The position numbers and the translations under genes are program-made. Shown one piece after another: positions 1 through 64,000 of a stretch of 64,000 bases of DNA (its first letter is position 1; each line of letters begins with the position of its first letter). Source of the stretch: Cellvibrio sp. PSBB006 (lineage in GTDB: Bacteria; Pseudomonadota; Gammaproteobacteria; Pseudomonadales; Cellvibrionaceae); assembly GCF_002162135.1 (NCBI RefSeq), contig NZ_CP021382.1, forward strand, positions 310,001 to 374,000. The letters are read 5' to 3'. Below the pieces are notes generated by a model. That model was not told where the DNA came from. It did not search any database and was given only the letters and a program-made list of their open reading frames with translations.

Positions 1-720
1 TATTGGGTGATTGCCGGCATCGGTGGTGGTGATCCGTTGGATGTGTCGCTTGGTACGGGTGTGTGGGCGAAGCATGTGGTGGATGGTGATTTACTTTACG
101 AGATTGATGGCCGCGAAATTCCGAAGGAGTGGGAATATGGTTTGATTCCGTTGGGTGCGAAAGAGCCGAATCAGGAATCCACCGGTTGGACGGTTGATAC
201 CATCGTGTACAACCTGAATCCGCAGTTGGTGGATTGGGCGTATCAACTTACTAAGGATCATCCCGTTGCTGATACGCCGGCGATGAAAAGTTTTCGTGCG
301 CAGTACAAAGGGTTTGAGCAGGCACAGCGGCCACCGTTTGTCACTATCGGCGATACGATTGGTTCGAGTACGTATTGGCATGGTGAGTTGCTGAATAACT
401 GGGCTAATGACTGGATGCATTTGCACGCGGGTAAAGATAGCAATTTCATGACGACGAATATGGAAGACAATGGGTCGCTGACGGCGTTGCATCGTTTGGC
501 TAAAAGCGGTTTGGTGGATACGCAGCGTGTGTTGGTGTTGCGTACGGTGAGTAATTACAGTTTTCCGCCGCCGGGTAAAACGGCTGCCTGGAGTACGACG
601 GCGCCTTATCCGGATAAGGGTATGCCGGCTATTGAGGCGGCTTATGGGTTAGGTAGTCGTGTGGTGCAGGCATTGTTGGGGGATTGGGATAAGTACAAAA
701 CGACGATTCCGGGTAAATAA
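1..720 (+). CDS. Purine nucleoside permease (NUP) family protein, 5' truncated
   Basis: This is the C-terminal two thirds of a protein that enters from the left edge in frame 1. It is a clear homologue of the full-length protein at 34689-35768. Shared blocks include YWLVAGI/YWVIAGI near the start, WAYQLTKD, the WHG..(L/M)N(N/D)WAN block, and SNYSFPPPG against SNYTMPPPG. The family is called purine nucleoside permease, but this fragment has no transmembrane segment, and the GIxG region resembles the nucleoside phosphorylase fold, so a periplasmic nucleoside-binding or -cleaving role is at least as likely (inference). Its codons end almost exclusively in G or T (51 of the last 59 sense codons by hand count), unlike the paralogue (19 of its last 42). 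Confidence 0.85.
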   Translation, partial: YWVIAGIGGGDPLDVSLGTGVWAKHVVDGDLLYEIDGREIPKEWEYGLIPLGAKEPNQESTGWTVDTIVYNLNPQLVDWAYQLTKDHPVADTPAMKSFRAQYKGFEQAQRPPFVTIGDTIGSSTYWHGELLNNWANDWMHLHAGKDSNFMTTNMEDNGSLTALHRLAKSGLVDTQRVLVLRTVSNYSFPPPGKTAAWSTTAPYPDKGMPAIEAAYGLGSRVVQALLGDWDKYKTTIPGK

Positions 721-745
721 GTGTTGAAGCGGTGCTTCGTAGTTC

Positions 746-853
746 GTTTGTCGTTAGGCCATTGGGTTTCGAAAGCGCATAAACACTTCCCTGTGGCTCC
801 CTCAATTCATCCCTGAATTGAGGGTTTCGAAACCCAATGGCCTAACGCCAAAC
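746..853 (-). repeat. Three-way-junction palindromic element B1
   Basis: The outer arms 746-774 and 825-853 are complementary at 28 of 29 positions. Inside are a small conserved-type hairpin (P2, about 775-798) and an inner hairpin with CTCAATTCA/TGAATTGAG arms (P3, 800-821). P2 here has CAC/GTG where other copies have TACA/TGTA, a compensatory change. The strand given is the one reading GAGC-TAC. The element occupies the gap between the NUP-family gene and the nucleoside hydrolase. It belongs to variant B, together with 20626-20729. Confidence 0.85.
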
Positions 854-931
854 TTGTAGTGTGTGAGCTTCAAGTGTGTTGAAGAAAAATCATATTCATT
901 AAATTACTTAACGGTTTTTTTGGAAAAAATT

Positions 932-2020
932 ATGGGGCGATACTGGATAACGTTTTGTTTGCTTTTGCTAGGTTGTTTTTCTTCAGTATCACAAGCCAAA
1001 CCCATCATCTTCGACAACGACATGGCCATTGATGATTGGGCGGCGTTGTTGTATTTACTGCATCATCCCGAGGCGGATGTGATTGCGATTACTATTTCTG
1101 CCAGCGGTGAAACCCGGTGTCAGCCGGGTATTGCTAATACGCTTTCGTTGTCGGATCTCCCGGGGAATGTTGCTCAGGGTATTGCTGTTGCCTGCGGTGA
1201 TGATTGGCCGTTGGATGGTTATTTTGTTTTTCCCGAGGCCTGGCGGGTTGATTCGGATACGCTTTCGGGTGTGCCGGTGAAAAAAAGTCAGCGAACAGTT
1301 GCCAAGGCACATGCGGTTGAGGTGATTCACAAGGCGCTGCAGGATTCCGCAACGCCGGTTACCTTGGTTGCGACGGGGCCTTTGACGAATATTGCGCAGT
1401 GGCTGGAGCGTTATCCAACGGATAAAGCGCGGGTGGAGCAGCTGGTGATTATGGGCGGTAATGTTGATGTGCCGGGAAATATTATTGTGCCGAATTTTAC
1501 CGATGGTCATCCGAATAAGACGGCAGAGTGGAATATCTTTGTTGATCCGCTCGCGGCGGATAAGGTAATGCAATCCGGATTACCCGTTGTTCTGGTGGGG
1601 TTGGATGTGACTAACTCGGTGCGCGTCACGAATAAGGTAGCCAAAGATTTTAAACAAGCGGTTAAAACAACATCGGCAAAATTCTGGGATCAGGTGTTGG
1701 ATAAAAATGATTGGTTTATTGCTTCTGGCGAATATTATTTCTGGGACACGCTCGCGGTGTTGATCGCGATGGATAGCAGCTTGTGTGAAGGGGATATGCA
1801 GTCATTGAAAGTGGCTTACCAGGCGACTGATAAACCCTGGGAACAAACCACTGATATGCGGATGCCGGATAAGCGGTGGGATGGCAAAGCGCGTGTTCAT
1901 CTGGATGCAAAGACAGCCGGAACCCTGATTAAGGATGCGCGCTATCCTGCGGTTAAGGTATGTCGTAAAACGCAGCCCGAAAAAATATTTGCTGAATTTC
2001 GGCAGGTGATCAATCAGTAA
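932..2020 (+). CDS. Exported nucleoside hydrolase (IUNH family)
   Basis: Predicted inosine/uridine-preferring nucleoside hydrolase that splits ribonucleosides into base and ribose. The N-terminal calcium/ribose-binding motif is DNDMAIDDWAAL, a variant of the family's DTDPGIDDA. TGPLTNIA and the VIMGGN strand are typical, and N..DP follows near residue 205. I start at the ATG at 932 because it puts a signal peptide directly at the N-terminus. An upstream in-frame ATG at 863 would add 23 residues ahead of the signal. The signal contains LLLLGC, so the protein may be a lipoprotein; cleavage after SQA is the alternative. An exported hydrolase fits a pathway that cleaves nucleosides before import. 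Confident on family, less so on substrate. Confidence 0.88.
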   Translation: MGRYWITFCLLLLGCFSSVSQAKPIIFDNDMAIDDWAALLYLLHHPEADVIAITISASGETRCQPGIANTLSLSDLPGNVAQGIAVACGDDWPLDGYFVFPEAWRVDSDTLSGVPVKKSQRTVAKAHAVEVIHKALQDSATPVTLVATGPLTNIAQWLERYPTDKARVEQLVIMGGNVDVPGNIIVPNFTDGHPNKTAEWNIFVDPLAADKVMQSGLPVVLVGLDVTNSVRVTNKVAKDFKQAVKTTSAKFWDQVLDKNDWFIASGEYYFWDTLAVLIAMDSSLCEGDMQSLKVAYQATDKPWEQTTDMRMPDKRWDGKARVHLDAKTAGTLIKDARYPAVKVCRKTQPEKIFAEFRQVINQ

Positions 2021-2027
2021 AGGTTGA

Positions 2028-3008
2028 TCACGCGCGCGTCAAGTAATGGATACTGAATAAGGCCTGGTGATCAGTCCAGGCCTTAATGTGGTTGAAGCCA
2101 CAGGCAATGCCCAGTTTGGCGATATCTTCAATCGTGTATTTATAGGAATTCTCAGTGTGAATGGTTTCTCCGCATTTGAAATGAAACCGTTTGTCAGCGA
2201 TTTTTACTGTCTGGGTTGCCAGGCTCACCAAATGCATTTCAATGCGCGACAGTGCCATATTAAAGAAAGCATAATGCTCAAATTTGTGGCGATCAAAATC
2301 AGCCCCCAATTCGTTGTTGATACGGCGTAACAGGTTTAAATTAAAATCTGCCGTTACGCCTTCTTTATCGTTATAAGCCTCATGTAAACGACTGGGTGAT
2401 TTTAATAAATCAACACCGATTAACAGACCGTCACCAGGTTTTAACAACGCATTGATGCGGTCCAGAAATTCGGTTGCTTCTTCCCGACTGAAATTACTGA
2501 TAGTAGAGCCAGGAAAGAACACCACCCGCGGGTTGAATCGGTCGGATGCCACGACCTCTGGCAAGCGGATGTGCGTCATGTAATCGCCCACCACCGGATG
2601 AATAATCATGTGTGGAAATTCCCGTTTCAGCTGACTGGTGGAGCGCAGTAAAATTTCCGCCGAGATATCAATCGGTGTATAAGATTTGGGACTATCCAAA
2701 GCCGTTAACAGGTGACGAATCTTACGGCCTTCGCCGCTGCCATATTCAATAATGTTGGCATTTCGTCCGATCAGTCGAGCAACATCCGGCAAGATTTCAT
2801 CCAGTAGGGAGAGCTCGGTGGTGGTGATGTAGTACTCTTCGGTTTTACAAATTTCGGTAAATAAAATAGAGCCGCGTTCATCGTAAAAATATTTGCACGG
2901 CAAGGTTTTTGGCGATTGGCTCAGGCCATAGATCACATCTTGCAGAAACTGCGTGTCCCTATAATAGGCTGCACCTTCCGTTATTTTTTTTGCATTAATC
3001 GAGTTCAT
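2028..3008 (-). CDS. egtD: L-histidine N-alpha-methyltransferase (ergothioneine)
   Basis: EgtD-type SAM-dependent methyltransferase (DUF2260 family) that trimethylates histidine to hercynine, the first step of ergothioneine synthesis. At 326 residues the length is normal. Recognisable parts are the N-terminal LPCKYFYDERGS(I/x)LF block, the SAM motif NIIEYGSGEGRKIRHLL, PVVGDY, and FFPGSTISNF. The start overlaps the end of egtB by 14 bases, so the two are translationally coupled and transcribed from the minus strand. The coding end (about 2059-2086) contains a GGCCTGG/CCAGGCC palindrome that could form a hairpin but lies inside the gene. Why thiol-antioxidant genes sit within a purine island is unclear. 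Confidence 0.93.
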   Translation of the reverse strand: MNSINAKKITEGAAYYRDTQFLQDVIYGLSQSPKTLPCKYFYDERGSILFTEICKTEEYYITTTELSLLDEILPDVARLIGRNANIIEYGSGEGRKIRHLLTALDSPKSYTPIDISAEILLRSTSQLKREFPHMIIHPVVGDYMTHIRLPEVVASDRFNPRVVFFPGSTISNFSREEATEFLDRINALLKPGDGLLIGVDLLKSPSRLHEAYNDKEGVTADFNLNLLRRINNELGADFDRHKFEHYAFFNMALSRIEMHLVSLATQTVKIADKRFHFKCGETIHTENSYKYTIEDIAKLGIACGFNHIKAWTDHQALFSIHYLTRA

Positions 3009-4236
3009 CAGCGAGCCTCACTCCGGAAAATTGCCAACGGGCGTTAACAGGAAAAAAATTACGATAACTGGCCCTGATATGGTCTGCCGGTGTCGCGCAG
3101 GAGCCACCGCGCAACACCCATTGATTCACCATAAATTTGCCGTTGTATTCACCGACCGCTCCAGGTGCAGGGCGATAACCGGGATAGGGCAGGTAAGCAC
3201 TCTGGGTCCATTCCCAGACGTCACCAAACATTTGCAGTAAGCCGGGTTGCTTGTCTGCCGGTTGTGGGTGGAGTCGTGACAGATCTAAAAAATGGCTGTT
3301 GTTGTTAGCAATGGTTGATGCAACTTCCCATTCAAATTCAGTGGGCAAGCGTTTGCCGGACCAGGCAGCGAAAGCGTTGGCTTCAAAATAATTGATATGA
3401 CACACCGGCTCATTCAGACGCAGCGGTTGCAAACCCGCCAGGGTGTACACATGCCATTCATCATCCAGGTATTGCCAATACAAGGGCGCTGTTGTGCCCG
3501 TTTCGTTTACCCACGCCCAACCTTCAGATAACCACAGCGCCGCTTGCTGGTAACCCTTGTCTTTAATAAACGCCAGGAATTCACCGTTGGTCACCGGACG
3601 ATTCGCCAAACGGAAACCTGCAATATGCGTGAGGTGACGAGGCATTTCGTTATCGAAGCAAAAACCTTTATCGCAGCCGATACGGTATTCACCAGCGGGA
3701 AAATCTTGCCATTGCATACCGACCGCACCTGTTGGTGTCCCGGTGGGCGAGGTCAGGATGGCAGGACACTGTGGTTGATGAGAGAGCGCGTGCTTGATAT
3801 CGGTGACGATAAGTTCCTGATGTTGTTGTTCGTGATGGATACCCAGCTCAACCAGTTGCAATTCTTCATGCGTTAACGCATTCCATACATGTTGTATTTT
3901 TTCTTCGACAGCGAAACGGTATTGCCAGACTTCATCAAGACTGGGCCGCGAAATCAATCCGCGTTGCGCGCGGCGAAATTGCGGGCCGACGCCGTTGTAA
4001 TAGGAATTAAATAAATACGCAAATTCATCGGGAAAAGCGGGATTGGCCTGACGGGGTTTAAGAATAAATGTATCGAAAAACCACGAGGTATGTGCCAGAT
4101 GCCACTTGGTTGGACTGGCGTCTGGCATGGATTGCAGCATATGATCATCTGCCGTTAACAGGTTTGACAGATGCTCACTAAGTTTTCGCGTGCGCAAAAA
4201 GTTTTCGCGCAGTTGCTTTACATCCGTTTCCATCAT
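2995..4236 (-). CDS. egtB: Ergothioneine biosynthesis protein EgtB
   Basis: Iron-dependent sulfoxide synthase that joins hercynine to a thiol donor with oxygen. The N-terminal DinB-like domain carries the WHLAHTSWFFDTF motif and a second HHEQQHQEL metal motif. The C-terminal formylglycine-generating-enzyme-like domain contains MFGDVWEWT and VLRGGSCATP. At 413 residues it matches the family. It is the first gene of an egtB-egtD pair. The 4237-4403 gap upstream contains an inverted repeat TGCGTCCAA/TTGGACGCA (4308-4316 and 4347-4355), which could be an operator or a terminator of the upstream deaminase gene. Which thiol is used (cysteine or gamma-glutamylcysteine) cannot be told from the sequence alone. 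Confidence 0.94.
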   Translation of the reverse strand: MMETDVKQLRENFLRTRKLSEHLSNLLTADDHMLQSMPDASPTKWHLAHTSWFFDTFILKPRQANPAFPDEFAYLFNSYYNGVGPQFRRAQRGLISRPSLDEVWQYRFAVEEKIQHVWNALTHEELQLVELGIHHEQQHQELIVTDIKHALSHQPQCPAILTSPTGTPTGAVGMQWQDFPAGEYRIGCDKGFCFDNEMPRHLTHIAGFRLANRPVTNGEFLAFIKDKGYQQAALWLSEGWAWVNETGTTAPLYWQYLDDEWHVYTLAGLQPLRLNEPVCHINYFEANAFAAWSGKRLPTEFEWEVASTIANNNSHFLDLSRLHPQPADKQPGLLQMFGDVWEWTQSAYLPYPGYRPAPGAVGEYNGKFMVNQWVLRGGSCATPADHIRASYRNFFPVNARWQFSGVRLADELD

Positions 4237-4403
4237 TACGCTTCCTGAGTTTTCAGGCGCAGGGGACGTAATGTCATCAATAAAAAAATAACCTTTGATG
4301 TGACGTTTGCGTCCAATCAGCCATAGTAATTTTCTTTACTTTACGGTTGGACGCAGGGTGCTGCTGTGCGAATCCCAACATAAGCCGGGATTCGTCAGGG
4401 CGG

Positions 4404-5792
4404 TCAAGCGGTTAAGCGGCGGGTGAGTTGTTTGGCAGCGTGGGTGTGGCGAGCCACAATTTCATGGATATCCTGTTCCAGCAGGGTACCTTGTTTTACT
4501 TTCCATTCGCCACCTACCATGACGTAGTCCGCTTTGTGGGCGCCGCATAACACCAATGCAGCCAGGGCGTCACCATAACCGGAAAAGCGTGGTTCATCGA
4601 GGCAGAACAACGCCAGATCCGCTTGTTTACCGACCGCGATTTCACCAAGTTCAGGCCGGTGTAATAAACGGGCACTGCCTTGCGTTGCCATAGCGAGCGC
4701 ATCCAGGTGGGAGAATTGCGCAGCACCGTAACGCAGTTTTTGTAGCAACATGGCCTGACGTACTTCCTGCATCATGTTTGAACCGTCATTGGAGGCGGAA
4801 CCGTCCACACCCAACCCAACCGGGGCACCGGCTTTTTGTAAATCCAGGGTGCAACACATGCCGGATGCCAGCAACATATTGGATGACGGACAGTGGCAAA
4901 CACCGATACAAGCGTGACCCAGTCGTTGCACTTCTTCATCATTAAAATGAATGCCGTGAGCCAACCATACGCGATCATTCAGCCAACCGACATCACCTAG
5001 GTAATCCACCGGACGTTGTCCGAATTTTTTCAGGCAGAATGTATTTTCATCTTCTGTTTCACCGAGATGCGTGTGTAGCAGCACATTTTTTTGTTGCGCA
5101 AGTTTGGCAGTCTCGCGCATTAAATCCGGCGTAACAGAAAATGGCGAGCAGGGCGCGAGGGCGATCTGACATCGGGATTCTTCCGTTGCATCGTGATAGG
5201 CGCGAATCAACCGTTCGCTCTCGGATAATATCTGCGCATCACTTTCCACCACAGAATCCGGTGGCAGGCCACCAGCGGATTGACCGAGACTCATGGAGCC
5301 GCGCGTTAACGTCACACGGTTGCCGATAGCTTCTGCGGCCGCGACCTGAACGTCAATGGCGTGAGGCATGATGCTGCTGAATACATAGTGATGATCCGCC
5401 GTCGTGGTACAACCGGACAACAATAATTCACTCAACGCCAATTGTGTGGAGGCAAAGATGGCGTCGTCATCGAGATTGGCCCACACCGGGTAAAGTGCTT
5501 GCAACCAGGGGAATAATTCTTTGTTCAGAGCAGCAGGTAGTGCACGGGTCAAGGTCTGATAAAAATGATGATGACAATTAATCAGACCGGGTAACACGAC
5601 ATGCCCGGATGCATCAAAGGTGTGCTGATAAAGTGTTTGCGGTTCCTGGCCGCGCGCAACCAACTCGACGATCCGGCTGCCGCGAATCACAATGCCATTG
5701 CCAGCATCATGGGAATTCCCGGTCCAGCAGGCGAGCGGATGTTTGATCCAGGTGGCATCGGAGGCGATGCCACGAACAAGCGTTGTATTCAT
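4404..5792 (-). CDS. 8-oxoguanine deaminase (amidohydrolase family)
   Basis: Zinc-dependent amidohydrolase that converts 8-oxoguanine to urate, and possibly guanine or isocytosine analogues. Metal and substrate motifs are visible: NCHHHFYQTLTRALP, TADHHYVF, HTHLGETEDEN, HGIHFND and LGVDGSASNDGSN. The phrasing matches the 8-oxoguanine deaminase branch rather than classical GuaD, which is present separately at 17616. At 462 residues the length is usual. Its ATG overlaps the stop of the TetR regulator gene (ATGA), so it is the last gene of the BMP-TetR-deaminase unit. The product urate feeds PuuD/UraH/UraD encoded further right. Confidence 0.9.
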   Translation of the reverse strand: MNTTLVRGIASDATWIKHPLACWTGNSHDAGNGIVIRGSRIVELVARGQEPQTLYQHTFDASGHVVLPGLINCHHHFYQTLTRALPAALNKELFPWLQALYPVWANLDDDAIFASTQLALSELLLSGCTTTADHHYVFSSIMPHAIDVQVAAAEAIGNRVTLTRGSMSLGQSAGGLPPDSVVESDAQILSESERLIRAYHDATEESRCQIALAPCSPFSVTPDLMRETAKLAQQKNVLLHTHLGETEDENTFCLKKFGQRPVDYLGDVGWLNDRVWLAHGIHFNDEEVQRLGHACIGVCHCPSSNMLLASGMCCTLDLQKAGAPVGLGVDGSASNDGSNMMQEVRQAMLLQKLRYGAAQFSHLDALAMATQGSARLLHRPELGEIAVGKQADLALFCLDEPRFSGYGDALAALVLCGAHKADYVMVGGEWKVKQGTLLEQDIHEIVARHTHAAKQLTRRLTA

Positions 5793-6502
5793 GAATTGAC
5801 GTCAGTTAATACGGGTGCACGGGCCGGTGGTTCCAGGCCGCAACCCTTCAGGATAATATCGCTGAGAAAATTGGAAATGTCGCGCACCATATCCGGTTCA
5901 TACTCGGCGCGGTTCATGATGGTGAGTACTTGTACGTCGAAGTCGGCGTAATGTTGCGTGGAAGACCAGATCAGAAAAATCAGCTGCACCGGATCAACTT
6001 TGGCCATACGCCCCTGTTCAATCCAGCTCTCGATAATTCGCGCTTTGGTACGCACCCATTGGCGCATCTCGGTACGAATATAATCTTTTAAATGGGGTGC
6101 TCCCTGAATCATCTCCATCGCAAAAAGTTTTGATGCGCGCGGGTGAGTATAGGATAGCTCCACTTTTTTACGGATAAATTCATCGAGCACCACAGCGGGA
6201 TCATCTTCTTCTTTGATATTGTCGAAAAAGTCATTCCACAGGTGAATCAGGTTATCCAACACCGCAATGTACAAATTGGATTTACTTTTGAAGTAATAAT
6301 GCACATTCGCTTTGGGAATAGCAGCGCGATCTGCTATCGCCTGAATACTGGTGCCACGGTAACCATTCTGGACAAATTCTTCTTCGGCAGCGTTGATAAT
6401 ATTTGTCAGGTTACGATCCCGAATTTTACCCGGCTTGTATTTTCCGGTCGGGGTTCCAGTGGGATCAAAATCCAGAGTTTTTTCCAAAATCTTGTTGGCC
6501 AT
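5789..6502 (-). CDS. TetR-family regulator, RutR-like
   Basis: Transcriptional regulator of about 237 residues. The HTH is near residues 25-70 (SIQAIADRAAIPKANVHYYFKSKSNLY, split by the recognition helix), followed by a long C-terminal YcdC/RutR-type ligand domain. RutR-like proteins sense pyrimidines or purines. In this context a purine or related nitrogen compound is the likely effector (inference). The ATG at 6502 is chosen because the following residues (MANKILEKTL) begin a normal N-terminus; an upstream extension to 6571 is possible but lacks family support. It is preceded by the BMP-binding-protein gene and overlaps the 8-oxoguanine deaminase start by 4 bases. Confidence 0.88.
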   Translation of the reverse strand: MANKILEKTLDFDPTGTPTGKYKPGKIRDRNLTNIINAAEEEFVQNGYRGTSIQAIADRAAIPKANVHYYFKSKSNLYIAVLDNLIHLWNDFFDNIKEEDDPAVVLDEFIRKKVELSYTHPRASKLFAMEMIQGAPHLKDYIRTEMRQWVRTKARIIESWIEQGRMAKVDPVQLIFLIWSSTQHYADFDVQVLTIMNRAEYEPDMVRDISNFLSDIILKGCGLEPPARAPVLTDVNS

Positions 6503-6583
6503 CGTTATTGTTTCTCGCTGAAGTTTTACTGTGTCCTTTCTGTTTGACGGGCCAGGAGGCCCGACAAGCACGGCGATTAAATA

Positions 6584-7654
6584 TTACTGGGGTATTTTGC
6601 CTTCTATACCCTTCACATACCAGTTTTGCTTGTGCAATTCCTCGTCATTCAGGAATTTGCCTTCGGCGACCATCAGCTCACCCGCTTGATTATAGATCGG
6701 CCCCTGATACACATCGCGCTTACCGGCGATAATGTCGGCTTTATATTGTTCAACTTTTTCCACCACGGTTTTGGGTACGATAGGGTTGATCGGCGAAATA
6801 TCCACGACGCCTTCTTTCAGGCCGTGCCAGATAGATTCCGATTTCCAGGTGCCGTCCAACACGGCTTGAACTTTTGCGCGATAAATGCTTTCCCAATGTT
6901 GGGTAGAAGAAGTCAAATGGACTTTAGGGCCGTAAGCGGTCATATCGGAATTAAAACCGACGGCATAAACATTCTTTGCCGCGGCGGCCTGCACAACGGC
7001 AGCCGAATCTGTGTGCATGGTTAATACATCGGCACCTTGCAAAATTAAACTCTCCGCCGCTTCACGCTCACGCGCCGGGTCGTGCCAGGTATTGACCCAC
7101 ACCACTTTCATTTTAATATCCGGATTCATCTGCTGCGCGCCGAGCATAAATGAATTGATACCGCGAATAACTTCAGGAATAGGAAATGCGCCGACGTATC
7201 CGATCACACCATCTTTGCTCATGGCGCCGGCGACCATGCCGGCGAGGTAGCGACCTTGATAATCGCGCGCCTGGTAGTTACCGACATTGGGTGCAGTTTT
7301 ATAGCCGGTGGCGTGTTCAAATTTTACTTTGGGGAACATCTTACCCACTTTGATAGTGGGGTTCATGTAGCCGAAGGAGGTGGTGAATATCAGGTCGTAG
7401 CCGCGTGAGGCCATATTGCGAATGACACGCTCGGCATCGGCGCCTTCGGCGACGCTTTCGACGTAGGAGGTTTCGATTTTATCGCCGAATTCGTTGGCGA
7501 CTATTTTGCGTGCTTCGTCGTGCATGTAGGTCCATCCGGCGTCGCCGATGGGGCTGACGTAGACGAAGCCGACTTTGAGTGGTTCGGCGTAGAGGACGGT
7601 GCTCCAGCTGATCAGTGTGGCGGTTGCCAGTCCGAATAAGTGACGTAGTTTCAT
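6584..7654 (-). CDS. BMP-family ABC transporter substrate-binding protein (nucleoside/purine)
   Basis: Periplasmic binding protein of the Bmp/PnrA/NupN family, which usually binds purine nucleosides or bases. A signal peptide of about 23 residues ends at LYA-EP, and there is no lipobox. The mature chain starts with KVGFVYVSPIGDAGWT, the family signature with the base-stacking region. At 356 residues the length is normal. It is on the minus strand, downstream of the two permeases and ATPase but separated from them by a 505-base gap with two palindromic elements. It may be a read-through member of that operon or have its own promoter. The first 90 codons end mostly in C or A, so the plus strand here is G/T-rich. 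Confidence 0.93.
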   Translation of the reverse strand: MKLRHLFGLATATLISWSTVLYAEPLKVGFVYVSPIGDAGWTYMHDEARKIVANEFGDKIETSYVESVAEGADAERVIRNMASRGYDLIFTTSFGYMNPTIKVGKMFPKVKFEHATGYKTAPNVGNYQARDYQGRYLAGMVAGAMSKDGVIGYVGAFPIPEVIRGINSFMLGAQQMNPDIKMKVVWVNTWHDPAREREAAESLILQGADVLTMHTDSAAVVQAAAAKNVYAVGFNSDMTAYGPKVHLTSSTQHWESIYRAKVQAVLDGTWKSESIWHGLKEGVVDISPINPIVPKTVVEKVEQYKADIIAGKRDVYQGPIYNQAGELMVAEGKFLNDEELHKQNWYVKGIEGKIPQ

Positions 7655-7697
7655 GTTTTATTCCTCTGTAGGGAAAATAATTTCTGTATCAGTGTGG

Positions 7698-7805
7698 GCA
7701 TAAGTTCGGTGGTTGTTATGGAGACACGCCGTGAATACATCCTTGTAGGCTCATCACCCGCATCCATGCGGGTGATGGTCTCCATAACAACCACCGAACT
7801 CATGC
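7698..7805 (-). repeat. Three-way-junction palindromic element A1
   Basis: The outer arms 7698-7725 and 7778-7805 pair at 27 of 28 positions. The conserved core on the plus strand runs from ACACGCCGTGAATAC through CTTGTAGGCTC, followed by an inner hairpin ATCACCCGCAT/ATGCGGGTGAT. The single imperfect pair is A-C on the plus strand, hence G-U on the minus strand. It lies 43 bases upstream of the binding-protein ATG. Confidence 0.9.
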
Positions 7806-8025
7806 TGCGAGTTCAGTGTTCACTTAACTTTTTTAAAAGCAGTACAAAAAAGAAACTGAAATTTCTTGTGCTGCTATTTCAAATCAATTCTTTACGCTGC
7901 CATATCTCTAAATCTTTGGGTATTAATTTCCCAACAAGAAAGGTAACGGAAACCTAAGTATGTTGAACAACAGGTGACCAACTTTCGTGGCTTTTTAGCA
8001 TTAGAATGATGCACCATCGGCCAAA

Positions 8026-8129
8026 GGGAATTGGGTAAAGGTTTGTGAGACTGTCGCCGGCAAGGATGCCGGCGTCAAGCCTACAGGGACGTATTCACGG
8101 CGTGTCTCACAGGCCTTTACCCAATTCCC
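8026..8129 (+). repeat. Three-way-junction palindromic element A2
   Basis: The outer arms 8026-8051 and 8104-8129 pair at 24 Watson-Crick positions plus two G-U pairs (26 of 26 in RNA). The inner hairpin is CGCCGGCA/TGCCGGCG and the core CCTACAGGGACGTATTCACGG matches the other copies. It lies just past the stop of the minus-strand permease gene, oriented opposite to A1. Confidence 0.9.
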
Positions 8130-8159
8130 ACTCCAATCCACATTAAAAACACCAAAAAA

Positions 8160-9086
8160 CTACCTCTGAGGATAATAAGGCTGCCCCAAAGACCGAGGCG
8201 CAAACAACCCGTTACCTTGCTTGCGACGCATCATCATCACCAACACCAAAATCGTTACCACATACGGCAACATCGCCAATAAATTGGGTGAAATTTCATA
8301 ACCATAACCCTGCAACAACAAATGCAGAATACTCGCAAAACCAAATAACCAGGCGCCTAACAAAACCCGTTCCGTTCGCCAGCTGGCAAACACCACCAAG
8401 GCTAACGCAATCCAACCGCGTCCCGCGGCAATACCTTCCGACCACATAGGTGTATACACCAGAGATAAATACGCACCTGCCAGGCCCGCCATGGCGCCGC
8501 CGAATACCACGGCGGAATAGCGCACGAGCAATACTTTATAGCCGAGGGCGTGGGCGACTTCCGGGTTTTCGCCGACGGCGCGGATGATCAGACCCAAACG
8601 GGTGTAGCGCATTACGATATAAATCGCTGCGAACAACATAAATGAGAGATACACCAGCATATCCTGCGCGAACAGCGCTTTGCCGATGAGTGGTAGTTGG
8701 TGCAATAAAGGAATGTGCAGCGGTGTTAATCCAATTAACGATTGGCCCACGTAACTTGCACCGAGAAAAGCGCTTAAGCCGGTGCCGAAGATTGTCAGGG
8801 CCAAGCCGGTTGCTACCTGGTTGGAGATGAGCGTCAAGGCGATAAAGGCAAAGATGAGTGAGACCAGTGCGCCGGCTACGGCGCCGGCCAGTACGCCCCA
8901 GCCGAGGTTGCCGGCGCTGTAGGCGGCGATAAATGCGCAGGCGGCACCGACGAGGATCATGCCTTCCTGTCCCAAATTTAATACACCGGAGCGTTCCGAT
9001 ACCATTGCGCCCAGTGCAACAAGTAGCAGTGGAGTGCCGGTGCGCACCATGGCGAAAAGAATATTTTCGATCAAGAGTAAATCCAT
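8160..9086 (-). CDS. ABC transporter permease (nucleoside uptake, NupQ-like)
   Basis: Inner-membrane permease of the branched-chain/BMP-type importer class (BPD_transp_2), 308 residues, nearly all hydrophobic helices (eight to ten predicted by eye). The family block ERSGVLNLGQEGMILVGA near residue 31 marks the ABC-facing cytoplasmic loop. It pairs with the longer permease encoded immediately upstream (12-base gap), forming the usual two-permease channel for purine nucleosides or bases. It is on the minus strand in one operon with the ATPase. The downstream gap carries element A2. Confidence 0.92.
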   Translation of the reverse strand: MDLLLIENILFAMVRTGTPLLLVALGAMVSERSGVLNLGQEGMILVGAACAFIAAYSAGNLGWGVLAGAVAGALVSLIFAFIALTLISNQVATGLALTIFGTGLSAFLGASYVGQSLIGLTPLHIPLLHQLPLIGKALFAQDMLVYLSFMLFAAIYIVMRYTRLGLIIRAVGENPEVAHALGYKVLLVRYSAVVFGGAMAGLAGAYLSLVYTPMWSEGIAAGRGWIALALVVFASWRTERVLLGAWLFGFASILHLLLQGYGYEISPNLLAMLPYVVTILVLVMMMRRKQGNGLFAPRSLGQPYYPQR

Positions 9087-9097
9087 AACACTAAAAC

Positions 9098-10192
9098 CTA
9101 TTCACTTGTGATGGCGGTTGTTGCGCCAACTTTTTGTGTGCTGTTATTCCACACGACCCGGTAGCCAATCAATAAATCGCAGGCCAGTAAATAAAATAAC
9201 AACATGCCTTGAAATAAACCGGTAATGGATTTCGGTAAACCCAATTCTATTTGTGCCATCTCGCCACCGAGGTAGGTGAGGCCCAGCAACGCGCTGGCTA
9301 ATAAAATTCCCAACGGGTGCATGCGGCCCATAAACACCACGATGATCGCGGCATAACCATAGCCCAATGATAATGTGGGAATCAGTTGCCCGACCGGGCC
9401 ATTAACTTCTGATATGGCGGCGACGCCGGCCATGGCACCGCTGAATAACAGCAGCAACCAGATCAACGCCGTGCTGTTGAAGCCGGCAAATTTTGCGGCG
9501 GTGCGGTTTTCGCCCATGACTCTTAATTGAAAGCCAAGCAAAGTGCGCGCGAGTATGACCCAAATGACAACCAGCATCAGTAGTGCAATAAACAGGGCGA
9601 TGCTGATGCGATAACCTTCAAACACGACTGGTAGCAAGGTTTGTGTGGCAAAGAGAGCGGACTCGGGAAAATTAAAACCATCCGGGTCTTTCAGCGGGCC
9701 GTGCACACCCCACAACAATAAATTAACCGCAATGTAATTGAGCATGATGGTGGTGAGGATTTCGTTAGCCTGAAAGCGTGTGAGCAGTAAAGCGGCGATA
9801 GCGGCCCACAACATACCGGCGAGCGCACCGCTGAAGATCACCAGCGGCAGCACCCAAAAACCTTCACTGTTTGTTAACTGTAACGAGACAGCACCGCCGA
9901 CAAGCGCACCGAATACGAATTGTCCCTCGGCGCCGATGTTCCAGATTTTGGCTTTGAAGCACAGGGTTAAACCAATGGCGCAGAGCAACAAAGGCGTGAC
10001 TTTAACGGCGAGTTCAGACAAGCCATACAGATCGCTGACCGGTGCGATAAAAAACGTGTAAAGGCTGAGCAATGGCGGGCGGCCAAGTAGTGCGAACAAC
10101 AAGGCGCCGGATAGCAGTGTCAGTACCAGCGCCAGTAGCGGCGAGAGGTACAGCATGGTGCGCGAATCCTGCAAGCGTTTTTCAATGCGCAT
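9098..10192 (-). CDS. ABC transporter permease (nucleoside uptake, NupP-like)
   Basis: Larger of the two permeases, 364 residues, with an N-terminal positively charged segment, then multiple helices. KIWNIGAEGQFVFGALVGG is the family motif and ANEILTTIMLNYIAVNLLLW is typical of the NupP/YufP branch. Its start overlaps the end of the ATPase gene by 11 bases, indicating tight coupling. The substrate is inferred from the BMP-type binding protein and the purine context and is not readable from the permease itself. Confidence 0.93.
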   Translation of the reverse strand: MRIEKRLQDSRTMLYLSPLLALVLTLLSGALLFALLGRPPLLSLYTFFIAPVSDLYGLSELAVKVTPLLLCAIGLTLCFKAKIWNIGAEGQFVFGALVGGAVSLQLTNSEGFWVLPLVIFSGALAGMLWAAIAALLLTRFQANEILTTIMLNYIAVNLLLWGVHGPLKDPDGFNFPESALFATQTLLPVVFEGYRISIALFIALLMLVVIWVILARTLLGFQLRVMGENRTAAKFAGFNSTALIWLLLLFSGAMAGVAAISEVNGPVGQLIPTLSLGYGYAAIIVVFMGRMHPLGILLASALLGLTYLGGEMAQIELGLPKSITGLFQGMLLFYLLACDLLIGYRVVWNNSTQKVGATTAITSE

Positions 10193-11717
10193 GGTTCGCC
10201 TCCTCCTGGAAATTACCGGTCATCCACTGGCCGAGGCGTTCCAGCGGAACATCCTGTTTTTTATGGACGGGCGATAATTTCCCGCCGCAAATGGCACCGA
10301 GGCGATCAGCCAGTAAATACAATTCATCCAGATCTTCGGTGATGATCAAAATGGCGGCACCGGTATCGCGCAGTCGGATTAATTGTTGGTGAATTAAATT
10401 CGCCGCGCCTACATCGACACCCCAGGTGGGATGAAAACAGATCAACAGCTTGGGGTTCTGCATAATCTCCCGGCCGATAATAAATTTTTGCAAATTGCCA
10501 CCCGACAGACTGCGGGCACTGCTCTCAACGCCGGTCGCTTTCACGTTGTAACGCGCAATAATATCTGCTGCACGCGCGCGAATGCTGTGCCAGTTTACCC
10601 AACCTTTTTGCACACCGTGCGTGACATAACCGGTGAGTAAATTATTCTCAGCCAAACTCATGGTGCTAACCGCACCGCGCCCAATTCGATCAGCGGGCAC
10701 AGTACCTATACCGAGCCGCCGCCGTTGTTGTACATTCAATGACGCAATATTTTTTTCCTGAAAATACAATGTGCCACTATCGGCCACCAGCTCGCCATTA
10801 ATTAAATCGACCAATTCGTCCTGACCATTGCCGGCAACGCCAGCGAGCCCGACTATTTCGCCAGCGTGTAATGACAAATCAATATCATGTAAGTGAATGC
10901 CAAACGTGTCCTGCGGTTTTACCGCAATGTTTTGCATAACAAATACAGGTGAACCGGCGGTGCCTGGCGGCATGGATTCCTGCAACTCAAGTTCATCACC
11001 CAACATCAGGCGGGCCATGTCTTTCGCGGAGGTTTCGCGGGGGACGCAAGAGCCGGTCACCTTGCCGCCGCGCAATATGGTCGCGCGATCGCAAAGCGCG
11101 TTAACTTCGTGCAATTTGTGCGAGATAAACAAAATGCTGCACCCTTTACGGGCAAGTTTTTTCAGTACAGCAATCAATTGTTCGACTTCCGGCGGCGTCA
11201 ACACTGCGGTCGGTTCATCAAGGATCAACAGCTGGATGTCTTGCAATAAGCAGCGAATAATCTCCACCCGTTGTTGCTCGCCTACCGATAAAGTATGCAC
11301 TTCGCGATCAGGATTAATCGCCAGGCCATACTCTTCACCCACCGCGATAATTCGTTCGCGCAGCTTTGCCAAGGTGCCGTATTCCGCTGGCGTCAGATAC
11401 AAAGCGATATTTTCGGTAACAGTCAGTGTTTCGAAGAGTGAGAAGTGTTGAAACACCATACCCATACCCAACTGGCGTGCGTGAGCCGGACCGGTAATCG
11501 CCACCTCTTTATCGTTCCACATCATCTGCCCGGAATCGGGTTTAACCACCCCGTAGATAATCTTCATCAGGGTACTTTTGCCAGCACCGTTTTCGCCGAG
11601 CAGGGCATGAATTTCTCCAGGCGCCACCTTCAGGCTCACCGCATTATTGGCGATACAGCCTGGGTAGGCCTTGGTGACGGACAGCAGCTCCAATCGTGTA
11701 TTGTTTTTCTCTGACAT
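10182..11717 (-). CDS. ABC transporter ATP-binding protein, double ATPase (nucleoside uptake, NupO-like)
   Basis: Duplicated ABC ATPase of 511 residues that energises the two permeases. The first half has Walker A GENGAGKSTL, signature LSVGEQQRVEI and Walker B LLILDEPTAVL. The second half has GVAGNGQDELV in place of a canonical Walker A and LSGGNLQKFIIGRE as signature. Its Walker B region reads LLICFHPTWGVD, where an H-P replaces the usual E-P, as is common in the degenerate second site of this class. The ATG at 11717 (MSEKNN) is preceded by AGG at good spacing; the open frame extends upstream without family similarity. The sigma-54-type promoter at 11756-11771 is placed to drive this gene and the permeases. 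Confidence 0.94.
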   Translation of the reverse strand: MSEKNNTRLELLSVTKAYPGCIANNAVSLKVAPGEIHALLGENGAGKSTLMKIIYGVVKPDSGQMMWNDKEVAITGPAHARQLGMGMVFQHFSLFETLTVTENIALYLTPAEYGTLAKLRERIIAVGEEYGLAINPDREVHTLSVGEQQRVEIIRCLLQDIQLLILDEPTAVLTPPEVEQLIAVLKKLARKGCSILFISHKLHEVNALCDRATILRGGKVTGSCVPRETSAKDMARLMLGDELELQESMPPGTAGSPVFVMQNIAVKPQDTFGIHLHDIDLSLHAGEIVGLAGVAGNGQDELVDLINGELVADSGTLYFQEKNIASLNVQQRRRLGIGTVPADRIGRGAVSTMSLAENNLLTGYVTHGVQKGWVNWHSIRARAADIIARYNVKATGVESSARSLSGGNLQKFIIGREIMQNPKLLICFHPTWGVDVGAANLIHQQLIRLRDTGAAILIITEDLDELYLLADRLGAICGGKLSPVHKKQDVPLERLGQWMTGNFQEEANHAH

Positions 11718-11755
11718 AAACCTGACTAACTGGACAAAAAAGATAGGATTGGTAT

Positions 11756-11771
11756 AGCAATATATATGCCA
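11756..11771 (-). promoter_or_regulatory. Predicted sigma-54 (-24/-12) promoter of the nucleoside ABC operon
   Basis: On the minus strand the site reads TGGCATA-TATA-TTGCT, a near-perfect match to the RpoN consensus TGGCAC/T-N5-TTGCW. The GG and GC are spaced exactly 12 bases apart. Transcription would start near 11745, about 28 bases before the ATG at 11717. Confidence 0.8.
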
Positions 11772-11823
11772 CGGCCTAAATGCCACCTGGCCTGGCAAAT
11801 TCTTTCCCAAAAAATTGTCTATT

Positions 11824-11839
11824 TGGCCAGACTTTTGCT
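11824..11839 (+). promoter_or_regulatory. Predicted sigma-54 (-24/-12) promoter of xdhA
   Basis: The plus strand reads TGGCCAG-ACTT-TTGCT, with GG and GC spaced exactly 12 bases apart. Predicted start is near 11850, about 50 bases upstream of the xdhA ATG at 11901. It is back to back with the opposite-strand site at 11756-11771. Confidence 0.72.
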
Positions 11840-11900
11840 TTGCTTGATAAGAAGTCGAATTTATTAAGGTGATGCTGATGGTCAGATCGGAGGAAACCCC

Positions 11901-13364
11901 GTGCAGTTTGTCGTAAACAATATCCCCGTCACTATCGAATCGGTAGCAACGGATATGACGCTGCTGCGCTATCTGCGCAGCGAGCAAAACCTGACCGGAA
12001 CCAAAGAAGGTTGCGCGTCAGGGGATTGCGGTGCCTGCACGGTTCTGGTCGGCAGTGAAGGTCCTGATGGCCGGGTTTATCGCGCCGTCAACAGCTGTAT
12101 TTGCCCGCTCGGAAGCTTGAACGGTAAGCATGTTGTCACGGTAGAAGGGCTGGGCAATGAAGGACAGTTACATCCCGTGCAAGAAGCGATGGTGCAATGT
12201 CACGGTTCCCAATGTGGGTTCTGTACGCCCGGCTTTGTGATGTCACTGGCAGGTTTACAGCTGAACAGTGATGCATTGAGCGCGCAACCTGTTGAAGAAC
12301 AGCGTCACGCGGTTATTGATGCAATTTCAGGCAACCTCTGCCGCTGCACCGGCTATCGGCCGATTATTGATGCGGGAATCCAGTCCCTTAAAAAACCTGC
12401 CCAAATGATCAATATTGTGCAGGAGTGGAAGGCGGATGCACCTTTAGCGGGCAATCCGGTCTTGAAAGAAGTTGACTGTTTTTATGCTCAGCCGTCCGAT
12501 GAAGCAGAACTCCAGGCATTGTTAAGACAATGCCCTGATGCCCGTCTGGTCGCCGGCGGCACGGATCTGATGCTGGAGGTAACGCAACTCTATAAGACGC
12601 TGCCGCAATTAATCGATCTTAATAACGTGTCCGGTTTGAATACCGTCACTGTGCAAAGCGATTATGTAGAGATAGGCGCTGCTGCTACCTATACCGAGGT
12701 TGAGCACCAGCTGCGCGACATATCGCCGATGTTTGTACGATTACTCAGCCGTCTGGGTTCGCGCCAAATTCGCAATCGCGGCACGCTCGGCGGCAATATC
12801 TGTAATGCGTCACCCATCGCCGACACGCCGCCTTATCTGTTAGTACTGGAGGCAGAATTGATCATCGGTAACGCAGCCGGAGATTATCGCAGCGAGTCCG
12901 TGAATCATTTTTATAGTGCCTATAAACAAACGACCCTGGTTGCCGGTGAATACCTCGCAAAAATTCGCATCAAACGCAGCGCATTGGGTGATGCCATCAG
13001 GCTTTACAAAATCAGTAAACGCTATGAAGACGATATCTCGGCAGTGATGGGCGCCTTTTTGCTCGATGACCAACAACAACTGCGTATTGCATTTGGTGGT
13101 ATGGCTGCAATTCCCAAGCGTGGCTACGCCACGGAAAAATTTCTTAATCAAACGACCTGGCAACGCGATGGGCAGGTTTTATCGCAAACGCTTGAGCAGG
13201 CCTGCGATATATTGCGCAGCGAATTCTCGCCCATGAGCGATGTACGCGCCTCCGCCGATTACCGTATGGCCATGGCGTGCAACTTGATGAAGAAAGCCTG
13301 CTATGAATTCATCGCACAGATGAATGGCCAGTCTGCAACAGAGGGGGTGTTTGATCATGCGTAA
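11901..13364 (+). CDS. xdhA: Xanthine dehydrogenase small subunit (2Fe-2S and FAD)
   Basis: Electron-transfer subunit of the molybdenum xanthine dehydrogenase that oxidises hypoxanthine and xanthine to urate. The N-terminal ferredoxin domain has CASGDCGACTVLVG. The second cluster domain has CHGSQCGFCTPGF and NLCRCTGYRPI. The FAD domain starts around residue 180 with LVAGGTDLMLEV and contains RNRGTLGGNICNASP. At 487 residues it is the normal bacterial XdhA length. GGAGG lies at 11889, a good ribosome site for the ATG at 11901. It is first in a long plus-strand operon (xdhA-xdhB-xdhC-uraD-uraH-guaD-puuD-DUF1330) with a sigma-54-like promoter. Confidence 0.97.
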   Translation: MQFVVNNIPVTIESVATDMTLLRYLRSEQNLTGTKEGCASGDCGACTVLVGSEGPDGRVYRAVNSCICPLGSLNGKHVVTVEGLGNEGQLHPVQEAMVQCHGSQCGFCTPGFVMSLAGLQLNSDALSAQPVEEQRHAVIDAISGNLCRCTGYRPIIDAGIQSLKKPAQMINIVQEWKADAPLAGNPVLKEVDCFYAQPSDEAELQALLRQCPDARLVAGGTDLMLEVTQLYKTLPQLIDLNNVSGLNTVTVQSDYVEIGAAATYTEVEHQLRDISPMFVRLLSRLGSRQIRNRGTLGGNICNASPIADTPPYLLVLEAELIIGNAAGDYRSESVNHFYSAYKQTTLVAGEYLAKIRIKRSALGDAIRLYKISKRYEDDISAVMGAFLLDDQQQLRIAFGGMAAIPKRGYATEKFLNQTTWQRDGQVLSQTLEQACDILRSEFSPMSDVRASADYRMAMACNLMKKACYEFIAQMNGQSATEGVFDHA

Positions 13365-15711
13365 ACTGATCGAGCCGCTGATCGAGGTTGCACCTCAAAC
13401 TGGCCTGGGAGCGCAGGGTGGTGTAGGAAGTTCTATTGCGCACGAATCTGCGCGCAAACATGTGAGTGGTTCAGCAGAATATGTTGATGATTTACCGCTA
13501 CTGCCAGGTACCCTGTTTGTGGCGACCGGGCAAGCCACTGTGCCTCATGCACGAATTAAAAAAATAGATTTGACACTGGTAAAAAAAATTCCTGGCGTGA
13601 TCGATGTGATTACGCAAAGTGATATTCCTGGAAAAGTTGATGTTGCACCGGTTTACGGTGGTGACCCACTCTTGGCTGGCGATATTGTGGAGTACATCGG
13701 TCAGCCGATTTTTGCTGTAGCCGCTACCAGTTTTGACGCGGCGCAACGCGCGGTGAACCAGGCCGTTATCGATTATGAAATCCTGCCGGCGCAACTCACG
13801 ATAGACGACGCGCTTGCAGCACAAAGTTTTGTTCTGCCGCAGCACCGGTTATTCATGGGCGATCCCGATGCCGCTATTGAAAAAGCACCGCATCAACTCA
13901 GCGGTGAAATTTATGTACGCGGTCAGGAACATTTTTATCTTGAAGGGCAAATCAGCGAAGCGCGGCTCACCGAAGATGGCGGTATTCATGTCATCAGTTC
14001 TTCGCAACATCCCTCAGAAATTCAAAAACTGGTGGCGGAAGTATTAGCCATTCCGTTACACCGTGTTGTGGCGGAAGTTCGCCGTATGGGTGGCGGTTTT
14101 GGTGGTAAGGAAAGTCAGGCAGCGCCTTTGGCATGTATGGCTGCGGTCTTTGCACAGCGTTTGAAACGCGCCATTCGTTACCGTATGCCGCGCCGCGATG
14201 ACATGGTGCAAACCGGCAAGCGTCATGATTTTTTAAATCGCTGGCACGCTGGTTTTGACGATGATGGCCGTTTGCTGGGCGTGAACATGGTGCTGGCAGG
14301 AAAATGCGGTTTTTCACCGGACCTGTCTGAAGGTATTGTCGACCGCGCCATGTTTCACGCGGACAACGCCTATTTTTTAAATAACGCCAGCATCCTCGGA
14401 TTGAGGTGCAAAACCCATACAGTTTCCAACACAGCCTTTCGCGGCTTCGGCGGACCCAAAGGTATGATGGCTGTTGAAACCTTGATGGAAGATATTGCCC
14501 GGTATTTAGGCAAAGACCCGCTGGATGTGCGCAAAGCAAACCTCTACCAGCTGGGGCGCGATGAAACACCCTACGGCCAAAAAGTTGAACAGCACATGCT
14601 GCCGGAATTGGTTGAACGGTTGGAGCAGAAATCTCATTATCGCGAACGCCGGGAAACCATCACAGAATTTAACTGCACCCATTCCACCTTAAAAAAAGGC
14701 ATTGCCCTGACGCCGGTAAAATTCGGTATTTCCTTCACCGCCAAACACCTGAACCAGGCCGGCGCCTTGCTGCATATTTACACCGACGGAACCCTGTTGA
14801 TCAATCACGGCGGTACGGAAATGGGGCAGGGGCTTTACACCAAGATCCAGCAGATCGTCGCCAGTGCGTTTGGTGTGTCTGTGGAACGGGTCATGGTGAC
14901 GTCAACGCGCACCGACAAGGTTCCCAACACATCACCCACAGCGGCATCCTCCGGTACGGATTTAAACGGCATGGCCGCAAAAGACGCCTGCGATAAAGTG
15001 AAGGCAGATTTAATTGGCTTTGCAACAGAACATTTCGACACACCAGCAGAGAAAATCCGGTTTATTGGCAATCAGGTGCTGGTGGGTGATGAGGTTTACA
15101 GCTTCGAAGAATTTATCAAACTTGCTTACTTGAATCGCGTGCCGTTATTTGCCACAGGCTACTACCGCACGCCGAAGATATTTTACGATCGCCAAACCGC
15201 CAAAGGACAACCGTTTTTATATTTTGCCAACGGTGCGGCGGTGAGTGAGGTAACGATCGATACATTGACCGGTGAGTATCGCGTAAACCGGGTGGACATC
15301 ATTCACGATGTGGGGCGTTCGCTGAATCCGGCGATTGATATCGGTCAGATTGAGGGCGGTTTTATCCAGGGGATGGGCTGGTTGACCACTGAGGAATTGT
15401 TGTGGGATGACACGGGAAAAATTATTTCCAACAGTCCGGCGAATTATAAAATTCCGACGGCATTTGATGTGCCGCCGGTGTTTAATGTGGCTTTGTATGA
15501 TGAGGCTAACAATGAAAATACGATTCATTTGTCGAAGGCCGTGGGTGAGCCGCCGCTGATGTTGGCGATTTCGGTGTGGGCGGCGTTGCGGGATGCGTGT
15601 TCCAGTTTGACGGGGTATCGGTTTAGTCCGCGGTTGGATACGCCGGCGACGCCTGAGAGGGTGTTTTGGGCAGTGCAGGAATGTGAGAAATTCATGCTCT
15701 CGGATCAGTGA
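13357..15711 (+). CDS. xdhB: Xanthine dehydrogenase large subunit (molybdopterin-binding)
   Basis: Catalytic molybdopterin subunit. Visible family blocks are RRMGGGFGGKESQA (cofactor binding), NTAFRGFGGPKGM, the AASSGTDLNGMA block, GGFIQGMGWLTTEEL, and the catalytic glutamate in KAVGEPPLML. The ATG at 13357 overlaps the xdhA stop by 8 bases and follows GAGGGGG, so I prefer it over an in-frame start at 13324. Length is 784 residues. The last 85 codons switch abruptly to G/T-ending codons, unlike the centre of the gene. Element A3 follows six bases after the stop. Confidence 0.97.
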   Translation: MRKLIEPLIEVAPQTGLGAQGGVGSSIAHESARKHVSGSAEYVDDLPLLPGTLFVATGQATVPHARIKKIDLTLVKKIPGVIDVITQSDIPGKVDVAPVYGGDPLLAGDIVEYIGQPIFAVAATSFDAAQRAVNQAVIDYEILPAQLTIDDALAAQSFVLPQHRLFMGDPDAAIEKAPHQLSGEIYVRGQEHFYLEGQISEARLTEDGGIHVISSSQHPSEIQKLVAEVLAIPLHRVVAEVRRMGGGFGGKESQAAPLACMAAVFAQRLKRAIRYRMPRRDDMVQTGKRHDFLNRWHAGFDDDGRLLGVNMVLAGKCGFSPDLSEGIVDRAMFHADNAYFLNNASILGLRCKTHTVSNTAFRGFGGPKGMMAVETLMEDIARYLGKDPLDVRKANLYQLGRDETPYGQKVEQHMLPELVERLEQKSHYRERRETITEFNCTHSTLKKGIALTPVKFGISFTAKHLNQAGALLHIYTDGTLLINHGGTEMGQGLYTKIQQIVASAFGVSVERVMVTSTRTDKVPNTSPTAASSGTDLNGMAAKDACDKVKADLIGFATEHFDTPAEKIRFIGNQVLVGDEVYSFEEFIKLAYLNRVPLFATGYYRTPKIFYDRQTAKGQPFLYFANGAAVSEVTIDTLTGEYRVNRVDIIHDVGRSLNPAIDIGQIEGGFIQGMGWLTTEELLWDDTGKIISNSPANYKIPTAFDVPPVFNVALYDEANNENTIHLSKAVGEPPLMLAISVWAALRDACSSLTGYRFSPRLDTPATPERVFWAVQECEKFMLSDQ

Positions 15712-15716
15712 GAGTC

Positions 15717-15816
15717 GCACTGCAATATTCCCTCTGAGACACGCCGTGAATACATCCCTGTAGGCTCAGCACCCGCATCCATGCGGGTGATGGTCTCAGA
15801 GGGAATATCGCAGTGC
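15717..15816 (-). repeat. Three-way-junction palindromic element A3
   Basis: The outer arms 15717-15740 and 15793-15816 pair at 23 of 24 positions. The one exception is A-C on plus, that is G-U on minus. The conserved core and an inner hairpin CACCCGCAT/ATGCGGGTG are present. It lies inside the xdh operon between xdhB and xdhC, so it must be read through or acts as a partial terminator. Confidence 0.9.
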
Positions 15817-15888
15817 TCTTTGAGCATTGTGCGTGTTGAGAGATTTTGAAAGCAAAAACAAAGATTATTTACATTGAGAAAATATGAT

Positions 15889-16749
15889 ATGAAAAATCTC
15901 AATTGGTCATCCGCAATTCAACATTGTCAGCAAGCTGGTAATGGTTATGTGATTGCAACGATTATCAACACGCAAGGCTCCACGCCGCGTGATGGTGGCA
16001 GCAAGATGGTGGTTGATGCTGAGCGGAGTTACGACACTATTGGTGGTGGCCAGTTGGAGTTTTTGATTGTGCAGCAGGCGCGGGAGTTGTTGCAGGAGAA
16101 TCAGAATTGTCAGGTGCTCAAGCCATTTCCGCTGGCTGCTGAGGCGGCGCAGTGTTGTGGTGGGCATGTCACGGTGATGCTGGAGTGTTTTGCGGCGCGT
16201 GATTGGCAGGTTGTGTTGTTTGGGGCGGGACATGTGAGTCAGGCGTTGGTGACGATTTTGGCGGGGTTGCCGTGTCGGGTGACGATTGTTGACAGTCGCG
16301 CGGATCAGTTGGTTATGCCTTTGCCGATTAATTGTCGGTTTGAGTTGTATGCGAATCCGGTGGAGGCGGTTGCGTCTTTATCGGATAACGCCTGGCTTGT
16401 TGTGTTTACCCATGATCATGGTTTGGATTTTCAGTTATGCAGAGAATTGCTGCATCAGGATCGTTGGCGGTATGTGGGGTTGATCGGTTCAGAGACCAAG
16501 GCGTTACGTTTTCGCAAGCGGTTGGCGGATGCAGGTTTTGATGAGGCGGTTGTTCAGCAGATTTACAGCCCGATTGGTTTGCCCGAGGTTAAGGGCAAGT
16601 TGCCGATGGAGGTGGCGGTTTCTATTGCAGCGCAGTTGCAGGGGTTGTATTACCAGGGGCAGTCGACAACGAAAGGTCGGTCTACGTCCTGGAAGGAGAT
16701 TAAGCATATTCTTCAGCAGCCTGCGCGGATAACGGGAGGTGAGGATTGA
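15889..16749 (+). CDS. xdhC: Xanthine dehydrogenase accessory protein XdhC
   Basis: XdhC-type chaperone that binds and sulfurates the molybdenum cofactor and delivers it to XdhB. The N-terminal block ATIINTQGSTPRDGGSKM and the C-terminal Rossmann domain (VVLFGAGHVSQALV, YVGLIGS) are diagnostic. I choose the ATG at 15889; a TTG five codons upstream is the alternative. At about 286 residues the size is normal. Its stop overlaps the uraD start (TGATG). Codons are markedly G/T-ending on this strand across much of the gene, matching the xdhB tail on the other side of element A3. Confidence 0.94.
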   Translation: MKNLNWSSAIQHCQQAGNGYVIATIINTQGSTPRDGGSKMVVDAERSYDTIGGGQLEFLIVQQARELLQENQNCQVLKPFPLAAEAAQCCGGHVTVMLECFAARDWQVVLFGAGHVSQALVTILAGLPCRVTIVDSRADQLVMPLPINCRFELYANPVEAVASLSDNAWLVVFTHDHGLDFQLCRELLHQDRWRYVGLIGSETKALRFRKRLADAGFDEAVVQQIYSPIGLPEVKGKLPMEVAVSIAAQLQGLYYQGQSTTKGRSTSWKEIKHILQQPARITGGED

Positions 16750-17246
16750 TGATGAATCTGGATCAATTTAATGCGTTAAATGAAGCTGACGCTACGGCGC
16801 TGCTTTATGAGTGCTGCCATTGCCACAACTGGGCGTCGCGTGTTGCCGATTTGCGCCCGTTTGATAGTAAGGAACAGTTGCTGCGCGCGGCCGATGATGT
16901 GTGGCGTGATGCGGATGAGGCCGAAATTCTTGAGGCGTTTAAAGGCCACGCACGCATCGGCGACATTGAATTATTGCGTTCGCGTTATGCGGGCCGTGCA
17001 ACGGCGGAGCAGGGGCAGGTTATGGATGCCAGTGAGACAGTCTTGCAAGCGCTTTACGATCTCAATATTGAATACGAGCGTCGCTATGGTTTTATTTTTA
17101 TTGTGTGTGCTACCGGGAAGTCGGCTGAGGAAATGCTAATGTTATTAAAAGCGCGCATCGATAACGGTCGGGTGATGGAGCTAATGAATGGTGCGCACGA
17201 GCAGGGGAGTATTACCCGTCTGCGTCTTGAACAGTTACTACAGTGA
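16749..17246 (+). CDS. uraD: 2-oxo-4-hydroxy-4-carboxy-5-ureidoimidazoline (OHCU) decarboxylase
   Basis: Third enzyme of urate breakdown, decarboxylating OHCU to S-allantoin. Family blocks seen are LYECCHCHNWASRV (catalytic histidine region), FKGHARIGD with its conserved histidine, and the C-terminal helix YERRYGFIFIVCATGKSAEEML. Length is 165 residues. The ATG at 16749 overlaps the xdhC stop (TGATG). It is followed after 6 bases by uraH, which catalyses the preceding step. Confidence 0.95.
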   Translation: MMNLDQFNALNEADATALLYECCHCHNWASRVADLRPFDSKEQLLRAADDVWRDADEAEILEAFKGHARIGDIELLRSRYAGRATAEQGQVMDASETVLQALYDLNIEYERRYGFIFIVCATGKSAEEMLMLLKARIDNGRVMELMNGAHEQGSITRLRLEQLLQ

Positions 17247-17252
17247 GATGTT

Positions 17253-17591
17253 ATGAATAAACCACCAATCACCACCCACATTCTTAATCTGGATACAGGT
17301 AAGCCAGCTACCGGTGTATGGGTAACGCTTTATGAACCGGATTCTGCTGCGCCGCTGGCTACAGCAAAAACGGATGCCGATGGTCGTGTGACGCAATGGG
17401 ATAACAAATTCACGTTAACAAGCGGTTTTTATCGGCTGCATTTTGCTGTAGGTGACTGGTTTGCCAAACAGGAAAAAAGCAGCTTTTACCCGGAAATTGT
17501 TATCTCGTTTCATGTGGTGAGGGCAGATGAGCACTACCATGTTCCGTTATTATTGAATGCGTATGGTTATTCAACCTATCGCGGCAGTTGA
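17253..17591 (+). CDS. uraH: 5-hydroxyisourate hydrolase
   Basis: Transthyretin-like HIU hydrolase that converts 5-hydroxyisourate to OHCU. The N-terminal HILNLDTGKPATGVWVTLYE and C-terminal YRGS signatures are both present, and FHVVRADEHYHVPLLLNAYGYSTYRGS (read in two parts) carries the active-site histidine. At 112 residues without a signal peptide it is a cytoplasmic form. It sits between uraD and guaD in the operon. Confidence 0.96.
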   Translation: MNKPPITTHILNLDTGKPATGVWVTLYEPDSAAPLATAKTDADGRVTQWDNKFTLTSGFYRLHFAVGDWFAKQEKSSFYPEIVISFHVVRADEHYHVPLLLNAYGYSTYRGS

Positions 17592-17615
17592 GCTAAGGCG
17601 TTGTTAAGGGCTTCT

Positions 17616-18956
17616 ATGAGTTCACCGGATATCAGCGCTTTTCGTGCGCGTATTTTGCATTTCACCGATGTGCCAGATCCTGTTACTGGTCAGGGCGTTG
17701 AATATTTTGATGATGGTATTTTACTGGTTGAGCACGGCCGGGTAAAAACGGTTGCCAGTGTCGAAACCATGATCGAGCAGGGCTTTGATTTGGCTCAATG
17801 TCAATATTTTCCCGATCATTTGTTGATGCCAGGTTTTATCGACAGCCATATTCATTATCCCCAGACCGATGTGATTGCATCTTACGGGGAACAGTTGCTG
17901 GACTGGCTTAATAACTACACCTTTCCAACAGAATTGCAGTTCGCCGATAAAACATTTGCGGCGCAAGCGGCAGATCAGTTTTTAAAGTTGTTGCTGGAAA
18001 ACGGTACGACCAGCGCCATGGTTTACACCACGGTTTTTGCACAATCAACCGAAGAATTTTTCAAGGCGGCTGCCAAGCGTAACCTGCGCATGATTGCCGG
18101 CAAGGTGATGATGGATCGCCATGCGCCGGAGGCATTGTTGGACACACCGGAAGCCAGTGAACGGGATTGCCGCGCGTTGATTGAAGGTTGGCATCACACC
18201 AAGCGTTTGCACTATGCGTTGACGCCGCGTTTTGCGCCCACCAGTTCGCCGGTGCAATTAAAGATTACCGGTCAGCTTTACCGCGATTATCCCGGACTTT
18301 ATTTGCAAACTCACTTATCAGAAAACGTACAGGAAATTGCCTGGATTAAATCCCTGTACCCGGATGCAGTGAATTATCTGGATGTCTATGATCGCTACGG
18401 GTTGTTGGGGCAACGCAGTGTTTTTGGCCATGGTCTTCATTTGAGTGACCGAGAGCTTGAGCGCCTCGCACAGACGCAATCCGGTATTGCGTTTTGTCCC
18501 ACGTCCAATTTATTTCTCGGCAGCGGATTGCTGGATGTCCAACGTCTGGAAGACGCGGGCGTGCGTTTGAGTATTGCGACAGACGTCGGCGGTGGAACCA
18601 GTTTTTCATTGTTGCGTACTCTCGCCGAAGCTTACAAGGTGCTGCAATTGCAAGGTCAGAATTTACATCCGTTAAAAGGGCTTTATATGGCGACTCTGGG
18701 TAACGCCCGCGCGCTGCAACTGGATGCTTATATCGGCAACCTGGTACCGGGAAAAGAAGCGGATTTTATTTTGTTGGATCTGGCTCCCACACTGTTACAA
18801 CAAAGTCGTCAGCAAAAAACGACTACGTTGAACGAAGTCCTGTTTGCATTGATGACGCTCGGCGACGAACAAAATATCGCGCGCACCTATGTAATGGGGA
18901 AATTGGCGTTTCGTCGTTCGCCGCGCGCTCAGGGAGATCTGCAATGGATGGAATGA
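17616..18956 (+). CDS. guaD: Guanine deaminase
   Basis: Zinc amidohydrolase that converts guanine to xanthine. The metal motif HIHYPQTDVIASYGEQLLDW is distinctive for GuaD, followed by TYVFPTE-like FPTELQF, HLSENVQEI, FGHGLHLSD and SIATDVGGGTSFS. The ATG at 17616 follows AAGGG with good spacing; a TTG 15 bases upstream is less likely. Length is 446 residues. It is the second guanine-type deaminase in the window, beside the 8-oxoguanine deaminase. It overlaps the puuD start by 13 bases. Confidence 0.95.
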   Translation: MSSPDISAFRARILHFTDVPDPVTGQGVEYFDDGILLVEHGRVKTVASVETMIEQGFDLAQCQYFPDHLLMPGFIDSHIHYPQTDVIASYGEQLLDWLNNYTFPTELQFADKTFAAQAADQFLKLLLENGTTSAMVYTTVFAQSTEEFFKAAAKRNLRMIAGKVMMDRHAPEALLDTPEASERDCRALIEGWHHTKRLHYALTPRFAPTSSPVQLKITGQLYRDYPGLYLQTHLSENVQEIAWIKSLYPDAVNYLDVYDRYGLLGQRSVFGHGLHLSDRELERLAQTQSGIAFCPTSNLFLGSGLLDVQRLEDAGVRLSIATDVGGGTSFSLLRTLAEAYKVLQLQGQNLHPLKGLYMATLGNARALQLDAYIGNLVPGKEADFILLDLAPTLLQQSRQQKTTTLNEVLFALMTLGDEQNIARTYVMGKLAFRRSPRAQGDLQWME

Positions 18957-20143
18957 TTCTGGAATGGTTGAACCTGGCATTTCGCTGGTTTCATGTAGTG
19001 GCGGGAATTGCCTGGATCGGTGCATCCTTTTATTTTATTTGGCTGGATTTGAGTTTGCGCGAGCCGCCGCAATGGAAAACGGATAAAGGTATCAAAGGCG
19101 ATCTTTGGGCTATTCACGGCGGAGGTATTTACGAGGTTGCCAAATACCATTTGCGCCCGGAAGCCATGCCCCAAAAATTGCACTGGTTTAAATGGGAAGC
19201 CTACAGCACCTGGTTAAGCGGCACCGGCTTGCTGATCCTGATGTATTACGTGCAAGCGCAATCCTACCTGGTGGGTCACAATACCTGGTTACAATCACCC
19301 GGCACTGCCGTTGTGGCGAGCATACTTTTTATTGCTGTTGGACAATTGCTTTATGAATTACTGCTCCGCACACCGCTGGTAAAAAAAGGCCTGGCGTTTG
19401 CGTTCGCTCTGTTGGTACTGATCACCTTGGCCAGTTGGCTCGCCCACCAATTATTTTCCGCTCGCGCTGCCTATTTACATGTAGGCGCCATGATTGCCAC
19501 CTGGATGGCTGGCAACGTGTTCTGGGGCATTATGCCCGCGCAGCGCAAATTTATCGCTGCTGTCAGTGAAAGCCGCGAGCCGGATTTGAATACCGCACTC
19601 TTCGCCAAACTCCGTTCTACCCACAACAATTACCTGACCTTGCCCGTTATCTTTTGCATGATCAGCAACCATTACCCCTTTGTTTACGGGCATCCCTACA
19701 ACTGGTTGGCCTTGGTTACTATTGGCAGCTTGCTAGCCTGGGGGCGACATTTCTTTAACCTGAAACATCGCGATATTATCAAGCCGAGCATTCTGATATC
19801 TGCTGCTCTGGGTATGGTGTTGGTTGCGATAATCATGGGCTTTACAAAAAATACAACCGCGCGTGAATCTGCTGGTGAACAACCACAATTGACTGAGTCA
19901 CGCGAAATGCAGATTCAAACCATTCTCACCACTCATTGCTCCAATTGCCATGCTTCTTCTCCCACGCAACCAGGCTTCAATGCTCCACCAGCGGGTTTGC
20001 TGATTGATACCTTGGAGCATTTAACTGTGGTAAAAACCCGAGCAATTCCAGCCATCAACTCCGGCTATATGCCACTTGGAAATTTCACGTCCATGACAGA
20101 CGAAGAACGCCAGGCGCTCTTGTTATGGTTGGAGGAGCATTAA
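18944..20143 (+). CDS. puuD: Membrane-bound urate hydroxylase with C-terminal cytochrome c domain
   Basis: PuuD-type urate hydroxylase that converts urate to 5-hydroxyisourate, passing electrons to a fused cytochrome c instead of making peroxide. About eight or nine membrane helices lie in the first 310 residues (RWFHVVAGIAWIGASFYF and YSTWLSGTGLLILMYY are typical), followed by a periplasmic c-type haem motif CSNCH near residue 328. Length is 399 residues. The product goes to UraH and UraD encoded just upstream. The 13-base overlap with guaD indicates coupling. The C-terminal quarter has C/A-rich codons on this strand. Confidence 0.94.
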   Translation: MDGMILEWLNLAFRWFHVVAGIAWIGASFYFIWLDLSLREPPQWKTDKGIKGDLWAIHGGGIYEVAKYHLRPEAMPQKLHWFKWEAYSTWLSGTGLLILMYYVQAQSYLVGHNTWLQSPGTAVVASILFIAVGQLLYELLLRTPLVKKGLAFAFALLVLITLASWLAHQLFSARAAYLHVGAMIATWMAGNVFWGIMPAQRKFIAAVSESREPDLNTALFAKLRSTHNNYLTLPVIFCMISNHYPFVYGHPYNWLALVTIGSLLAWGRHFFNLKHRDIIKPSILISAALGMVLVAIIMGFTKNTTARESAGEQPQLTESREMQIQTILTTHCSNCHASSPTQPGFNAPPAGLLIDTLEHLTVVKTRAIPAINSGYMPLGNFTSMTDEERQALLLWLEEH

Positions 20144-20446
20144 GTGGCTGCCTATGTGATTGTCGATATTGATGTACACGATCATGAAAATTACCGCGAT
20201 TATCTCGCGCAAATTACTCCAACCGTAAAAGCTTGCGGTGGACGCTATCTGGTTCGCGGTGCTGATGCACAAATTATTTCTGGAACCTGGCAACCCCAAC
20301 GTTTGGTGGTGATGGAATTCCCAAATAAAGAAACTGCCCACTATTGGGCCACCTGCGCTGAATATGCACCGATTCATGCCTTACGAAATCAATATGCCAC
20401 AGCTAATATGATTATTGTTGAGGGCAGTGTAGATTTTTCCGGATAG
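20144..20446 (+). CDS. DUF1330 family protein
   Basis: Small ferredoxin-like-fold protein of 100 residues with a GTG start that directly follows the puuD stop. Family blocks are YVIVDIDVHDHENYRDYL, KACGGRYLVRG and LVVMEFPNKETAHYWA. The function of DUF1330 proteins is not established. Position at the end of the xdh-puuD operon suggests an accessory role in urate degradation, but that is inference only. Confidence 0.87.
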   Translation: MAAYVIVDIDVHDHENYRDYLAQITPTVKACGGRYLVRGADAQIISGTWQPQRLVVMEFPNKETAHYWATCAEYAPIHALRNQYATANMIIVEGSVDFSG

Positions 20447-20492
20447 ATATTTTTTATAAATATTTAATTCACACCGTTTAAAAGTGGCACAA

Positions 20493-20600
20493 AGAACCAG
20501 GCCGAAGAGGGGTGCGAGACCATCAGCGGCATGGATGCCGCTGTTGAGCCTACAAGGAGGTATTCACGGCGTGTCTCGCACCCCTCTTCGGTCTGGATCT
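20493..20600 (+). repeat. Three-way-junction palindromic element A4
   Basis: The outer arms 20493-20520 and 20573-20600 give 26 Watson-Crick pairs, one G-U and one A-A mismatch. The inner hairpin is CAGCGGCAT/ATGCCGCTG. P2 is imperfect in this copy (CCTACAAGGAGGTATTCACGG). It follows the xdh-puuD operon. Confidence 0.9.
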
Positions 20601-20625
20601 CCTCCATCGTGGCACCAACAAGGCC

Positions 20626-20729
20626 GCCTGATAAACTGATGTCCTTCTGAAAACGCATAAATACATCCCTGTAGCTCCCTCACGTCATCCCTGACGTGAG
20701 GGTTTCAGAAGGACATCAGTCCACCAGGC
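20626..20729 (-). repeat. Three-way-junction palindromic element B2
   Basis: The outer arms 20626-20652 and 20703-20729 have 24 of 27 complementary, including 18 perfect inner pairs. The three exceptions are A-C on plus, that is G-U on minus. The core is GCATAAATACATCCCTGTAGC, then inner hairpin CTCACGTCA/TGACGTGAG. Variant B differs from variant A in the P2 base and in the inner stem. Confidence 0.87.
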
Positions 20730-20874
20730 TCAGTGCCACATCCATCTCAGGAATACTTCTTGCAATCAACTCTCGATCTACCCATCCCGAACAATTCTCG
20801 TAAGGACTCCCTGTATCAGGAATCGGCATCCGGGTATCTTCACTATCAACAATCCAGCTACGAGTAGTCAAACC

Positions 20875-21798
20875 ATGAAGAAAATCAGAAAAGCAGTTGC
20901 TCTGTTAATGGGAATTGTTGCACTGGCGCTGGTCAGTTGCGCATCGGTCGAAAAAACGCCCAGCTACACCTACACCGAACAGGAAGTACAACTTAATGCC
21001 GGTATGTACTATGTGCCGGGTATTCTCGTCAAACCAAAACTCAAAGCCGGTCAAAAAATTCCTGTGGTTGTTATGTTGCACGGCACGGCCTCCCAGAAAA
21101 ATGAAGTTGGCAATTTATACCAACGCCTCGCGGTTTCACTGGCCAAACGTGGCTACGCCTCATTGCGTATTGACTTTGCCGGCACTGGCGACAGCCTCGC
21201 CGATTATAAACTCTATAATTTAACCACTGCCAAACACGACACTAAAACAGCACTGAATTATTTAGTGCGCCAGGAGATATTCGATCTTGATCGAATGGGA
21301 CTGGTTGGTTTCAGTCAGGGCGGTTTGATCGCGCAACTGGTTGCCGCAGAGGATGAGCGAATTAAAGCAATGGTGACCTGGTCCAGCGTGGTGGGCGACG
21401 GGGTTACGGTATTCGAATCTTTTTTTGATAAATATTATGCAGAAGCTAAAGACAATGGTTTTGCTGTGGTGGAATTCCCTTGGCGGGAAGAGCCGTTAAA
21501 TTTTGGTTTGCAGTGGTTTAATGAAATCAAAAATAATACCAGTTTTACCGATATGAAAAATTATCAAGGAAAGTTGTTGGCGGTAGCGGGCACAGAGGAC
21601 ACGCTGGTGCCGCCGGTGTCATCGACGCGTCTGGTTAATTCAATCGGACCGGCCAGAGCATCGTTAATGTTGGTCAAGGATGCGGATCATATGTTTAACG
21701 TGTTGGCAGACAGCAATGAAAATACCTTGGCTGAAGACCAGACCATTCCCGAGTCCGTCTTGCAGTCGACGACGGATTGGTTCGCTAAGACACTGTGA
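20875..21798 (+). CDS. Alpha/beta hydrolase, predicted lipoprotein
   Basis: Exported alpha/beta-hydrolase of 307 residues. The signal peptide ends in a lipobox LVSC-A. The oxyanion strand VVVMLHGTA, the nucleophile elbow GFSQGG, an acid region GTEDTLVPP and a histidine in DADHMF complete the catalytic triad. This is a typical esterase or peptidase-like dienelactone hydrolase fold, but the substrate is unknown. It follows two repeat elements and is not obviously in the xdh operon. A nucleoside- or peptide-related esterase role in the periplasm is possible but unsupported. Confidence 0.85.
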   Translation: MKKIRKAVALLMGIVALALVSCASVEKTPSYTYTEQEVQLNAGMYYVPGILVKPKLKAGQKIPVVVMLHGTASQKNEVGNLYQRLAVSLAKRGYASLRIDFAGTGDSLADYKLYNLTTAKHDTKTALNYLVRQEIFDLDRMGLVGFSQGGLIAQLVAAEDERIKAMVTWSSVVGDGVTVFESFFDKYYAEAKDNGFAVVEFPWREEPLNFGLQWFNEIKNNTSFTDMKNYQGKLLAVAGTEDTLVPPVSSTRLVNSIGPARASLMLVKDADHMFNVLADSNENTLAEDQTIPESVLQSTTDWFAKTL

Positions 21799-21887
21799 CA
21801 TTTCATACCACGTATTTCAGTGAACGATGAGCCTTACCTTCTGTCCCACGCTTTGCACACTACACTTAATTTTCATAGGAGGTTTTT

Positions 21888-22451
21888 ATGAAAAGGCATG
21901 TTGAAGGTAAGCGTGTGGCTATTTTGGCCGCCAATGGTTTTGAGGAATCTGAATTGAAATCACCTAAAGCGGCATTGATCGAAGCGGGTGTAAAAGTGGA
22001 TGTGGTTTCGCTGGAAAAAGGCGAAATTCGCGGATGGTCTAATAAAGACTGGAGCGGTACTTGTCCGGTAGATAAATTGGTTACCGAAGTGAAAGCTGAG
22101 GATTACGATATGCTGGTTATCCCCGGCGGCATGTATAACCCGGACAGTCTGCGCACCAATCAGGATGCGTTGCGTTTTACCCGCGATTTTTTTGAACAAC
22201 ACAAGCCGGTTGCCGCTATTTGCCACGCACCCTGGGTGTTGATCAGTGCCGGTGTTGTCGATGGTCGCACCATGACATCTTACCCATCAGTGAAAGATGA
22301 CCTGAGTAATGCCGGAGCAAAATGGGTGGATAAAGAAGTTGTAGTGGATAAAGGATTGGTCACCAGTCGTACACCGAAAGATCTTGAGGCGTTTAACAAA
22401 AAAGTTCTGGAAGAACTGGCGGAAGGGAAACACGCACGGCAAGTTGCTTGA
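21888..22451 (+). CDS. DJ-1/PfpI family protein
   Basis: Cytoplasmic DJ-1/PfpI superfamily protein, 187 residues, with the nucleophile cysteine in AAICHAPWVL and the acidic residue in NGFEESEL. Members act as deglycase-like, chaperone or protease-like stress proteins. AGGAGG sits just before the ATG. It is transcribed alone, with a GC-rich hairpin terminator after it. No purine-specific role is visible. Confidence 0.9.
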   Translation: MKRHVEGKRVAILAANGFEESELKSPKAALIEAGVKVDVVSLEKGEIRGWSNKDWSGTCPVDKLVTEVKAEDYDMLVIPGGMYNPDSLRTNQDALRFTRDFFEQHKPVAAICHAPWVLISAGVVDGRTMTSYPSVKDDLSNAGAKWVDKEVVVDKGLVTSRTPKDLEAFNKKVLEELAEGKHARQVA

Positions 22452-22470
22452 TCTGTTAGCAAAAATTCAC

Positions 22471-22497
22471 AGCCCGGTTGGCACCGGGCTGTTGTCG
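22471..22497 (+). terminator. Rho-independent-like terminator after the DJ-1/PfpI gene
   Basis: Hairpin AGCCCGGT-TGGC-ACCGGGCT followed by a T-containing tail (GTTGTCGTTATT). It lies 19 bases after the stop codon. Confidence 0.7.
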
Positions 22498-22500
22498 TTA

Positions 22501-22575
22501 TTGGCAGTTAAGTTATTGGCAGTTAAGTTATAGGTAGTTAAGTTATAAATAGTTAGATTATAGCTAGTTAAGTCG
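22501..22575. repeat. Five-copy 15-bp tandem repeat
   Basis: Exact 15-base periodicity. Two identical units TTGGCAGTTAAGTTA are followed by three diverged ones. The last copy overlaps the stop codon of the minus-strand puuE gene, between convergent genes. Confidence 0.85.
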
Positions 22576-23479
22576 GTTGGTGATGTTCATGCCAATGCTG
22601 CGCAATATCAATGCGTCGGCAGACCCAGATATCCTGAAATTTCAATATATATTGCAGAAACCGCTCCAGTGCCTGGATGCGTCCCGGCCGGCCGATGATG
22701 CGACAATGCAAACCGACGCTCATCATCTTGGGTGTGCTGTGGCCTTCGGCATAGAGCGCATCGAAGCTGTCTTTTAAATAGGTGTAAAACTGATCACCGC
22801 AATTAAACCCCTGGGGCGAAGCAAAGCGCATATCGTTCGCATCGAGCGTGTAGGGAATAATTAAATGCGGCTTGCCATAGTCATGATTCCAATAGGGCAG
22901 GTCATCCGCATAGGAATCTGAATCATATAAAAAGCCACCCTGTTCAATAATCAGTGCGCGGGTGTTGGGGCTGTCGCGACCGGTGTACCAACCCAGGGGG
23001 CGCGAACCGGTCACACGTGTGTGAATGTCTATCGCTTTTTGAATTTGTTCGCGTTCAACATCAATCGGCATAAATTGATGGTCGATCCAGCGCCAGGCAT
23101 GACTGGCAATTTCCCAATTCGCATCGAGCATGGCTGCTACGGCATCCGGGTTACGTTCCAGGGCCATGGATACGCCATACACAGTCACCGGCATCTGATA
23201 TTTTTTAAACAGACGATGCAATCGCCAAAAGCCGGCGCGGCTGCCGTATTCGTAGATAGATTCCATACTCATATGGCGCGCTTCATAAGCGCGTGCCCCG
23301 ATGATTTCCGAGAGAAATGTTTCGGAAGCCGGATCGCCGTGGAGTACGCAGTTCTCGCCCCCTTCCTCATAATTAATCACAAACTGCACCGCGATGCGCG
23401 CGCCGCCGGGCCAATTGGCGTGGGGTGGGTGTTCGCCGTAGCCGATGAGGTCGCGTGGGTAGGGTGTTTTTTCGTTCAT
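22568..23479 (-). CDS. puuE: Allantoinase, PuuE type (polysaccharide-deacetylase fold)
   Basis: Cofactor-independent allantoinase that opens allantoin to allantoate. The chain has the PuuE signatures YPRDLIGYGEHPPHANWPGGARIA (split), FVINYEEGGEN, MESIYEYGSRAGFWR, SHAWRWIDHQ and GWYTGRDSPNTR. Length is 303 residues. It is on the minus strand, alone, convergent with the DJ-1 gene. Its product allantoate would be used by the amidohydrolase encoded at 42214. No sigma-54-type site was found upstream. Confidence 0.95.
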   Translation of the reverse strand: MNEKTPYPRDLIGYGEHPPHANWPGGARIAVQFVINYEEGGENCVLHGDPASETFLSEIIGARAYEARHMSMESIYEYGSRAGFWRLHRLFKKYQMPVTVYGVSMALERNPDAVAAMLDANWEIASHAWRWIDHQFMPIDVEREQIQKAIDIHTRVTGSRPLGWYTGRDSPNTRALIIEQGGFLYDSDSYADDLPYWNHDYGKPHLIIPYTLDANDMRFASPQGFNCGDQFYTYLKDSFDALYAEGHSTPKMMSVGLHCRIIGRPGRIQALERFLQYILKFQDIWVCRRIDIAQHWHEHHQPT

Positions 23480-23551
23480 GGGATTTCCGTTGTTGTTGGG
23501 TTTTATCAGGAGCCAGTTTGACTGGCTTTTTGTGACTCTTTTGGAGTGCTT

Positions 23552-23585
23552 TGTCGGATTACGCTGTGCTAATCCGACCTACATG
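23552..23585. repeat. GTCGGATTA/TAATCCGAC intergenic palindrome, copy 1
   Basis: GTCGGATTA, a short loop and TAATCCGAC, ending in CTACATG. It is a REP-like hairpin common in proteobacterial intergenic DNA. Similar copies lie at 23610, 43481 and 49175. Confidence 0.8.
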
Positions 23586-23609
23586 TTAACTGAGTGATTT
23601 GCATATTAC

Positions 23610-23642
23610 CCGTAGGTCGGATTAGCGCAGTGCAATCCGACA
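23610..23642. repeat. GTCGGATTA/TAATCCGAC intergenic palindrome, copy 2
   Basis: GTAGGTCGGATTAGCG, a short loop, then CAATCCGACA. It lies 25 bases after copy 1 in opposite orientation, so the pair forms a larger inverted repeat. Confidence 0.8.
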
Positions 23643-23846
23643 CCACCTTTTATCTAACACGCTTACTCAACACAATCTAATCAAATTCTATGCCAGCGCC
23701 CCGGTCAGGATTTCCCTCAACCAAAAGCGCGTGCCCGCTATATTACTGGGCAAAGGCTCGATTCATGCACCAGTTTTAATCAAATCTCGACCGTTTGGAC
23801 AACTAATTGCCGGCGCTATATCAGTAATGGCGCTGCATCACCTATC

Positions 23847-23862
23847 TGGTATCACTATTGCA
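23847..23862 (+). promoter_or_regulatory. Possible sigma-54 promoter of the secreted adenosine deaminase
   Basis: TGGTATC-ACTA-TTGCA has GG and GC exactly 12 bases apart but deviates (T for C) at one -24 position. It lies about 68 bases upstream of the ATG at 23930. Confidence 0.42.
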
Positions 23863-23929
23863 TTAGTCCACCTCGCATTTCTCCATTCTTTTGTTGTTAA
23901 CAAAACTCTTCTCTTGTGTGGATTTTCCT

Positions 23930-25381
23930 ATGTCATCTTCTCTGTCTTTAAGAAACAGTCTGGCAGCGCATTGGCTCGTTGGTTGTTTATTGATTATGGC
24001 CAGTTCTGCTGCATTGGCAAAAAATGAATGGTTTGAGGAGTTCAAATCAAGCGCGTCTGATCAGGAGCTTTACACCTTTTTGTATGCCATGCCCAAAGGC
24101 GGCGACCTGCACAATCACATGAGTGGTTCGGCCTTGTCTGAGTGGTGGTACGACCTGGCGCTGAGCCAAAAAGCCCATGGCTATCGGTTCTACACCAAAG
24201 TCAAAATCAACAATTGCCGTCCCTACGGGGGCAATGAATTCGGTCGCCGTCCTTATTTGCTGTTATTTAACAACTTGCTTGAAGCAACTTATGAAGCTTT
24301 GCCCGATTGTGAAAAACAGGAATACAAACGCCTCGAAGAACTAAGTGCTGATGAAAAAGCCGGATGGTTGGACAGTATTCGATTAACCCATGACCACGAA
24401 GGTCGCGATGAATTCTTTCAGACCCATTGGCAGCGCCTCGATCAATTAATGGCCAGCCCTTACATGATGGCTGAAATCCTGTATCTGAATATGAAAGCCT
24501 TTGGCGATGAGGGGCTGATTTATCTCGAATCCATGATGGGAGCCGGCGGTTTTATTAAACCGGACGGTACGTCGATTCCTGCGGATGAAGTTGCCGAGAT
24601 CTATCGCAATCGTCTCGCACAAGCGGATGCGAAGGCGACGGGCGTAACCGTCAGGCTGCAGGAATCCATCCTGCGTTTTTCACCTAACGCAGAACAACAA
24701 CTGATTAATGCCTACGACTTTGTATCGCGCAACCGCGATTTGTATCTGGCTGTGAACATGGTGGGGCGTGAAGATAATGACAAAGGTCATCCTTTACGTT
24801 TCACCAAAACTCTGCGCGAATTGCGGCAAAAATACAACAATGTTCGGTTGTCGGTACATGCCGGCGAGGTGGATGAGCCCAATTTTCACATCCGCGATAC
24901 CTTGATGCTCGGCGCTGATCGAATCGGCCACGGCGTAAACCTGATTACCGACAATGATCTGCTGCGGCAAATGCGCCACGGACCCTACCTGGTTGAAATC
25001 AATCTGATCTCCAATCTCTTGCTGGAATATGTGAGTGAGTATTCCCAGCATCCTTTTCCAGAGTATTTGCGACTCGGTATTCCGGTGGCTTTATCGACCG
25101 ATGATCGCGGTATGTGGGATTCCAATATTACCGATGAATTTTTTGTGGCGGTGAAAGAATTTAATCTGTCCTGGGATGAGTTGATGCTGCTCAGTCGTAA
25201 CTCCTTGCAATACAGCTTTGTTGAAGACGAGGTAAAAGCGAGGTTGCTCGACACCTACAACAAACGTATCAGCCAGTTTGAAAAAACCGTTAAAGCACGC
25301 GGTGTTAGCGGCCTGAAAAATGTTGCGCCTGTGACCTACAGCTTTACCTGCAAGCGCTATCAGGTGTGCACATTTAAGTAA
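23930..25381 (+). CDS. Secreted adenosine deaminase (ADGF/CECR1-like)
   Basis: Exported metal-dependent deaminase expected to turn adenosine into inosine outside the cytoplasm. The signal peptide ends about SSAALA-KN. Catalytic motifs of the adenosine deaminase fold are DLHNHMSGSAL (zinc HxH), VHAGE (proton shuttle), DRIGHGVNL and STDDRGMW. At 483 residues it is longer than cytoplasmic ADA (about 340), as in the secreted ADGF branch. The ATG at 23930 places the signal peptide at the N-terminus; the earlier ATG at 23891 is unlikely. Together with the exported nucleoside hydrolase and phosphorylase it implies periplasmic nucleoside processing. Confidence 0.9.
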   Translation: MSSSLSLRNSLAAHWLVGCLLIMASSAALAKNEWFEEFKSSASDQELYTFLYAMPKGGDLHNHMSGSALSEWWYDLALSQKAHGYRFYTKVKINNCRPYGGNEFGRRPYLLLFNNLLEATYEALPDCEKQEYKRLEELSADEKAGWLDSIRLTHDHEGRDEFFQTHWQRLDQLMASPYMMAEILYLNMKAFGDEGLIYLESMMGAGGFIKPDGTSIPADEVAEIYRNRLAQADAKATGVTVRLQESILRFSPNAEQQLINAYDFVSRNRDLYLAVNMVGREDNDKGHPLRFTKTLRELRQKYNNVRLSVHAGEVDEPNFHIRDTLMLGADRIGHGVNLITDNDLLRQMRHGPYLVEINLISNLLLEYVSEYSQHPFPEYLRLGIPVALSTDDRGMWDSNITDEFFVAVKEFNLSWDELMLLSRNSLQYSFVEDEVKARLLDTYNKRISQFEKTVKARGVSGLKNVAPVTYSFTCKRYQVCTFK

Positions 25382-25388
25382 TCAGTTT

Positions 25389-25425
25389 GCCGTGCAAAAA
25401 ATCGAGCCACGATTTGGTGCACGGC
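25389..25425. other. Hairpin downstream of the adenosine deaminase gene
   Basis: Long stem: GCCGTGCA (25389-25396) pairs with TGCACGGC (25418-25425), extended by AAATCG/CGATTT. No T-run follows, so it is either a 3' stabiliser or a regulator site rather than a typical terminator. A second hairpin, GGCCGGGC/GCCCGGTC, follows at about 25449-25468. Confidence 0.5.
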
Positions 25426-25593
25426 CCAGCATCATGCTTCAACAAAGGCCGGGCGATGGCCCGGTCGGAGAACAGAAAGACACCGGAATTTCAGATTAAT
25501 AAACGATTGAACCGTATTTTGAAAGTTGCATATTATTGATTTAAAAGGAAATAAATACGTTTATTTAAAAACGTAACCAGTTAGACAGGAAAT

Positions 25594-25609
25594 GGCATGG
25601 CGCTTGCTA
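25594..25609 (+). promoter_or_regulatory. Predicted sigma-54 (-24/-12) promoter of the TonB-receptor operon
   Basis: TGGCATG-GCGC-TTGCT matches the RpoN consensus at all key positions, with GG and GC spaced exactly 12 bases apart. Predicted start is near 25620, about 43 bases before the receptor ATG at 25663. Confidence 0.82.
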
Positions 25610-25662
25610 AACCATGAATAGCGTCACAGTAAATATTATTAGACCTCTGGAGTGCACATGTT

Positions 25663-28077
25663 ATGACCACACACAACCGTTTCAAGCGTAAAGAACTCGC
25701 GCTGCTGATAAGCCTCAGTTGCGCGCTCGCTGTACCTGCTACGCTGGCTCAGGAAGACGTTGTTGAACTGGAAACTTACACCGCCGAAGGGCAGGTGGAA
25801 GATACCATGGGTGTTATGCCGACAGAGCCAGTGAAGTCGGTTTTTGGTTTTGGAAAAACCATCCTCGAAACACCCCGCGGTGTGACCTCGGTCAGCGCCG
25901 ACATGATGGAAAGTTACAACATCACCGATATTGATGATCTTGTATTGATTTCACCCGGTGCGTTTACCCAATCCTTCTTTGGTGTTGCCGGTTCTCTCGA
26001 TGTACGCGGTACGCCGGGTGAAGTGTATTTCCGTGGCGTACGCCGCGTGAACAACCCCGGTAACTATCCAACACCGATTGGTGCAACTGACCGTATCGAT
26101 ATTGTGCGTGGCCCGGCATCGCCGATTTATGGTCCATCAAAAATTGGTGGTTATCTGAACTTCGAGCCCAAGTCTGCGCGCGCTGAAACCGGACAATATC
26201 TGGAAAAACCGGCCGGTGAAATTTCGATTACGCGTGGCAGTTGGGATAAAAATGTTTTGTCTGCAGAAGTGGGTGGTCCCGGTGCAATTGGTGAGAAAAG
26301 TCTCGGCTATTACATTTATGCTGAGACCGAAAACTCCGGCAGTTACTACGACAATTCCGGCACCGACCAGAATATCCTGCAAGCCTCCTTCAATATGGAT
26401 TTTTCTGACAGCACCCGCATTGAATTCGGCGGTATGTACCACGAATACGATGGCAATCAGGTAGCAGGTTGGAACCGTTTAACCCAGGATCTCATTGATA
26501 ACGGTACCTATATTACCGGTACGGCTCAACCGGTGGATCTGGATGGTGATGGTTACAATTCACCGGACGAATACGATGCCTGGAAAGATACATTTGCTGA
26601 GGGCTGGAATAACTTTTTCGTTCCTGCCGGTGCTGCAACGGATGCAAATATGGACCCGGCCTGGGCATTGGAAGATGCCGGCACGACCAAGTTGAAAGGC
26701 AATCAAACGCTGGTGTCCCCTGAGGACCAATTGGTAACTACCGTTACTACCTTGTACTTCGATGTCATTCACAGTGTCAGCGACAGTTTCACCATCACCA
26801 ACAAAGCCTTTTACGAAAAACTGGAAAACATCAACGAAAATGCCTACGGCTTTTCACAGTTTGTCGACAGCTACGCGTTTGAAGATCAATTGATCTTCGC
26901 TTTTGAAGCAGAACATGCGGATTGGTTAAAAGCCAGCTACCAGATATCGCCCAGCATTCGTTACACCGATTTCCAACAAGGGGACGATTTCGATTACGAA
27001 TACTTTGACCGTCGCGATTTGAGTGGACCCTCTACAGCTCTCGATCGGAAGTTATTGGCAACCGTCACGGATTCGGATTATTCCAATTATCTCGTCGGGG
27101 ACTATACCGACTACGGTCTGGCATTTTTGGCGGACTACACCATCGCTGAAAATGTCGGTGTGTTGTTGGGGGCGCGTTACGATTATCTCGATATGACATC
27201 CACTTCGGTCGGCGAAAAAATTCGTGGTACGCCAGACAGCGTGACAGCCAGCGAAACCGATGACGGTGTGTCCTGGACAGCGAGCTTGTCGTATACCTTG
27301 CCGTTTGGTTTAACGCCTTATGTCACTGTGTCTGAACAGGCCACCATCGTGATGGGGCAGGGGTCGGAGATTTCTCCCGGGCTGATTACCGATGGCAATG
27401 CCATTGCTGATTCCGAATTGGAAGAGGTCGGTATCAAAGGCAGTTTCCTGGATGACCGTCTGTACTTCTCGGCGGCCTGGTTCAATCAAACCCGCACCAA
27501 CTTCAGTGCGCAAGATCAGGTGAGTAACAACACCACGGAAAGTGAGGGTTACGAATTTGAAACCCGCTTCCTCGTTACCAGTAATTTCACGCTGACGGCG
27601 GCAATGACGCATCTGGAAATTACCAACCTGACCGCACTGGATGGTGGTACTCAGTTTGGTTTCCAGGGTGCGGGTGACCTGACTGGTGTGACTGATCCGT
27701 CATTGTTTTACGGTTACGTGATGCAAGGTTTGACCTTGGTAGGTAATGAAACGGATGCACTGAAATCCGGTATTCCGGAAAACATGTACAGCCTGACCGG
27801 TGCCTATGATTTTGGTAACGGCTATCGCTTTACAGCCAGTACGGTCCATGCCGACTCAACCTATTCAGGTTTTTCCAAAGCGGTGAAATTACCTTCATAC
27901 ACCTTGTTTAACGCCGGCATCAGTTACAACACCGATACCTGGAGTTTGAGCTTGCAAGGTAAAAACCTGACTGACGAAAAATACTTCCGCGCGAACTTCC
28001 CGGACCTGTTCGGCAGCACCATCGTACTGCCTGAATTGCCGCGTCACTTCGTCGCCAGCGCGTCATTCAAGTTTTAA
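25663..28077 (+). CDS. TonB-dependent outer-membrane receptor
   Basis: Outer-membrane gated channel of 804 residues. The signal peptide ends near TLA-QE. The plug domain spans about residues 50-175 (TPRGVTSVSADMM, LDVRGTPGEVYFRGVRR, IDIVRGPASPIYGPS). A 22-strand-type barrel follows, ending in the aromatic tail ASFKF. The FhuE/FpvA-like subfamily is mostly siderophore-specific, but the surrounding genes argue for purine bases or nucleosides as ligand (inference). No sharp TonB box is visible. The ribosome site CTGGAG is followed first by a two-codon ATG-TTA-TGA unit at 25658-25666 that overlaps the real ATG. It is first gene of the TonB operon, with the sigma-54 site upstream. Confidence 0.93.
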   Translation: MTTHNRFKRKELALLISLSCALAVPATLAQEDVVELETYTAEGQVEDTMGVMPTEPVKSVFGFGKTILETPRGVTSVSADMMESYNITDIDDLVLISPGAFTQSFFGVAGSLDVRGTPGEVYFRGVRRVNNPGNYPTPIGATDRIDIVRGPASPIYGPSKIGGYLNFEPKSARAETGQYLEKPAGEISITRGSWDKNVLSAEVGGPGAIGEKSLGYYIYAETENSGSYYDNSGTDQNILQASFNMDFSDSTRIEFGGMYHEYDGNQVAGWNRLTQDLIDNGTYITGTAQPVDLDGDGYNSPDEYDAWKDTFAEGWNNFFVPAGAATDANMDPAWALEDAGTTKLKGNQTLVSPEDQLVTTVTTLYFDVIHSVSDSFTITNKAFYEKLENINENAYGFSQFVDSYAFEDQLIFAFEAEHADWLKASYQISPSIRYTDFQQGDDFDYEYFDRRDLSGPSTALDRKLLATVTDSDYSNYLVGDYTDYGLAFLADYTIAENVGVLLGARYDYLDMTSTSVGEKIRGTPDSVTASETDDGVSWTASLSYTLPFGLTPYVTVSEQATIVMGQGSEISPGLITDGNAIADSELEEVGIKGSFLDDRLYFSAAWFNQTRTNFSAQDQVSNNTTESEGYEFETRFLVTSNFTLTAAMTHLEITNLTALDGGTQFGFQGAGDLTGVTDPSLFYGYVMQGLTLVGNETDALKSGIPENMYSLTGAYDFGNGYRFTASTVHADSTYSGFSKAVKLPSYTLFNAGISYNTDTWSLSLQGKNLTDEKYFRANFPDLFGSTIVLPELPRHFVASASFKF

Positions 28078-28092
28078 TCGTTTGCGTGTCAA

Positions 28093-28114
28093 GGGGCTTC
28101 AGGTTTGAAGCCCC
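28093..28114. terminator. Intercistronic hairpin after the TonB receptor gene
   Basis: GGGGCTTCA-GGTT-TGAAGCCCC lies between the receptor stop and DUF3450 gene. It lacks a T-run, so it probably stabilises the receptor mRNA or weakens read-through rather than ending transcription. That would favour more receptor than TonB-complex protein. Confidence 0.5.
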
Positions 28115-28135
28115 CTACTAAAACAGAGGTCGATT

Positions 28136-28891
28136 ATGGTTTTTCGTAAACCCCTGGGAGCTGCGCTCATAGCAGTTACCCTGTTTTCCCTGCCGGCGGT
28201 GGCGGTCGAAGATAGCCTGCAAAAACAGGAAAGCATTGATAAAAATGCAGTGGCCAGTCAAAAACGTATTGATAGCCTGGCTGATCAAACGACTGACGAT
28301 TTACAGAATTACCGCATTGCGTCACAGCGTTTGGAAAGCTTGACGATTTACAACCAGCAAATGGAAAAACTGATTGCCTCGCAGAAAGCCGAGATTACCA
28401 GTATTCAAAAGCAAACAGCGGAGATCGACAACATTGAAACCGGCGCACTGCCGTTGATGTTGAAGATGACCGAAACCCTTGAACAACTCTTAGCCGCGGA
28501 TGTGCCTTTTCTGAAAGAAGAGCGCCAGGATCGCGTCGCTAATCTGCGCACGCTGATTGATCGCGCTGATGTCACCGCCGGTGAAAAGTATCGCCGCATC
28601 ATGGAAGCCTATTTGGTAGAAGTGGAATACGGTCGCACTATTGAAGCCTATCGCGGTGAACTGGTGATTGAAAACGACGCGCGCACGGTTGATTTTTTGC
28701 GCATCGGTCGTGTTGGCCTGTTTTACCAAACCCTTGATGGGAACGAAAGTGGCCGCTGGAATAACAGCCGTGGCGCCTGGGAATTACTCGACTCAGGTTA
28801 TCGCACCAGCGTGCGCGATGGTTTGCGTATCGCGCGCAAGCAAACTCCGCCGGAGTTGCTGACGCTTCCTGTTAACGCGCCTGCCCAGTAA
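28136..28891 (+). CDS. DUF3450 periplasmic coiled-coil protein of a TonB system
   Basis: Exported 251-residue protein with a signal peptide ending near AVA-VE. A long coiled coil (about 25-105) precedes a compact C-terminal region with SGRWNNSRGAWELLDSGYR. DUF3450 proteins are typically encoded just upstream of TtpC/ExbB/ExbD/TonB in marine and cellulolytic gammaproteobacteria, as here. The exact role is not known to me. A structural periplasmic partner of the ExbB-like TtpC is a reasonable inference. Confidence 0.85.
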   Translation: MVFRKPLGAALIAVTLFSLPAVAVEDSLQKQESIDKNAVASQKRIDSLADQTTDDLQNYRIASQRLESLTIYNQQMEKLIASQKAEITSIQKQTAEIDNIETGALPLMLKMTETLEQLLAADVPFLKEERQDRVANLRTLIDRADVTAGEKYRRIMEAYLVEVEYGRTIEAYRGELVIENDARTVDFLRIGRVGLFYQTLDGNESGRWNNSRGAWELLDSGYRTSVRDGLRIARKQTPPELLTLPVNAPAQ

Positions 28892-28903
28892 GGAATTCCG
28901 TTT

Positions 28904-30280
28904 ATGAAATCGATTGTCAAATTTGCCTTCAGTAGCTGTTTAAGTATCTGTGCGTTGGGTTTTTCCGTCACAAGTGCTGCGCAGACTAGCGATTCATTAA
29001 AAACTCTCTATCAACAGGTGAGTAAAGAAGTTAGTGCCGAAGCAGCGCACAACAGTGAGCGTGAGCAACGTTTTCGCGCGGCCGCCAGCGATCAAAAAGC
29101 CTTGCTGGCTGAAGTGCAGGCCGACCTGGTTCGGCAGGAAAAATTGCGCGATGAAATGAAAGTGGTCTTCGATGCAAACGAAGTTCAGCTGGGCGAGTTG
29201 ACCACCCAACTGGACCGTCGCACCGGTAATCTGGGCGAGCTCTTCGGTGTATTTCGCCAAATGGCCGGTGATACCCAACAAATGTTGTTCGATTCATTGA
29301 TCTCTGTGGAATATCCCGAACGCAAAGTGTTAATTGAAGAATTAGCCAATACCAAAGAAGTGCCGACGATTCCGCAAATGCAACAACTGTGGCGATTGAT
29401 GCTGCAGGAAATTTCCGAGTCGGCCAATGTCACGCGCTTTGAAACCAGCGTGGTGAAACCCAGTGGTGAAGCCTATACCGCACCGGTGACCCGCGTAGGC
29501 ACCTTCAACATCGTTACCGATGATAAATACCTTAACTATGTGGCGGACAGTCAGCAGTTGGTTGAGCTGGCGCGCCAACCGAGTGGCAGTGTTCGATCAA
29601 CCGCTGCGTCATTGAGTTCAGCAAGCGGTGGTGATGTCGGGTTTGCACTTGATCCTTCACGGGGTGCCTTACTGGGTTTATTGGTGCAATCGCCCAGCTT
29701 TATGGAACGCGTGCAACAAGGTCAGGAAGTGGGTTATGCCATTATCCTGCTCGGCATCATCGGTATGTTGATTGTGATCGAACGCATGATCAAATTATCA
29801 CGCATCTCCAAACGCATGAATGCGCAGTTAAAAGATATGGATCACCCATCCAGCAACAATCCACTGGGTCGCATGATGCAGGCGTACTTCGAGAACAAAC
29901 ACCTCAACGACCTTGATGTACTGGGTAAAAAATTGGACGAAGTGATCTTTAAGGATCTGGCGGAACTGCGTAAAGGTTTGTCCACGATTAAAGTCATGGC
30001 CGCTATCGCGCCGCTGATGGGATTGTTAGGTACAGTGACCGGCATGATCGGCACCTTCCAGGCAATTACATTATTTGGTACAGGCGATCCGAAATTGATG
30101 GCCGGCGGCATTTCGCAAGCGTTGATCACTACGGTGCAAGGTTTGTGTGTGGCGATTCCGTTGTTGCTGTCGAGCAATATGCTTAGCAGCCGCGCGCAGC
30201 AACTCAGCAAAGTTATCGGTGAACAAGCATCCGGCATGATCGCTGATAAAGCGGTTGATATTGCCAAAGCCAAGGCTTGA
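28904..30280 (+). CDS. TtpC-like MotA/TolQ/ExbB proton channel with periplasmic domain
   Basis: Protein of 458 residues with a signal peptide (SAA-QT), a coiled-coil periplasmic N-terminal domain of about 240 residues, then a C-terminal MotA/TolQ/ExbB domain (VGYAIILLGIIGMLIVIERM, AAIAPLMGLLGTVTGMIGTF, LITTVQGLCVAIPLLL). This matches TtpC, the extra component of the Vibrio TonB2 system. It overlaps neither neighbour; the small ExbB follows 17 bases downstream of its stop. Likely energises the receptor encoded two genes upstream. Confidence 0.92.
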   Translation: MKSIVKFAFSSCLSICALGFSVTSAAQTSDSLKTLYQQVSKEVSAEAAHNSEREQRFRAAASDQKALLAEVQADLVRQEKLRDEMKVVFDANEVQLGELTTQLDRRTGNLGELFGVFRQMAGDTQQMLFDSLISVEYPERKVLIEELANTKEVPTIPQMQQLWRLMLQEISESANVTRFETSVVKPSGEAYTAPVTRVGTFNIVTDDKYLNYVADSQQLVELARQPSGSVRSTAASLSSASGGDVGFALDPSRGALLGLLVQSPSFMERVQQGQEVGYAIILLGIIGMLIVIERMIKLSRISKRMNAQLKDMDHPSSNNPLGRMMQAYFENKHLNDLDVLGKKLDEVIFKDLAELRKGLSTIKVMAAIAPLMGLLGTVTGMIGTFQAITLFGTGDPKLMAGGISQALITTVQGLCVAIPLLLSSNMLSSRAQQLSKVIGEQASGMIADKAVDIAKAKA

Positions 30281-30297
30281 TCGGGGAGGTCGCCGTC

Positions 30298-30813
30298 ATG
30301 GAAATATTCTCTTCCTTAACTGACTTTCTCAACACCGGCGGCAATGTATTGTGGGTGATCTTTTTTGTGTCCTTCTGGTTGTGGTGTGTGATCTTTGAGC
30401 GCTACTGGTTTTTTTACCGCGAGTATCAACCACTGCGTAAACGCAACATCGACATCTGGCAGGCACGCGCCGATAAGTCATCATGGTTTGCCGAGCAGCA
30501 TCGTCGTCAACTGTTATCGGAATTGGATTGCCAGATGCTGCGGCATTTGAAATTGATTCCGGCCTTGATTGCATTGCTGCCCATGCTCGGTTTACTTGGC
30601 ACCGTAACCGGGATGATCCAGGTATTTGAAGTCATGGCTTATCTCGGTTCCGGTAATCCGCGCGCGATGGCCAATGGCGTGAGCGCAGCGACGATTCCAA
30701 CCATGGCGGGCATGGTGATATCGCTCCTCGCGATTCCCTTCGCCACCGAACTGGACCGCCGTTACAAACGTGAACTGCGCACCGCCGCTGCCGAGATGCC
30801 CACGTATCACTGA
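30298..30813 (+). CDS. exbB: ExbB-type biopolymer transporter
   Basis: Inner-membrane proton-channel subunit of 171 residues with three helices and no signal peptide. The MotA/TolQ motif reads IALLPMLGLLGTVTGMIQVF and the third helix region is MAGMVISLLAIPFA. The ATG at 30298 is chosen because it follows GGGGAGG at ideal spacing; an upstream in-frame start at 30277 overlaps the TtpC gene. It works with ExbD and TonB encoded directly after it. Confidence 0.94.
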   Translation: MEIFSSLTDFLNTGGNVLWVIFFVSFWLWCVIFERYWFFYREYQPLRKRNIDIWQARADKSSWFAEQHRRQLLSELDCQMLRHLKLIPALIALLPMLGLLGTVTGMIQVFEVMAYLGSGNPRAMANGVSAATIPTMAGMVISLLAIPFATELDRRYKRELRTAAAEMPTYH

Positions 30814-30854
30814 CAGCGATATTGAACTTCGCCTTAACGACAAGTGAGACATGT

Positions 30855-31262
30855 ATGAGTGACAACCGTTTTTTACTCAATGACGAAGAAGAAAGCCAGA
30901 TCGATTTAACGCCCATGCTGGACGTGGTGTTTATCATGCTGATCTTTTTCATCGTCACCTCCACTTTTGTAAAAGAATCAGGCGTCGACGTGACGCGTCC
31001 CGAAGCGGAAACCGCTGTGGTAACCGAATCCAACAGCATCCAGATCGGCATCAGCGCCGCGAACCAGATCTTTATGGACAAACGCCAGATCGACAAACGC
31101 GCGATTCGTGCGAACGTGGAAAAATCCCTGGCAGAAAATCCCGGTGCTGCGGTCATCATCGTCGCCGACCAGGATTCCAATACCAGCACCTTGATTGATG
31201 TGATGGATCAGGCGCGCATGGCGGGCGCAACCTCGGTGTCTGTGGCGGCGGAGAATGACTGA
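30855..31262 (+). CDS. exbD: ExbD-type biopolymer transporter
   Basis: Membrane-anchored partner of ExbB, 135 residues: one N-terminal helix and a periplasmic domain. The segment ESQIDLTPMLDVVFIMLIFF carries the conserved membrane aspartate used in proton transfer. The ATG at 30855 is preferred; the nearby ATG at 30851 is out of frame. It shares one base with the tonB start (stop TGA and ATG overlap as TGATG). Confidence 0.94.
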   Translation: MSDNRFLLNDEEESQIDLTPMLDVVFIMLIFFIVTSTFVKESGVDVTRPEAETAVVTESNSIQIGISAANQIFMDKRQIDKRAIRANVEKSLAENPGAAVIIVADQDSNTSTLIDVMDQARMAGATSVSVAAEND

Positions 31263-31894
31263 TGCTAGCGAAATATTCTTCCAGTCTGGTCGCGGCGGTA
31301 TTGTTCAGCCTGGTGATATTCGTGGCGATGCAGGTGTTGATTGCGACTGACGGTTTGTTTGAAGAACCAAACAAAAATCACACCTATTTAAATTTTGTGC
31401 GTGTGGATACTTCAAAAGATGACATCAACACCAAAGACCGTCGTCTACCCGATCCACCGCCACCACCAGAGACACCGCCGGATGCACCCGACCTGAGTAA
31501 TCAGATGATGAACATGAACACGAATTTGAGCATGGATATGCCAAAGATCGGTGTGCCGGTGAATAAAGGTTCGGGTCCGTTTTTGGGAACGCTCCAGGCT
31601 GGCGATGGTATGGCGGGTTTCGATACGGATGTGATTCCGGTTGTGCGTGTGCCGCCGGCGTATCCGCAGCGGGCGAAGCAGGCGAAGCTTGAAGGATCGG
31701 TGACCATGGCGGTGACGATTCGTCCGGATGGGACTGTGGCTGAGGTGTCGGTTATTGAGTCTGATCCGCCGCGTTTGTTTGATCAGGCGGCGATTCAGGC
31801 GATGCAGCGGTGGAAGTTTAGGCCGAAGATTGTGAATGGGAAGCCGGAGGCGCAGAGGGCGCGGCAGACGATTGAGTTTAAATTGGGGCAATAG
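31262..31894 (+). CDS. tonB: TonB-type energy transducer
   Basis: 210-residue TonB with one N-terminal membrane anchor, a short proline-rich linker (PDPPPPPETPPDAP) and a C-terminal TonB domain (PPAYPQRAKQAKLEGSVTM, FDQAAIQAMQRWKFRP). It completes the receptor-TtpC-ExbBD machine. The last 30 codons use G or T in the third position in 28 cases by hand count. The sharp change begins near 31.5-31.6 kb, just upstream of element A5. Confidence 0.94.
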   Translation: MLAKYSSSLVAAVLFSLVIFVAMQVLIATDGLFEEPNKNHTYLNFVRVDTSKDDINTKDRRLPDPPPPPETPPDAPDLSNQMMNMNTNLSMDMPKIGVPVNKGSGPFLGTLQAGDGMAGFDTDVIPVVRVPPAYPQRAKQAKLEGSVTMAVTIRPDGTVAEVSVIESDPPRLFDQAAIQAMQRWKFRPKIVNGKPEAQRARQTIEFKLGQ

Positions 31895-31908
31895 TGGGCG
31901 GTGTGTTT

Positions 31909-32010
31909 GGAATCCGGTGTTTTGTTCTGAGACACGCCGTGAATACATCCATGTAGGCTCAACACCCGCATCCCTGCGGGTGATGGTCTCAGAACAAAAC
32001 ACCGGATTCC
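31909..32010 (-). repeat. Three-way-junction palindromic element A5
   Basis: The outer arms 31909-31933 and 31986-32010 are perfectly complementary over 25 bases. The inner hairpin is CACCCGCA-TCCC-TGCGGGTG. The core is conserved. It starts 15 bases past the tonB stop. Confidence 0.92.
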
Positions 32011-32196
32011 TCCTGCAAGTATCTCGCGAGACTCTGAAGTGAAAAGCGTATTAGTAATTCACATCTGTAGCGCTCTTGTTTAAAGAAATAGATCCATATT
32101 GGAATGGGTTTGTGTGCTTCATTGGATATGCGGAAATGGTCGGAAAATTTAATGCAGTTTTACTGTTCAGCAGAAAAATTTAAATCAGATGGCACA

Positions 32197-32355
32197 GCAG
32201 GGATTGCGGAGAGGGGTGCGAGACCATCACCCGCATGGACGACCCACATGGATGTGGGAAGTTTGCCGAAGCGCCGGGAGCGCGTAGGCATGCCGGTGTT
32301 GAGCCTACAGGGATGTATTCACGGCGTGTCTCGCACCCCTCTCCGTGATCCCTGC
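32197..32355 (+). repeat. Three-way-junction palindromic element A6, long variant
   Basis: The outer arms 32197-32224 and 32328-32355 give 26 Watson-Crick plus two G-U pairs. This copy has about 50 extra bases inside P3, forming a CCCACAT/ATGTGGG hairpin and a GCC/GGC-closed branch. The sibling long copy at 40797 has CCC/GGG at the same place, a compensated change. Confidence 0.9.
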
Positions 32356-32424
32356 CCACACTAACCAAGTGGAATAATTCTGTAGTTATAAGTAAGAACG
32401 TACTTATTTATTCGGGAATAAAAG

Positions 32425-33687
32425 ATGTATTCAAGCAAACTCACATCAATCACCAACAATTTCCAACGTGTAGCAAAACTCAGTTTGCTCATCGGCGGAT
32501 TGTTGCTAACAACCTACAGCTGGTCAGCCCCCAACTCCGTCAGTAGTAAAACCTACAAAGAGCTCACCAGCATCCAGGAGATGATCTCCGCCAACCAGAC
32601 CGATCAAGCCTTCACAGCGCTAAAGACACTTCACAGCGAAGTCGAAAAAGACTCCCTCGACGAAGCGCTGGTACTGCAAATGCTCGGCTACACCGAAATG
32701 GGCCGCAACAATTATCAACAGGCGATTGACCACCTCAAACGCAGCCTTGCCTTAAACCGTCTGCCAGAAAACGTCAAATACAACGTCGGCTACATGGTGG
32801 CGCAGTTGTATGCGGCGCAGGAAAAGTATGATGAAGCGCTGGTGTTTGCCGAGGAGTGGTTTAAAACCCTTGAAGCGCCTACGCCCGATCAGGCGATTTT
32901 TATGGCGAATATTTTTGCGCAGACCGGTAAATACAAACAAGCGATTCCCTATGCGAAACAGGCGATCGAATCCGGCAAAGAGCCGCGTGAGAGTTGGTAC
33001 CAATTGTTGATCGCCTGCAACTTTGAATTGAAAGATTATCCGCAAGCGGCGGAAGCCTTGAAAGGCGCGTTGATCAAGTGGCCCGCTAAAGCGGATTACT
33101 GGGAGCAGCTGGCCAGCGTTTATGTACTGATGGACAACGAAATCAAAGGGCTTGCAACGTTGCAGCTGGCCTGGAAAGCGGGCGTATTGGAAAAAGAGAA
33201 CTCCATTCGTTCCATGGTGCAGTTAGCAGTGACGCACGGCATTCCTGAGCACGGTGCGCGCCTGCTGGATTCAGCGCTGCAAAAAGACGCATTGCCACGC
33301 GATAAAACTTACATTGACTTGTTGGCGAACGCCTGGCTGGCCGCGCGTGAAAATACCCCGGCTATCACTGCCTTTGAAGAATTGGCGCAGTTGACCAAAG
33401 AGGGCGACCCCTATCTGCGCATTGCAAATATCTATATTGAAAAAGCGGAGTGGAAAAAAGCCGAAGCGGCGTTGCGTAAGGCGCTTGATATGAAATTGGA
33501 AGAGCCGGGTAAAGCCTGGTTAATTCTTGGCATTGCCATGACGGAGCAGACCCGCTTTGATCAGGGCATGGATGCCTTCAAGAAAGCGCGCGCGTTCGCC
33601 TACACGGAAAAGCAAGCGAGTAGTTGGCTCAAATATGCCGAAGACTTGCGCCGTCAGCATAACTGGATTACTCGCAACCAATCATAG
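32425..33687 (+). CDS. Exported TPR-repeat protein of the TonB locus
   Basis: 420-residue protein with a signal peptide (YSWSA-PN) and about ten tetratricopeptide helices pairs across the chain (for example LGYTEMGRNNYQQAIDHLKRS, in two parts). TPR proteins regularly follow TonB in DUF3450/TtpC loci, so it probably scaffolds the periplasmic side of that complex. It is separated from tonB by two palindromic elements, which may reduce its expression. The first 120 codons are strongly C/A-ending on this strand (30 of the first 40), then revert to a neutral pattern near 32.8 kb. Confidence 0.88.
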   Translation: MYSSKLTSITNNFQRVAKLSLLIGGLLLTTYSWSAPNSVSSKTYKELTSIQEMISANQTDQAFTALKTLHSEVEKDSLDEALVLQMLGYTEMGRNNYQQAIDHLKRSLALNRLPENVKYNVGYMVAQLYAAQEKYDEALVFAEEWFKTLEAPTPDQAIFMANIFAQTGKYKQAIPYAKQAIESGKEPRESWYQLLIACNFELKDYPQAAEALKGALIKWPAKADYWEQLASVYVLMDNEIKGLATLQLAWKAGVLEKENSIRSMVQLAVTHGIPEHGARLLDSALQKDALPRDKTYIDLLANAWLAARENTPAITAFEELAQLTKEGDPYLRIANIYIEKAEWKKAEAALRKALDMKLEEPGKAWLILGIAMTEQTRFDQGMDAFKKARAFAYTEKQASSWLKYAEDLRRQHNWITRNQS

Positions 33688-33744
33688 TCGTTCGGCGAGT
33701 GCGTAATAGCTCGCCTGAAATGTATTCATCAAAAGGCTCTAACC

Positions 33745-34692
33745 ATGCTGGTAACACGATGTAAAGCTTTTGTGGCCGTTATGGCACTCACCCTGTTCTT
33801 CCCGTTCGCCGTCAGCGCCGCGGTTCCCGCGGATGTACCCAAGGCGCGTATTGCGGTGCTTGGCGGTACTTTTTTGAACGATATTATTTTTCACCGTGAA
33901 GGCTTGATTAAACAGGAGTTCACCATTGAAACCAAAGTCGGCACTTCCCCCAAAATTTATTATGCCGAATGGCAGGGTATTCCCTTTTATTACGTGCATG
34001 TTCACGGTGAAGGTAAGTGGTTGGAAACCTGGGTAGCGCTTTACGATCTCGGTGTAGAAGAGGCCATCGGTGGTGCGACGGCCGGTGCGATCAATAAAAA
34101 AATGGGCGTGTACGACTACATCATTCCCGATGATTTTATTGAGATGAATGTGGACCGTCCCTTGCGTATTCCCACCGAAGTCTATCGCGATCCCAATGCG
34201 ATTCCGTTGCCGCGTTATGTGCCGGCTATGGATACTGATATTCGCAACATCCTGCTGGATGAAACAAAAAAAGCAGTGGCTGCAATCAAGTCAACAAAGA
34301 AAGATAAACAGTATCAAGGCATAAAAATTCATGACGGCGGTGTGGTTGTACAAACCCGTGGCGGTCGTTTTGAAACCATAGCTGAGATCAAGATGATGCA
34401 AAAATGGGGCGGCGATATGGTGACCATGAGTGTCGGTACCGAGATAACCTATTCGCGTATGCTCGGTATTAATTACGCCAACATCATTGTGATCTCCAAC
34501 CCGGCAGAAGGGATGGGTGAGTGGGATTTTTCGTTGATGGAAGAATTATACCCGCGCATCAATCCGCTCAGCCTCGACATCGTTCTCGCCTCATTGCCAC
34601 GCGTTGCGGCTTTACAGGGTAAACCCCGTGTGTCCGATGGCTTGATTAATCACCCTGAAATGACCTCGCAAAAGAAAAAGGATCACGAATGA
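33745..34692 (+). CDS. Exported nucleoside phosphorylase-like protein (MTAP/PNP fold)
   Basis: Protein of 315 residues with a signal peptide ending at VSA-AV, followed by a nucleoside phosphorylase superfamily domain. The N-terminal strand ARIAVLGGTF, the middle GGATAGAINKKMGVYDYIIPD and the C-terminal MTMSVGTEITYSRMLG are typical of the MTAP/PNP branch. Family members split nucleosides with phosphate. The exported location suggests periplasmic cleavage of purine nucleosides. The last codon overlaps the NUP-family start by 4 bases, so the two are co-expressed. Confidence 0.86.
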   Translation: MLVTRCKAFVAVMALTLFFPFAVSAAVPADVPKARIAVLGGTFLNDIIFHREGLIKQEFTIETKVGTSPKIYYAEWQGIPFYYVHVHGEGKWLETWVALYDLGVEEAIGGATAGAINKKMGVYDYIIPDDFIEMNVDRPLRIPTEVYRDPNAIPLPRYVPAMDTDIRNILLDETKKAVAAIKSTKKDKQYQGIKIHDGGVVVQTRGGRFETIAEIKMMQKWGGDMVTMSVGTEITYSRMLGINYANIIVISNPAEGMGEWDFSLMEELYPRINPLSLDIVLASLPRVAALQGKPRVSDGLINHPEMTSQKKKDHE

Positions 34693-35768
34693 TGAACTCT
34701 CCGCGTTTCTCTGTTGCCGTAATACTGTCGTTGTTCCTGTTGCTGGCCGGTTGTGCACCGCAATCGGCGAAAGAGCCAACACCGATTCCGGTGAAGTTTG
34801 TGGTTGTCACCATGTTTGAAATTGGTGAAGACGAAGGTGATAAAGCCGGTGAATTCCAGTTGTGGAAAGAGCGGCAAAAGCTGACCAAAAAATTTCCGTT
34901 TCCCAATTCCTTTCATGACATTTATATGAATGAGGAAACCGGTGTGTTAGCCATTGTCACAGGTATTGGCACGGCCTATTCAACCTCGGCCACCATGGCG
35001 CTGGGTATGGACCCGCGTTTTGATTTATCCAAAGCCTATTGGTTAGTGGCAGGTATTGCCGGCATAGACCCGGAAGATGCGTCTATCGGTTCAGCGGCCT
35101 GGGCAGAATATTTGGTGGATGGCGATCTCGCGCACGAAATTGATGCACGCGAAATTCCCGAGGGTTGGGAGACTGGCTATTTTGCTCGTCATACGAAAAA
35201 ACCTTATGACCCGAACAAACCGGAACCCACGGGTGAGATGCTGCGCTTGAATCCTGAATTAACGGAGTGGGCGTATCAGTTAACCAAAGACATTAGCTTG
35301 CCGGATTTACCAGGCCTTGCGGATACGCGTGCGCTTTACACGGAACATCCCAATGCACAAAAGCCGCCGTTTGTATTGAAGGGTGACCAGTTGGCTGCGA
35401 TGACCTTTTGGCACGGCGCCATCATGAATGACTGGGCCAACAAGTGGGTGGATTACTGGAGCGAAGGCAAGGGCGAATTTGTCACCTCGGCAATGGAAGA
35501 TACGGGGACGTTTTTATCACTCAGCTTTTTGCACAACATCGGCAAGGTGGATAAAAACCGCGTGATGGTATTGCGTACCGGCAGCAACTACACCATGCCG
35601 CCGCCGGGCGTGACCGCTGCGGAAAGTCTGCTGGCGGAAAATGAAGGCTACGCTGGACTCGATGCCTCGCTCGAATCCGCCTATATTGTAGGAACGGCGG
35701 TATTGGACAAGATCCTTGGCAACTGGGATGTCTACAAAGACAAGGTTCCTACTCCAGCGGACCTGTAA
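34689..35768 (+). CDS. Purine nucleoside permease (NUP) family lipoprotein
   Basis: Full-length 359-residue member of the NUP family. The signal peptide ends in a lipobox LLAGC-A, so it is a lipid-anchored periplasmic protein with no membrane helices, which argues against a classical permease. TGIGTAYSTSATMALGM and YWLVAGIAGIDPEDASIGS resemble the purine-binding part of nucleoside phosphorylases. A role in binding or cleaving nucleosides is therefore plausible (inference). It is co-transcribed with the phosphorylase-like gene (ATGA overlap) and is paralogous to the fragment at 1-720. Confidence 0.88.
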   Translation: MMNSPRFSVAVILSLFLLLAGCAPQSAKEPTPIPVKFVVVTMFEIGEDEGDKAGEFQLWKERQKLTKKFPFPNSFHDIYMNEETGVLAIVTGIGTAYSTSATMALGMDPRFDLSKAYWLVAGIAGIDPEDASIGSAAWAEYLVDGDLAHEIDAREIPEGWETGYFARHTKKPYDPNKPEPTGEMLRLNPELTEWAYQLTKDISLPDLPGLADTRALYTEHPNAQKPPFVLKGDQLAAMTFWHGAIMNDWANKWVDYWSEGKGEFVTSAMEDTGTFLSLSFLHNIGKVDKNRVMVLRTGSNYTMPPPGVTAAESLLAENEGYAGLDASLESAYIVGTAVLDKILGNWDVYKDKVPTPADL

Positions 35769-35793
35769 GGCTCCTATGCCAGCGGATCTGTAA
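35754..35793. repeat. Tandem duplication at the NUP-family stop codon
   Basis: CCAGCGGACCTGTAA (35754-35768, containing the stop) recurs 25 bases later as CCAGCGGATCTGTAA (35779-35793). The flanks of the two copies also agree, indicating a local 25-base tandem duplication of the gene end. Confidence 0.75.
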
Positions 35794-35806
35794 TAACGGT
35801 TTGTTT

Positions 35807-35827
35807 GTCGGCGCCACTGGCGCCGAC
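35807..35827. other. Strong hairpin upstream of the amidase gene
   Basis: GTCGGCGCC-ACT-GGCGCCGAC is a nine-pair GC-rich stem without a T-run. It lies 58 bases upstream of the amidase ATG. It is an attenuator, a partial terminator of the upstream pair, or a regulator site. Confidence 0.5.
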
Positions 35828-35884
35828 CTGATGTAAAGATGTGGGCGATGCATCGGGCATGGCCCCTTGGCAGGAAACGTTTTG

Positions 35885-37087
35885 ATGTCGTTTGATCAGC
35901 GGGTCTATGCGTGGCGCGGTCATTTTCCCGCGCCGACCCTGGCGACCGGCAGCCTGGCAGGGCTGCGGCTCGGCGTTAAGGATCTATTTCATATTGCCGG
36001 TCTTCCCACCGGCGCGGGCAATCCGGACTGGCTCGCCAGCCATCCGCTGCCGCAACAGACTTCACCCATAGTGTTCGATCTTATGCAGGCCGGTGCGGAA
36101 TTGGCCGGCAAGACCCAGACGGACGAATTGGCTTACAGCCTCAACGGCCTGAATATTCATTACGGCGCGCCCCTCAATCCCCAGTGCCCTGATCGCCTGC
36201 CGGGTGGTTCCAGCAGCGGTTCGGCCGTGGCCGTGGCCGCCGGTGAGATTGATATCGGCCTGGGCACAGACACCGGCGGCTCCATCCGTGTGCCGGCCAG
36301 TTACAACGGGTTATTTGGTATTCGCACTACTCATGGTTTATTGAGTCGGGAACACATGGTGCCCCTGGCGCCGCTGTTCGATACCGTTGGCTGGATGACG
36401 GCGGACGGCACATTGCTGGAAGCCGTCGGCAAAGTACTCCTGCCGGAAGATCTGCCGCAGTGGTCAGCAGGTCCTTTACGGGTGGGTGTGATCGAGCCGG
36501 AGATTCAGGGTTTAGCCCTGTGGACCGAGGATCACGAAGCCTGGCTGACCCATCAGATAGGCCTGAATGTATTCAAACGTCTGAGCTTGTCCGCCGACTG
36601 GCTGGCACGGGCCAGCCAATGCTTTCGCACCTTGCAGGGCCGCGCCATCTGGCAAACCCACGGTCAATGGATCAGTGAACGCCAACCGCATTTTGCGCCC
36701 GACATTCACGCGCGCTTTGACTGGTGCAGCCAGTTAACGCCAGCGCAGGAACGCGAAGCGCAAATCCAGCGCCTTGCGTTACAGGTAGAGATCCAGGATT
36801 GGTTTGAAGGTATCGACCTATTGTTGTTGTCAACCACGCCTGGCCCGGCGCCGCTATTAGGAGCCGATACCGCCTGGATGGATCACTACCGCAGTCAGTT
36901 GATGGGCCTCACCGCGCCTGCTGGTTTGGCCGGTTTGCCGCAGGTCCATCTACCGGTACTCAGTGTGGCGGGGGCGCCGGCCGGCGTCTCTCTGTTGGGG
37001 CAAGCCGGTTTTGACCGGGCCTTGCTGGAGCTGGCAGCCCATCTGGATCGGGCGGCCTCGTTGCGCATTGCACAGGTGATGCTATGA
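35885..37087 (+). CDS. Amidase (AtzE/HpxY-like, amidase signature family)
   Basis: Amidase-signature enzyme of about 400 residues. Catalytic pieces are LRLGVKDLFHIAG (lysine), GGSSSGSAVAVAAGEID (serine cluster), and TDTGGSIRVPASYNGLFG (nucleophile). The hpxWXYZ cluster of Klebsiella pairs such an amidase with a GGT-like oxamate amidohydrolase. The same pairing here, overlapping by 4 bases, suggests a role in the oxalurate/oxamate tail of allantoin breakdown (inference). The ATG at 35885 follows AGGAAA; a TTG at 35867 is less likely. Local GC content looks higher than in neighbouring genes. Confidence 0.85.
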   Translation: MSFDQRVYAWRGHFPAPTLATGSLAGLRLGVKDLFHIAGLPTGAGNPDWLASHPLPQQTSPIVFDLMQAGAELAGKTQTDELAYSLNGLNIHYGAPLNPQCPDRLPGGSSSGSAVAVAAGEIDIGLGTDTGGSIRVPASYNGLFGIRTTHGLLSREHMVPLAPLFDTVGWMTADGTLLEAVGKVLLPEDLPQWSAGPLRVGVIEPEIQGLALWTEDHEAWLTHQIGLNVFKRLSLSADWLARASQCFRTLQGRAIWQTHGQWISERQPHFAPDIHARFDWCSQLTPAQEREAQIQRLALQVEIQDWFEGIDLLLLSTTPGPAPLLGADTAWMDHYRSQLMGLTAPAGLAGLPQVHLPVLSVAGAPAGVSLLGQAGFDRALLELAAHLDRAASLRIAQVML

Positions 37088-38673
37088 CAGCTATCGGATT
37101 TTCCGCACCGCATTATCAAGCGTCTGAAATAGGGCTGGCAGTACTGCGTGAAGGCGGCAGTGCGATCGATGCCATGATTGCGGCGGCGGCGGCGATCAGC
37201 GTCCTGTATCCCCACATGAACAGCCTGGCTGGCGATGGTTTCTGGCTGATTCATAAACCCGGCGAAGCGCCGCGCGCCATTGATGCGTGCGGCCCGGCGG
37301 CGGGGCTGGCGAGTATCGAGTGGTATCAGTATCAAAAGCAAACGACGATTCCGGGACGCGGTCCGCTGGCCGCCCTGACCGTCGGCGGAACCTTGGGCGG
37401 ATGGCAGCGAGCGCGGGATATTGCCGCAGAAACCCAGGCGAATATCCCTTTGCCTGAACTGCTGGCGCCGGCCATCAGTCTGGCGAAGCAGGGCATTCGC
37501 GTGACCGACAGTCTGGCCGCTGCGAGTCACAAGGTGATGATGGAGATGGCCCGCCTGGAAGAGTTTCAGCGGGTATTCGCGCCGGGCAATCAGTTGTTGG
37601 AAGCCGGCCAGACCTTTACCAATCCGGACCTGGCCGACTTTATTGCGCAATTGGCCCACGCCGGTCTGGACGATTTTTATCGTGGCGCACTGGCTAACGA
37701 CATCGCCAGCGCTCTGACGGCCGTCGGCAGTCCGCTGCGACTGGACGATTTGCACGGCTATCGCGCCCAGGAAGTAGCACCCCTCTCGGTAACCACCCGC
37801 CTCGGTCAGTGTTTTAACTTACCCGCACCCACCCAGGGGCTGGCGTCATTGCTGATCCTGGCGATCTACGACCGGTTATTCCAGCCGGGTTGGGATGAAT
37901 CAGTGCGGGTCCATGCGCTTATCGAAGCCACCAAGCAGGCATTTCTGGTGCGGGATCGTGAAGTCTTTGACCCGCGCCGCCTGAGCGAGCGTTGGCCGGC
38001 GCTATTGTCCGACAGCCACGTCGAACAACTGGCGGGGCAGGTAGGCTTGCAAGCCTTGCCATGGCCGCAACCCGCTGCGCCGGGCGATACCGTGTGGATG
38101 GGTTGTGTGGATAAAAATGGCGTCATGGTGAGTTTTATCCAGAGCATTTACTGGGAATTCGGCTCCGGCGTAGTCATTCCCGACATGGGGTTGGTCTGGA
38201 ACAATCGTGGTGTGAGCTTCAGTCTGGACCCACAGCACTCCAACGCTCTGGCACCGGGCTACAAACCCTTTCATACGCTCAACCCGGCCATGATGCTGTT
38301 GGATGACGGTCGCCGTATCAGTTACGGCACCATGGGTGGCGAAGGCCAACCACAAACCCAGGCTGCACTGCTGACCCGCTATCTGTATGACGGCCTATCC
38401 CTGGAGCAGGCCATCAGTCGCGGTCGCTGGTTACTGGGCCGCACCTGGGGCGACAACAATCACGATTTGAAGATGGAGCAAGACTTGGTGGATATTCTGG
38501 GGGATTCCCTAAGCGCGCGCGGACACATGATCAAACCTATCCCTGCACACAGCGAATTAATGGGCCACGCCGGTGCCGTGGTCCACACCGCCGATGGCCG
38601 GGTTGCCGCGGCCAGTGATCCGCGCAGCAATGGCGCCGGGTTAGTGGGCGAGGCTGTCGGAGTGGCTGGATGA
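37084..38673 (+). CDS. Gamma-glutamyltransferase-like amidohydrolase (HpxW/oxamate type)
   Basis: GGT-superfamily N-terminal-nucleophile hydrolase of 529 residues without a signal peptide. The glycine-rich N-terminal block GGSAIDAMIAAAAAISVLYPH is characteristic. The predicted autoprocessing threonine is T336 in PGDTVWMGCVD, and the C-terminal part has FHTLNPAMML and GTMGGEGQPQTQ. Absence of export and pairing with the amidase match HpxW, the oxamate amidohydrolase that ends allantoin degradation with oxalate and ammonia (substrate inferred from context). Overlaps the amidase stop (ATGA) and its own stop overlaps the next gene. Confidence 0.87.
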   Translation: MTAIGFSAPHYQASEIGLAVLREGGSAIDAMIAAAAAISVLYPHMNSLAGDGFWLIHKPGEAPRAIDACGPAAGLASIEWYQYQKQTTIPGRGPLAALTVGGTLGGWQRARDIAAETQANIPLPELLAPAISLAKQGIRVTDSLAAASHKVMMEMARLEEFQRVFAPGNQLLEAGQTFTNPDLADFIAQLAHAGLDDFYRGALANDIASALTAVGSPLRLDDLHGYRAQEVAPLSVTTRLGQCFNLPAPTQGLASLLILAIYDRLFQPGWDESVRVHALIEATKQAFLVRDREVFDPRRLSERWPALLSDSHVEQLAGQVGLQALPWPQPAAPGDTVWMGCVDKNGVMVSFIQSIYWEFGSGVVIPDMGLVWNNRGVSFSLDPQHSNALAPGYKPFHTLNPAMMLLDDGRRISYGTMGGEGQPQTQAALLTRYLYDGLSLEQAISRGRWLLGRTWGDNNHDLKMEQDLVDILGDSLSARGHMIKPIPAHSELMGHAGAVVHTADGRVAAASDPRSNGAGLVGEAVGVAG

Positions 38674-39494
38674 GTGAATTTTTATGGGAGTGGCTGCCCC
38701 TGATACTCGTCATGCTCGGCACCGGTGCCTGTGCGGGTATCCTGGCCGGGTTACTCGGCGTGGGCGGTGGTATTGTCATCGTCCCGGTGCTGTATTTTGT
38801 ATTGCAGACGCTGGGCATTAGCGCAGCCAGCGCTATCCTGATTGCCACTGGCACTTCCTTGCTGGTGATTGTGCCGACCAGTATTTCATCGGTGCGCGCA
38901 CATCATAAACGCGGCAATGTCGACTGCGCGCTGCTGAAACGCTGGTGGCCGTTTATGGTGATTGGTGTGATCTGTGGCAGCACCGTAGCCTTGCGCGTAA
39001 ACGGCGAAATCGTCAGCGGCGTGTTCGGTGTGGTCGCGGTGTTGGTGGCGGCCAATATGCTGTTTCGCGCCAAGGCCGCACCCATCGTGCAGCAATTGCC
39101 AGGCATGGTCGGGCAGGGTGTGATGGCGGGCAGCGTGGGGTTTTTCTCGGTGATGATGGGCGTGGGCGGCGGCACCTTGGGCGTTCCGCTACTGACTTCC
39201 TGTAATTATCCATCCCATCGTGCGGTGGGCACAGCAGCCTTCTTCGGATTATTGATCTCCATCCCCGGCGCCATCGCCATGCTCCTGGCCGCCACACCGG
39301 CGGATGCGCCGGAAGGCATGATCGGCATGGTCAACCTGCCGGGCTTTGCACTGATTGTTCCCTTGACCGTTTTACTCGCACCGGTGGGCGCCTGGCTGGG
39401 CGCAAAGCTGGATGCGGTGATGTTAAAAAGAGTATTCGCGATTTTTTTATGCATCAGCGGCGGTCGCATGTTGATGCAGCTTTTTGGAGTGTGA
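38670..39494 (+). CDS. TauE/SafE-family membrane permease
   Basis: 274-residue inner-membrane protein of the sulfite exporter/anion permease family with about eight helices (GVGGGIVIVPVLYFVL and MGVGGGTLGVPLLTS are the two family repeats). It lies between the GGT-like gene and the aminotransferase, in the same operon by ATGA overlap. An exporter for an organic acid such as oxalate or oxamate is a reasonable guess from context, but the family is broad and mostly linked to sulfur compounds. Confidence 0.87.
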   Translation: MSEFLWEWLPLILVMLGTGACAGILAGLLGVGGGIVIVPVLYFVLQTLGISAASAILIATGTSLLVIVPTSISSVRAHHKRGNVDCALLKRWWPFMVIGVICGSTVALRVNGEIVSGVFGVVAVLVAANMLFRAKAAPIVQQLPGMVGQGVMAGSVGFFSVMMGVGGGTLGVPLLTSCNYPSHRAVGTAAFFGLLISIPGAIAMLLAATPADAPEGMIGMVNLPGFALIVPLTVLLAPVGAWLGAKLDAVMLKRVFAIFLCISGGRMLMQLFGV

Positions 39495-39495
39495 C

Positions 39496-40752
39496 ATGTC
39501 CGACCGTTTTCAACCTGCTGCCAATTTATTAACCCCATTTTCTCCACCACCGCGACTCTTGATGGGCCCCGGCCCCATCACTGTCGACCCGCGCGTACTG
39601 CGCGCCATGTCCGCGCAACTGGTCGGCCAATACGACCCGGCCATGACCCAATGTATGAACGACACCATGGCGCTGTATCGCAGTGTTTTTAAAACAGACA
39701 ATCAGTGGACATTATTAATTGACGGTACGTCACGTGCAGGTATTGAAGCCGTATTGATTTCATTACTTGAGCCTGGCGACAAAGTTCTTGTACCGATCTT
39801 CGGTCGCTTCGGCCACTTGTTGTGTGAAATTGCCGAACGTTGCGGCGCAGAAGTGCATCGCATCGAGAAAACCTGGGGCGACGTTTTTTCGGCGGAAGAA
39901 ATTGAAGCCGCGATTAAAAATGTACAACCCAAATTATTGGCCGTCGTACAAGGCGACACCTCCACCACCATGCTGCAACCACTGCAACACCTCGGCGAGA
40001 TGTGCGAGCGTTACGGCGTTTTATTTTACTCAGACGCCACCGCTTCCATCGGCGGAAATCCATTCCTCACCGACGACTGGAAACTCGACGCTGTTTCCGT
40101 TGGCCTGCAAAAATGTTTATGCGGCCCCTCCGGCAGCGCACCCATAACCTTAAGCGACAAGGCCGTAAAAACCATTCGCAAACGCCGCCACGTTGAAGCC
40201 GGCATTCGCAACGAACACCACAAAGACGGCAGCGGCTTACGCATCGCCTCCAACTATTTTGATCTGGGCATGATCATGGACTACTGGGGCGAAGAACGCC
40301 TCAACCACCACACCGAAGCCACAACCATGCTATACGGCGCCCGCGAATGCGCACGCATCTTATTGGAAGAAGGCGTAGACAACGCCATCGAACGCCACCG
40401 CATCCACGGCCGTGCCATGACCGAAGGTTTGGCCGCGATGAACATGAAACTCTTCGGCGATCAGTCACACAAAATGCATAATGTGGTAGGTGTTTACATT
40501 CCGGATGGCGTAGCAGGCGAGGCGGTGCGCGGTTCGATGTTGAATGATTTTGGTATTGAAATTGGTACGTCGTTTGGGCCTTTGCACGGAAAAATCTGGC
40601 GCGTGGGGACGATGGGTTATAACGCGCGGAAGGATGCGGTGTTGCAGACGTTGGTGGCGCTGGAGGCGGTGTTGCGGCGGCAGGGGCATGGGATGACGGC
40701 GAATGCCGGTGTTGATCGGGCACTCGCTATTTATGTTGAAGAAGGGCTTTAA
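39496..40752 (+). CDS. Class V aminotransferase, ureidoglycine/alanine-glyoxylate type (PucG/HpxJ-like)
   Basis: Pyridoxal-phosphate enzyme of about 418 residues. MGPGPITVDPRVLRAM is the family start, DGTSRAGIEAVLIS, YSDATASIGGNPF and the PLP lysine in VGLQKCLCGPSG follow. PucG and HpxJ members transfer the amino group of ureidoglycine to glyoxylate and fit the step after allantoate hydrolysis. Alanine-glyoxylate activity is the alternative. The ATG at 39496 follows GGAG; a TTG at 39484 is less likely. Codons are C/A-rich up to about 40.48 kb and then abruptly G/T-rich to the stop, a conspicuous switch inside one gene. Confidence 0.9.
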   Translation: MSDRFQPAANLLTPFSPPPRLLMGPGPITVDPRVLRAMSAQLVGQYDPAMTQCMNDTMALYRSVFKTDNQWTLLIDGTSRAGIEAVLISLLEPGDKVLVPIFGRFGHLLCEIAERCGAEVHRIEKTWGDVFSAEEIEAAIKNVQPKLLAVVQGDTSTTMLQPLQHLGEMCERYGVLFYSDATASIGGNPFLTDDWKLDAVSVGLQKCLCGPSGSAPITLSDKAVKTIRKRRHVEAGIRNEHHKDGSGLRIASNYFDLGMIMDYWGEERLNHHTEATTMLYGARECARILLEEGVDNAIERHRIHGRAMTEGLAAMNMKLFGDQSHKMHNVVGVYIPDGVAGEAVRGSMLNDFGIEIGTSFGPLHGKIWRVGTMGYNARKDAVLQTLVALEAVLRRQGHGMTANAGVDRALAIYVEEGL

Positions 40753-40796
40753 CGCTTTTGCTTTTTTCTGTCTCGCTTACAGCGGAATAGCTTAGG

Positions 40797-40951
40797 GGGA
40801 GTTCGGTGTTTGTTATTGCGACCATCAGCGGCAAGGACGACCCACATGGATGTGGGAAGTTTCCCGAAGCGCCGGGAGCGCGTAGGGATGCCGCTGTTGA
40901 GCCTACAAGGATGTATTCACGGCGTGTCGCAATAACAAATGCCGAACTCCC
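40797..40951 (+). repeat. Three-way-junction palindromic element A7, long variant
   Basis: The outer arms 40797-40822 and 40926-40951 give 24 Watson-Crick and two G-U pairs. The P3 insertion resembles that of A6 and includes CCCACAT/ATGTGGG, with CCC/GGG replacing the GCC/GGC of A6. It follows the aminotransferase stop by about 45 bases. Confidence 0.9.
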
Positions 40952-41015
40952 TGACGCACTACCTAAGATATATAAACCCGATTTTGTACGTACTAATTTT
41001 TTTACTTTTGCGTGA

Positions 41016-41123
41016 ACATGACTTCGGTACTTACCATGGTGACACGCCGTGAATACATCCCTGTAGGCTCAACAGCGACATCCATGTCGCTGATGGTCAC
41101 CATGGTAAGTACCGAATTCATGT
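41016..41123 (-). repeat. Three-way-junction palindromic element A8
   Basis: The outer arms 41016-41043 and 41096-41123 pair at 27 of 28 positions. The inner hairpin is CAGCGACAT/ATGTCGCTG. It lies immediately upstream of the ribosome site of the adenine deaminase gene, so in mRNA it would sit in the leader. Confidence 0.9.
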
Positions 41124-41144
41124 CGGCAAGATTGGAGTGTTGAA

Positions 41145-42203
41145 ATGAGAAATTTAAACGCGGATTTACATGGTCTGGGCAGGTTGGAAGAAATTGCCAC
41201 TAAAGAGTTTTTGGCGGGTATGCCTAAAGCAGAACTGCATATGCATATTGATGGAGCACTCTCACCAGCCATGATGTTCGCGCTGGGTGAACGGAATCAA
41301 GTCAAATTACCATATAAATCCGTCGCAGAAATTGAAGCCGCCTATCAGTTTACTAACCTGCAAAGTTTTCTTGATTTGTTATATCAAGGCGCTTCTGTGC
41401 TTAAGCACGAGCAGGATTATTATGATCTGACGCGGGATTATTTTTCCAAGTGTAAAGAAGATAATGTTGTTCATACTGAATTGTCGTTTGATCCACAAAC
41501 CCACACCGAGCGCGGTATTGCTTTCGATACGGTGATCAGCGGGATTTTGCGGGCGATGGAGGATGCGCGGAAGGAGTGGGGGGTCAGTTCTAAATTGGTG
41601 ATGGATTTTCTGCGGCATTTAAGTGCAGAGAATGCGATGCAGACGCTGGAGCAGGCGTTGCCGTGGAAGGATAAGATTATTGCGGTGGGGCTGGATAGTT
41701 CTGAAATGGGGCATCCGCCGAGTAAGTTTACTGCGGTGTTTGCCCGTGCGCGGGAGGAGGGGTTTCGGGTGGTGGCTCATGCGGGTGAGGAGGGGCCGCC
41801 GGCGTATATTTGGGAGGCGATTAATTTGCTGAAGGTGGATCGCATTGATCATGGTGTACGTTCGGATGAAGATCCGGCGTTGATGGAATATCTGCGCGAA
41901 ACACAAATCCCGTTGACGGTTTGCCCGTTGTCTAACGTTCGTTTATGTGTATACGACAAGATGCAGGATCACAATCTATTTACCTTGATGGATGCGGGGT
42001 TGCGGGTGATGGTGAATTCGGATGATCCCACCTATTTTGGCGGTTATCTGAATGATAATTTCTTTGCACTGGCCGATGCGTTTCCGATGACGCGCGCACA
42101 GGCATTGCAGTTGGCCCATAACAGTTTTACGGCCAGTTTTATCAGCGATGCTGAAAAAACACACTTCATTAAACAGCTTCGGGATTATGCGGTAACGCAT
42201 TAA
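41145..42203 (+). CDS. Adenine/adenosine deaminase (cytoplasmic, Ada fold)
   Basis: Zinc deaminase of 352 residues without a signal peptide. [15 protein letters not shown] (HxH), [23 protein letters not shown] and [12 protein letters not shown] are visible. The [13 protein letters not shown] stretch matches the adenine deaminase (PA0148-like) branch rather than classical adenosine deaminase. It therefore probably converts adenine to hypoxanthine for xanthine dehydrogenase (subgroup is inference). GGAG lies 10 bases before the ATG. Codons become strongly G/T-rich between about 41.5 and 41.86 kb. Confidence 0.9.
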
Positions 42204-42213
42204 GAGTTAATTC

Positions 42214-43455
42214 ATGCTTGATATCAATATCCTTGCTGCGCGGGTCATGAACTGGTGCGATCAATTGGCCGCGATCAGTGCGAGCCCGGACGGCATCAGC
42301 CGTTTTTATTTGACGCCGGAACATCGCCGTTGCAATGAGCAAGTGGCGGAGTGGATGGAGCAGGCCGGCATGACCACCTGGACGGATGCGGCGGGTAATT
42401 TGCTCGGGCATTACGCCGGTGCAACGGATGATGCAAAAATTTTATTGTTGGGCTCCCATCTGGATTCCATTCCCAACGCCGGTCGTTACGACGGTATCCT
42501 CGGTGTGCTGTTGGCGATTGCGGCTGTTGAACAGTTGCACACGGACAATATTAAATTGCCGTTTGCTATCGAAGTTGTCGGCTTTGGTGATGAAGAGGGC
42601 ACTCGTTTTGGTAGCACGCTGTTGGGTAGTCGCGCCCTGGCGGGTACCTGGAATCCAGCCTGGTGGTCGCTCGCTGATCGCGACGGTATTTCGCTCGCGG
42701 ATGCGTTTAAGGAATTTGGTTTACAGCCGGACCACATCGGCACAGCAGCGTTAAAAAATGCGGACTTACTCGCGTATCTTGAAGTGCATATTGAACAGGG
42801 CCCGGTGCTGGAAGACACGGACCATGCCTTGGGAATTGTGACTTCCATTGCTGGCGCACGTCGTTTTCATATTGATGTAAAAGGTTATGCCGGTCATGCA
42901 GGCACGGTGCCGATGCATATGCGCAAAGATGCGTTGTTGGGTGCGGCATTGGGTGTGGAATTAATCGAGCGACTTGCCCGCGAAAACGGTGTGGTGGCGA
43001 CGGTCGGGCAACTGGAAGTCTGGCCCGGTGCAGTAAATGTGATTCCCGGTCGTGCCCGTTTTTCGATTGATATCCGCTCGGGTGATGATGATCGGCGCGA
43101 TGAAACCCTCGCAAAAATTCAACATGAATTTTCCGATATTTGTAAAAGCCGGCAACTGGCTTGCAATTGGACTGAAATTCACAACGCGCCGGCAGTGTTA
43201 TGCGCTGACTGGATTCAGGGTGTGCAGGCTCAAGTGTTGGAAGACATGAATCTCGAACCGGTGCGGCTGATGAGCGGTGCCGGTCACGACGCCATGGCTA
43301 TGGCCGAGATTACTGACGTGGCCATGTATTTTGTTCGCTGTAAAGGCGGGGTCAGTCATCACCCGGATGAATCGGTGATGGTGGAAGATGTGGCGCTTGC
43401 GCTTGATGCGCTAACCAGAACCTTGTTGAAACTTGGCGCCACCCTAAATTTATAA
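42214..43455 (+). CDS. allC: Allantoate amidohydrolase (M20/Zn-dependent hydrolase)
   Basis: M20-family metallohydrolase of 413 residues that hydrolyses allantoate to ureidoglycine, ammonia and carbon dioxide. Metal ligands and family blocks are LLGSHLDSIPNAGRYDG, FGDEEGTRFGSTLLGSRALAG, EVHIEQGPVLE, GYAGHAGTVPM and SGAGHDAMAMA. Hydantoinase/carbamoylase-type M20 enzymes look similar, but the pathway context strongly favours allantoate. It follows the deaminase gene by 10 bases and precedes a convergent terminator. Its product would feed the class V aminotransferase at 39496. Confidence 0.9.
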   Translation: MLDINILAARVMNWCDQLAAISASPDGISRFYLTPEHRRCNEQVAEWMEQAGMTTWTDAAGNLLGHYAGATDDAKILLLGSHLDSIPNAGRYDGILGVLLAIAAVEQLHTDNIKLPFAIEVVGFGDEEGTRFGSTLLGSRALAGTWNPAWWSLADRDGISLADAFKEFGLQPDHIGTAALKNADLLAYLEVHIEQGPVLEDTDHALGIVTSIAGARRFHIDVKGYAGHAGTVPMHMRKDALLGAALGVELIERLARENGVVATVGQLEVWPGAVNVIPGRARFSIDIRSGDDDRRDETLAKIQHEFSDICKSRQLACNWTEIHNAPAVLCADWIQGVQAQVLEDMNLEPVRLMSGAGHDAMAMAEITDVAMYFVRCKGGVSHHPDESVMVEDVALALDALTRTLLKLGATLNL

Positions 43456-43480
43456 ACCGGATTTATATTTCACTGGCGAA

Positions 43481-43516
43481 TGTCGGATTACGCCTTTGGC
43501 TAATACGACCTACATG
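43481..43516. repeat. GTCGGATTA-type intergenic palindrome, copy 3
   Basis: TGTCGGATTACGCC, a short loop, then GGCTAATACGACCTACATG. Same family as the copies at 23552 and 23610. It lies between the allantoate gene and the terminator. Confidence 0.78.
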
Positions 43517-43526
43517 CTGGATTCAT

Positions 43527-43557
43527 AAAAAAGCCCCCGACAAGCGAGGGCTTTTTT
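43527..43557. terminator. Bidirectional intrinsic terminator
   Basis: AAAAAAGCCC-CCGACAAGCGA-GGGCTTTTTT. The GC core is flanked by A- and T-runs, so it can serve both the plus-strand allantoate gene and the minus-strand DAHP synthase gene. Confidence 0.85.
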
Positions 43558-43572
43558 ATCACCGTTTACCCA

Positions 43573-44649
43573 TCAAACACCGGTACGTTTCTTTAACGCA
43601 TCCTTGATGGTATCGCGCATCTTGCGCACGGCTTTTTCAGTGGTTTCCCAATCAATACAGGCATCGGTAATCGATACGCCGTATTTCAAATCACACAAGT
43701 CCGCCGGAATACTTTGATTTCCCGCACCGATATTACTTTCCACCATCAAACCGATGATCGACTGATTACCTTCCAGAATCTGGTTAGCCACATTCTCCAT
43801 CACCAGGGTCTGTAACTCGTGGTTCTTGTTGGAGTTGGCATGGCTGCAATCCACCATAATATTCGGCACCAGTTTGGCCTTCGCCAGCTCCTGCTCACAC
43901 ACCGCCACGCTCACCGAATCGTAATTCGGCTTGCCATTCCCACCGCGCAACACCACGTGACCGTAGGTGTTGCCTTTAGTGTGGATGATCGACACCTGAC
44001 CTTCCGTATTAATACCCAGGAAACGGTGCGGTTTGGATACGGATTGCAGGGCATTGATCGCTACCGTCAGGCCACCATCGGTACCGTTCTTGAAACCTAC
44101 TGCCGACGACAGGCCACTGGCCATCTCGCGGTGTGTCTGGGACTCTGTCGTCCGTGCACCGATAGCTGACCAGCTGATCAAATCCTGCAAGTATTGCGGC
44201 GAAATCGGGTCCAGCGCCTCGGTAGCGGTAGGCAAACCAATTTCGGCAATATCCAGCAACAACTTGCGGCCGATATGCAAACCTTCCTGAATCTTGAACG
44301 AATCATTCAGATACGGATCATTGATCAAACCCTTCCAGCCCACGGTGGTACGAGGCTTCTCAAAATAGACGCGCATGACGATATAAATAGTATCGCTGAC
44401 TTCCTCAGCGAGCTTTTGCAAACGTTGGGCATAATCTTTCGCCGCCTCAACATCATGGATAGAGCAGGGGCCGATCACCACAAAAATACGGTGATCCTTG
44501 CGATCCAGAATATTGCGAACAGTAGCGCGGCCTTGCGTCACAACGGCACGGGCTTTATCGCTCAAAGGGAGTTCCTGCTTGAGTGTAGCGGGCGAGATTA
44601 ACAATTCCTGAGATACCACGTTGAGATCGTCTACTTGTGCGTCTGTCAT
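43573..44649 (-). CDS. 3-deoxy-7-phosphoheptulonate synthase (class I DAHP synthase)
   Basis: First enzyme of the shikimate pathway, joining erythrose 4-phosphate and phosphoenolpyruvate. It is the AroF/G/H type of 358 residues. Signatures are VVIGPCSIHD, YFEKPRTTVGWKGLINDPYLND (in two parts), GARTTESQTHREMASGLS and VDCSHANSNKNH. Feedback isoform (Phe, Tyr or Trp) cannot be assigned by eye, so no symbol is given. Single gene with its own promoter; it marks the end of the purine island. Confidence 0.95.
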   Translation of the reverse strand: MTDAQVDDLNVVSQELLISPATLKQELPLSDKARAVVTQGRATVRNILDRKDHRIFVVIGPCSIHDVEAAKDYAQRLQKLAEEVSDTIYIVMRVYFEKPRTTVGWKGLINDPYLNDSFKIQEGLHIGRKLLLDIAEIGLPTATEALDPISPQYLQDLISWSAIGARTTESQTHREMASGLSSAVGFKNGTDGGLTVAINALQSVSKPHRFLGINTEGQVSIIHTKGNTYGHVVLRGGNGKPNYDSVSVAVCEQELAKAKLVPNIMVDCSHANSNKNHELQTLVMENVANQILEGNQSIIGLMVESNIGAGNQSIPADLCDLKYGVSITDACIDWETTEKAVRKMRDTIKDALKKRTGV

Positions 44650-45064
44650 TACATGCGTCCGTCGAAAAAGGTAAGTACGCGGCTATTCTACTGAAAAACT
44701 GGCGTTGATTGTGGATGTTTTTATCAATGGAATATATAGGGAGTAGCAATCAAATAAAAGTTCTTAATAGTCATTGCTGTGGGTCTTGCCTGCTCTTTCC
44801 CTCCGGACCTACACATAAAACTAACGCTTATTCGATGGCACTGAAGGAGTATGGGGTAGAGGGTTCGGGACCATCGGAGGCATGGATGCCGACGTTGAGC
44901 CTACAGGGAAGTATTCACGGCGTGTCCCGAACCCTCTACCCCATACTCCTGCCCCGCAAAAATTTTTTCACTTCCCTGTCAACCGATTCCCCCCGACTTC
45001 GTTAATCCCCCTGAAAGCGCGAAAAACCTCTCGCGCATCCACCGAAACCACCAGGAGAATCACC
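44650..45064. other. Intergenic region with element A9
   Basis: Promoter side of the DAHP synthase gene (a TAGAAT box on the minus strand at 44685-44690 is a possible -10) and element A9, followed by C-rich DNA leading to the secreted repeat protein. Open frames at 44709-45005 translate the element and are not supported as genes. Confidence 0.55.
44845..44950 (+). repeat. Three-way-junction palindromic element A9
   Basis: The outer arms 44845-44871 and 44924-44950 are perfectly complementary over 27 bases. The inner hairpin is GGCAT/ATGCC-centred with mismatches further out. The core CCTACAGGGAAGTATTCACGG is conserved. Confidence 0.9.
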
Positions 45065-45748
45065 ATGAACAAGTCCATCCTATCAATTGCATTGGTCCTC
45101 ACTGTCGCCGCCACCAGCGCCCAGGCTGAGCGACGCAATATCCTCGACCGCACCGTCATCAATGCCACCGCCAATGGCAGCATCACCCGTCAGATCGAAC
45201 GCCGCCCCACCGACAGCGGTGCAACCCGTGAAGTCACGCGCACCAACGCCCAAGGCGAAACCGCCACCCACAGCAGCGCCATCGTGCGTGACAATGAAGC
45301 CGGCGTCGCCACACGTACAGTCTCCGGTGTTGCCTTTGACGGCACATCCTATGCTGGTGAGCGGGTAATAAGCCGCACGGAAAATGGCCTGGAACGGGTG
45401 AGCACCTACAGCGATTCCAACGGCAATAGCCGCTCCGGTTCAGGTTCGCTAACCGTCGATAAAGAGGCAGGCACCATCAGCAAGGAAATGTCGGCAACAC
45501 GCACCAATAGTGCGGGAGAAACCACCAGTGTGTCTGGCGAAAGTCTGCTGGCGCGCACCGAGGACGGGTTTACCCGCAATTCCAGCCATACCGACGCCAA
45601 TGGCAATACCCGCACTCACTCGGCCGATGTCAGCGTCAATAAAGACGAGAGGAGTTTGACCAAAACGGTGATGGCTTCCGGACCCAACAGCCAGGCCAGC
45701 ACCACCACCAGCGTCAAACGTGAACGCAGTGTAGACGCGGCCGAGTAA
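45065..45748 (+). CDS. Exported repeat protein of unknown function
   Basis: 227-residue protein with a signal peptide ending at SAQA-ER. The mature part is rich in Thr, Ser, Asn and Arg. Two diverged repeats of about 38 residues are visible: GLERVSTYSDSNGNSRSGSG and GFTRNSSHTDANGNTRTHSA, each followed by a DKE/KDE segment. No family was recognised. The periodic T/S/G strands suggest an extended beta structure. The ATG at 45065 follows CAGGAG; an upstream in-frame start would run through element A9 and is rejected. First 90 codons are C-ending. Confidence 0.72.
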   Translation: MNKSILSIALVLTVAATSAQAERRNILDRTVINATANGSITRQIERRPTDSGATREVTRTNAQGETATHSSAIVRDNEAGVATRTVSGVAFDGTSYAGERVISRTENGLERVSTYSDSNGNSRSGSGSLTVDKEAGTISKEMSATRTNSAGETTSVSGESLLARTEDGFTRNSSHTDANGNTRTHSADVSVNKDERSLTKTVMASGPNSQASTTTSVKRERSVDAAE

Positions 45749-45873
45749 AACACGGGGCACGGCAGGCAGCTGTCGTGCCCGGATACCTGGGGAAACAGTG
45801 CGGCGCGCGCAACAGAAATAGTCGCTAAACTGTCGGTCAATAGTGCTAGTTCAATCTCACTTACGGAACCAGA

Positions 45874-46491
45874 ATGCTTGCCAGAATAACACCCATCAAT
45901 GCGGCAGCCGCTAAACCGGAAGGACAACCGCAAACCATGGATGGCTTTCTTGCTCAGGTAGAGCGTCGCGCGTATCGCACAGCATTGATGACAACCCGAC
46001 GCGCGGCGGATGCGCTCGATATTGTGCAGGATGCAATGTTGCAATTGGTGCAGTATTACCGCACCCGCCCGCAGGAAGAGTGGCGCTTGCTGTTTCAACG
46101 AATTCTGAATAACCGCCTGATGGATTGGCACCGGCAGCAAACACGGCAGCGTAAATGGTTTTGGCAATCAGCACGGGTGGATGATGACGAATCCGATGAT
46201 CCTATGCTGGCAGTCGCCGATGAAAAGGACATCAATCCGGCGGATTTATTGGCCCGGGCGCGGGATGTGGAGCGGGTTATCCATTTGCTGGAAGCCTTGC
46301 CTCTGCGGCAGCGACAAGCCTTCACACTGCGCGCCTGGGAAGGTTTTGATGTAGCCGCGACGGCGCAGGCAATGGAATGCAGCGAAGGCAGTGTGAAGAC
46401 CCATTATTTTCGTGCGCTGCAAAGTCTGCGCGCCGCATTGAGTGACGATGAAGCATCACAGCAGAACAACCCCGGCGGAGAAAAACCATGA
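45874..46491 (+). CDS. ECF-type RNA polymerase sigma factor
   Basis: 205-residue sigma-70-family regulator. Region 2 begins at AYRTALMTTRRAADALDIVQ, with DWHRQQTRQRKW as the linker. Region 4 is LEALPLRQRQAFTLRAWEGF followed by the HTH VAATAQAMECSEGSVKTHYF. It overlaps the next gene by 4 bases. Neighbours form a typical sigma/anti-sigma/effector operon. The target stimulus is unknown; envelope stress is a guess from the secreted neighbours. Confidence 0.9.
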   Translation: MLARITPINAAAAKPEGQPQTMDGFLAQVERRAYRTALMTTRRAADALDIVQDAMLQLVQYYRTRPQEEWRLLFQRILNNRLMDWHRQQTRQRKWFWQSARVDDDESDDPMLAVADEKDINPADLLARARDVERVIHLLEALPLRQRQAFTLRAWEGFDVAATAQAMECSEGSVKTHYFRALQSLRAALSDDEASQQNNPGGEKP

Positions 46492-46844
46492 CTAACGATC
46501 CTCATCAACCCACGAGCGAGCGCGACGAGCAACTCAGTCGCCAGGTGGCTGACTCGCTGGAGCGCAGTCTTGATGATCTGGACGAGCACACCCTGGCGCA
46601 ATTGGCGCGAGCGCGCCGCACGGCGGTCAACCATCGCTCCTATAAACGGGAATGGATGGGCGGCCTGGCAGTCGCGGCCAGTGTGGCGGCGTTGGTTGTG
46701 GTGCCGATGGTCGGCCAGTTTGATCAGGCAAATCCCCAGCCGGATGCACAGGATCTCAGCATGAGTTATTTGCAGGAAGATCCGCAAATGCTGCTCGATA
46801 TGGAGATGTTATTAGCCATCGGGGAGAGTGACATTGAAAGCTAA
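46488..46844 (+). CDS. Predicted anti-sigma factor (single-pass, DUF3619-like)
   Basis: 118-residue protein with a charged N-terminal region (RDEQLSRQVADSLERSLDDL), one membrane helix (GGLAVAASVAALVVVPMVG) and an acidic C-terminus. Start overlaps the sigma gene (ATGA), as is usual for an anti-sigma partner. Assignment rests on position and topology; the DUF name is a resemblance rather than a search result. Confidence 0.72.
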   Translation: MTNDPHQPTSERDEQLSRQVADSLERSLDDLDEHTLAQLARARRTAVNHRSYKREWMGGLAVAASVAALVVVPMVGQFDQANPQPDAQDLSMSYLQEDPQMLLDMEMLLAIGESDIES

Positions 46845-47082
46845 TTACCTGCATATCGGTTTTTATTTGTGTTTAAGCGGCTCCGTCGTTTACGCGGCAG
46901 ATGTGCAAGCACCTTCCGCCGAATTCTGGCAATACATGCTGGAATTCAGCAACGAAAAAGGTGAGGTCATTGACCCCATGGAGTTTGCCCAATTGCAACA
47001 ATTACCGGATAACGCGGACGCAACCCGAACCGCAGACTCTTCAACCAGCAATCCGCACTCATCAGTTGCTGCGGAGGAATGA
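46828..47082 (+). CDS. Small exported protein of the sigma-factor operon
   Basis: 84-residue protein with a GTG start overlapping the anti-sigma gene by 17 bases. The signal peptide ends at VYA-AD. The mature region contains EFWQYMLEFSNEKGEVIDP. Similar small proteins often sit between the anti-sigma gene and a DUF3106 gene, but I do not recognise a named family. Confidence 0.7.
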   Translation: MTLKANYLHIGFYLCLSGSVVYAADVQAPSAEFWQYMLEFSNEKGEVIDPMEFAQLQQLPDNADATRTADSSTSNPHSSVAAEE

Positions 47083-47087
47083 CCATC

Positions 47088-47594
47088 ATGAAAATTTTTA
47101 TGCTGATTATTATCGTGTTAACCGGTATCAACTGCGCCTGGGCGGCTGAGGATACCGACTGGAAAAACCTGAGCGCAGAACAACAACAGTTGTTGCAGGC
47201 GATGCAACCGCGCTGGGATTCACTCTCGGTTGAGCAGCGCCAGCAATTACTGGTGCGCGCGGAAAAATTCGAGACCATGTCACCGGAACAACGACAAAAC
47301 CTCATGAACCGCTTCCAGCGCTGGCAACAACTGTCGGATGAAGAAAAAGCAACGCTGCGGGCGCGCTATGAAACCTTTAAAAATCTGTCGCCGGAGCAAC
47401 AGGAGGATTTGCGCAAGCGTTTCCAATGGTTTCAATCATTACCGGTGGAACAACAGGATGCCTTGCGTAACCGTTGGCAATCCCTGACCCAGGAGCAGCG
47501 CGATCAATTGCGTGAGCGCTTTCGCGATCTCAATCGCGAGCAGCGTCAATTGACACGCGAACGCTTGCTGAACCTGCCGCGTCTGCGGCAATAA
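47088..47594 (+). CDS. DUF3106-type repeat protein
   Basis: Exported 168-residue protein with a signal peptide (CAWA-AE) and about six repeats of 22 residues of the form LSxEQRQxLxxRxExFxxM, for instance LSVEQRQQLLVRAEKFETMS. The amphipathic, Gln/Arg-rich helices suggest a coiled periplasmic protein similar in character to Spy/CpxP-like stress proteins (resemblance only). The ATG at 47088 is preferred since GGAGG lies at 47073-47077. Last gene of the sigma-factor operon. Confidence 0.82.
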   Translation: MKIFMLIIIVLTGINCAWAAEDTDWKNLSAEQQQLLQAMQPRWDSLSVEQRQQLLVRAEKFETMSPEQRQNLMNRFQRWQQLSDEEKATLRARYETFKNLSPEQQEDLRKRFQWFQSLPVEQQDALRNRWQSLTQEQRDQLRERFRDLNREQRQLTRERLLNLPRLRQ

Positions 47595-47614
47595 CCCGAA
47601 CATCACATTAAAAC

Positions 47615-47647
47615 GGGAGTGGAAGTTCACTCCCACAGAACCCGTTT
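47615..47647. terminator. Hairpin after the DUF3106 gene
   Basis: GGGAGTG-GAAGTT-CACTCCC (47615-47634) forms a stem, and a competing pair AAACGGG/CCCGTTT encloses it. A weak T-rich tail follows. Probable terminator or attenuator ahead of the outer-membrane gene. Confidence 0.5.
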
Positions 47648-47680
47648 GCTTTAAATTTGTATAACAACAGGAGTTTCACC

Positions 47681-48613
47681 ATGAATAACAAAGTCACTTC
47701 CTGGAAATATTGTTTAACCTTGGGTTTGGTTTGTGTAAGCACACCGACACTGGCACAAAGCGATGACCTTGTGCATTGGGGTATGGACGTGCGTGCACAA
47801 CGCGAACACCAAAGCTTCGACAACAGCGACGCCGATCTGAACACCATCAGCCTGCTGCCCTACGTGCAGGCGGGCAAATGGGACATCAGCCTGAGCTTGC
47901 CCTGGCAAAGTATCGAAGGTGAATATTTTGTTAACGGCTTTCAACCGACGCCATCGCGCATTTGTCAGCGGTTAAGTTCGCTGACGGATTTGCAGCGGCA
48001 ACTACTGATCAATCGCGGTCGGGTGACTGGTGAGCAACTGGATTATTGTGACCAGCAAACGACGGAGCCGGAAACGGTGAGTGATTCGGTGTCGGGCATG
48101 AGCGATATCTCCCTGTTCGCTCGCCGTACGACGCAATTGGATGACGCAGGTATTTGGCTGGGCAGTATCGGGCTAGGTTACAAATGGGACAACGGCGATG
48201 AAGACACCGGCATCGGCAGCGGCACCCGGGACACGACGCTGGATTTGACCCTTAGTGGTTTACAAGGTAATTGGTTGGGTTATGTTGCCGTGGGTTATGT
48301 ATGGATTTCCGGTGGCGTGGCTTACTCGGAGCCCGGTGATGAAGAGGGTGAAGTGATTAATTACGGCTACGATAATTACGCCTATGCCACGGTTGATGGC
48401 GGCTACAAATTCACGCCTTGGTTAACTCTGGGCGCCAGTGCCAACACGCAACAAGCCTACATTCCCGGTGGTGAGGATGTGGAGTGGCTGACGGCTTACG
48501 CGAATGTGCGAATGTTCGAAAAATTCCGCGTGCGCGCTTATGTGAATGATTATCTCGATGTTGCCGGTTATCCGGAGCAGGAGTTCGGTGCAAGTGTGAC
48601 GTATTCGTTCTAA
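47681..48613 (+). CDS. Predicted outer-membrane beta-barrel protein
   Basis: 310-residue exported protein (signal peptide ending TLA-QS) with alternating beta strands and a C-terminal aromatic SVTYSF, typical of outer-membrane barrels. Blocks such as WDISLSLPWQSIEG and GMSDISLFARR resemble 'transporter' porin-like families with no defined substrate. The ATG at 47681 follows CAGGAG. It sits after the sigma-factor operon but has its own leader, so a regulatory link is unproved. Confidence 0.78.
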   Translation: MNNKVTSWKYCLTLGLVCVSTPTLAQSDDLVHWGMDVRAQREHQSFDNSDADLNTISLLPYVQAGKWDISLSLPWQSIEGEYFVNGFQPTPSRICQRLSSLTDLQRQLLINRGRVTGEQLDYCDQQTTEPETVSDSVSGMSDISLFARRTTQLDDAGIWLGSIGLGYKWDNGDEDTGIGSGTRDTTLDLTLSGLQGNWLGYVAVGYVWISGGVAYSEPGDEEGEVINYGYDNYAYATVDGGYKFTPWLTLGASANTQQAYIPGGEDVEWLTAYANVRMFEKFRVRAYVNDYLDVAGYPEQEFGASVTYSF

Positions 48614-48731
48614 AAAATTTCCTACCGGTTGTCGAATCCAGCATCTACCATTCGACTAGGTTATGAGTTTTGTCATTGCGTGCTGATGCGCACTACAATT
48701 AGCTCCATAATCCATTAAAGAGGACGACACA

Positions 48732-49166
48732 ATGAAAGTCATGGTAATCGTAAAAGCAACGCCCAGCTCCGAAGCCGGCATCATGCCCAGCACAGAATTG
48801 ATGGAAGCCATGGGGAAATTTAATGAAGAGCTGGTTGACGCCGGTATCATGTTGTCAGGCGACGGTTTACAACCCAGCTCAAAAGCCGTGCGCGTACATT
48901 TTTCCGGCAACAACCGCACCGTGACCGACGGTCCTTTTTTGGAAACGAAAGAATTAATCGCTGGTTTCTGGATGTGGCAAGTGAAATCCATGGAAGAAGC
49001 CATCGAGTGGGTAAAGCGCTGCCCGAACCCGATGTTGGAAGATTCGGATATCGACATCCGCCCGGTGTATGAACTGGAAGATTTCGGTGAGGTCGTCACC
49101 CCGGAAATCGCTGAGCAGGAAAAAAAGCTACGCGAAAAACTGGAAAAGCAATCCCAAGCCTATTAA
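48732..49166 (+). CDS. YciI/DGPF-domain family protein
   Basis: 144-residue dimeric alpha-beta-barrel type protein. The hallmark DGPF occurs in TVTDGPFLETKELI, and FMVIVKA/MKVMVIVKATPSSEAG starts the domain. Such proteins are often linked to ECF sigma factors or unknown small-molecule chemistry. No catalytic residue is certain. Stand-alone gene followed by a terminator. Confidence 0.88.
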   Translation: MKVMVIVKATPSSEAGIMPSTELMEAMGKFNEELVDAGIMLSGDGLQPSSKAVRVHFSGNNRTVTDGPFLETKELIAGFWMWQVKSMEEAIEWVKRCPNPMLEDSDIDIRPVYELEDFGEVVTPEIAEQEKKLREKLEKQSQAY

Positions 49167-49174
49167 TAAACACC

Positions 49175-49206
49175 CGTAGATCGGATTAGCGTAGCGTAAT
49201 CCGACA
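49175..49206. repeat. GTCGGATTA-type intergenic palindrome, copy 4
   Basis: CGTAGATCGGATTAGCG, a short loop, then CGTAATCCGACA. It directly follows the YciI-like stop. Member of the same REP-like family as copies 1-3. Confidence 0.78.
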
Positions 49207-49226
49207 CTGTCCTGCCAAAAAAATAC

Positions 49227-49262
49227 AAGTCGGATTGCCCCACACAATCCGACTTTATTTTT
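49227..49262 (+). terminator. Intrinsic terminator between convergent genes
   Basis: AAGTCGGATTG pairs with CAATCCGACTT, followed by TATTTTT. It serves the YciI-like gene; the minus-strand helicase gene ends nearby. Confidence 0.8.
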
Positions 49263-49286
49263 CCAGCAATACATTCCCCACAATAA

Positions 49287-52200
49287 TTACCAAAACACCT
49301 CAACCCAACGGTTATCCTTCAAACACGGAAAATACAACGCCGTCTTCGTTTCACGCCCATCCATCACACCAAACCATTCCCGATAGCGCGCCAATTGTTC
49401 CCGGTAACTCTCGGTTTCCTGCGCAATAAATTCCGCTTCGGTCTGATTTTGCATAGGTTCGCTGCTTTTGTAATCCACAATCCAGCGCACGCCCTCGGCA
49501 ACAAATGTGCGGTCAACAATCGATTCCCGCAAACGATCACTGTGCTGGTAGAGTGCCAATTCGCAGGCACTGTACTCATGGGAATTATCCAACAACCATC
49601 GGCCGCGCGAATCACTTAGTGTTTGCCTTAATGCACGGTTTACTCTTTCAATAGCCAAATTCAATTCGGCGTCCTGCCAACCGGATTGGCGCAATTGAAT
49701 CTGCCAAAAAGGCGTCCGGCTTGTTAAATAGATATTGATATTTTCTCCGGTTAATTCATGCACCTGATTGCTCTCGGTGATGACTTGCAAAGTGCGATGA
49801 ATCAGCGTGCCGGTGTGGCGCGCCAGGCGATTGCTGCGTGTTTCCGACTCCGGTAAGTTCTCTTCATCATCGTATTCGTGGCCGCGATACTGCTTGAGCA
49901 AACCAACGTCCGCTAAGGCGGGCAGCTGCCAATCCGGCGTCAACCGCAGGATATGTTGCAGACCCGGTTGCTCAATATTCAGCGCTAATTGCGGGGCAGG
50001 CGCCATTGGTTTTGCGGAGGATACGTGTACATCTTCTTTTACCTCCGTCCAAATACTGGATAGCAGCGAATTTTTATTGGGTGTAGTAAGGGCATCATCT
50101 TTTTGTTTTACACACGCAAGCAAATGCAAACGTTTGATGGCGCGGGTACAACCCACATAGAGCAAACGTGTGGCTTCGTAATGTTGTTGTTTTTCTTTTT
50201 CGGCACGCATAAAACGATAAATAGCGCTGTGGTCCTCGCCAGTGGCGGCAAGCGGGCCGAGCAACAACTGGTTTTCGCCCTGGGCATCCAGTCGTTCCTG
50301 CCACATCAATAGTTCGTTGTCGTCGCGACGCGGCAAACGATCAAGCCCGGGAATAATGACCGTATCAAACTCCAGCCCTTTGGATTTATGAATCGTCATC
50401 ACCTGCAAACGCGGATCGGCATCGGCGCGCGGTTTGGCAAACAGTTTTTGTACGGCCGTATCAAACCCTTGCCAATCGCGGATACCGCCGCCTTCGTCAT
50501 AGCGTTCGAGCAACGCAAAATAACTGGCTGCGTTATCGCTGTCGTTGCTGTCCAGTAAAACAGCCGGTCCGCCCAACGCCAACCACACGCCTTCGATCCA
50601 CTGGCGCAAGGGCTTGCGGCGGCGCTGGCGCAAGGCGGGCTGTAACCTTGCCATCAACCGTGCGATTAATTTTTTTCCCTCAGCACTTAAGGCGTCGATA
50701 TGGATATGGTGCTGCAATTGTTGCCAGATCACGGGATAGCCATTTTCTTTCACGCGCGGACTACGCTCACCTACATCGACATTGACGAGTGCATGAAGGT
50801 CATGTAAATCCAGACCGCACCAGGGCGCGCGAAGAATCGCGAGCCAGGCGATGCGATCCTGGGGGTTCAGCAATGCGCGTGTCAGCGACATTAAATCCAC
50901 AATTGCCATACGACTGGCGAGGCTGTCAATGTCGGTGGCTTGCCAACGTAAGCCTGCTGCAGTTAATGCCGGTAATATCTGTGCGAGATGTGAACGCGTG
51001 CGAACCAGGATCGCTACTGTGCCCTCGGGATCTTCAGCACGCGCTTGTTGCACGAGTCGCACGACCTGATCCGCTTCATTGTGCTGCGCCGTTTGTTTGC
51101 CCGGATAATTGTCATTATCACCATTTTCGTCAAAGGTTTTCTCGCCCTTCGCGTTGTTGGTGTCGTTAACGTAAGCGCATGCAAAAAAACTCACCGCAGG
51201 GTCAGGTAAGTCCTGATTAAAGGCGATAGACGGCGAATATTTTACCGCGCCGCGACTGATGTCATCCTGCGCTGGAAATGCACAATGAAAGGTATGATTT
51301 ACCCACTTCACAATCCCCGCCTGCGACCGAAAATTAACGCGCAAGTCCAGGGCTTGCAAATCAACACTGCCTATCCCGCGTCGACGTGCATCGAGAAACA
51401 AGCCGACGTTGGCATTGCGAAAACCGTAACAGGATTGCATACCGTCGCCCACGATAAACAGTGTGCGTCCGTCATCGGGCTGCCAGCCCGCCGTGAGTTT
51501 TTCTAGCAAGCGCAATTGTGGGCTGGCGGTATCCTGAAATTCATCCACCAGGATGTGACGAATGCGGTAATCCAGTTGCAGGGCAATATCCGTGGGCGCA
51601 TCTTCATCCCCCAGCGCCAGTAAAGCAGCTTGCGAAATTGCACTGTAGTCCGTTGCGCCGAGTTGTTTAAACACGAGTGTTAATTGTGCAACTAGCAAGG
51701 GCAGCAATCGGGTCAGGCTATCGAGCAATTGCCATTGTTGGTCTTCATACGTTGATGTTGGCAAGCCGCGAATACCCTGGAGTAGCGCGGCGCATTCTGG
51801 TTGGGTTTCCTGCAATGTATCGATCAACTTTGCAAAGCGCTCTTTTAACAGCGTATTTTCCTTGCCTGCAGGAAAGCCTTCGTTTTTTGTCAGGCGTGCA
51901 CGAAAGGTGCCGGTGTTGGTCAGTAATAGATCAGTAAACGCAACCCATTGTTCAACAGCATTGGGTTCACATAAGGGTAAGCCGGTAATACCTAATAATT
52001 CGCGAATGCGATGTTTCTGCGGCGCTTCCTGCTCAAGATTTTTTGCGGCCTGATCGGCGATCGCGCATAACTCGCTGGCGTGCAGTTGCAAGCAGGCTTG
52101 CACCTGTTGCAAGTGTTCGACAATCACCTGGTGCAAGGTTTGTTCAAGATAATCCCGCGCATGTTGCTGGCGCGCTTGCAGTAACACTTCCAACCACTGT

Positions 52201-52826
52201 TCACGTTTCGCGAGCAGCGCTACCAGTAAATTTTCAATACTGGCGAGATTATTATCGAGATGGCGCAGCAGGCGGGCGAGGTCATCACGTAACGGTGAAT
52301 CCTGTTCCAACAACGCAAAAAATTCGCGCACGGCTAGACGATACGCTTTATTGGCATCTTCCAGGGTGTCGGGTTGCGCGCCCAGACCACTGGCCAGTGG
52401 CAACTGTTTGGTAATAGAACGGCATAAACTGTCGATAGTCTGCACGCGCAAACGTTGCGGGCTGGATAATAAATTCCAATTCAATTCACGATCGCGTTGC
52501 AGTACAGCTTGCGCCAGTTTCCAGGTAAGGCGTGCGTGAGGGTTGTCCGGTTCCGGCTGTTCTGCTGCCTGCCATAAGGCTTGTAATATCCGGTCCTGCA
52601 TTTCACCGGCGGCTTTACGCGTAAAGGTGATGGCGAGAACTTCTTCCGGCGCGTCACAGTACGCCAGCAAGGTTAATACTCGCTGGGTCAATAGTCCGGT
52701 TTTACCTGAACCGGCTGGCGCTGACACTGCAAAGGATTGGGTGGGGTCCAATGCGGCGCGACGGGCGTCGATGTCTGGTGGTGAGTCGGGCGAAAAACTG
52801 GCGTGCGGTAATTGCTCAAGGTTCAT
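49287..52826 (-). CDS. UvrD-family helicase-nuclease, AddA-like
   Basis: 1179-residue double-strand-break repair helicase. Walker A is SAPAGSGKTGLLTQR, motif II LVDEFQDTASPQLRLL, motif III GDGMQSCYGFRNA, motif V TIHKSKGLEFDTVI and motif VI ATRLLYVGCTRA. The C-terminal nuclease domain ends with VDYKSSEPM and a conserved QLARYREW. Works with the AddB-like protein whose gene overlaps its start by 4 bases. Together they replace or supplement RecBCD. Confidence 0.92.
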   Translation of the reverse strand: MNLEQLPHASFSPDSPPDIDARRAALDPTQSFAVSAPAGSGKTGLLTQRVLTLLAYCDAPEEVLAITFTRKAAGEMQDRILQALWQAAEQPEPDNPHARLTWKLAQAVLQRDRELNWNLLSSPQRLRVQTIDSLCRSITKQLPLASGLGAQPDTLEDANKAYRLAVREFFALLEQDSPLRDDLARLLRHLDNNLASIENLLVALLAKREQWLEVLLQARQQHARDYLEQTLHQVIVEHLQQVQACLQLHASELCAIADQAAKNLEQEAPQKHRIRELLGITGLPLCEPNAVEQWVAFTDLLLTNTGTFRARLTKNEGFPAGKENTLLKERFAKLIDTLQETQPECAALLQGIRGLPTSTYEDQQWQLLDSLTRLLPLLVAQLTLVFKQLGATDYSAISQAALLALGDEDAPTDIALQLDYRIRHILVDEFQDTASPQLRLLEKLTAGWQPDDGRTLFIVGDGMQSCYGFRNANVGLFLDARRRGIGSVDLQALDLRVNFRSQAGIVKWVNHTFHCAFPAQDDISRGAVKYSPSIAFNQDLPDPAVSFFACAYVNDTNNAKGEKTFDENGDNDNYPGKQTAQHNEADQVVRLVQQARAEDPEGTVAILVRTRSHLAQILPALTAAGLRWQATDIDSLASRMAIVDLMSLTRALLNPQDRIAWLAILRAPWCGLDLHDLHALVNVDVGERSPRVKENGYPVIWQQLQHHIHIDALSAEGKKLIARLMARLQPALRQRRRKPLRQWIEGVWLALGGPAVLLDSNDSDNAASYFALLERYDEGGGIRDWQGFDTAVQKLFAKPRADADPRLQVMTIHKSKGLEFDTVIIPGLDRLPRRDDNELLMWQERLDAQGENQLLLGPLAATGEDHSAIYRFMRAEKEKQQHYEATRLLYVGCTRAIKRLHLLACVKQKDDALTTPNKNSLLSSIWTEVKEDVHVSSAKPMAPAPQLALNIEQPGLQHILRLTPDWQLPALADVGLLKQYRGHEYDDEENLPESETRSNRLARHTGTLIHRTLQVITESNQVHELTGENINIYLTSRTPFWQIQLRQSGWQDAELNLAIERVNRALRQTLSDSRGRWLLDNSHEYSACELALYQHSDRLRESIVDRTFVAEGVRWIVDYKSSEPMQNQTEAEFIAQETESYREQLARYREWFGVMDGRETKTALYFPCLKDNRWVEVFW

Positions 52827-55546
52827 GGCAATTCCCTCACGACCGATATGTTTCCGGCATCAACCAACGCACCGATGGTATCGGCTTCCAACAATCGGTT
52901 TAACGGAATTAAATCCGTTGCGTATTGCATGGCGGATGGGTCTTTAAAGTCGACCCGCGCATCGCCCGCGATAAAATCCTGGGCGAGTTGTTGCAAGCAA
53001 CTTTGCCATTGCGCCAGTTGTTCAGGCCATTCCATGGGCGGTGGCTGAATGCCTTCGTGGAATACCGACAAATGCCCGGTGCCGAGCCATTGCACGGCTT
53101 TGGCATTGAGTTGCGCAAAAGCAATGGCGGCCACTGGTTCATGGTGGCTGACAGCATAGAGCGGCAACTGCGGTTCATCGGGACGTTCGCCGAGCCAGCT
53201 TTTGATTTTGGGTGAACCGGTTTTGTAATCAATCAATAACAATTCACCGGATTCCAGTTGATCGATGCGATCAATGCGTAGCTGCAATGTCAGGCCCGCA
53301 AAATTGACGGTACGTTGTTCTTCGATGGCTATCACGGTAAACGGCGGCCGCGTTTTTTCCTGCTCCAGCCACTCATGTAATAAATGCACAAGTCGTTCCT
53401 GTTCCAGCGAGCAATAAAAAGGCCCTAATTCCGCCGGGCGTTGTTGCTGTGCCGGGCGAATGGCTTCCGCTGCCGCTGTGTTGATCAGTTTGTGCAATTC
53501 ATCATCGGACAAGGCGAGTAACTGGTGAGAGTTGTTCAGTTTGCGCCAGATAATGGCCAGCGCATTGTGCAGAATATTGCCGCGTTCAATGGCAGAGAAA
53601 CCGGCCACTGGTTCGTTGATCTGTTCTGCACCGAGGCGCAAGCGCGCAAAGGCATTAAAGGGGCAGGCTGCCTGTTGTTTAAATACATTGCTGCCGCCGC
53701 GCACCGGTTTGTCATTCAGTAATAATTGCGGACCGCGTGAAACCTGCACCAGTTGCCATTGTTTTACCGCTGTGATGGTCTGTGCATTGTGTTGCGTGCA
53801 GCTGACACGGGTGAGCACCAGATCAGTTAACGCTGTCTCCGGAATAGCACGAATTAAGGCACTGGGACGCAATTCATTTTCCGTATCACTATGAGCTGAA
53901 CTGAACACCACCTGCGCTGCGCAGTGGCGATAATTTTCCGTCAGCGCCTGCGCAAAAACCAGTTCACGTTCAGCGCTGGCGTGAGGCATTTGATGGTCGC
54001 GTTGTAAGGCCATCGGCAGCAGCGGATTGGGTGCGGGTACCGGCGGCCATTGGCGATGATGCAGGCCCATGACCCAGCAATGACTGAAATGTAGGCCGGC
54101 GCCTTCCAGCGCACCCAGGATTTGAATGGGGGAATCCGGTGTCTGTGCCTGAAACGGCGTTTTACCGGCGAGGTTGCGCAGTTGTTTCAACGCTTGATGA
54201 TGATCAAGTCGCAACCCGGTGCTGTCCAGGGTGGCAAAATCATCCAGCACCTGATGCCAGAGTTTGACTTGCTGGAACTCCTGGCTATCCAGTCGACGCG
54301 TTCCAGGCCAACCCAGTAGGTTTAATTGTTGTTGAAAAAAATCCACCCAATAGCCTGCCGCGTGTTGGCCGAGGCTGGCGCGGCGTTGATTTTCCAGTGC
54401 GATAAGCCGTGTAGCAAGATTATCTGTTGAGATTATCTTCAAGGCATCGCAGATTTTGCGCGAGTGGTAATGCAAATCCGCTGCACTGATCATAAATTTG
54501 CCTTGCTTGCGCAGCCGTTCACAAATGCTGGCACGCAACGTCCATTCGTTATCAGCGTCGCTGAAAAACGGGGATTGCATCAGATCGCACAAGCTGTCCA
54601 ATTCCCAGGGACCGCGCGTGAGGTTCAATAATTCCAATGCAGCATAAATGATCGGCGTCGCTGCCAGCGGCGTACCGGCGGAGAAGTTAAATGGCAAGGT
54701 GTAACGCGGTTTATCCGGCAGCTTTGCCAGGGGTTCAAAGACATCGGTAAATAAGCGCTCTACTTGATCGCGACATTGTCCGAGGTTGGGCACAATAATA
54801 CCGATCACCGCATCCGCATCATGTTCCAATATCTGTTTTGCCCAGAGCGCAGCAGCGTTGATTTCCGTTTCATCATCTGTTGCGCTGACACGGTCGATTT
54901 TATTGTGGGTAACGCGTTGTGGTGGCAACGGAATAATGTCCAGGCTGGCCAGATTTAACACGTGATTAATCAGCGGCGGAATATCATCAAAGCCTTGCAG
55001 GTAAATGCGCATTGGGCGCGCCAGTATATTGCTAGCGAAGGCATCGGCAACAATATCGAAAGATTTCTCCTCGGTGATCAATTGCATTTGTGCGAGACGC
55101 GTATTGAATTCCTGTAGCCAGCTCACAAAATGTTGCGTGTTTTGATTTTCAAATCCGTGCAGTGCCTTTTCATCCAAACGCCATAACGCGAGATTGCGTA
55201 ACGCACTGTCTGCACTTTGGGCCAACGACTCCGGTTGCAGCAACGCATCGCTGACACTGGAATGGGTGATGACATCTTCCCACAGGTATTGGCGTTGCAA
55301 GGCGCTGGCAATCATCACCTGACTAGGCTCATAGGCTTGATCTTGCAATTGGTGCCAACATTCCCGTAGCCATTGATTCAACGGGTAAATAGCTGGTGCT
55401 GCCCATACGCTCTTGTCTTGTGTTTGCTGGTAAACCCCATAAGCGCGCAGTATGTGGTTGCGCAGGCGATTATTGGCCGTGAGAATTAAATCGCCCTGGG
55501 ACAAGGCGGGCAGCAGGGGAGTGATATCAAACAATGCAGCGACCAT
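52823..55546 (-). CDS. PD-(D/E)XK nuclease family protein, AddB-like
   Basis: 907-residue partner of the helicase. The N-terminal part has helicase-like remains without Walker A (LILTANNRLRNHILRAY), and the C-terminal nuclease has LLIDYKTGSPK, the catalytic lysine motif. The 'probable DNA repair protein' family with this layout typically precedes AddA-like UvrD genes in gammaproteobacteria. No iron-sulfur cysteines stand out at the C-terminus. Confidence 0.88.
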   Translation of the reverse strand: MVAALFDITPLLPALSQGDLILTANNRLRNHILRAYGVYQQTQDKSVWAAPAIYPLNQWLRECWHQLQDQAYEPSQVMIASALQRQYLWEDVITHSSVSDALLQPESLAQSADSALRNLALWRLDEKALHGFENQNTQHFVSWLQEFNTRLAQMQLITEEKSFDIVADAFASNILARPMRIYLQGFDDIPPLINHVLNLASLDIIPLPPQRVTHNKIDRVSATDDETEINAAALWAKQILEHDADAVIGIIVPNLGQCRDQVERLFTDVFEPLAKLPDKPRYTLPFNFSAGTPLAATPIIYAALELLNLTRGPWELDSLCDLMQSPFFSDADNEWTLRASICERLRKQGKFMISAADLHYHSRKICDALKIISTDNLATRLIALENQRRASLGQHAAGYWVDFFQQQLNLLGWPGTRRLDSQEFQQVKLWHQVLDDFATLDSTGLRLDHHQALKQLRNLAGKTPFQAQTPDSPIQILGALEGAGLHFSHCWVMGLHHRQWPPVPAPNPLLPMALQRDHQMPHASAERELVFAQALTENYRHCAAQVVFSSAHSDTENELRPSALIRAIPETALTDLVLTRVSCTQHNAQTITAVKQWQLVQVSRGPQLLLNDKPVRGGSNVFKQQAACPFNAFARLRLGAEQINEPVAGFSAIERGNILHNALAIIWRKLNNSHQLLALSDDELHKLINTAAAEAIRPAQQQRPAELGPFYCSLEQERLVHLLHEWLEQEKTRPPFTVIAIEEQRTVNFAGLTLQLRIDRIDQLESGELLLIDYKTGSPKIKSWLGERPDEPQLPLYAVSHHEPVAAIAFAQLNAKAVQWLGTGHLSVFHEGIQPPPMEWPEQLAQWQSCLQQLAQDFIAGDARVDFKDPSAMQYATDLIPLNRLLEADTIGALVDAGNISVVRELP

Positions 55547-55641
55547 GCCGAAACCTGTGTAAATAATCGGTTATTGAAGTGGCGTTATCATCGCACAGGG
55601 GTATCGTTAAGGCTATGTCTGAGGCTTGGTTATCGACAATG

Positions 55642-56478
55642 TCAACACGCCACAATGTCGACTTTTTCCAATGAAAAATTGCTCAATGCTGCGCGCAGTA
55701 ATTCCACTTCACGGGTGGCTTTGGTAAACAAGGCCAAATGACAATGACGTAAATCTGTGCGGGAAACGGGTGGTGGTTGGTGCAATAAAAACGCAACCCT
55801 GCGGGCGATGGCTTCGCCGGAATCAATGAATTGAATCGTGCCTGGCAGGCATTGGCGCAACTCATCTTGTAACAACGGAAAGTGGGTGCAGGCGAGGACT
55901 AACGTATCCAACTCTGCAGCGCGCGGTGCGGTAGCAAAGGGTGCAACAATCGCCGCGATTTTTTCCAGCGCAATAGTTTCGCCGCGCAATTTTTGCTCTG
56001 CCAGGTGAACCAGCTCGCTGCTGCCGACAGAAATGACTGTGCAGTTTCCAGCGTATTCCCTGATCAGGTCGTGCGTGTAGGGGCGAGCCACGGTGGCCGG
56101 TGTTGCCAATAAGCCAATGAGTTTGGTTGCAGAGTGTATGGCAGCCGGTTTTATCGCCGGCACCACACCGACAATGGGTTGGGTAAAGTGACTGCGGATA
56201 TGGGGCAATGTCAGGGTGCTGGCGGTGTTGCAGGCAACCACAATGATATCCACCGGACCGTACCCCTGCTCAATGTGCTGCAATAATGCGTGCAGCACTT
56301 TATCGACGCGTGCGATCAACTCGTCTTCAGATTTTGTTCCGTAGGGAAAGGCGGCATTGTCAGAGGCGTAGAGATATTGGCAGTCCGGCAAGCGTTGCTG
56401 GATTTCGCGCATAACACTCAGGCCCCCCACGCCGGAGTCAAAGACCAGGATGCGTGGAGTGTGCTGTATGGTGTTCAT
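55642..56478 (-). CDS. murI: Glutamate racemase
   Basis: Makes D-glutamate for peptidoglycan. Signatures are FDSGVGGLSVMREI, VACNTASTLTLPHI and VLACTHFPLL, carrying the two catalytic cysteines. The ATG at 56478 is chosen over a TTG at 56490. 278 residues, normal length. Adjacent to a TPR gene upstream. Confidence 0.95.
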   Translation of the reverse strand: MNTIQHTPRILVFDSGVGGLSVMREIQQRLPDCQYLYASDNAAFPYGTKSEDELIARVDKVLHALLQHIEQGYGPVDIIVVACNTASTLTLPHIRSHFTQPIVGVVPAIKPAAIHSATKLIGLLATPATVARPYTHDLIREYAGNCTVISVGSSELVHLAEQKLRGETIALEKIAAIVAPFATAPRAAELDTLVLACTHFPLLQDELRQCLPGTIQFIDSGEAIARRVAFLLHQPPPVSRTDLRHCHLALFTKATREVELLRAALSNFSLEKVDIVAC

Positions 56479-56486
56479 GTAACGAT

Positions 56487-56984
56487 TCAATTCCCTCGGG
56501 TTTGAAAAAGTTTTTGGTGCTGTTCGCTGGAAATTCCCGGTGATGGCTCATTTAACGTCTGGCGGGACAACAAACCGGCGATGGCGAAATAATACTTGCG
56601 ATCTTCAGCAGAAAAAATATCCATCCGGGCAATGTCATACGCGCATAAAAGAGCTGTGCGTGCACTGTCATATAAGCCCAATTCCCATAAGCACTGGCCC
56701 AGGCGCAAATGTATAAAAGGCGCTTGCGACATCTGAGGGCAACATAAGGCCGACTGCAAGGCCTCGCGACCCGGCTGGTATTGGCCGGAACGGAAATAGC
56801 TATCGCCGATGGCTGTCAACACCCAGCCCGCTTCAACACAATCTGTTTGCGGCTTGGGCAGAAGCAGCCAGGCTTGATAGAATAGCCGCAAGGCAGCCTT
56901 GTAATCGCCGGCATCGTAATGCTGGTATCCGGTAGCACAAAGCTGACGGATCTTGCGGGTGAGCTCGGGATTAGTGGAAGACAT
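56487..56984 (-). CDS. TPR-containing cytoplasmic protein
   Basis: 165 residues, no signal peptide, three or four TPR units (YDAGDYKAALRLFYQAWLLLP and FIHLRLGQCLWELGLYDSAR are clear). Function unknown. It precedes murI by 8 bases on the minus strand, so they may be co-transcribed. Confidence 0.82.
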   Translation of the reverse strand: MSSTNPELTRKIRQLCATGYQHYDAGDYKAALRLFYQAWLLLPKPQTDCVEAGWVLTAIGDSYFRSGQYQPGREALQSALCCPQMSQAPFIHLRLGQCLWELGLYDSARTALLCAYDIARMDIFSAEDRKYYFAIAGLLSRQTLNEPSPGISSEQHQKLFQTRGN

Positions 56985-57151
56985 GATACCTTGAACAAAC
57001 GGGTTCGTGGGATGGCGATTGTATTGGGGCCTTCACCCGGTATACAAGTACAACCACGGATTCGGTGAACTACCGCACCAAAGCGCGCCTCGCTGGCGTA
57101 TCGACGGTCAATAACCCGGCAATTCATCGGCCGGTTCAATAGGAACGACTT

Positions 57152-58708
57152 TTGGATAATCACACTATCATCCTGCTGGCCGCTGCGCTGGGGGGACTAT
57201 TGTTGGGCGTTATACTTAGCGCATTGCTACTGCGCCGACGCACGGATGAGGCGGTATTCAGCCGTACCCGTGACCTGGAAACCGAACTGGCGAGCCGTCA
57301 GAGCGCATGGGATCTGCGCGAGGCCGGCCTGATTCGTGAACTCGATTACCTGCGCAGCCAGCAAGAGGAATTGAAGTCGGTGCTGCGAGATGGCGACCAA
57401 CAGCGAACGCAACTGCAGCATCAGCTTGGTGAAGTACGGCAGGAATTTGCAGCGGCGCGTGAGAAACTGCAGTTTCTGGGTGATGTGCAACTACAGTTGC
57501 GCCGGAGTGAACAGGCAGCTCACACAGCACAAAATGAACTGACTGAATTAAAAACCCGACTCGAACAGGAGCGACAAAATTTTGCGGAACAACTTAAGCT
57601 CTTGCAGGATGCAAAGCTGGATTTGAGCAAGGAGTTTGAAAATATTGCCAATAAAATTTTTGACCATAAACAACAACAGTTTTCCAGCAGCAGTAAGAGT
57701 TTGCTGGAGACGACGCTTGATCCGTTGCGATTGCAACTCAATGAATTTCGTCGCAAGGTAGAAGACGTTTACGAAAAAGAAACCGCTGACCGCAACCGCC
57801 TTGCGGGACAGGTACTGGAACTGCAAAAACAAACCCAGAAGATCGGTGAAGATGCGATCAACCTTGCCCAGGCATTGAAAGGCAATTCCAAGGTTCAGGG
57901 TAATTGGGGTGAGGTGGTGTTGGAGCGCTTGCTGGAACAATCCGGTCTACAGAAAGGACGTGAGTACGATACCCAGATCAGTTTTACCGACGAATCCGGC
58001 AGCCGTCGTATGCCGGATGTGATCGTGCATTTGCCGGAGAATAAAGACATCATCATCGACGCCAAGGTCTCTCTGGTCGATTATGAAAAATATTGTAATA
58101 CCGATGATGATCTGGAACGCCAGCGCTACTTAGCCGCGCATGTGGCGTCTTTGCGCAGCCACATCAAGCAACTCAGTGTGAAGGATTATGAAAAACTCGA
58201 TGGCGTTAAGTCACTGGACTTTGTGTTTATCTTTGTGCCGGTTGAAGCGGCTTTTCTGCTGGCTTTGCAACATGAACCGGGCTTGTCCCATGAGGCCTAT
58301 GATCGGCGTATTATCCTTGTTAGCCCCACTAACTTATTGGCGATTCTGCGCACGGTAGAAAATATCTGGCGATACGAAAAACAGAATCGCAACGCTGAAC
58401 GTATTGCTCGCGATGCGGGTGCGCTACACGATCAATTCGTGCTGTTGCTGGAATCTCTCGACAGTCTCGGCAACTATCTGGATAAAACCCGCGAAGCCTA
58501 TGACACAACGCGCAAACGTTTGCAGACCGGGCGCGGCAACCTGGTCAAGCGCGTGGACGATATCCGCCGCCTGGGAGCGAAAACCAAAAAACGTATTGAT
58601 CGTGAACTGATTGATGATACGCCGCTGGACGACGAACAATTGCTGGAGGAGCTACCTGAAGACTCAGTTGAAAACTCAACTGATGTGCTCCCCGAAAACA
58701 ACACCTGA
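57152..58708 (+). CDS. rmuC: DNA recombination protein RmuC
   Basis: 518-residue RmuC. An N-terminal membrane anchor (ILLAAALGGLLLGVILSALLL, shorter here) is followed by a long coiled coil (about 60-230) and the RmuC nuclease-like domain with VQGNWGEVVLERLLEQSGL, GSRRMPDVIVHLPENKDI and DAKVSLVDYEKY. The TTG start at 57152 follows AGGA; no better ATG lies upstream or downstream before the anchor. Suppresses inversions at repeats in E. coli, relevant to a repeat-rich genome. Confidence 0.93.
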   Translation: MDNHTIILLAAALGGLLLGVILSALLLRRRTDEAVFSRTRDLETELASRQSAWDLREAGLIRELDYLRSQQEELKSVLRDGDQQRTQLQHQLGEVRQEFAAAREKLQFLGDVQLQLRRSEQAAHTAQNELTELKTRLEQERQNFAEQLKLLQDAKLDLSKEFENIANKIFDHKQQQFSSSSKSLLETTLDPLRLQLNEFRRKVEDVYEKETADRNRLAGQVLELQKQTQKIGEDAINLAQALKGNSKVQGNWGEVVLERLLEQSGLQKGREYDTQISFTDESGSRRMPDVIVHLPENKDIIIDAKVSLVDYEKYCNTDDDLERQRYLAAHVASLRSHIKQLSVKDYEKLDGVKSLDFVFIFVPVEAAFLLALQHEPGLSHEAYDRRIILVSPTNLLAILRTVENIWRYEKQNRNAERIARDAGALHDQFVLLLESLDSLGNYLDKTREAYDTTRKRLQTGRGNLVKRVDDIRRLGAKTKKRIDRELIDDTPLDDEQLLEELPEDSVENSTDVLPENNT

Positions 58709-58723
58709 TATTGAGGTTTACCC

Positions 58724-59185
58724 ATGAGTCTTGAAATAATCCTGTTGGTTATCGGTTTGATTATTGTGAGTATTCTGGCGGCTATTGCCGGCGTGCTCTT
58801 GTACAAGGTACATCAGAAAAATCAGGTGCAGCGCGCTTTATTGGCTGAGAAGGAGCAGGCGATAAAGGAACAGCGTGCGAATATCAACCGCAGTATTCAA
58901 ATTCTGGCCCAGGCTTCCCAGTCCGAAGATTTGACCCTGACAGAAGCCTGCATTCGAATCTCGGTTTTACTCGACAGCCTTGGTGTGGATGATGGCGTGC
59001 GTGAAGAGTTCTCCGCGTTTTATCAGCTGCGCAGCCTCACTGAGCATATTCCGATTCTGGATGGTTGGAAAAAACTGAGCCGCAAGGAGCAGATGCAATT
59101 TGATCTACAGCGCATGAAGCACGAAGCCAGTTATCGCGACTTCGTGCTGGATGCGGCGGTGCGTATCAAAGGGCGCGAGTTTTAG
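58724..59185 (+). CDS. DUF2489 family membrane-anchored protein
   Basis: 153 residues with one N-terminal helix (ILLVIGLIIVSILAAIAGVLL) and a helical cytoplasmic region containing LTEACIRISVLLDSL and a conserved SRKEQMQFDLQRMKHEA. Function unknown. It follows rmuC by 15 bases and is convergent with trmA (4-base overlap). Confidence 0.88.
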   Translation: MSLEIILLVIGLIIVSILAAIAGVLLYKVHQKNQVQRALLAEKEQAIKEQRANINRSIQILAQASQSEDLTLTEACIRISVLLDSLGVDDGVREEFSAFYQLRSLTEHIPILDGWKKLSRKEQMQFDLQRMKHEASYRDFVLDAAVRIKGREF

Positions 59186-60288
59186 CGAGTCTTTGAAAGA
59201 TTTTTTCGCCGTAAGATGGCACCACATTCAAGGTGGTGTGTATAGGGAAATTGATCAAACACCGCAAAGTCGGTGATCTCGTGTGTTTGGGTAATTGTCC
59301 GCAGATTGTCACGCAAGGTATCAGGGTTGCAGGAGATATAAATAATATTGTCGAAGCCCTGGGTAATGCCGGTAGTCAGTGGGTCCATACCGGCCCGTGG
59401 TGGATCGACAAAGATGGTGCTGAATTTATAGCTGTCCAGGTCGATATCTTTCAGGCGGTAAAACGCCCGTACTTTGTTCAATGCCTGAGAAAATTCCTCG
59501 CTCGACATCCGCGCAACAGCCACATTCGTCACCTGATTCAGCTTGATATTGTAAAGCGCCGAATTCACGGACGTTGTGGCTACTTCAGTGGCCAGTACGC
59601 GGCCGAAGTTCTGTGCCAGTGGCAGGGTAAAGTTGCCGTTGCCGCAATACAACTCCACCAGATCGCCACCAAAACTGTTGCTCTTTTCTACCGCCCAGGT
59701 CAGCATTTTTTCGCACACTTTCGCGTTGGGCTGGGTAAAGCTGGCTTCAACCTGCTGGTAATGAAAAGGTTTATTGCCTACCTGTAAGGTTTCAGTGACG
59801 TAATCCCGATCTATAATTTCTTTTTGCCCGCGACTGCGACCGACAATAGCGATATCTAAAGCCTGATGTAAATGTTGTGCAGCCTTACGCCAGTCGTCTT
59901 TCAAATTTTTGTGATAAACCAGGGTGACCAATGCCTGACCGCTGAGCGTGGTTAAAAATTCGACCTGGAACAGTCGCTGTCGCAAAACCGGTTCCCGGTG
60001 AATGGCGGCCAACAATAGCGGCATTAACTGGTTAATTTGTTCGGAACCCACAGGGAAATTTTCAATGGGGTAGGGTTTGCGGTATTCACCCGGTTTGAAC
60101 ATCGCATAGCTGACGGTGTCGCCTTCGTGCCACATCTTGAATTCGGCGCGCATCCGGTAGTGTTTTAACGGTGAACGAAAGACTTCCAATGCGGGCAATG
60201 AAAATTCAGCAAACTCCTGCTGTAAGCGGTCGAGTTTATCGGTAAGTTGGTGTTCGTAAGCGTCGGGGGAGAAGGAATCAATAGTCAT
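59182..60288 (-). CDS. trmA: tRNA (uracil-5)-methyltransferase
   Basis: Makes m5U54 in tRNA. The N-terminal domain YRMRAEFKMWHEGD, SAM block VELYCGNGNFTLPLA, FVDPPRAGMD and the catalytic cysteine in YISCNPDTLRDNL are all present, as is the C-terminal FPYTHHLE with the general base. 368 residues, normal. Confidence 0.96.
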   Translation of the reverse strand: MTIDSFSPDAYEHQLTDKLDRLQQEFAEFSLPALEVFRSPLKHYRMRAEFKMWHEGDTVSYAMFKPGEYRKPYPIENFPVGSEQINQLMPLLLAAIHREPVLRQRLFQVEFLTTLSGQALVTLVYHKNLKDDWRKAAQHLHQALDIAIVGRSRGQKEIIDRDYVTETLQVGNKPFHYQQVEASFTQPNAKVCEKMLTWAVEKSNSFGGDLVELYCGNGNFTLPLAQNFGRVLATEVATTSVNSALYNIKLNQVTNVAVARMSSEEFSQALNKVRAFYRLKDIDLDSYKFSTIFVDPPRAGMDPLTTGITQGFDNIIYISCNPDTLRDNLRTITQTHEITDFAVFDQFPYTHHLECGAILRRKNLSKTR

Positions 60289-60319
60289 GCAGTCAGGTCA
60301 TAAAAGGGTGTTGAAGCGC

Positions 60320-60359
60320 GTGCAAATCAGCATTTTGCACAAGGCGGCGTTAAGCCGCC
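60320..60359. terminator. Two hairpins between lipoprotein and trmA genes
   Basis: GTGCAAA/TTTGCAC and GGCGGC-GTTAA-GCCGCC lie in the 113-base gap downstream of the lipoprotein gene. Likely terminator structures for the minus-strand lipoprotein transcript, though a T-run is lacking. Confidence 0.45.
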
Positions 60360-60401
60360 ATGATACGCGAGTTTGGTGATGAAAGCCTGTGGCTTGACAC
60401 A

Positions 60402-61148
60402 TTAACGTTGCTGGGTGCACTTACCCCATTCGCAACTGATCAGTGAAACGGGAGCCTCTCCGCAATAAGAGGCATAGGCTTCGTGCGGCCATTGGTTATG
60501 CACCACAATAAACTGCCCATCCGGACATTCCTTTTTAAATTCTTCAAATAATAAAAAGTAAGAGCGGCCATTTTCCCGTTCAGTGGTTATATCGCCAGCC
60601 AGGGTGGGTACCGGAACAATTTTAGTGGTATCACCGGTATATTGTTGTTGTAGTGCTTGCAGATCCACGTGTGCCTGCTCGCCCTGGGTTAATGCCATCT
60701 CTTGTTGCGCGATGGTCTGAATGCGCCGCACACAGGTCTTCTGCTGATTAGTCAGGGTGCGTTGTTTGAGGTTCAATTCATCAATTGCACGCTTCCTGGC
60801 GTTGTGTGCCAGCATAACGGCGTTCAATGAAATAGCTTGTCCGTCATAATTTATGGCTTGTGGACCCAGTTGTGTCGTGTAGTAGTGATCGGCGGCAAGG
60901 ATGGCGGGCCAATTTTTATCGATCCAATCCTGCTGCACGGTGACCGCCTCAAGTTCGGCATCATCTCCCAAAGGCGTGCATTGATTAAAAATACTATTGG
61001 TATAAACCGCTTTGGTGAGTATGTCGGTGGCAAGTTGAATCAGTTGAGTCGGATCTTCAGTGGGCGTCACAACAGGTTGTTGCGCGCAGCCGGAGAACAG
61101 GACGGCCATACACAGCGGTGAGAACAGGCGAGTAATCTTTTTTTTCAT
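60402..61148 (-). CDS. Hypothetical lipoprotein
   Basis: 248-residue protein with a lipobox FSGC-A, a helical middle with QKTCVRRIQTIAQQE and ALQQQYTGDT, and a C-terminal SLISCEWGKCTQ. No family recognised. Downstream neighbour of the sensor kinase gene (16-base gap), so they share a transcript and may act in one signalling step. The ATG at 61148 begins MKKK, a proper signal sequence; longer frames are rejected. Confidence 0.75.
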   Translation of the reverse strand: MKKKITRLFSPLCMAVLFSGCAQQPVVTPTEDPTQLIQLATDILTKAVYTNSIFNQCTPLGDDAELEAVTVQQDWIDKNWPAILAADHYYTTQLGPQAINYDGQAISLNAVMLAHNARKRAIDELNLKQRTLTNQQKTCVRRIQTIAQQEMALTQGEQAHVDLQALQQQYTGDTTKIVPVPTLAGDITTERENGRSYFLLFEEFKKECPDGQFIVVHNQWPHEAYASYCGEAPVSLISCEWGKCTQQR

Positions 61149-61164
61149 GACGGATGCTCCCGGG

Positions 61165-62733
61165 TCACATTTTTTTATCGGGTAAAGGCAGGCGAATCGT
61201 AAAGCGTGTTCCCTTGCCCGGCGTCGAATCCACTTCAATCTTTCCTTTGTGGTGCTCGGTGATGATGAAGTAAGACACCGACAACCCCAGGCCCGTCCCT
61301 TTGCCCACTTCTTTGGTGGTGTAAAAAGGCTCAAAGATGTGACTTTTAACACTGTCCGGCATACCGGGACCATTATCTTCCACCTCGATCACCACATGTG
61401 TTGCTTCCGCGTGGGCGCGAATGTTGATGGTCGGTTTGAACTGCGGCTCAGCGTTATTTTGCAGGTCACTGGCCAGCGCTTGTCGTGCGTTGCGCAACAG
61501 GTTGAGAATGACTTGCTGAATCTCGGGCGCCGAGCCCATCACGCCAGGTAAATCGGTGCTAATGTCTTTGACAATCTTCGGTGGTTTAACTTTAAGTTCT
61601 TTTGCTTCACCGGTGTTAATGCTTAATTCAACACTGTGATCAATCACACTTTTCAGGTCCATCAGGCTGGTGTTGCGATTGCTTACATGGGAAAACTCCA
61701 GCATGTTGGTGACAATCTTGGCCGCGCGTTCGCCGGCTTCTTTGATGTCTTCGAGAAAGCTGTAAATATTGCGCTCACGCAAATATTCATACACTTGCTC
61801 CACATTGATACCCAGGTTTTTTGTCACCTCGTGATTGGATGCCAACTCAGGGGACGTGCGGCGATAAATATTTTGCACACTGTGCAGGATCGCCCCGATG
61901 GGGTTGTTGATTTCATGGGCAATGCCCGCCGCCAACTCTCCCAGTGATAACATTTTTTCATTCTGGATCATCACGTGTTCCATCTTGACCCGCAGGGTCA
62001 CGTCATCGATTCGAATCACCGCGCCTATGCCTTGGGCCGCAATCAGCGGATAAATGGTCATGTCCATGTAACGTGCCTCTGTGCCCTGGCCCTGTTGCAT
62101 GTTTTCATTAACCAGCGGTGCACCGCTTTCAATGGTTTTCTTGATGGTTGCAAGGCTAATGGGCAGGCTGGGATAAACCTCGTTCAAGTGGCGATGCAAT
62201 GCCTCATCGGCGGAGATGCCGGTATTAAATGCAGCAGAAGCGTTCCAGTGAGTCACATAGCCTTGATGGGTAACACCGATCAGTACCGAAGGCATGGAGT
62301 TAATCATGCTGTGCAGGTAATCCTGGGTTTCGCGCAATAACAACACCGTGGCTTCGTGGCGGGCAATCTCATCCTGCAAGCGGTTGTTGGTTTGATGCAG
62401 ACTTTCGGTTCGCTCCGCAATCTTGCGCTCCAGTTCCCGCTGGGATTCCTTTAATGCCTTGCGCGCCCGTTTGTTGTTAAGGCGGCTGCGTTGCAGGCCG
62501 ATGATCAGCAAGCTTTGCAACAGGAACATCAGGGTGATAACCAGCCACAGGATATTGCTATAGCCGCTAGCGCGACTTTCTTGCTGGGCCAGCGCGGGCA
62601 GGGGGCTGATAAGGTAAAGCCACACCACCGCGCCCAGCCGCATAAAAACAGGATGAGCAAGCAGGATACCGCTGATGTTATTGATAGGCTTGGGCATGAC
62701 ACCACGCAGAAATGGGCAGATAAGAAGGCACAT
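61165..62733 (-). CDS. Membrane-associated PAS-domain sensor histidine kinase
   Basis: Sensor kinase of about 520 residues. One or two N-terminal helices (ILWLVITLMFLLQSLLIIGL is clear), a coiled coil, a PAS domain (about 140-240, VLIGVTHQGYVTHWNA), then HisKA with the phospho-histidine in GIAHEINNPIGAIL. The HATPase has EVEDNGPGMPD and GTGLGLSVSYF. No response regulator is adjacent. The start is uncertain: ATG at 62733 is used here, while 62697 (MPKPINN) or 62643 are alternatives. Resembles NtrB-like or DctB-like orphan kinases; signal unknown. Confidence 0.88.
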   Translation of the reverse strand: MCLLICPFLRGVMPKPINNISGILLAHPVFMRLGAVVWLYLISPLPALAQQESRASGYSNILWLVITLMFLLQSLLIIGLQRSRLNNKRARKALKESQRELERKIAERTESLHQTNNRLQDEIARHEATVLLLRETQDYLHSMINSMPSVLIGVTHQGYVTHWNASAAFNTGISADEALHRHLNEVYPSLPISLATIKKTIESGAPLVNENMQQGQGTEARYMDMTIYPLIAAQGIGAVIRIDDVTLRVKMEHVMIQNEKMLSLGELAAGIAHEINNPIGAILHSVQNIYRRTSPELASNHEVTKNLGINVEQVYEYLRERNIYSFLEDIKEAGERAAKIVTNMLEFSHVSNRNTSLMDLKSVIDHSVELSINTGEAKELKVKPPKIVKDISTDLPGVMGSAPEIQQVILNLLRNARQALASDLQNNAEPQFKPTINIRAHAEATHVVIEVEDNGPGMPDSVKSHIFEPFYTTKEVGKGTGLGLSVSYFIITEHHKGKIEVDSTPGKGTRFTIRLPLPDKKM

Positions 62734-62903
62734 TCTACTCAGCAATCTCGAATAAAACTAACCGGAAAGCGGTGGGAATTGTCGAGGGGGTAAATGAGCG
62801 TCGCGAGCGCTGTGCGCCGCCTTGATTACATAGTCCGCGGCGATATGAATTGCGAGAAAAATCAGCGGCTTGTAGCACATGATAGCGGTTTGCATAAAAG
62901 TGT

Positions 62904-62931
62904 TTGACAAGGCATCTGATTTCGGTAGAAT
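62904..62931 (+). promoter_or_regulatory. Sigma-70 promoter of the tRNA pair
   Basis: TTGACA (62904-62909), 16-base spacer, TAGAAT (62926-62931), followed at 62948 by tRNA-Val. Both hexamers are close to consensus. Confidence 0.82.
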
Positions 62932-62947
62932 GCGCACCTCTCAACGG

Positions 62948-63023
62948 GGGCGGTTAGCTCAGTTGGTAGAGCAATGCCCTTACAAGGCATGGGTCACAAG
63001 TTCGAGTCTTGTACCGCCCACCA
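62948..63023 (+). tRNA. tRNA-Val (anticodon TAC)
   Basis: 76-base cloverleaf. GGGCGGT pairs with ACCGCCC, the anticodon loop CTTACAA holds TAC, TTCGAGT is the T-loop, and CCA is encoded. Confidence 0.97.
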
Positions 63024-63062
63024 CTTCGTTACTGAACAACGAAGGTAGATTGAGAGTTTTGC

Positions 63063-63139
63063 GGACCGGTAGTTCAGTCGGTTAGAATGCCGGCCTGTCA
63101 CGCCGGAGGTCGCGGGTTCGAGTCCCGTCCGGTCCGCCA
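63063..63139 (+). tRNA. tRNA-Asp (anticodon GTC)
   Basis: 77-base cloverleaf. GGACCGG pairs with CCGGTCC, the anticodon loop CTGTCAC holds GTC, discriminator G, and CCA is encoded. It lies 39 bases after tRNA-Val. Confidence 0.97.
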
Positions 63140-63152
63140 CGAATTTCCCTTC

Positions 63153-63178
63153 AAAAGCCCCGCTCATGCGGGGCTTTT
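63153..63178 (+). terminator. Intrinsic terminator after the tRNA genes
   Basis: AAAAGCCCCGC-TCAT-GCGGGGCTTTT followed by further T-rich sequence. 14 bases past the tRNA-Asp. Confidence 0.88.
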
Positions 63179-63380
63179 GCTTTTCCGGTCCCCCCGATTT
63201 TCCTCTTTTCTTCATTTTGGCGGCTAAACTTTCCCTCGTTACACAGAATTGTCATCATCGGCCATTAATCTGGGATCACTGGAGTAGATTTTTGGAAAGG
63301 AATCCTTTAGTTTCTGAGATGTCACATGACCACTGGCTGCAAGAAGTGCAACCGGTGAACTTTAACCAAGGAGCATCATC

Positions 63381-63464
63381 ATGCAAGACTATATCGAAGA
63401 CCTGCTGGATGTCATTTATGACGAAGGCGACGATGAGATAACAGAGGATTACTCTGATATCTGA
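63381..63464 (+). CDS. Tiny acidic protein, 27 residues
   Basis: ATG at 63381 preceded by AAGGAG at 63368, seven bases away, with a TGA stop at 63462. The product MQDYIEDLLDVIYDEG... has twelve Asp/Glu among 27 residues and no Lys or Arg. The strong ribosome site in an otherwise gene-free stretch suggests translation. Function unknown; a nucleic-acid-mimic or regulator is a guess without evidence. Confidence 0.5.
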   Translation: MQDYIEDLLDVIYDEGDDEITEDYSDI

Positions 63465-63744
63465 TGCGAGTGAAGCAGCCTGGTGCTGCGCGCTCGCCTG
63501 TTTACCTCCCCCCTTGTATCTCCCGCTGATTTTCTCCCATCTGATTTTTCATCTATAAGCGAAGCCAATAACTGCCGAGCGGTTCACAGCAAAAACCTGA
63601 CCTGCGCACCATAATTCCGTCGTTCAAGTCGCAAATTCTGCGGAATATGGCTCCGCCTGACTTGCCCAACCGCGCGGATTTAATATCTGACTTATACTGG
63701 TAAACATCCACAGCTCCCCTTACAGCCCAGGCTGGATCGATTTT
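63465..63744. other. Non-coding stretch before the last gene
   Basis: About 280 bases between the small acidic ORF and the last gene. No RNA, terminator or repeat is clear. A minus-strand open frame (63553-63801) runs into the next gene and looks spurious. Confidence 0.5.
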
Positions 63745-64000
63745 ATGCAAACCCAATCCTCGGAACAGTTGGAAGCGGTATTCCTGTTCGACGGCGATCA
63801 TATTACTCGTGAAATGCTTTATTCGGAGTTTGAAGCGATTCTCGATGGCTTTATCCCGGTGCCCGATTACGCAGGCCGACTGGCCAAGGCTGTGTATGTG
63901 CGGATTAATTCCCGCCTGTGTATTACCGCTGCCGTATTCTTTGTACTTGAGTTTGACGCGAAGGGAATGATTGACCGCCGCTGGAATGTGCCTTTGCAGC
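63745..64000 (+). CDS. Conserved-looking protein of unknown function, 3' truncated
   Basis: Begins at the ATG at 63745 and runs off the right edge (85 complete codons). The visible part contains AVFLFDGDHITREMLYSEFE and VYVRINSRLCITAAVFFVLE. It is a compact, soluble alpha-beta-looking start without a signal peptide. I do not recognise the family. No clear ribosome site was found, so the start is less certain. Confidence 0.6.
   Translation, partial: MQTQSSEQLEAVFLFDGDHITREMLYSEFEAILDGFIPVPDYAGRLAKAVYVRINSRLCITAAVFFVLEFDAKGMIDRRWNVPLQ

Follow-up and report, generated by a model that had tools for sequence, protein, structure and literature searches.

CsrB/RsmZ-type small RNAs are known as single genes with many CsrA sites. 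The Rfam family TwoAYGGAY (RF01731) has been reported from gut metagenomes, Gammaproteobacteria and Clostridiales (PMC2864571, PMC4333381), and the passages that Gardner and Eldai devote to it mention two CsrA-binding motifs, a weakly conserved external stem and tandem G·A pairs (PMC4333381). Another Rfam family, Ysr224 (RF02770), is counted among the most prevalent annotated sRNAs (PMC9029176), and it is reported to be expressed, with copies that differ in expression in Y. ruckeri (PMC12112432). The RsmE/CsrA consensus is given as (A/U)CANGGANG(U/A) (PMC6849547). Among the open-licence PMC papers listed by our searches, we found none joining TwoAYGGAY with Ysr224 or describing the dispersed repeat that we report here.

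The window, i.e. the whole stretch of 64,000 nucleotides of the Cellvibrio sp. PSBB006 genome that was analysed, contains eleven palindromic elements (Table 1), each made of an outer helix P1 around two inner hairpins, P2 and P3. All of them are present where the first-pass annotation had placed them, and the genome-wide covariance-model search that it had proposed as a check (carried out with a model built from 32 copies) yielded exactly the same eleven elements in the window interval, thereby confirming that these palindromes are real. The constancy of their core, which it had also claimed, holds as well, since the 17-nt core occurs with 0-1 mismatches in nine of the eleven elements, the two others having a variant core.

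Table 1. The eleven palindromic elements of the window; the strand is the one bearing the CANGGANG loops.
Copy	Position	Strand	Characteristics and evidence
1 (GTTTGGCG subfamily, variant core)	746..853	-	fold, covariance model
2	7698..7805	-	fold, 17-nt core, covariance model
3	8026..8129	+	sub-threshold TwoAYGGAY match on +, Ysr224 match on -
4	15717..15816	-	between xdhB and xdhC; four congeners without element there
5	20493..20600	+	fold, 17-nt core, covariance model
6 (variant core)	20626..20729	-	fold, covariance model
7	31909..32010	-	fold, 17-nt core, covariance model
8	32197..32355	+	nested insert in P3 loop, about 32241-32288 (hand count), third CANGGANG hairpin
9	40797..40951	+	nested insert as in copy 8, about 40839-40886 (hand count)
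10	41016..41123	-	fold, 17-nt core, covariance model
11	44845..44950	+	fold, 17-nt core, covariance model

The nested insert, which contributes an additional hairpin with a CANGGANG loop, occurs in the P3 loop of four PSBB006 copies (the two of the window included) and of one G020 copy, in a shortened form in a fifth PSBB006 copy (L003), and in the P2 loop of the copy L008:1016-1172.

These palindromes are copies of a repeat dispersed through many gammaproteobacterial genomes. The PSBB006 genome harbors at least 125 copies in 5,257 kb (covariance model; 150 of the 1967 candidates scored), as compared with which the window is copy-rich (11 copies in 64 kb). The covariance model found 0 to 99 copies in each of the 20 relatives searched, with matches in 15 of them. 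A search of GTDB genomes for the exact 17-nt core gave at least 119 stretches, most of which carry the label Gammaproteobacteria or that of a subgroup thereof, and a wide occurrence is thus supported. A few of these stretches are labelled otherwise, such as Sphingomonas or a Rhodobacteraceae MAG. Of 114 genomes drawn evenly from the class and analysed with stricter filters, 22 contain the repeat; viral contigs yielded no exact core match. The matches in plasmids and E. coli were discarded as empty/filled sites, being mostly a single transferred piece.

The arms of these copies pair almost perfectly, 944 of the 974 arm pairs of 37 PSBB006 copies being Watson-Crick. In the 32 aligned copies, pairing occurs in 95.7% of the cells (64.9% in shuffles, none of 500 shuffles reaching 95.7%), 34 of the 39 pairs have undergone double changes, and covariation reaches a score of 0.723, as compared with 0.173 after shuffling and at most 0.129 with slid partners. 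The three-way junction with variable, self-complementary P1 and P3 that had been proposed is supported, as is its layout opposite to that of REPs, i.e. with a constant middle and variable ends. The top of P2 varies too, from TAC/GTA to TCC/GGA and CCC/GGG. Seven further hairpins as strong were found in 131,621 bp of PSBB006 (the window plus 21 PSBB006 stretches, most of them chosen for holding a copy), and four of these seven belong to the same repeat family. Cores with 2-3 mismatches were retained only if their arm score was at least 12 (178 rows), and 134 copies with a score of at least 12 were analysed for pairing. Among the 132 exact-core copies, 92 had arms with such a score; many of the others have bulged arms and the remainder may be armless. 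As copies with low arm scores were excluded, the complementarity figures hold for the copies that possess arms. The counts of setting and strand rely on 166 copies with an arm score of at least 11 (37 from PSBB006 and 129 others), L163 being lost by its arm score, and L140 and L151 being omitted as duplicate fetches.

The informative strand is the opposite of the ACGCCGTGAATACATCC strand (the core strand) read in the first-pass annotation. Mismatches between the arms, when read on the core strand, are predominantly A·C, C·T and C·C; the strand with the favoured fold (the loop strand) reads GGATGTATTCACGGCGT, and its 166 copies show 174 G·T for 24 A·C, 68 G·A for 5 C·T, and 29 G·G for 2 C·C mismatches. 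Because copies within one subfamily share inherited mismatches, this bias was counted per genome: 52 genome groups (assigned by hand from contig names) favour G·T on the loop strand, three show the reverse, and 13 are ties. The order of tolerance is G·T, G·A and G·G, then A·A and T·T, then A·C, C·T and C·C. Frequent G·A mismatches, as well as tandem G·A, occur in P3.

On the loop strand, P2 and P3 both terminate in CANGGANG with two free positions. The six fixed positions are invariant in both hairpins of the 32 aligned copies and both N are variable, the N of P3 being missing in four of these copies. In 55 copies of the second (GTTTGGCG) subfamily, 10 of the 12 fixed loop positions are invariant, with one exception at each of the two others (one per hairpin). 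The CsrA/RsmA motif CANGGANG is thus carried by paired hairpin loops, and the outer A/U of the CsrA consensus are found in P2 with T-A stems, though not in every variant. The distance between the two loops is mostly 23 nt (range 19-27); this figure and those on G·A in P3 come from copies pre-selected for a loop match, whereas the counts of loop invariance were not so conditioned. The csrA gene is present in 97 of the 114 class genomes and in 22 of the 22 carriers of the repeat, which occurs in none of the 17 genomes without csrA (one-sided Fisher p 0.019, kinship ignored), a co-occurrence that tells little because csrA is very common.

Within the window, the arms do differ at every locus, as claimed; this is not so genome-wide, since other places in the genome have arms nearly identical to those of 746-853. 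Even where the arms of PSBB006 differ, they follow a common, weak consensus, their mean identity being 0.33-0.55 across the core-identity bins, as compared with 0.28 after shuffling. The conserved sequence extends beyond the arms, and the GTGCCA motif lies within 40 bp on the 3' side of the core strand in 12 of the 37 PSBB006 copies (0.1 expected) and in 5 of the 129 others (0.9 expected). Eight copies fetched from different loci of G022 have the same arm sequence (one is degenerate), and the outer ends are common to the seven aligned G022 copies. Similarly, the G020 copies share an arm subfamily, and the arms that the Sedimenticola copies have in common lie within a REPIN-like unit of about 210 bp.

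Of the 58 copies of the GTTTGGCG subfamily, two have no anchor and 56 were read, 41 of them with ungapped 28-bp arms (40 were used in the flank test). In these 41 copies, the outer 13 and inner 8 arm pairs are nearly constant and include inherited mismatches, namely G·A in 32 copies and G·T in 34. By contrast, the 7 middle arm pairs vary: 84 of their 88 changes are compensated and 4 are one-sided, 37 of the 41 middles consist of Watson-Crick pairs throughout, and 30 different middles occur. The variable 7-mer matches its own flanks no better than permuted ones (4.88 versus 4.96). A special arm mutator was rejected, since the diversity of the variable arm pairs is close to that of the free loop positions (0.43 versus 0.33-0.60). 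These middle pairs look free to drift as long as pairing holds, and the arms would vary because pairing seems to matter more than any particular sequence. In seven pairs of copies without any difference over 75 nt, an average of 1.86 of the 7 middle arm pairs nonetheless differ, which suggests more change than plain drift.

With a simple frame caller, none of the 37 PSBB006 copies and 16 of the 129 others lie inside a reading frame. With respect to both flanking genes, the loop strand is antisense in 13 and sense in 10 PSBB006 copies (38 and 20, respectively, in the others), and this mostly antisense orientation disfavours a role of the loop strand within neighbouring mRNAs. Gene 3' ends are nearest on the 5' side of the core strand, with medians of 24 bp (19 PSBB006 copies) and 54 bp (56 others), versus 194 bp (PSBB006) and 130 bp (others) on the other side; it is thus the core strand that would form part of their 3' UTR, which also counts against the loop strand. 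All 11 close pairs (<300 bp) of PSBB006 are inverted; elsewhere 8 are inverted and 4 are direct, three of the latter belonging to one tandem array. The spacers of the inverted pairs have no clear homology (top scores of 22-29, versus 21 after shuffling). Four syntenic congeners have no element at xdhB-xdhC, nor between two transporter genes at 6584-9086. RAYT was rejected as the mobiliser in the genus, as 20 Y1_Tnp loci chosen among the matches listed carry other repeats, and none of the 20 loci fetched from relatives has an intact core within 900 bp of the RAYT/Y1 gene; one of the 20, in the copy-rich G022, has a degenerate copy at 447 bp from the Y1 gene. A transposase beside the copies was likewise set aside, as the 25 most frequent Pfam families listed for 100 flanking proteins (from 216 candidates) include none, and the stretches examined for it contain no autonomous version with a gene between the arms.

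We propose, with a probability of about 0.6, that these elements form a dispersed REP/MITE-like repeat with a putative CsrA-type RNA module, the clamp helix of which is kept for pairing. The loop strand would encode a three-way-junction RNA of the TwoAYGGAY type, in which P1 would be the long clamp helix and P3 and P2 the adjacent hairpins; as each of these would present a putative CsrA/RsmA recognition loop, one RNA could hold one CsrA dimer. Selection on the spreading copies would keep the loops, the bulge, the junction and parts of the arms, while the free stretches of P1, P3 and the top of P2 would drift by compensatory change, because selection there would mainly demand pairing. The present arms would still be nearly perfect because the present copies would be mostly young. 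The structure, the covariation, the loop consensus, the strand asymmetry and the dispersal of copies together with their arms are directly observed; from these sequence features, we infer that the loop strand may be transcribed and bound by CsrA, the copies acting as decoys or local switches.

It is rather improbable that the loop strand acts instead as single-stranded DNA, the hairpins of which would be recognised by a structure-reading transposase or recombinase, such that only folded copies would move and P1 would stay paired. The order of mismatch tolerance in the arms is in line with such a mechanism, as DNA mismatch stability follows the same order, and the tolerance of G·A and G·G and the tandem G·A in P3, which would also suit a DNA hairpin, count against our preferred RNA reading. 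It also agrees with copies that are dispersed, of mixed orientation and missing at syntenic congener loci, and with the consistent inversion of the PSBB006 close pairs, as in the REP dimers described in PMC3733652. What argues against it is that the loops agree with an RNA-binding consensus at all positions, fixed and free alike, that the 20 RAYT/Y1 loci fetched lack an intact core within 900 bp (one, in G022, has the degenerate copy), and that no recurrent transposase was found among the 100 flanking proteins. The strand asymmetry speaks against the quite unlikely case of the core strand being the one that works, as a 3' UTR hairpin, a terminator or the sRNA Ysr224, since the mismatches found there are the worst for folding. 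The closeness of gene 3' ends upstream of the core strand is in its favour, as is the annotation of Ysr224 on that strand, with the differing expression of its copies in Y. ruckeri stated in PMC12112432. That Ysr224 was named from the strand opposite to the loops and is reported as expressed also stands against our preferred reading.

How the arms remain complementary can be viewed otherwise. The mechanism of the first-pass annotation, in which an element duplicates its target in inverted form and acquires a new arm pair at each insertion, is highly improbable. In its favour, similar cores do not entail similar arms: the 52-nt cores of L007 and window 15717 are identical, yet their arms agree at 47% of 19 positions. 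Nevertheless, several loci have arms in common in G022, in Sedimenticola and, for window 746, in PSBB006, the variable stretch of the GTTTGGCG subfamily lies between conserved arm parts and flanks, and this stretch is unrelated to the flanking DNA, all of which argues against arms being inverted copies of flanking or target DNA. The comparison of empty and filled sites, intended to tell which arm is ancestral, did not help this mechanism either: inspected by eye, the empty xdhB-xdhC junctions of the four congeners have no recognisable arm, although the proteins encoded there are only about 70-85% alike. The fold-back synthesis suggested at the same time is unlikely to operate at every jump, because mismatches are inherited. 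As for arm complementarity being maintained by DNA copying, with template switching across the palindrome that uses one arm as the template for the other and can also flip the core, we regard it as unlikely to be the main explanation. It is backed by the four Sedimenticola copies (12 compensated and no one-sided P1 changes in 6 comparisons), by the P1 of window 746 and L001:194, which differ by one base pair lost from both arms, and by the core unit being flipped relative to its surroundings in one of the seven aligned G022 copies and in two of the five Sedimenticola copies (the latter by eye). From these three observations, some arm-to-arm copying may occur, template switching between arms helping to maintain them. 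It is not active everywhere, as all 17 comparisons with at most 10% differing arm pairs add up to 7 compensated and 15 one-sided changes; moreover, inherited mismatches stay uncorrected, and the strand bias is left unexplained.

The preferred reading, a repeat with a CsrA-type RNA module, has a broader version that we put forward tentatively, namely that class-wide mobile RNA-decoy repeats, selfish or domesticated, spread CsrA/RsmA modules, their copy-specific clamp being partly renewed by arm-to-arm copying. If the decoy reading is true, each insertion (more than 100 in one genome) alters the titration of a global regulator. If the preferred reading is right, binding modules for this regulator spread as mobile DNA, and Ysr224 and the TwoAYGGAY-like folds would be the two strands of one dispersed repeat. 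The function of TwoAYGGAY-like RNAs would then become directly testable, and a single genome would supply many naturally occurring compensatory changes for study.

The first-pass annotation knew of no named family with such a layout, which is partly wrong, as the Rfam families TwoAYGGAY and Ysr224 are related to the repeat or the same. TwoAYGGAY likewise has two adjacent AnGGAn-loop hairpins with CsrA-binding motifs inside a poorly conserved external stem. The hairpin layout is found here too, with AnGGAn loops in which the two Y positions hold only partly; the repeat differs in being high-copy and dispersed, with a conserved 5-nt bulge in P2. On the loop strand, sub-threshold TwoAYGGAY scores are 32.6 bits in the window, 37.8, 37.5 and 32.2 bits for three copies in L001-L020, and 36.4 bits in a Microbulbifer. 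These scores alone prove little, because these copies also match models of eukaryotic miRNA hairpins, and we do not assign the repeat to TwoAYGGAY because the gathering score of 43 bits is not reached (best 37.8 in the stretches scanned). Ysr224 matches the Yersinia pekkanenii copy over the whole model (112 bits) on the strand opposite to the loops; its 70-bit threshold is reached only by L106 (112) and E. coli L184 (72.4), the PSBB006 copies scoring 25-39 bits. Similarly to the repeat, Ysr224 is reported in PMC9029176 and PMC12112432 to have several copies per genome; it differs in being modelled on the other strand, with another outer structure, and in being described as an sRNA.

The intrastrand triplex repeats (PMC4666352) were rejected since their layout differs. 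The GTAG/CGTC REPs, REP dimers and REPINs are likewise short palindromes, with inverted close pairs, often downstream of genes, but they have (PMC3733652) constant outer arms and a RAYT link, both absent here. The GTAG that precedes P3 belongs to the P2 stem and is GGAG or GGGG in other copies; as both the tetranucleotide tag and the RAYT link fail, we do not file the repeat as a REP. MITEs are also short, non-coding and dispersed (PMC3733652), and constant outer ends occur in the G022, GTTTGGCG subfamily and Sedimenticola copies; MITEs differ in that most copies here have no constant terminal repeats, and no cognate transposase is found among the flanking proteins examined. CsrB/RsmZ-type sRNAs similarly have hairpins with GGA loops fitting the CsrA motif, which is described in PMC4383904, but the repeat has many copies with two, rarely three, sites each.

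A weaker copy of the repeat, scoring 52 bits with the covariance model built on 32 copies, lies about 500 bp from csrA on contig 1 of the Cellvibrio sp. PSBB006 genome (G000:C1:1775330-1775433), a closeness that can be due to chance, since this genome holds at least 125 copies.

Positions of the tRNA and csrA genes in the window and on contig 1 (G000:C1)
Feature	Location
tRNA-Val and tRNA-Asp genes	window 62948-63139
csrA	G000:C1:1775935-1776090

Outside this genome, four copies form a direct array with a period of about 180 bp in a Saccharophagus MAG (L024:3106-3755), and four are also present in a MAG labelled Klebsiella pneumoniae (L058), a label that may reflect a binning error. In plasmids from wastewater and in a single E. 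coli chromosome (L180, L181, L183, L184), the repeat is located downstream of an alcohol dehydrogenase gene, with IS elements near the repeat-bearing piece.

Distinct from the repeat with CsrA-type loops, a REPIN-like hairpin (GACCTAC...GTAGGTC) occurs at 23552-23642 of the window, and this hairpin type also adjoins the single, weak Y1_Tnp (RAYT) match of the genome, at G000:C1:2609388. In Sedimenticola MAGs (L031, L032, L091, L105, L119), the repeat unit, sometimes flipped, is bordered on both sides by inverted GTAG-tagged hairpins, a REPIN-like arrangement; another stretch (L080) carries an additional outer inverted repeat of 32 bp starting with GTAG.
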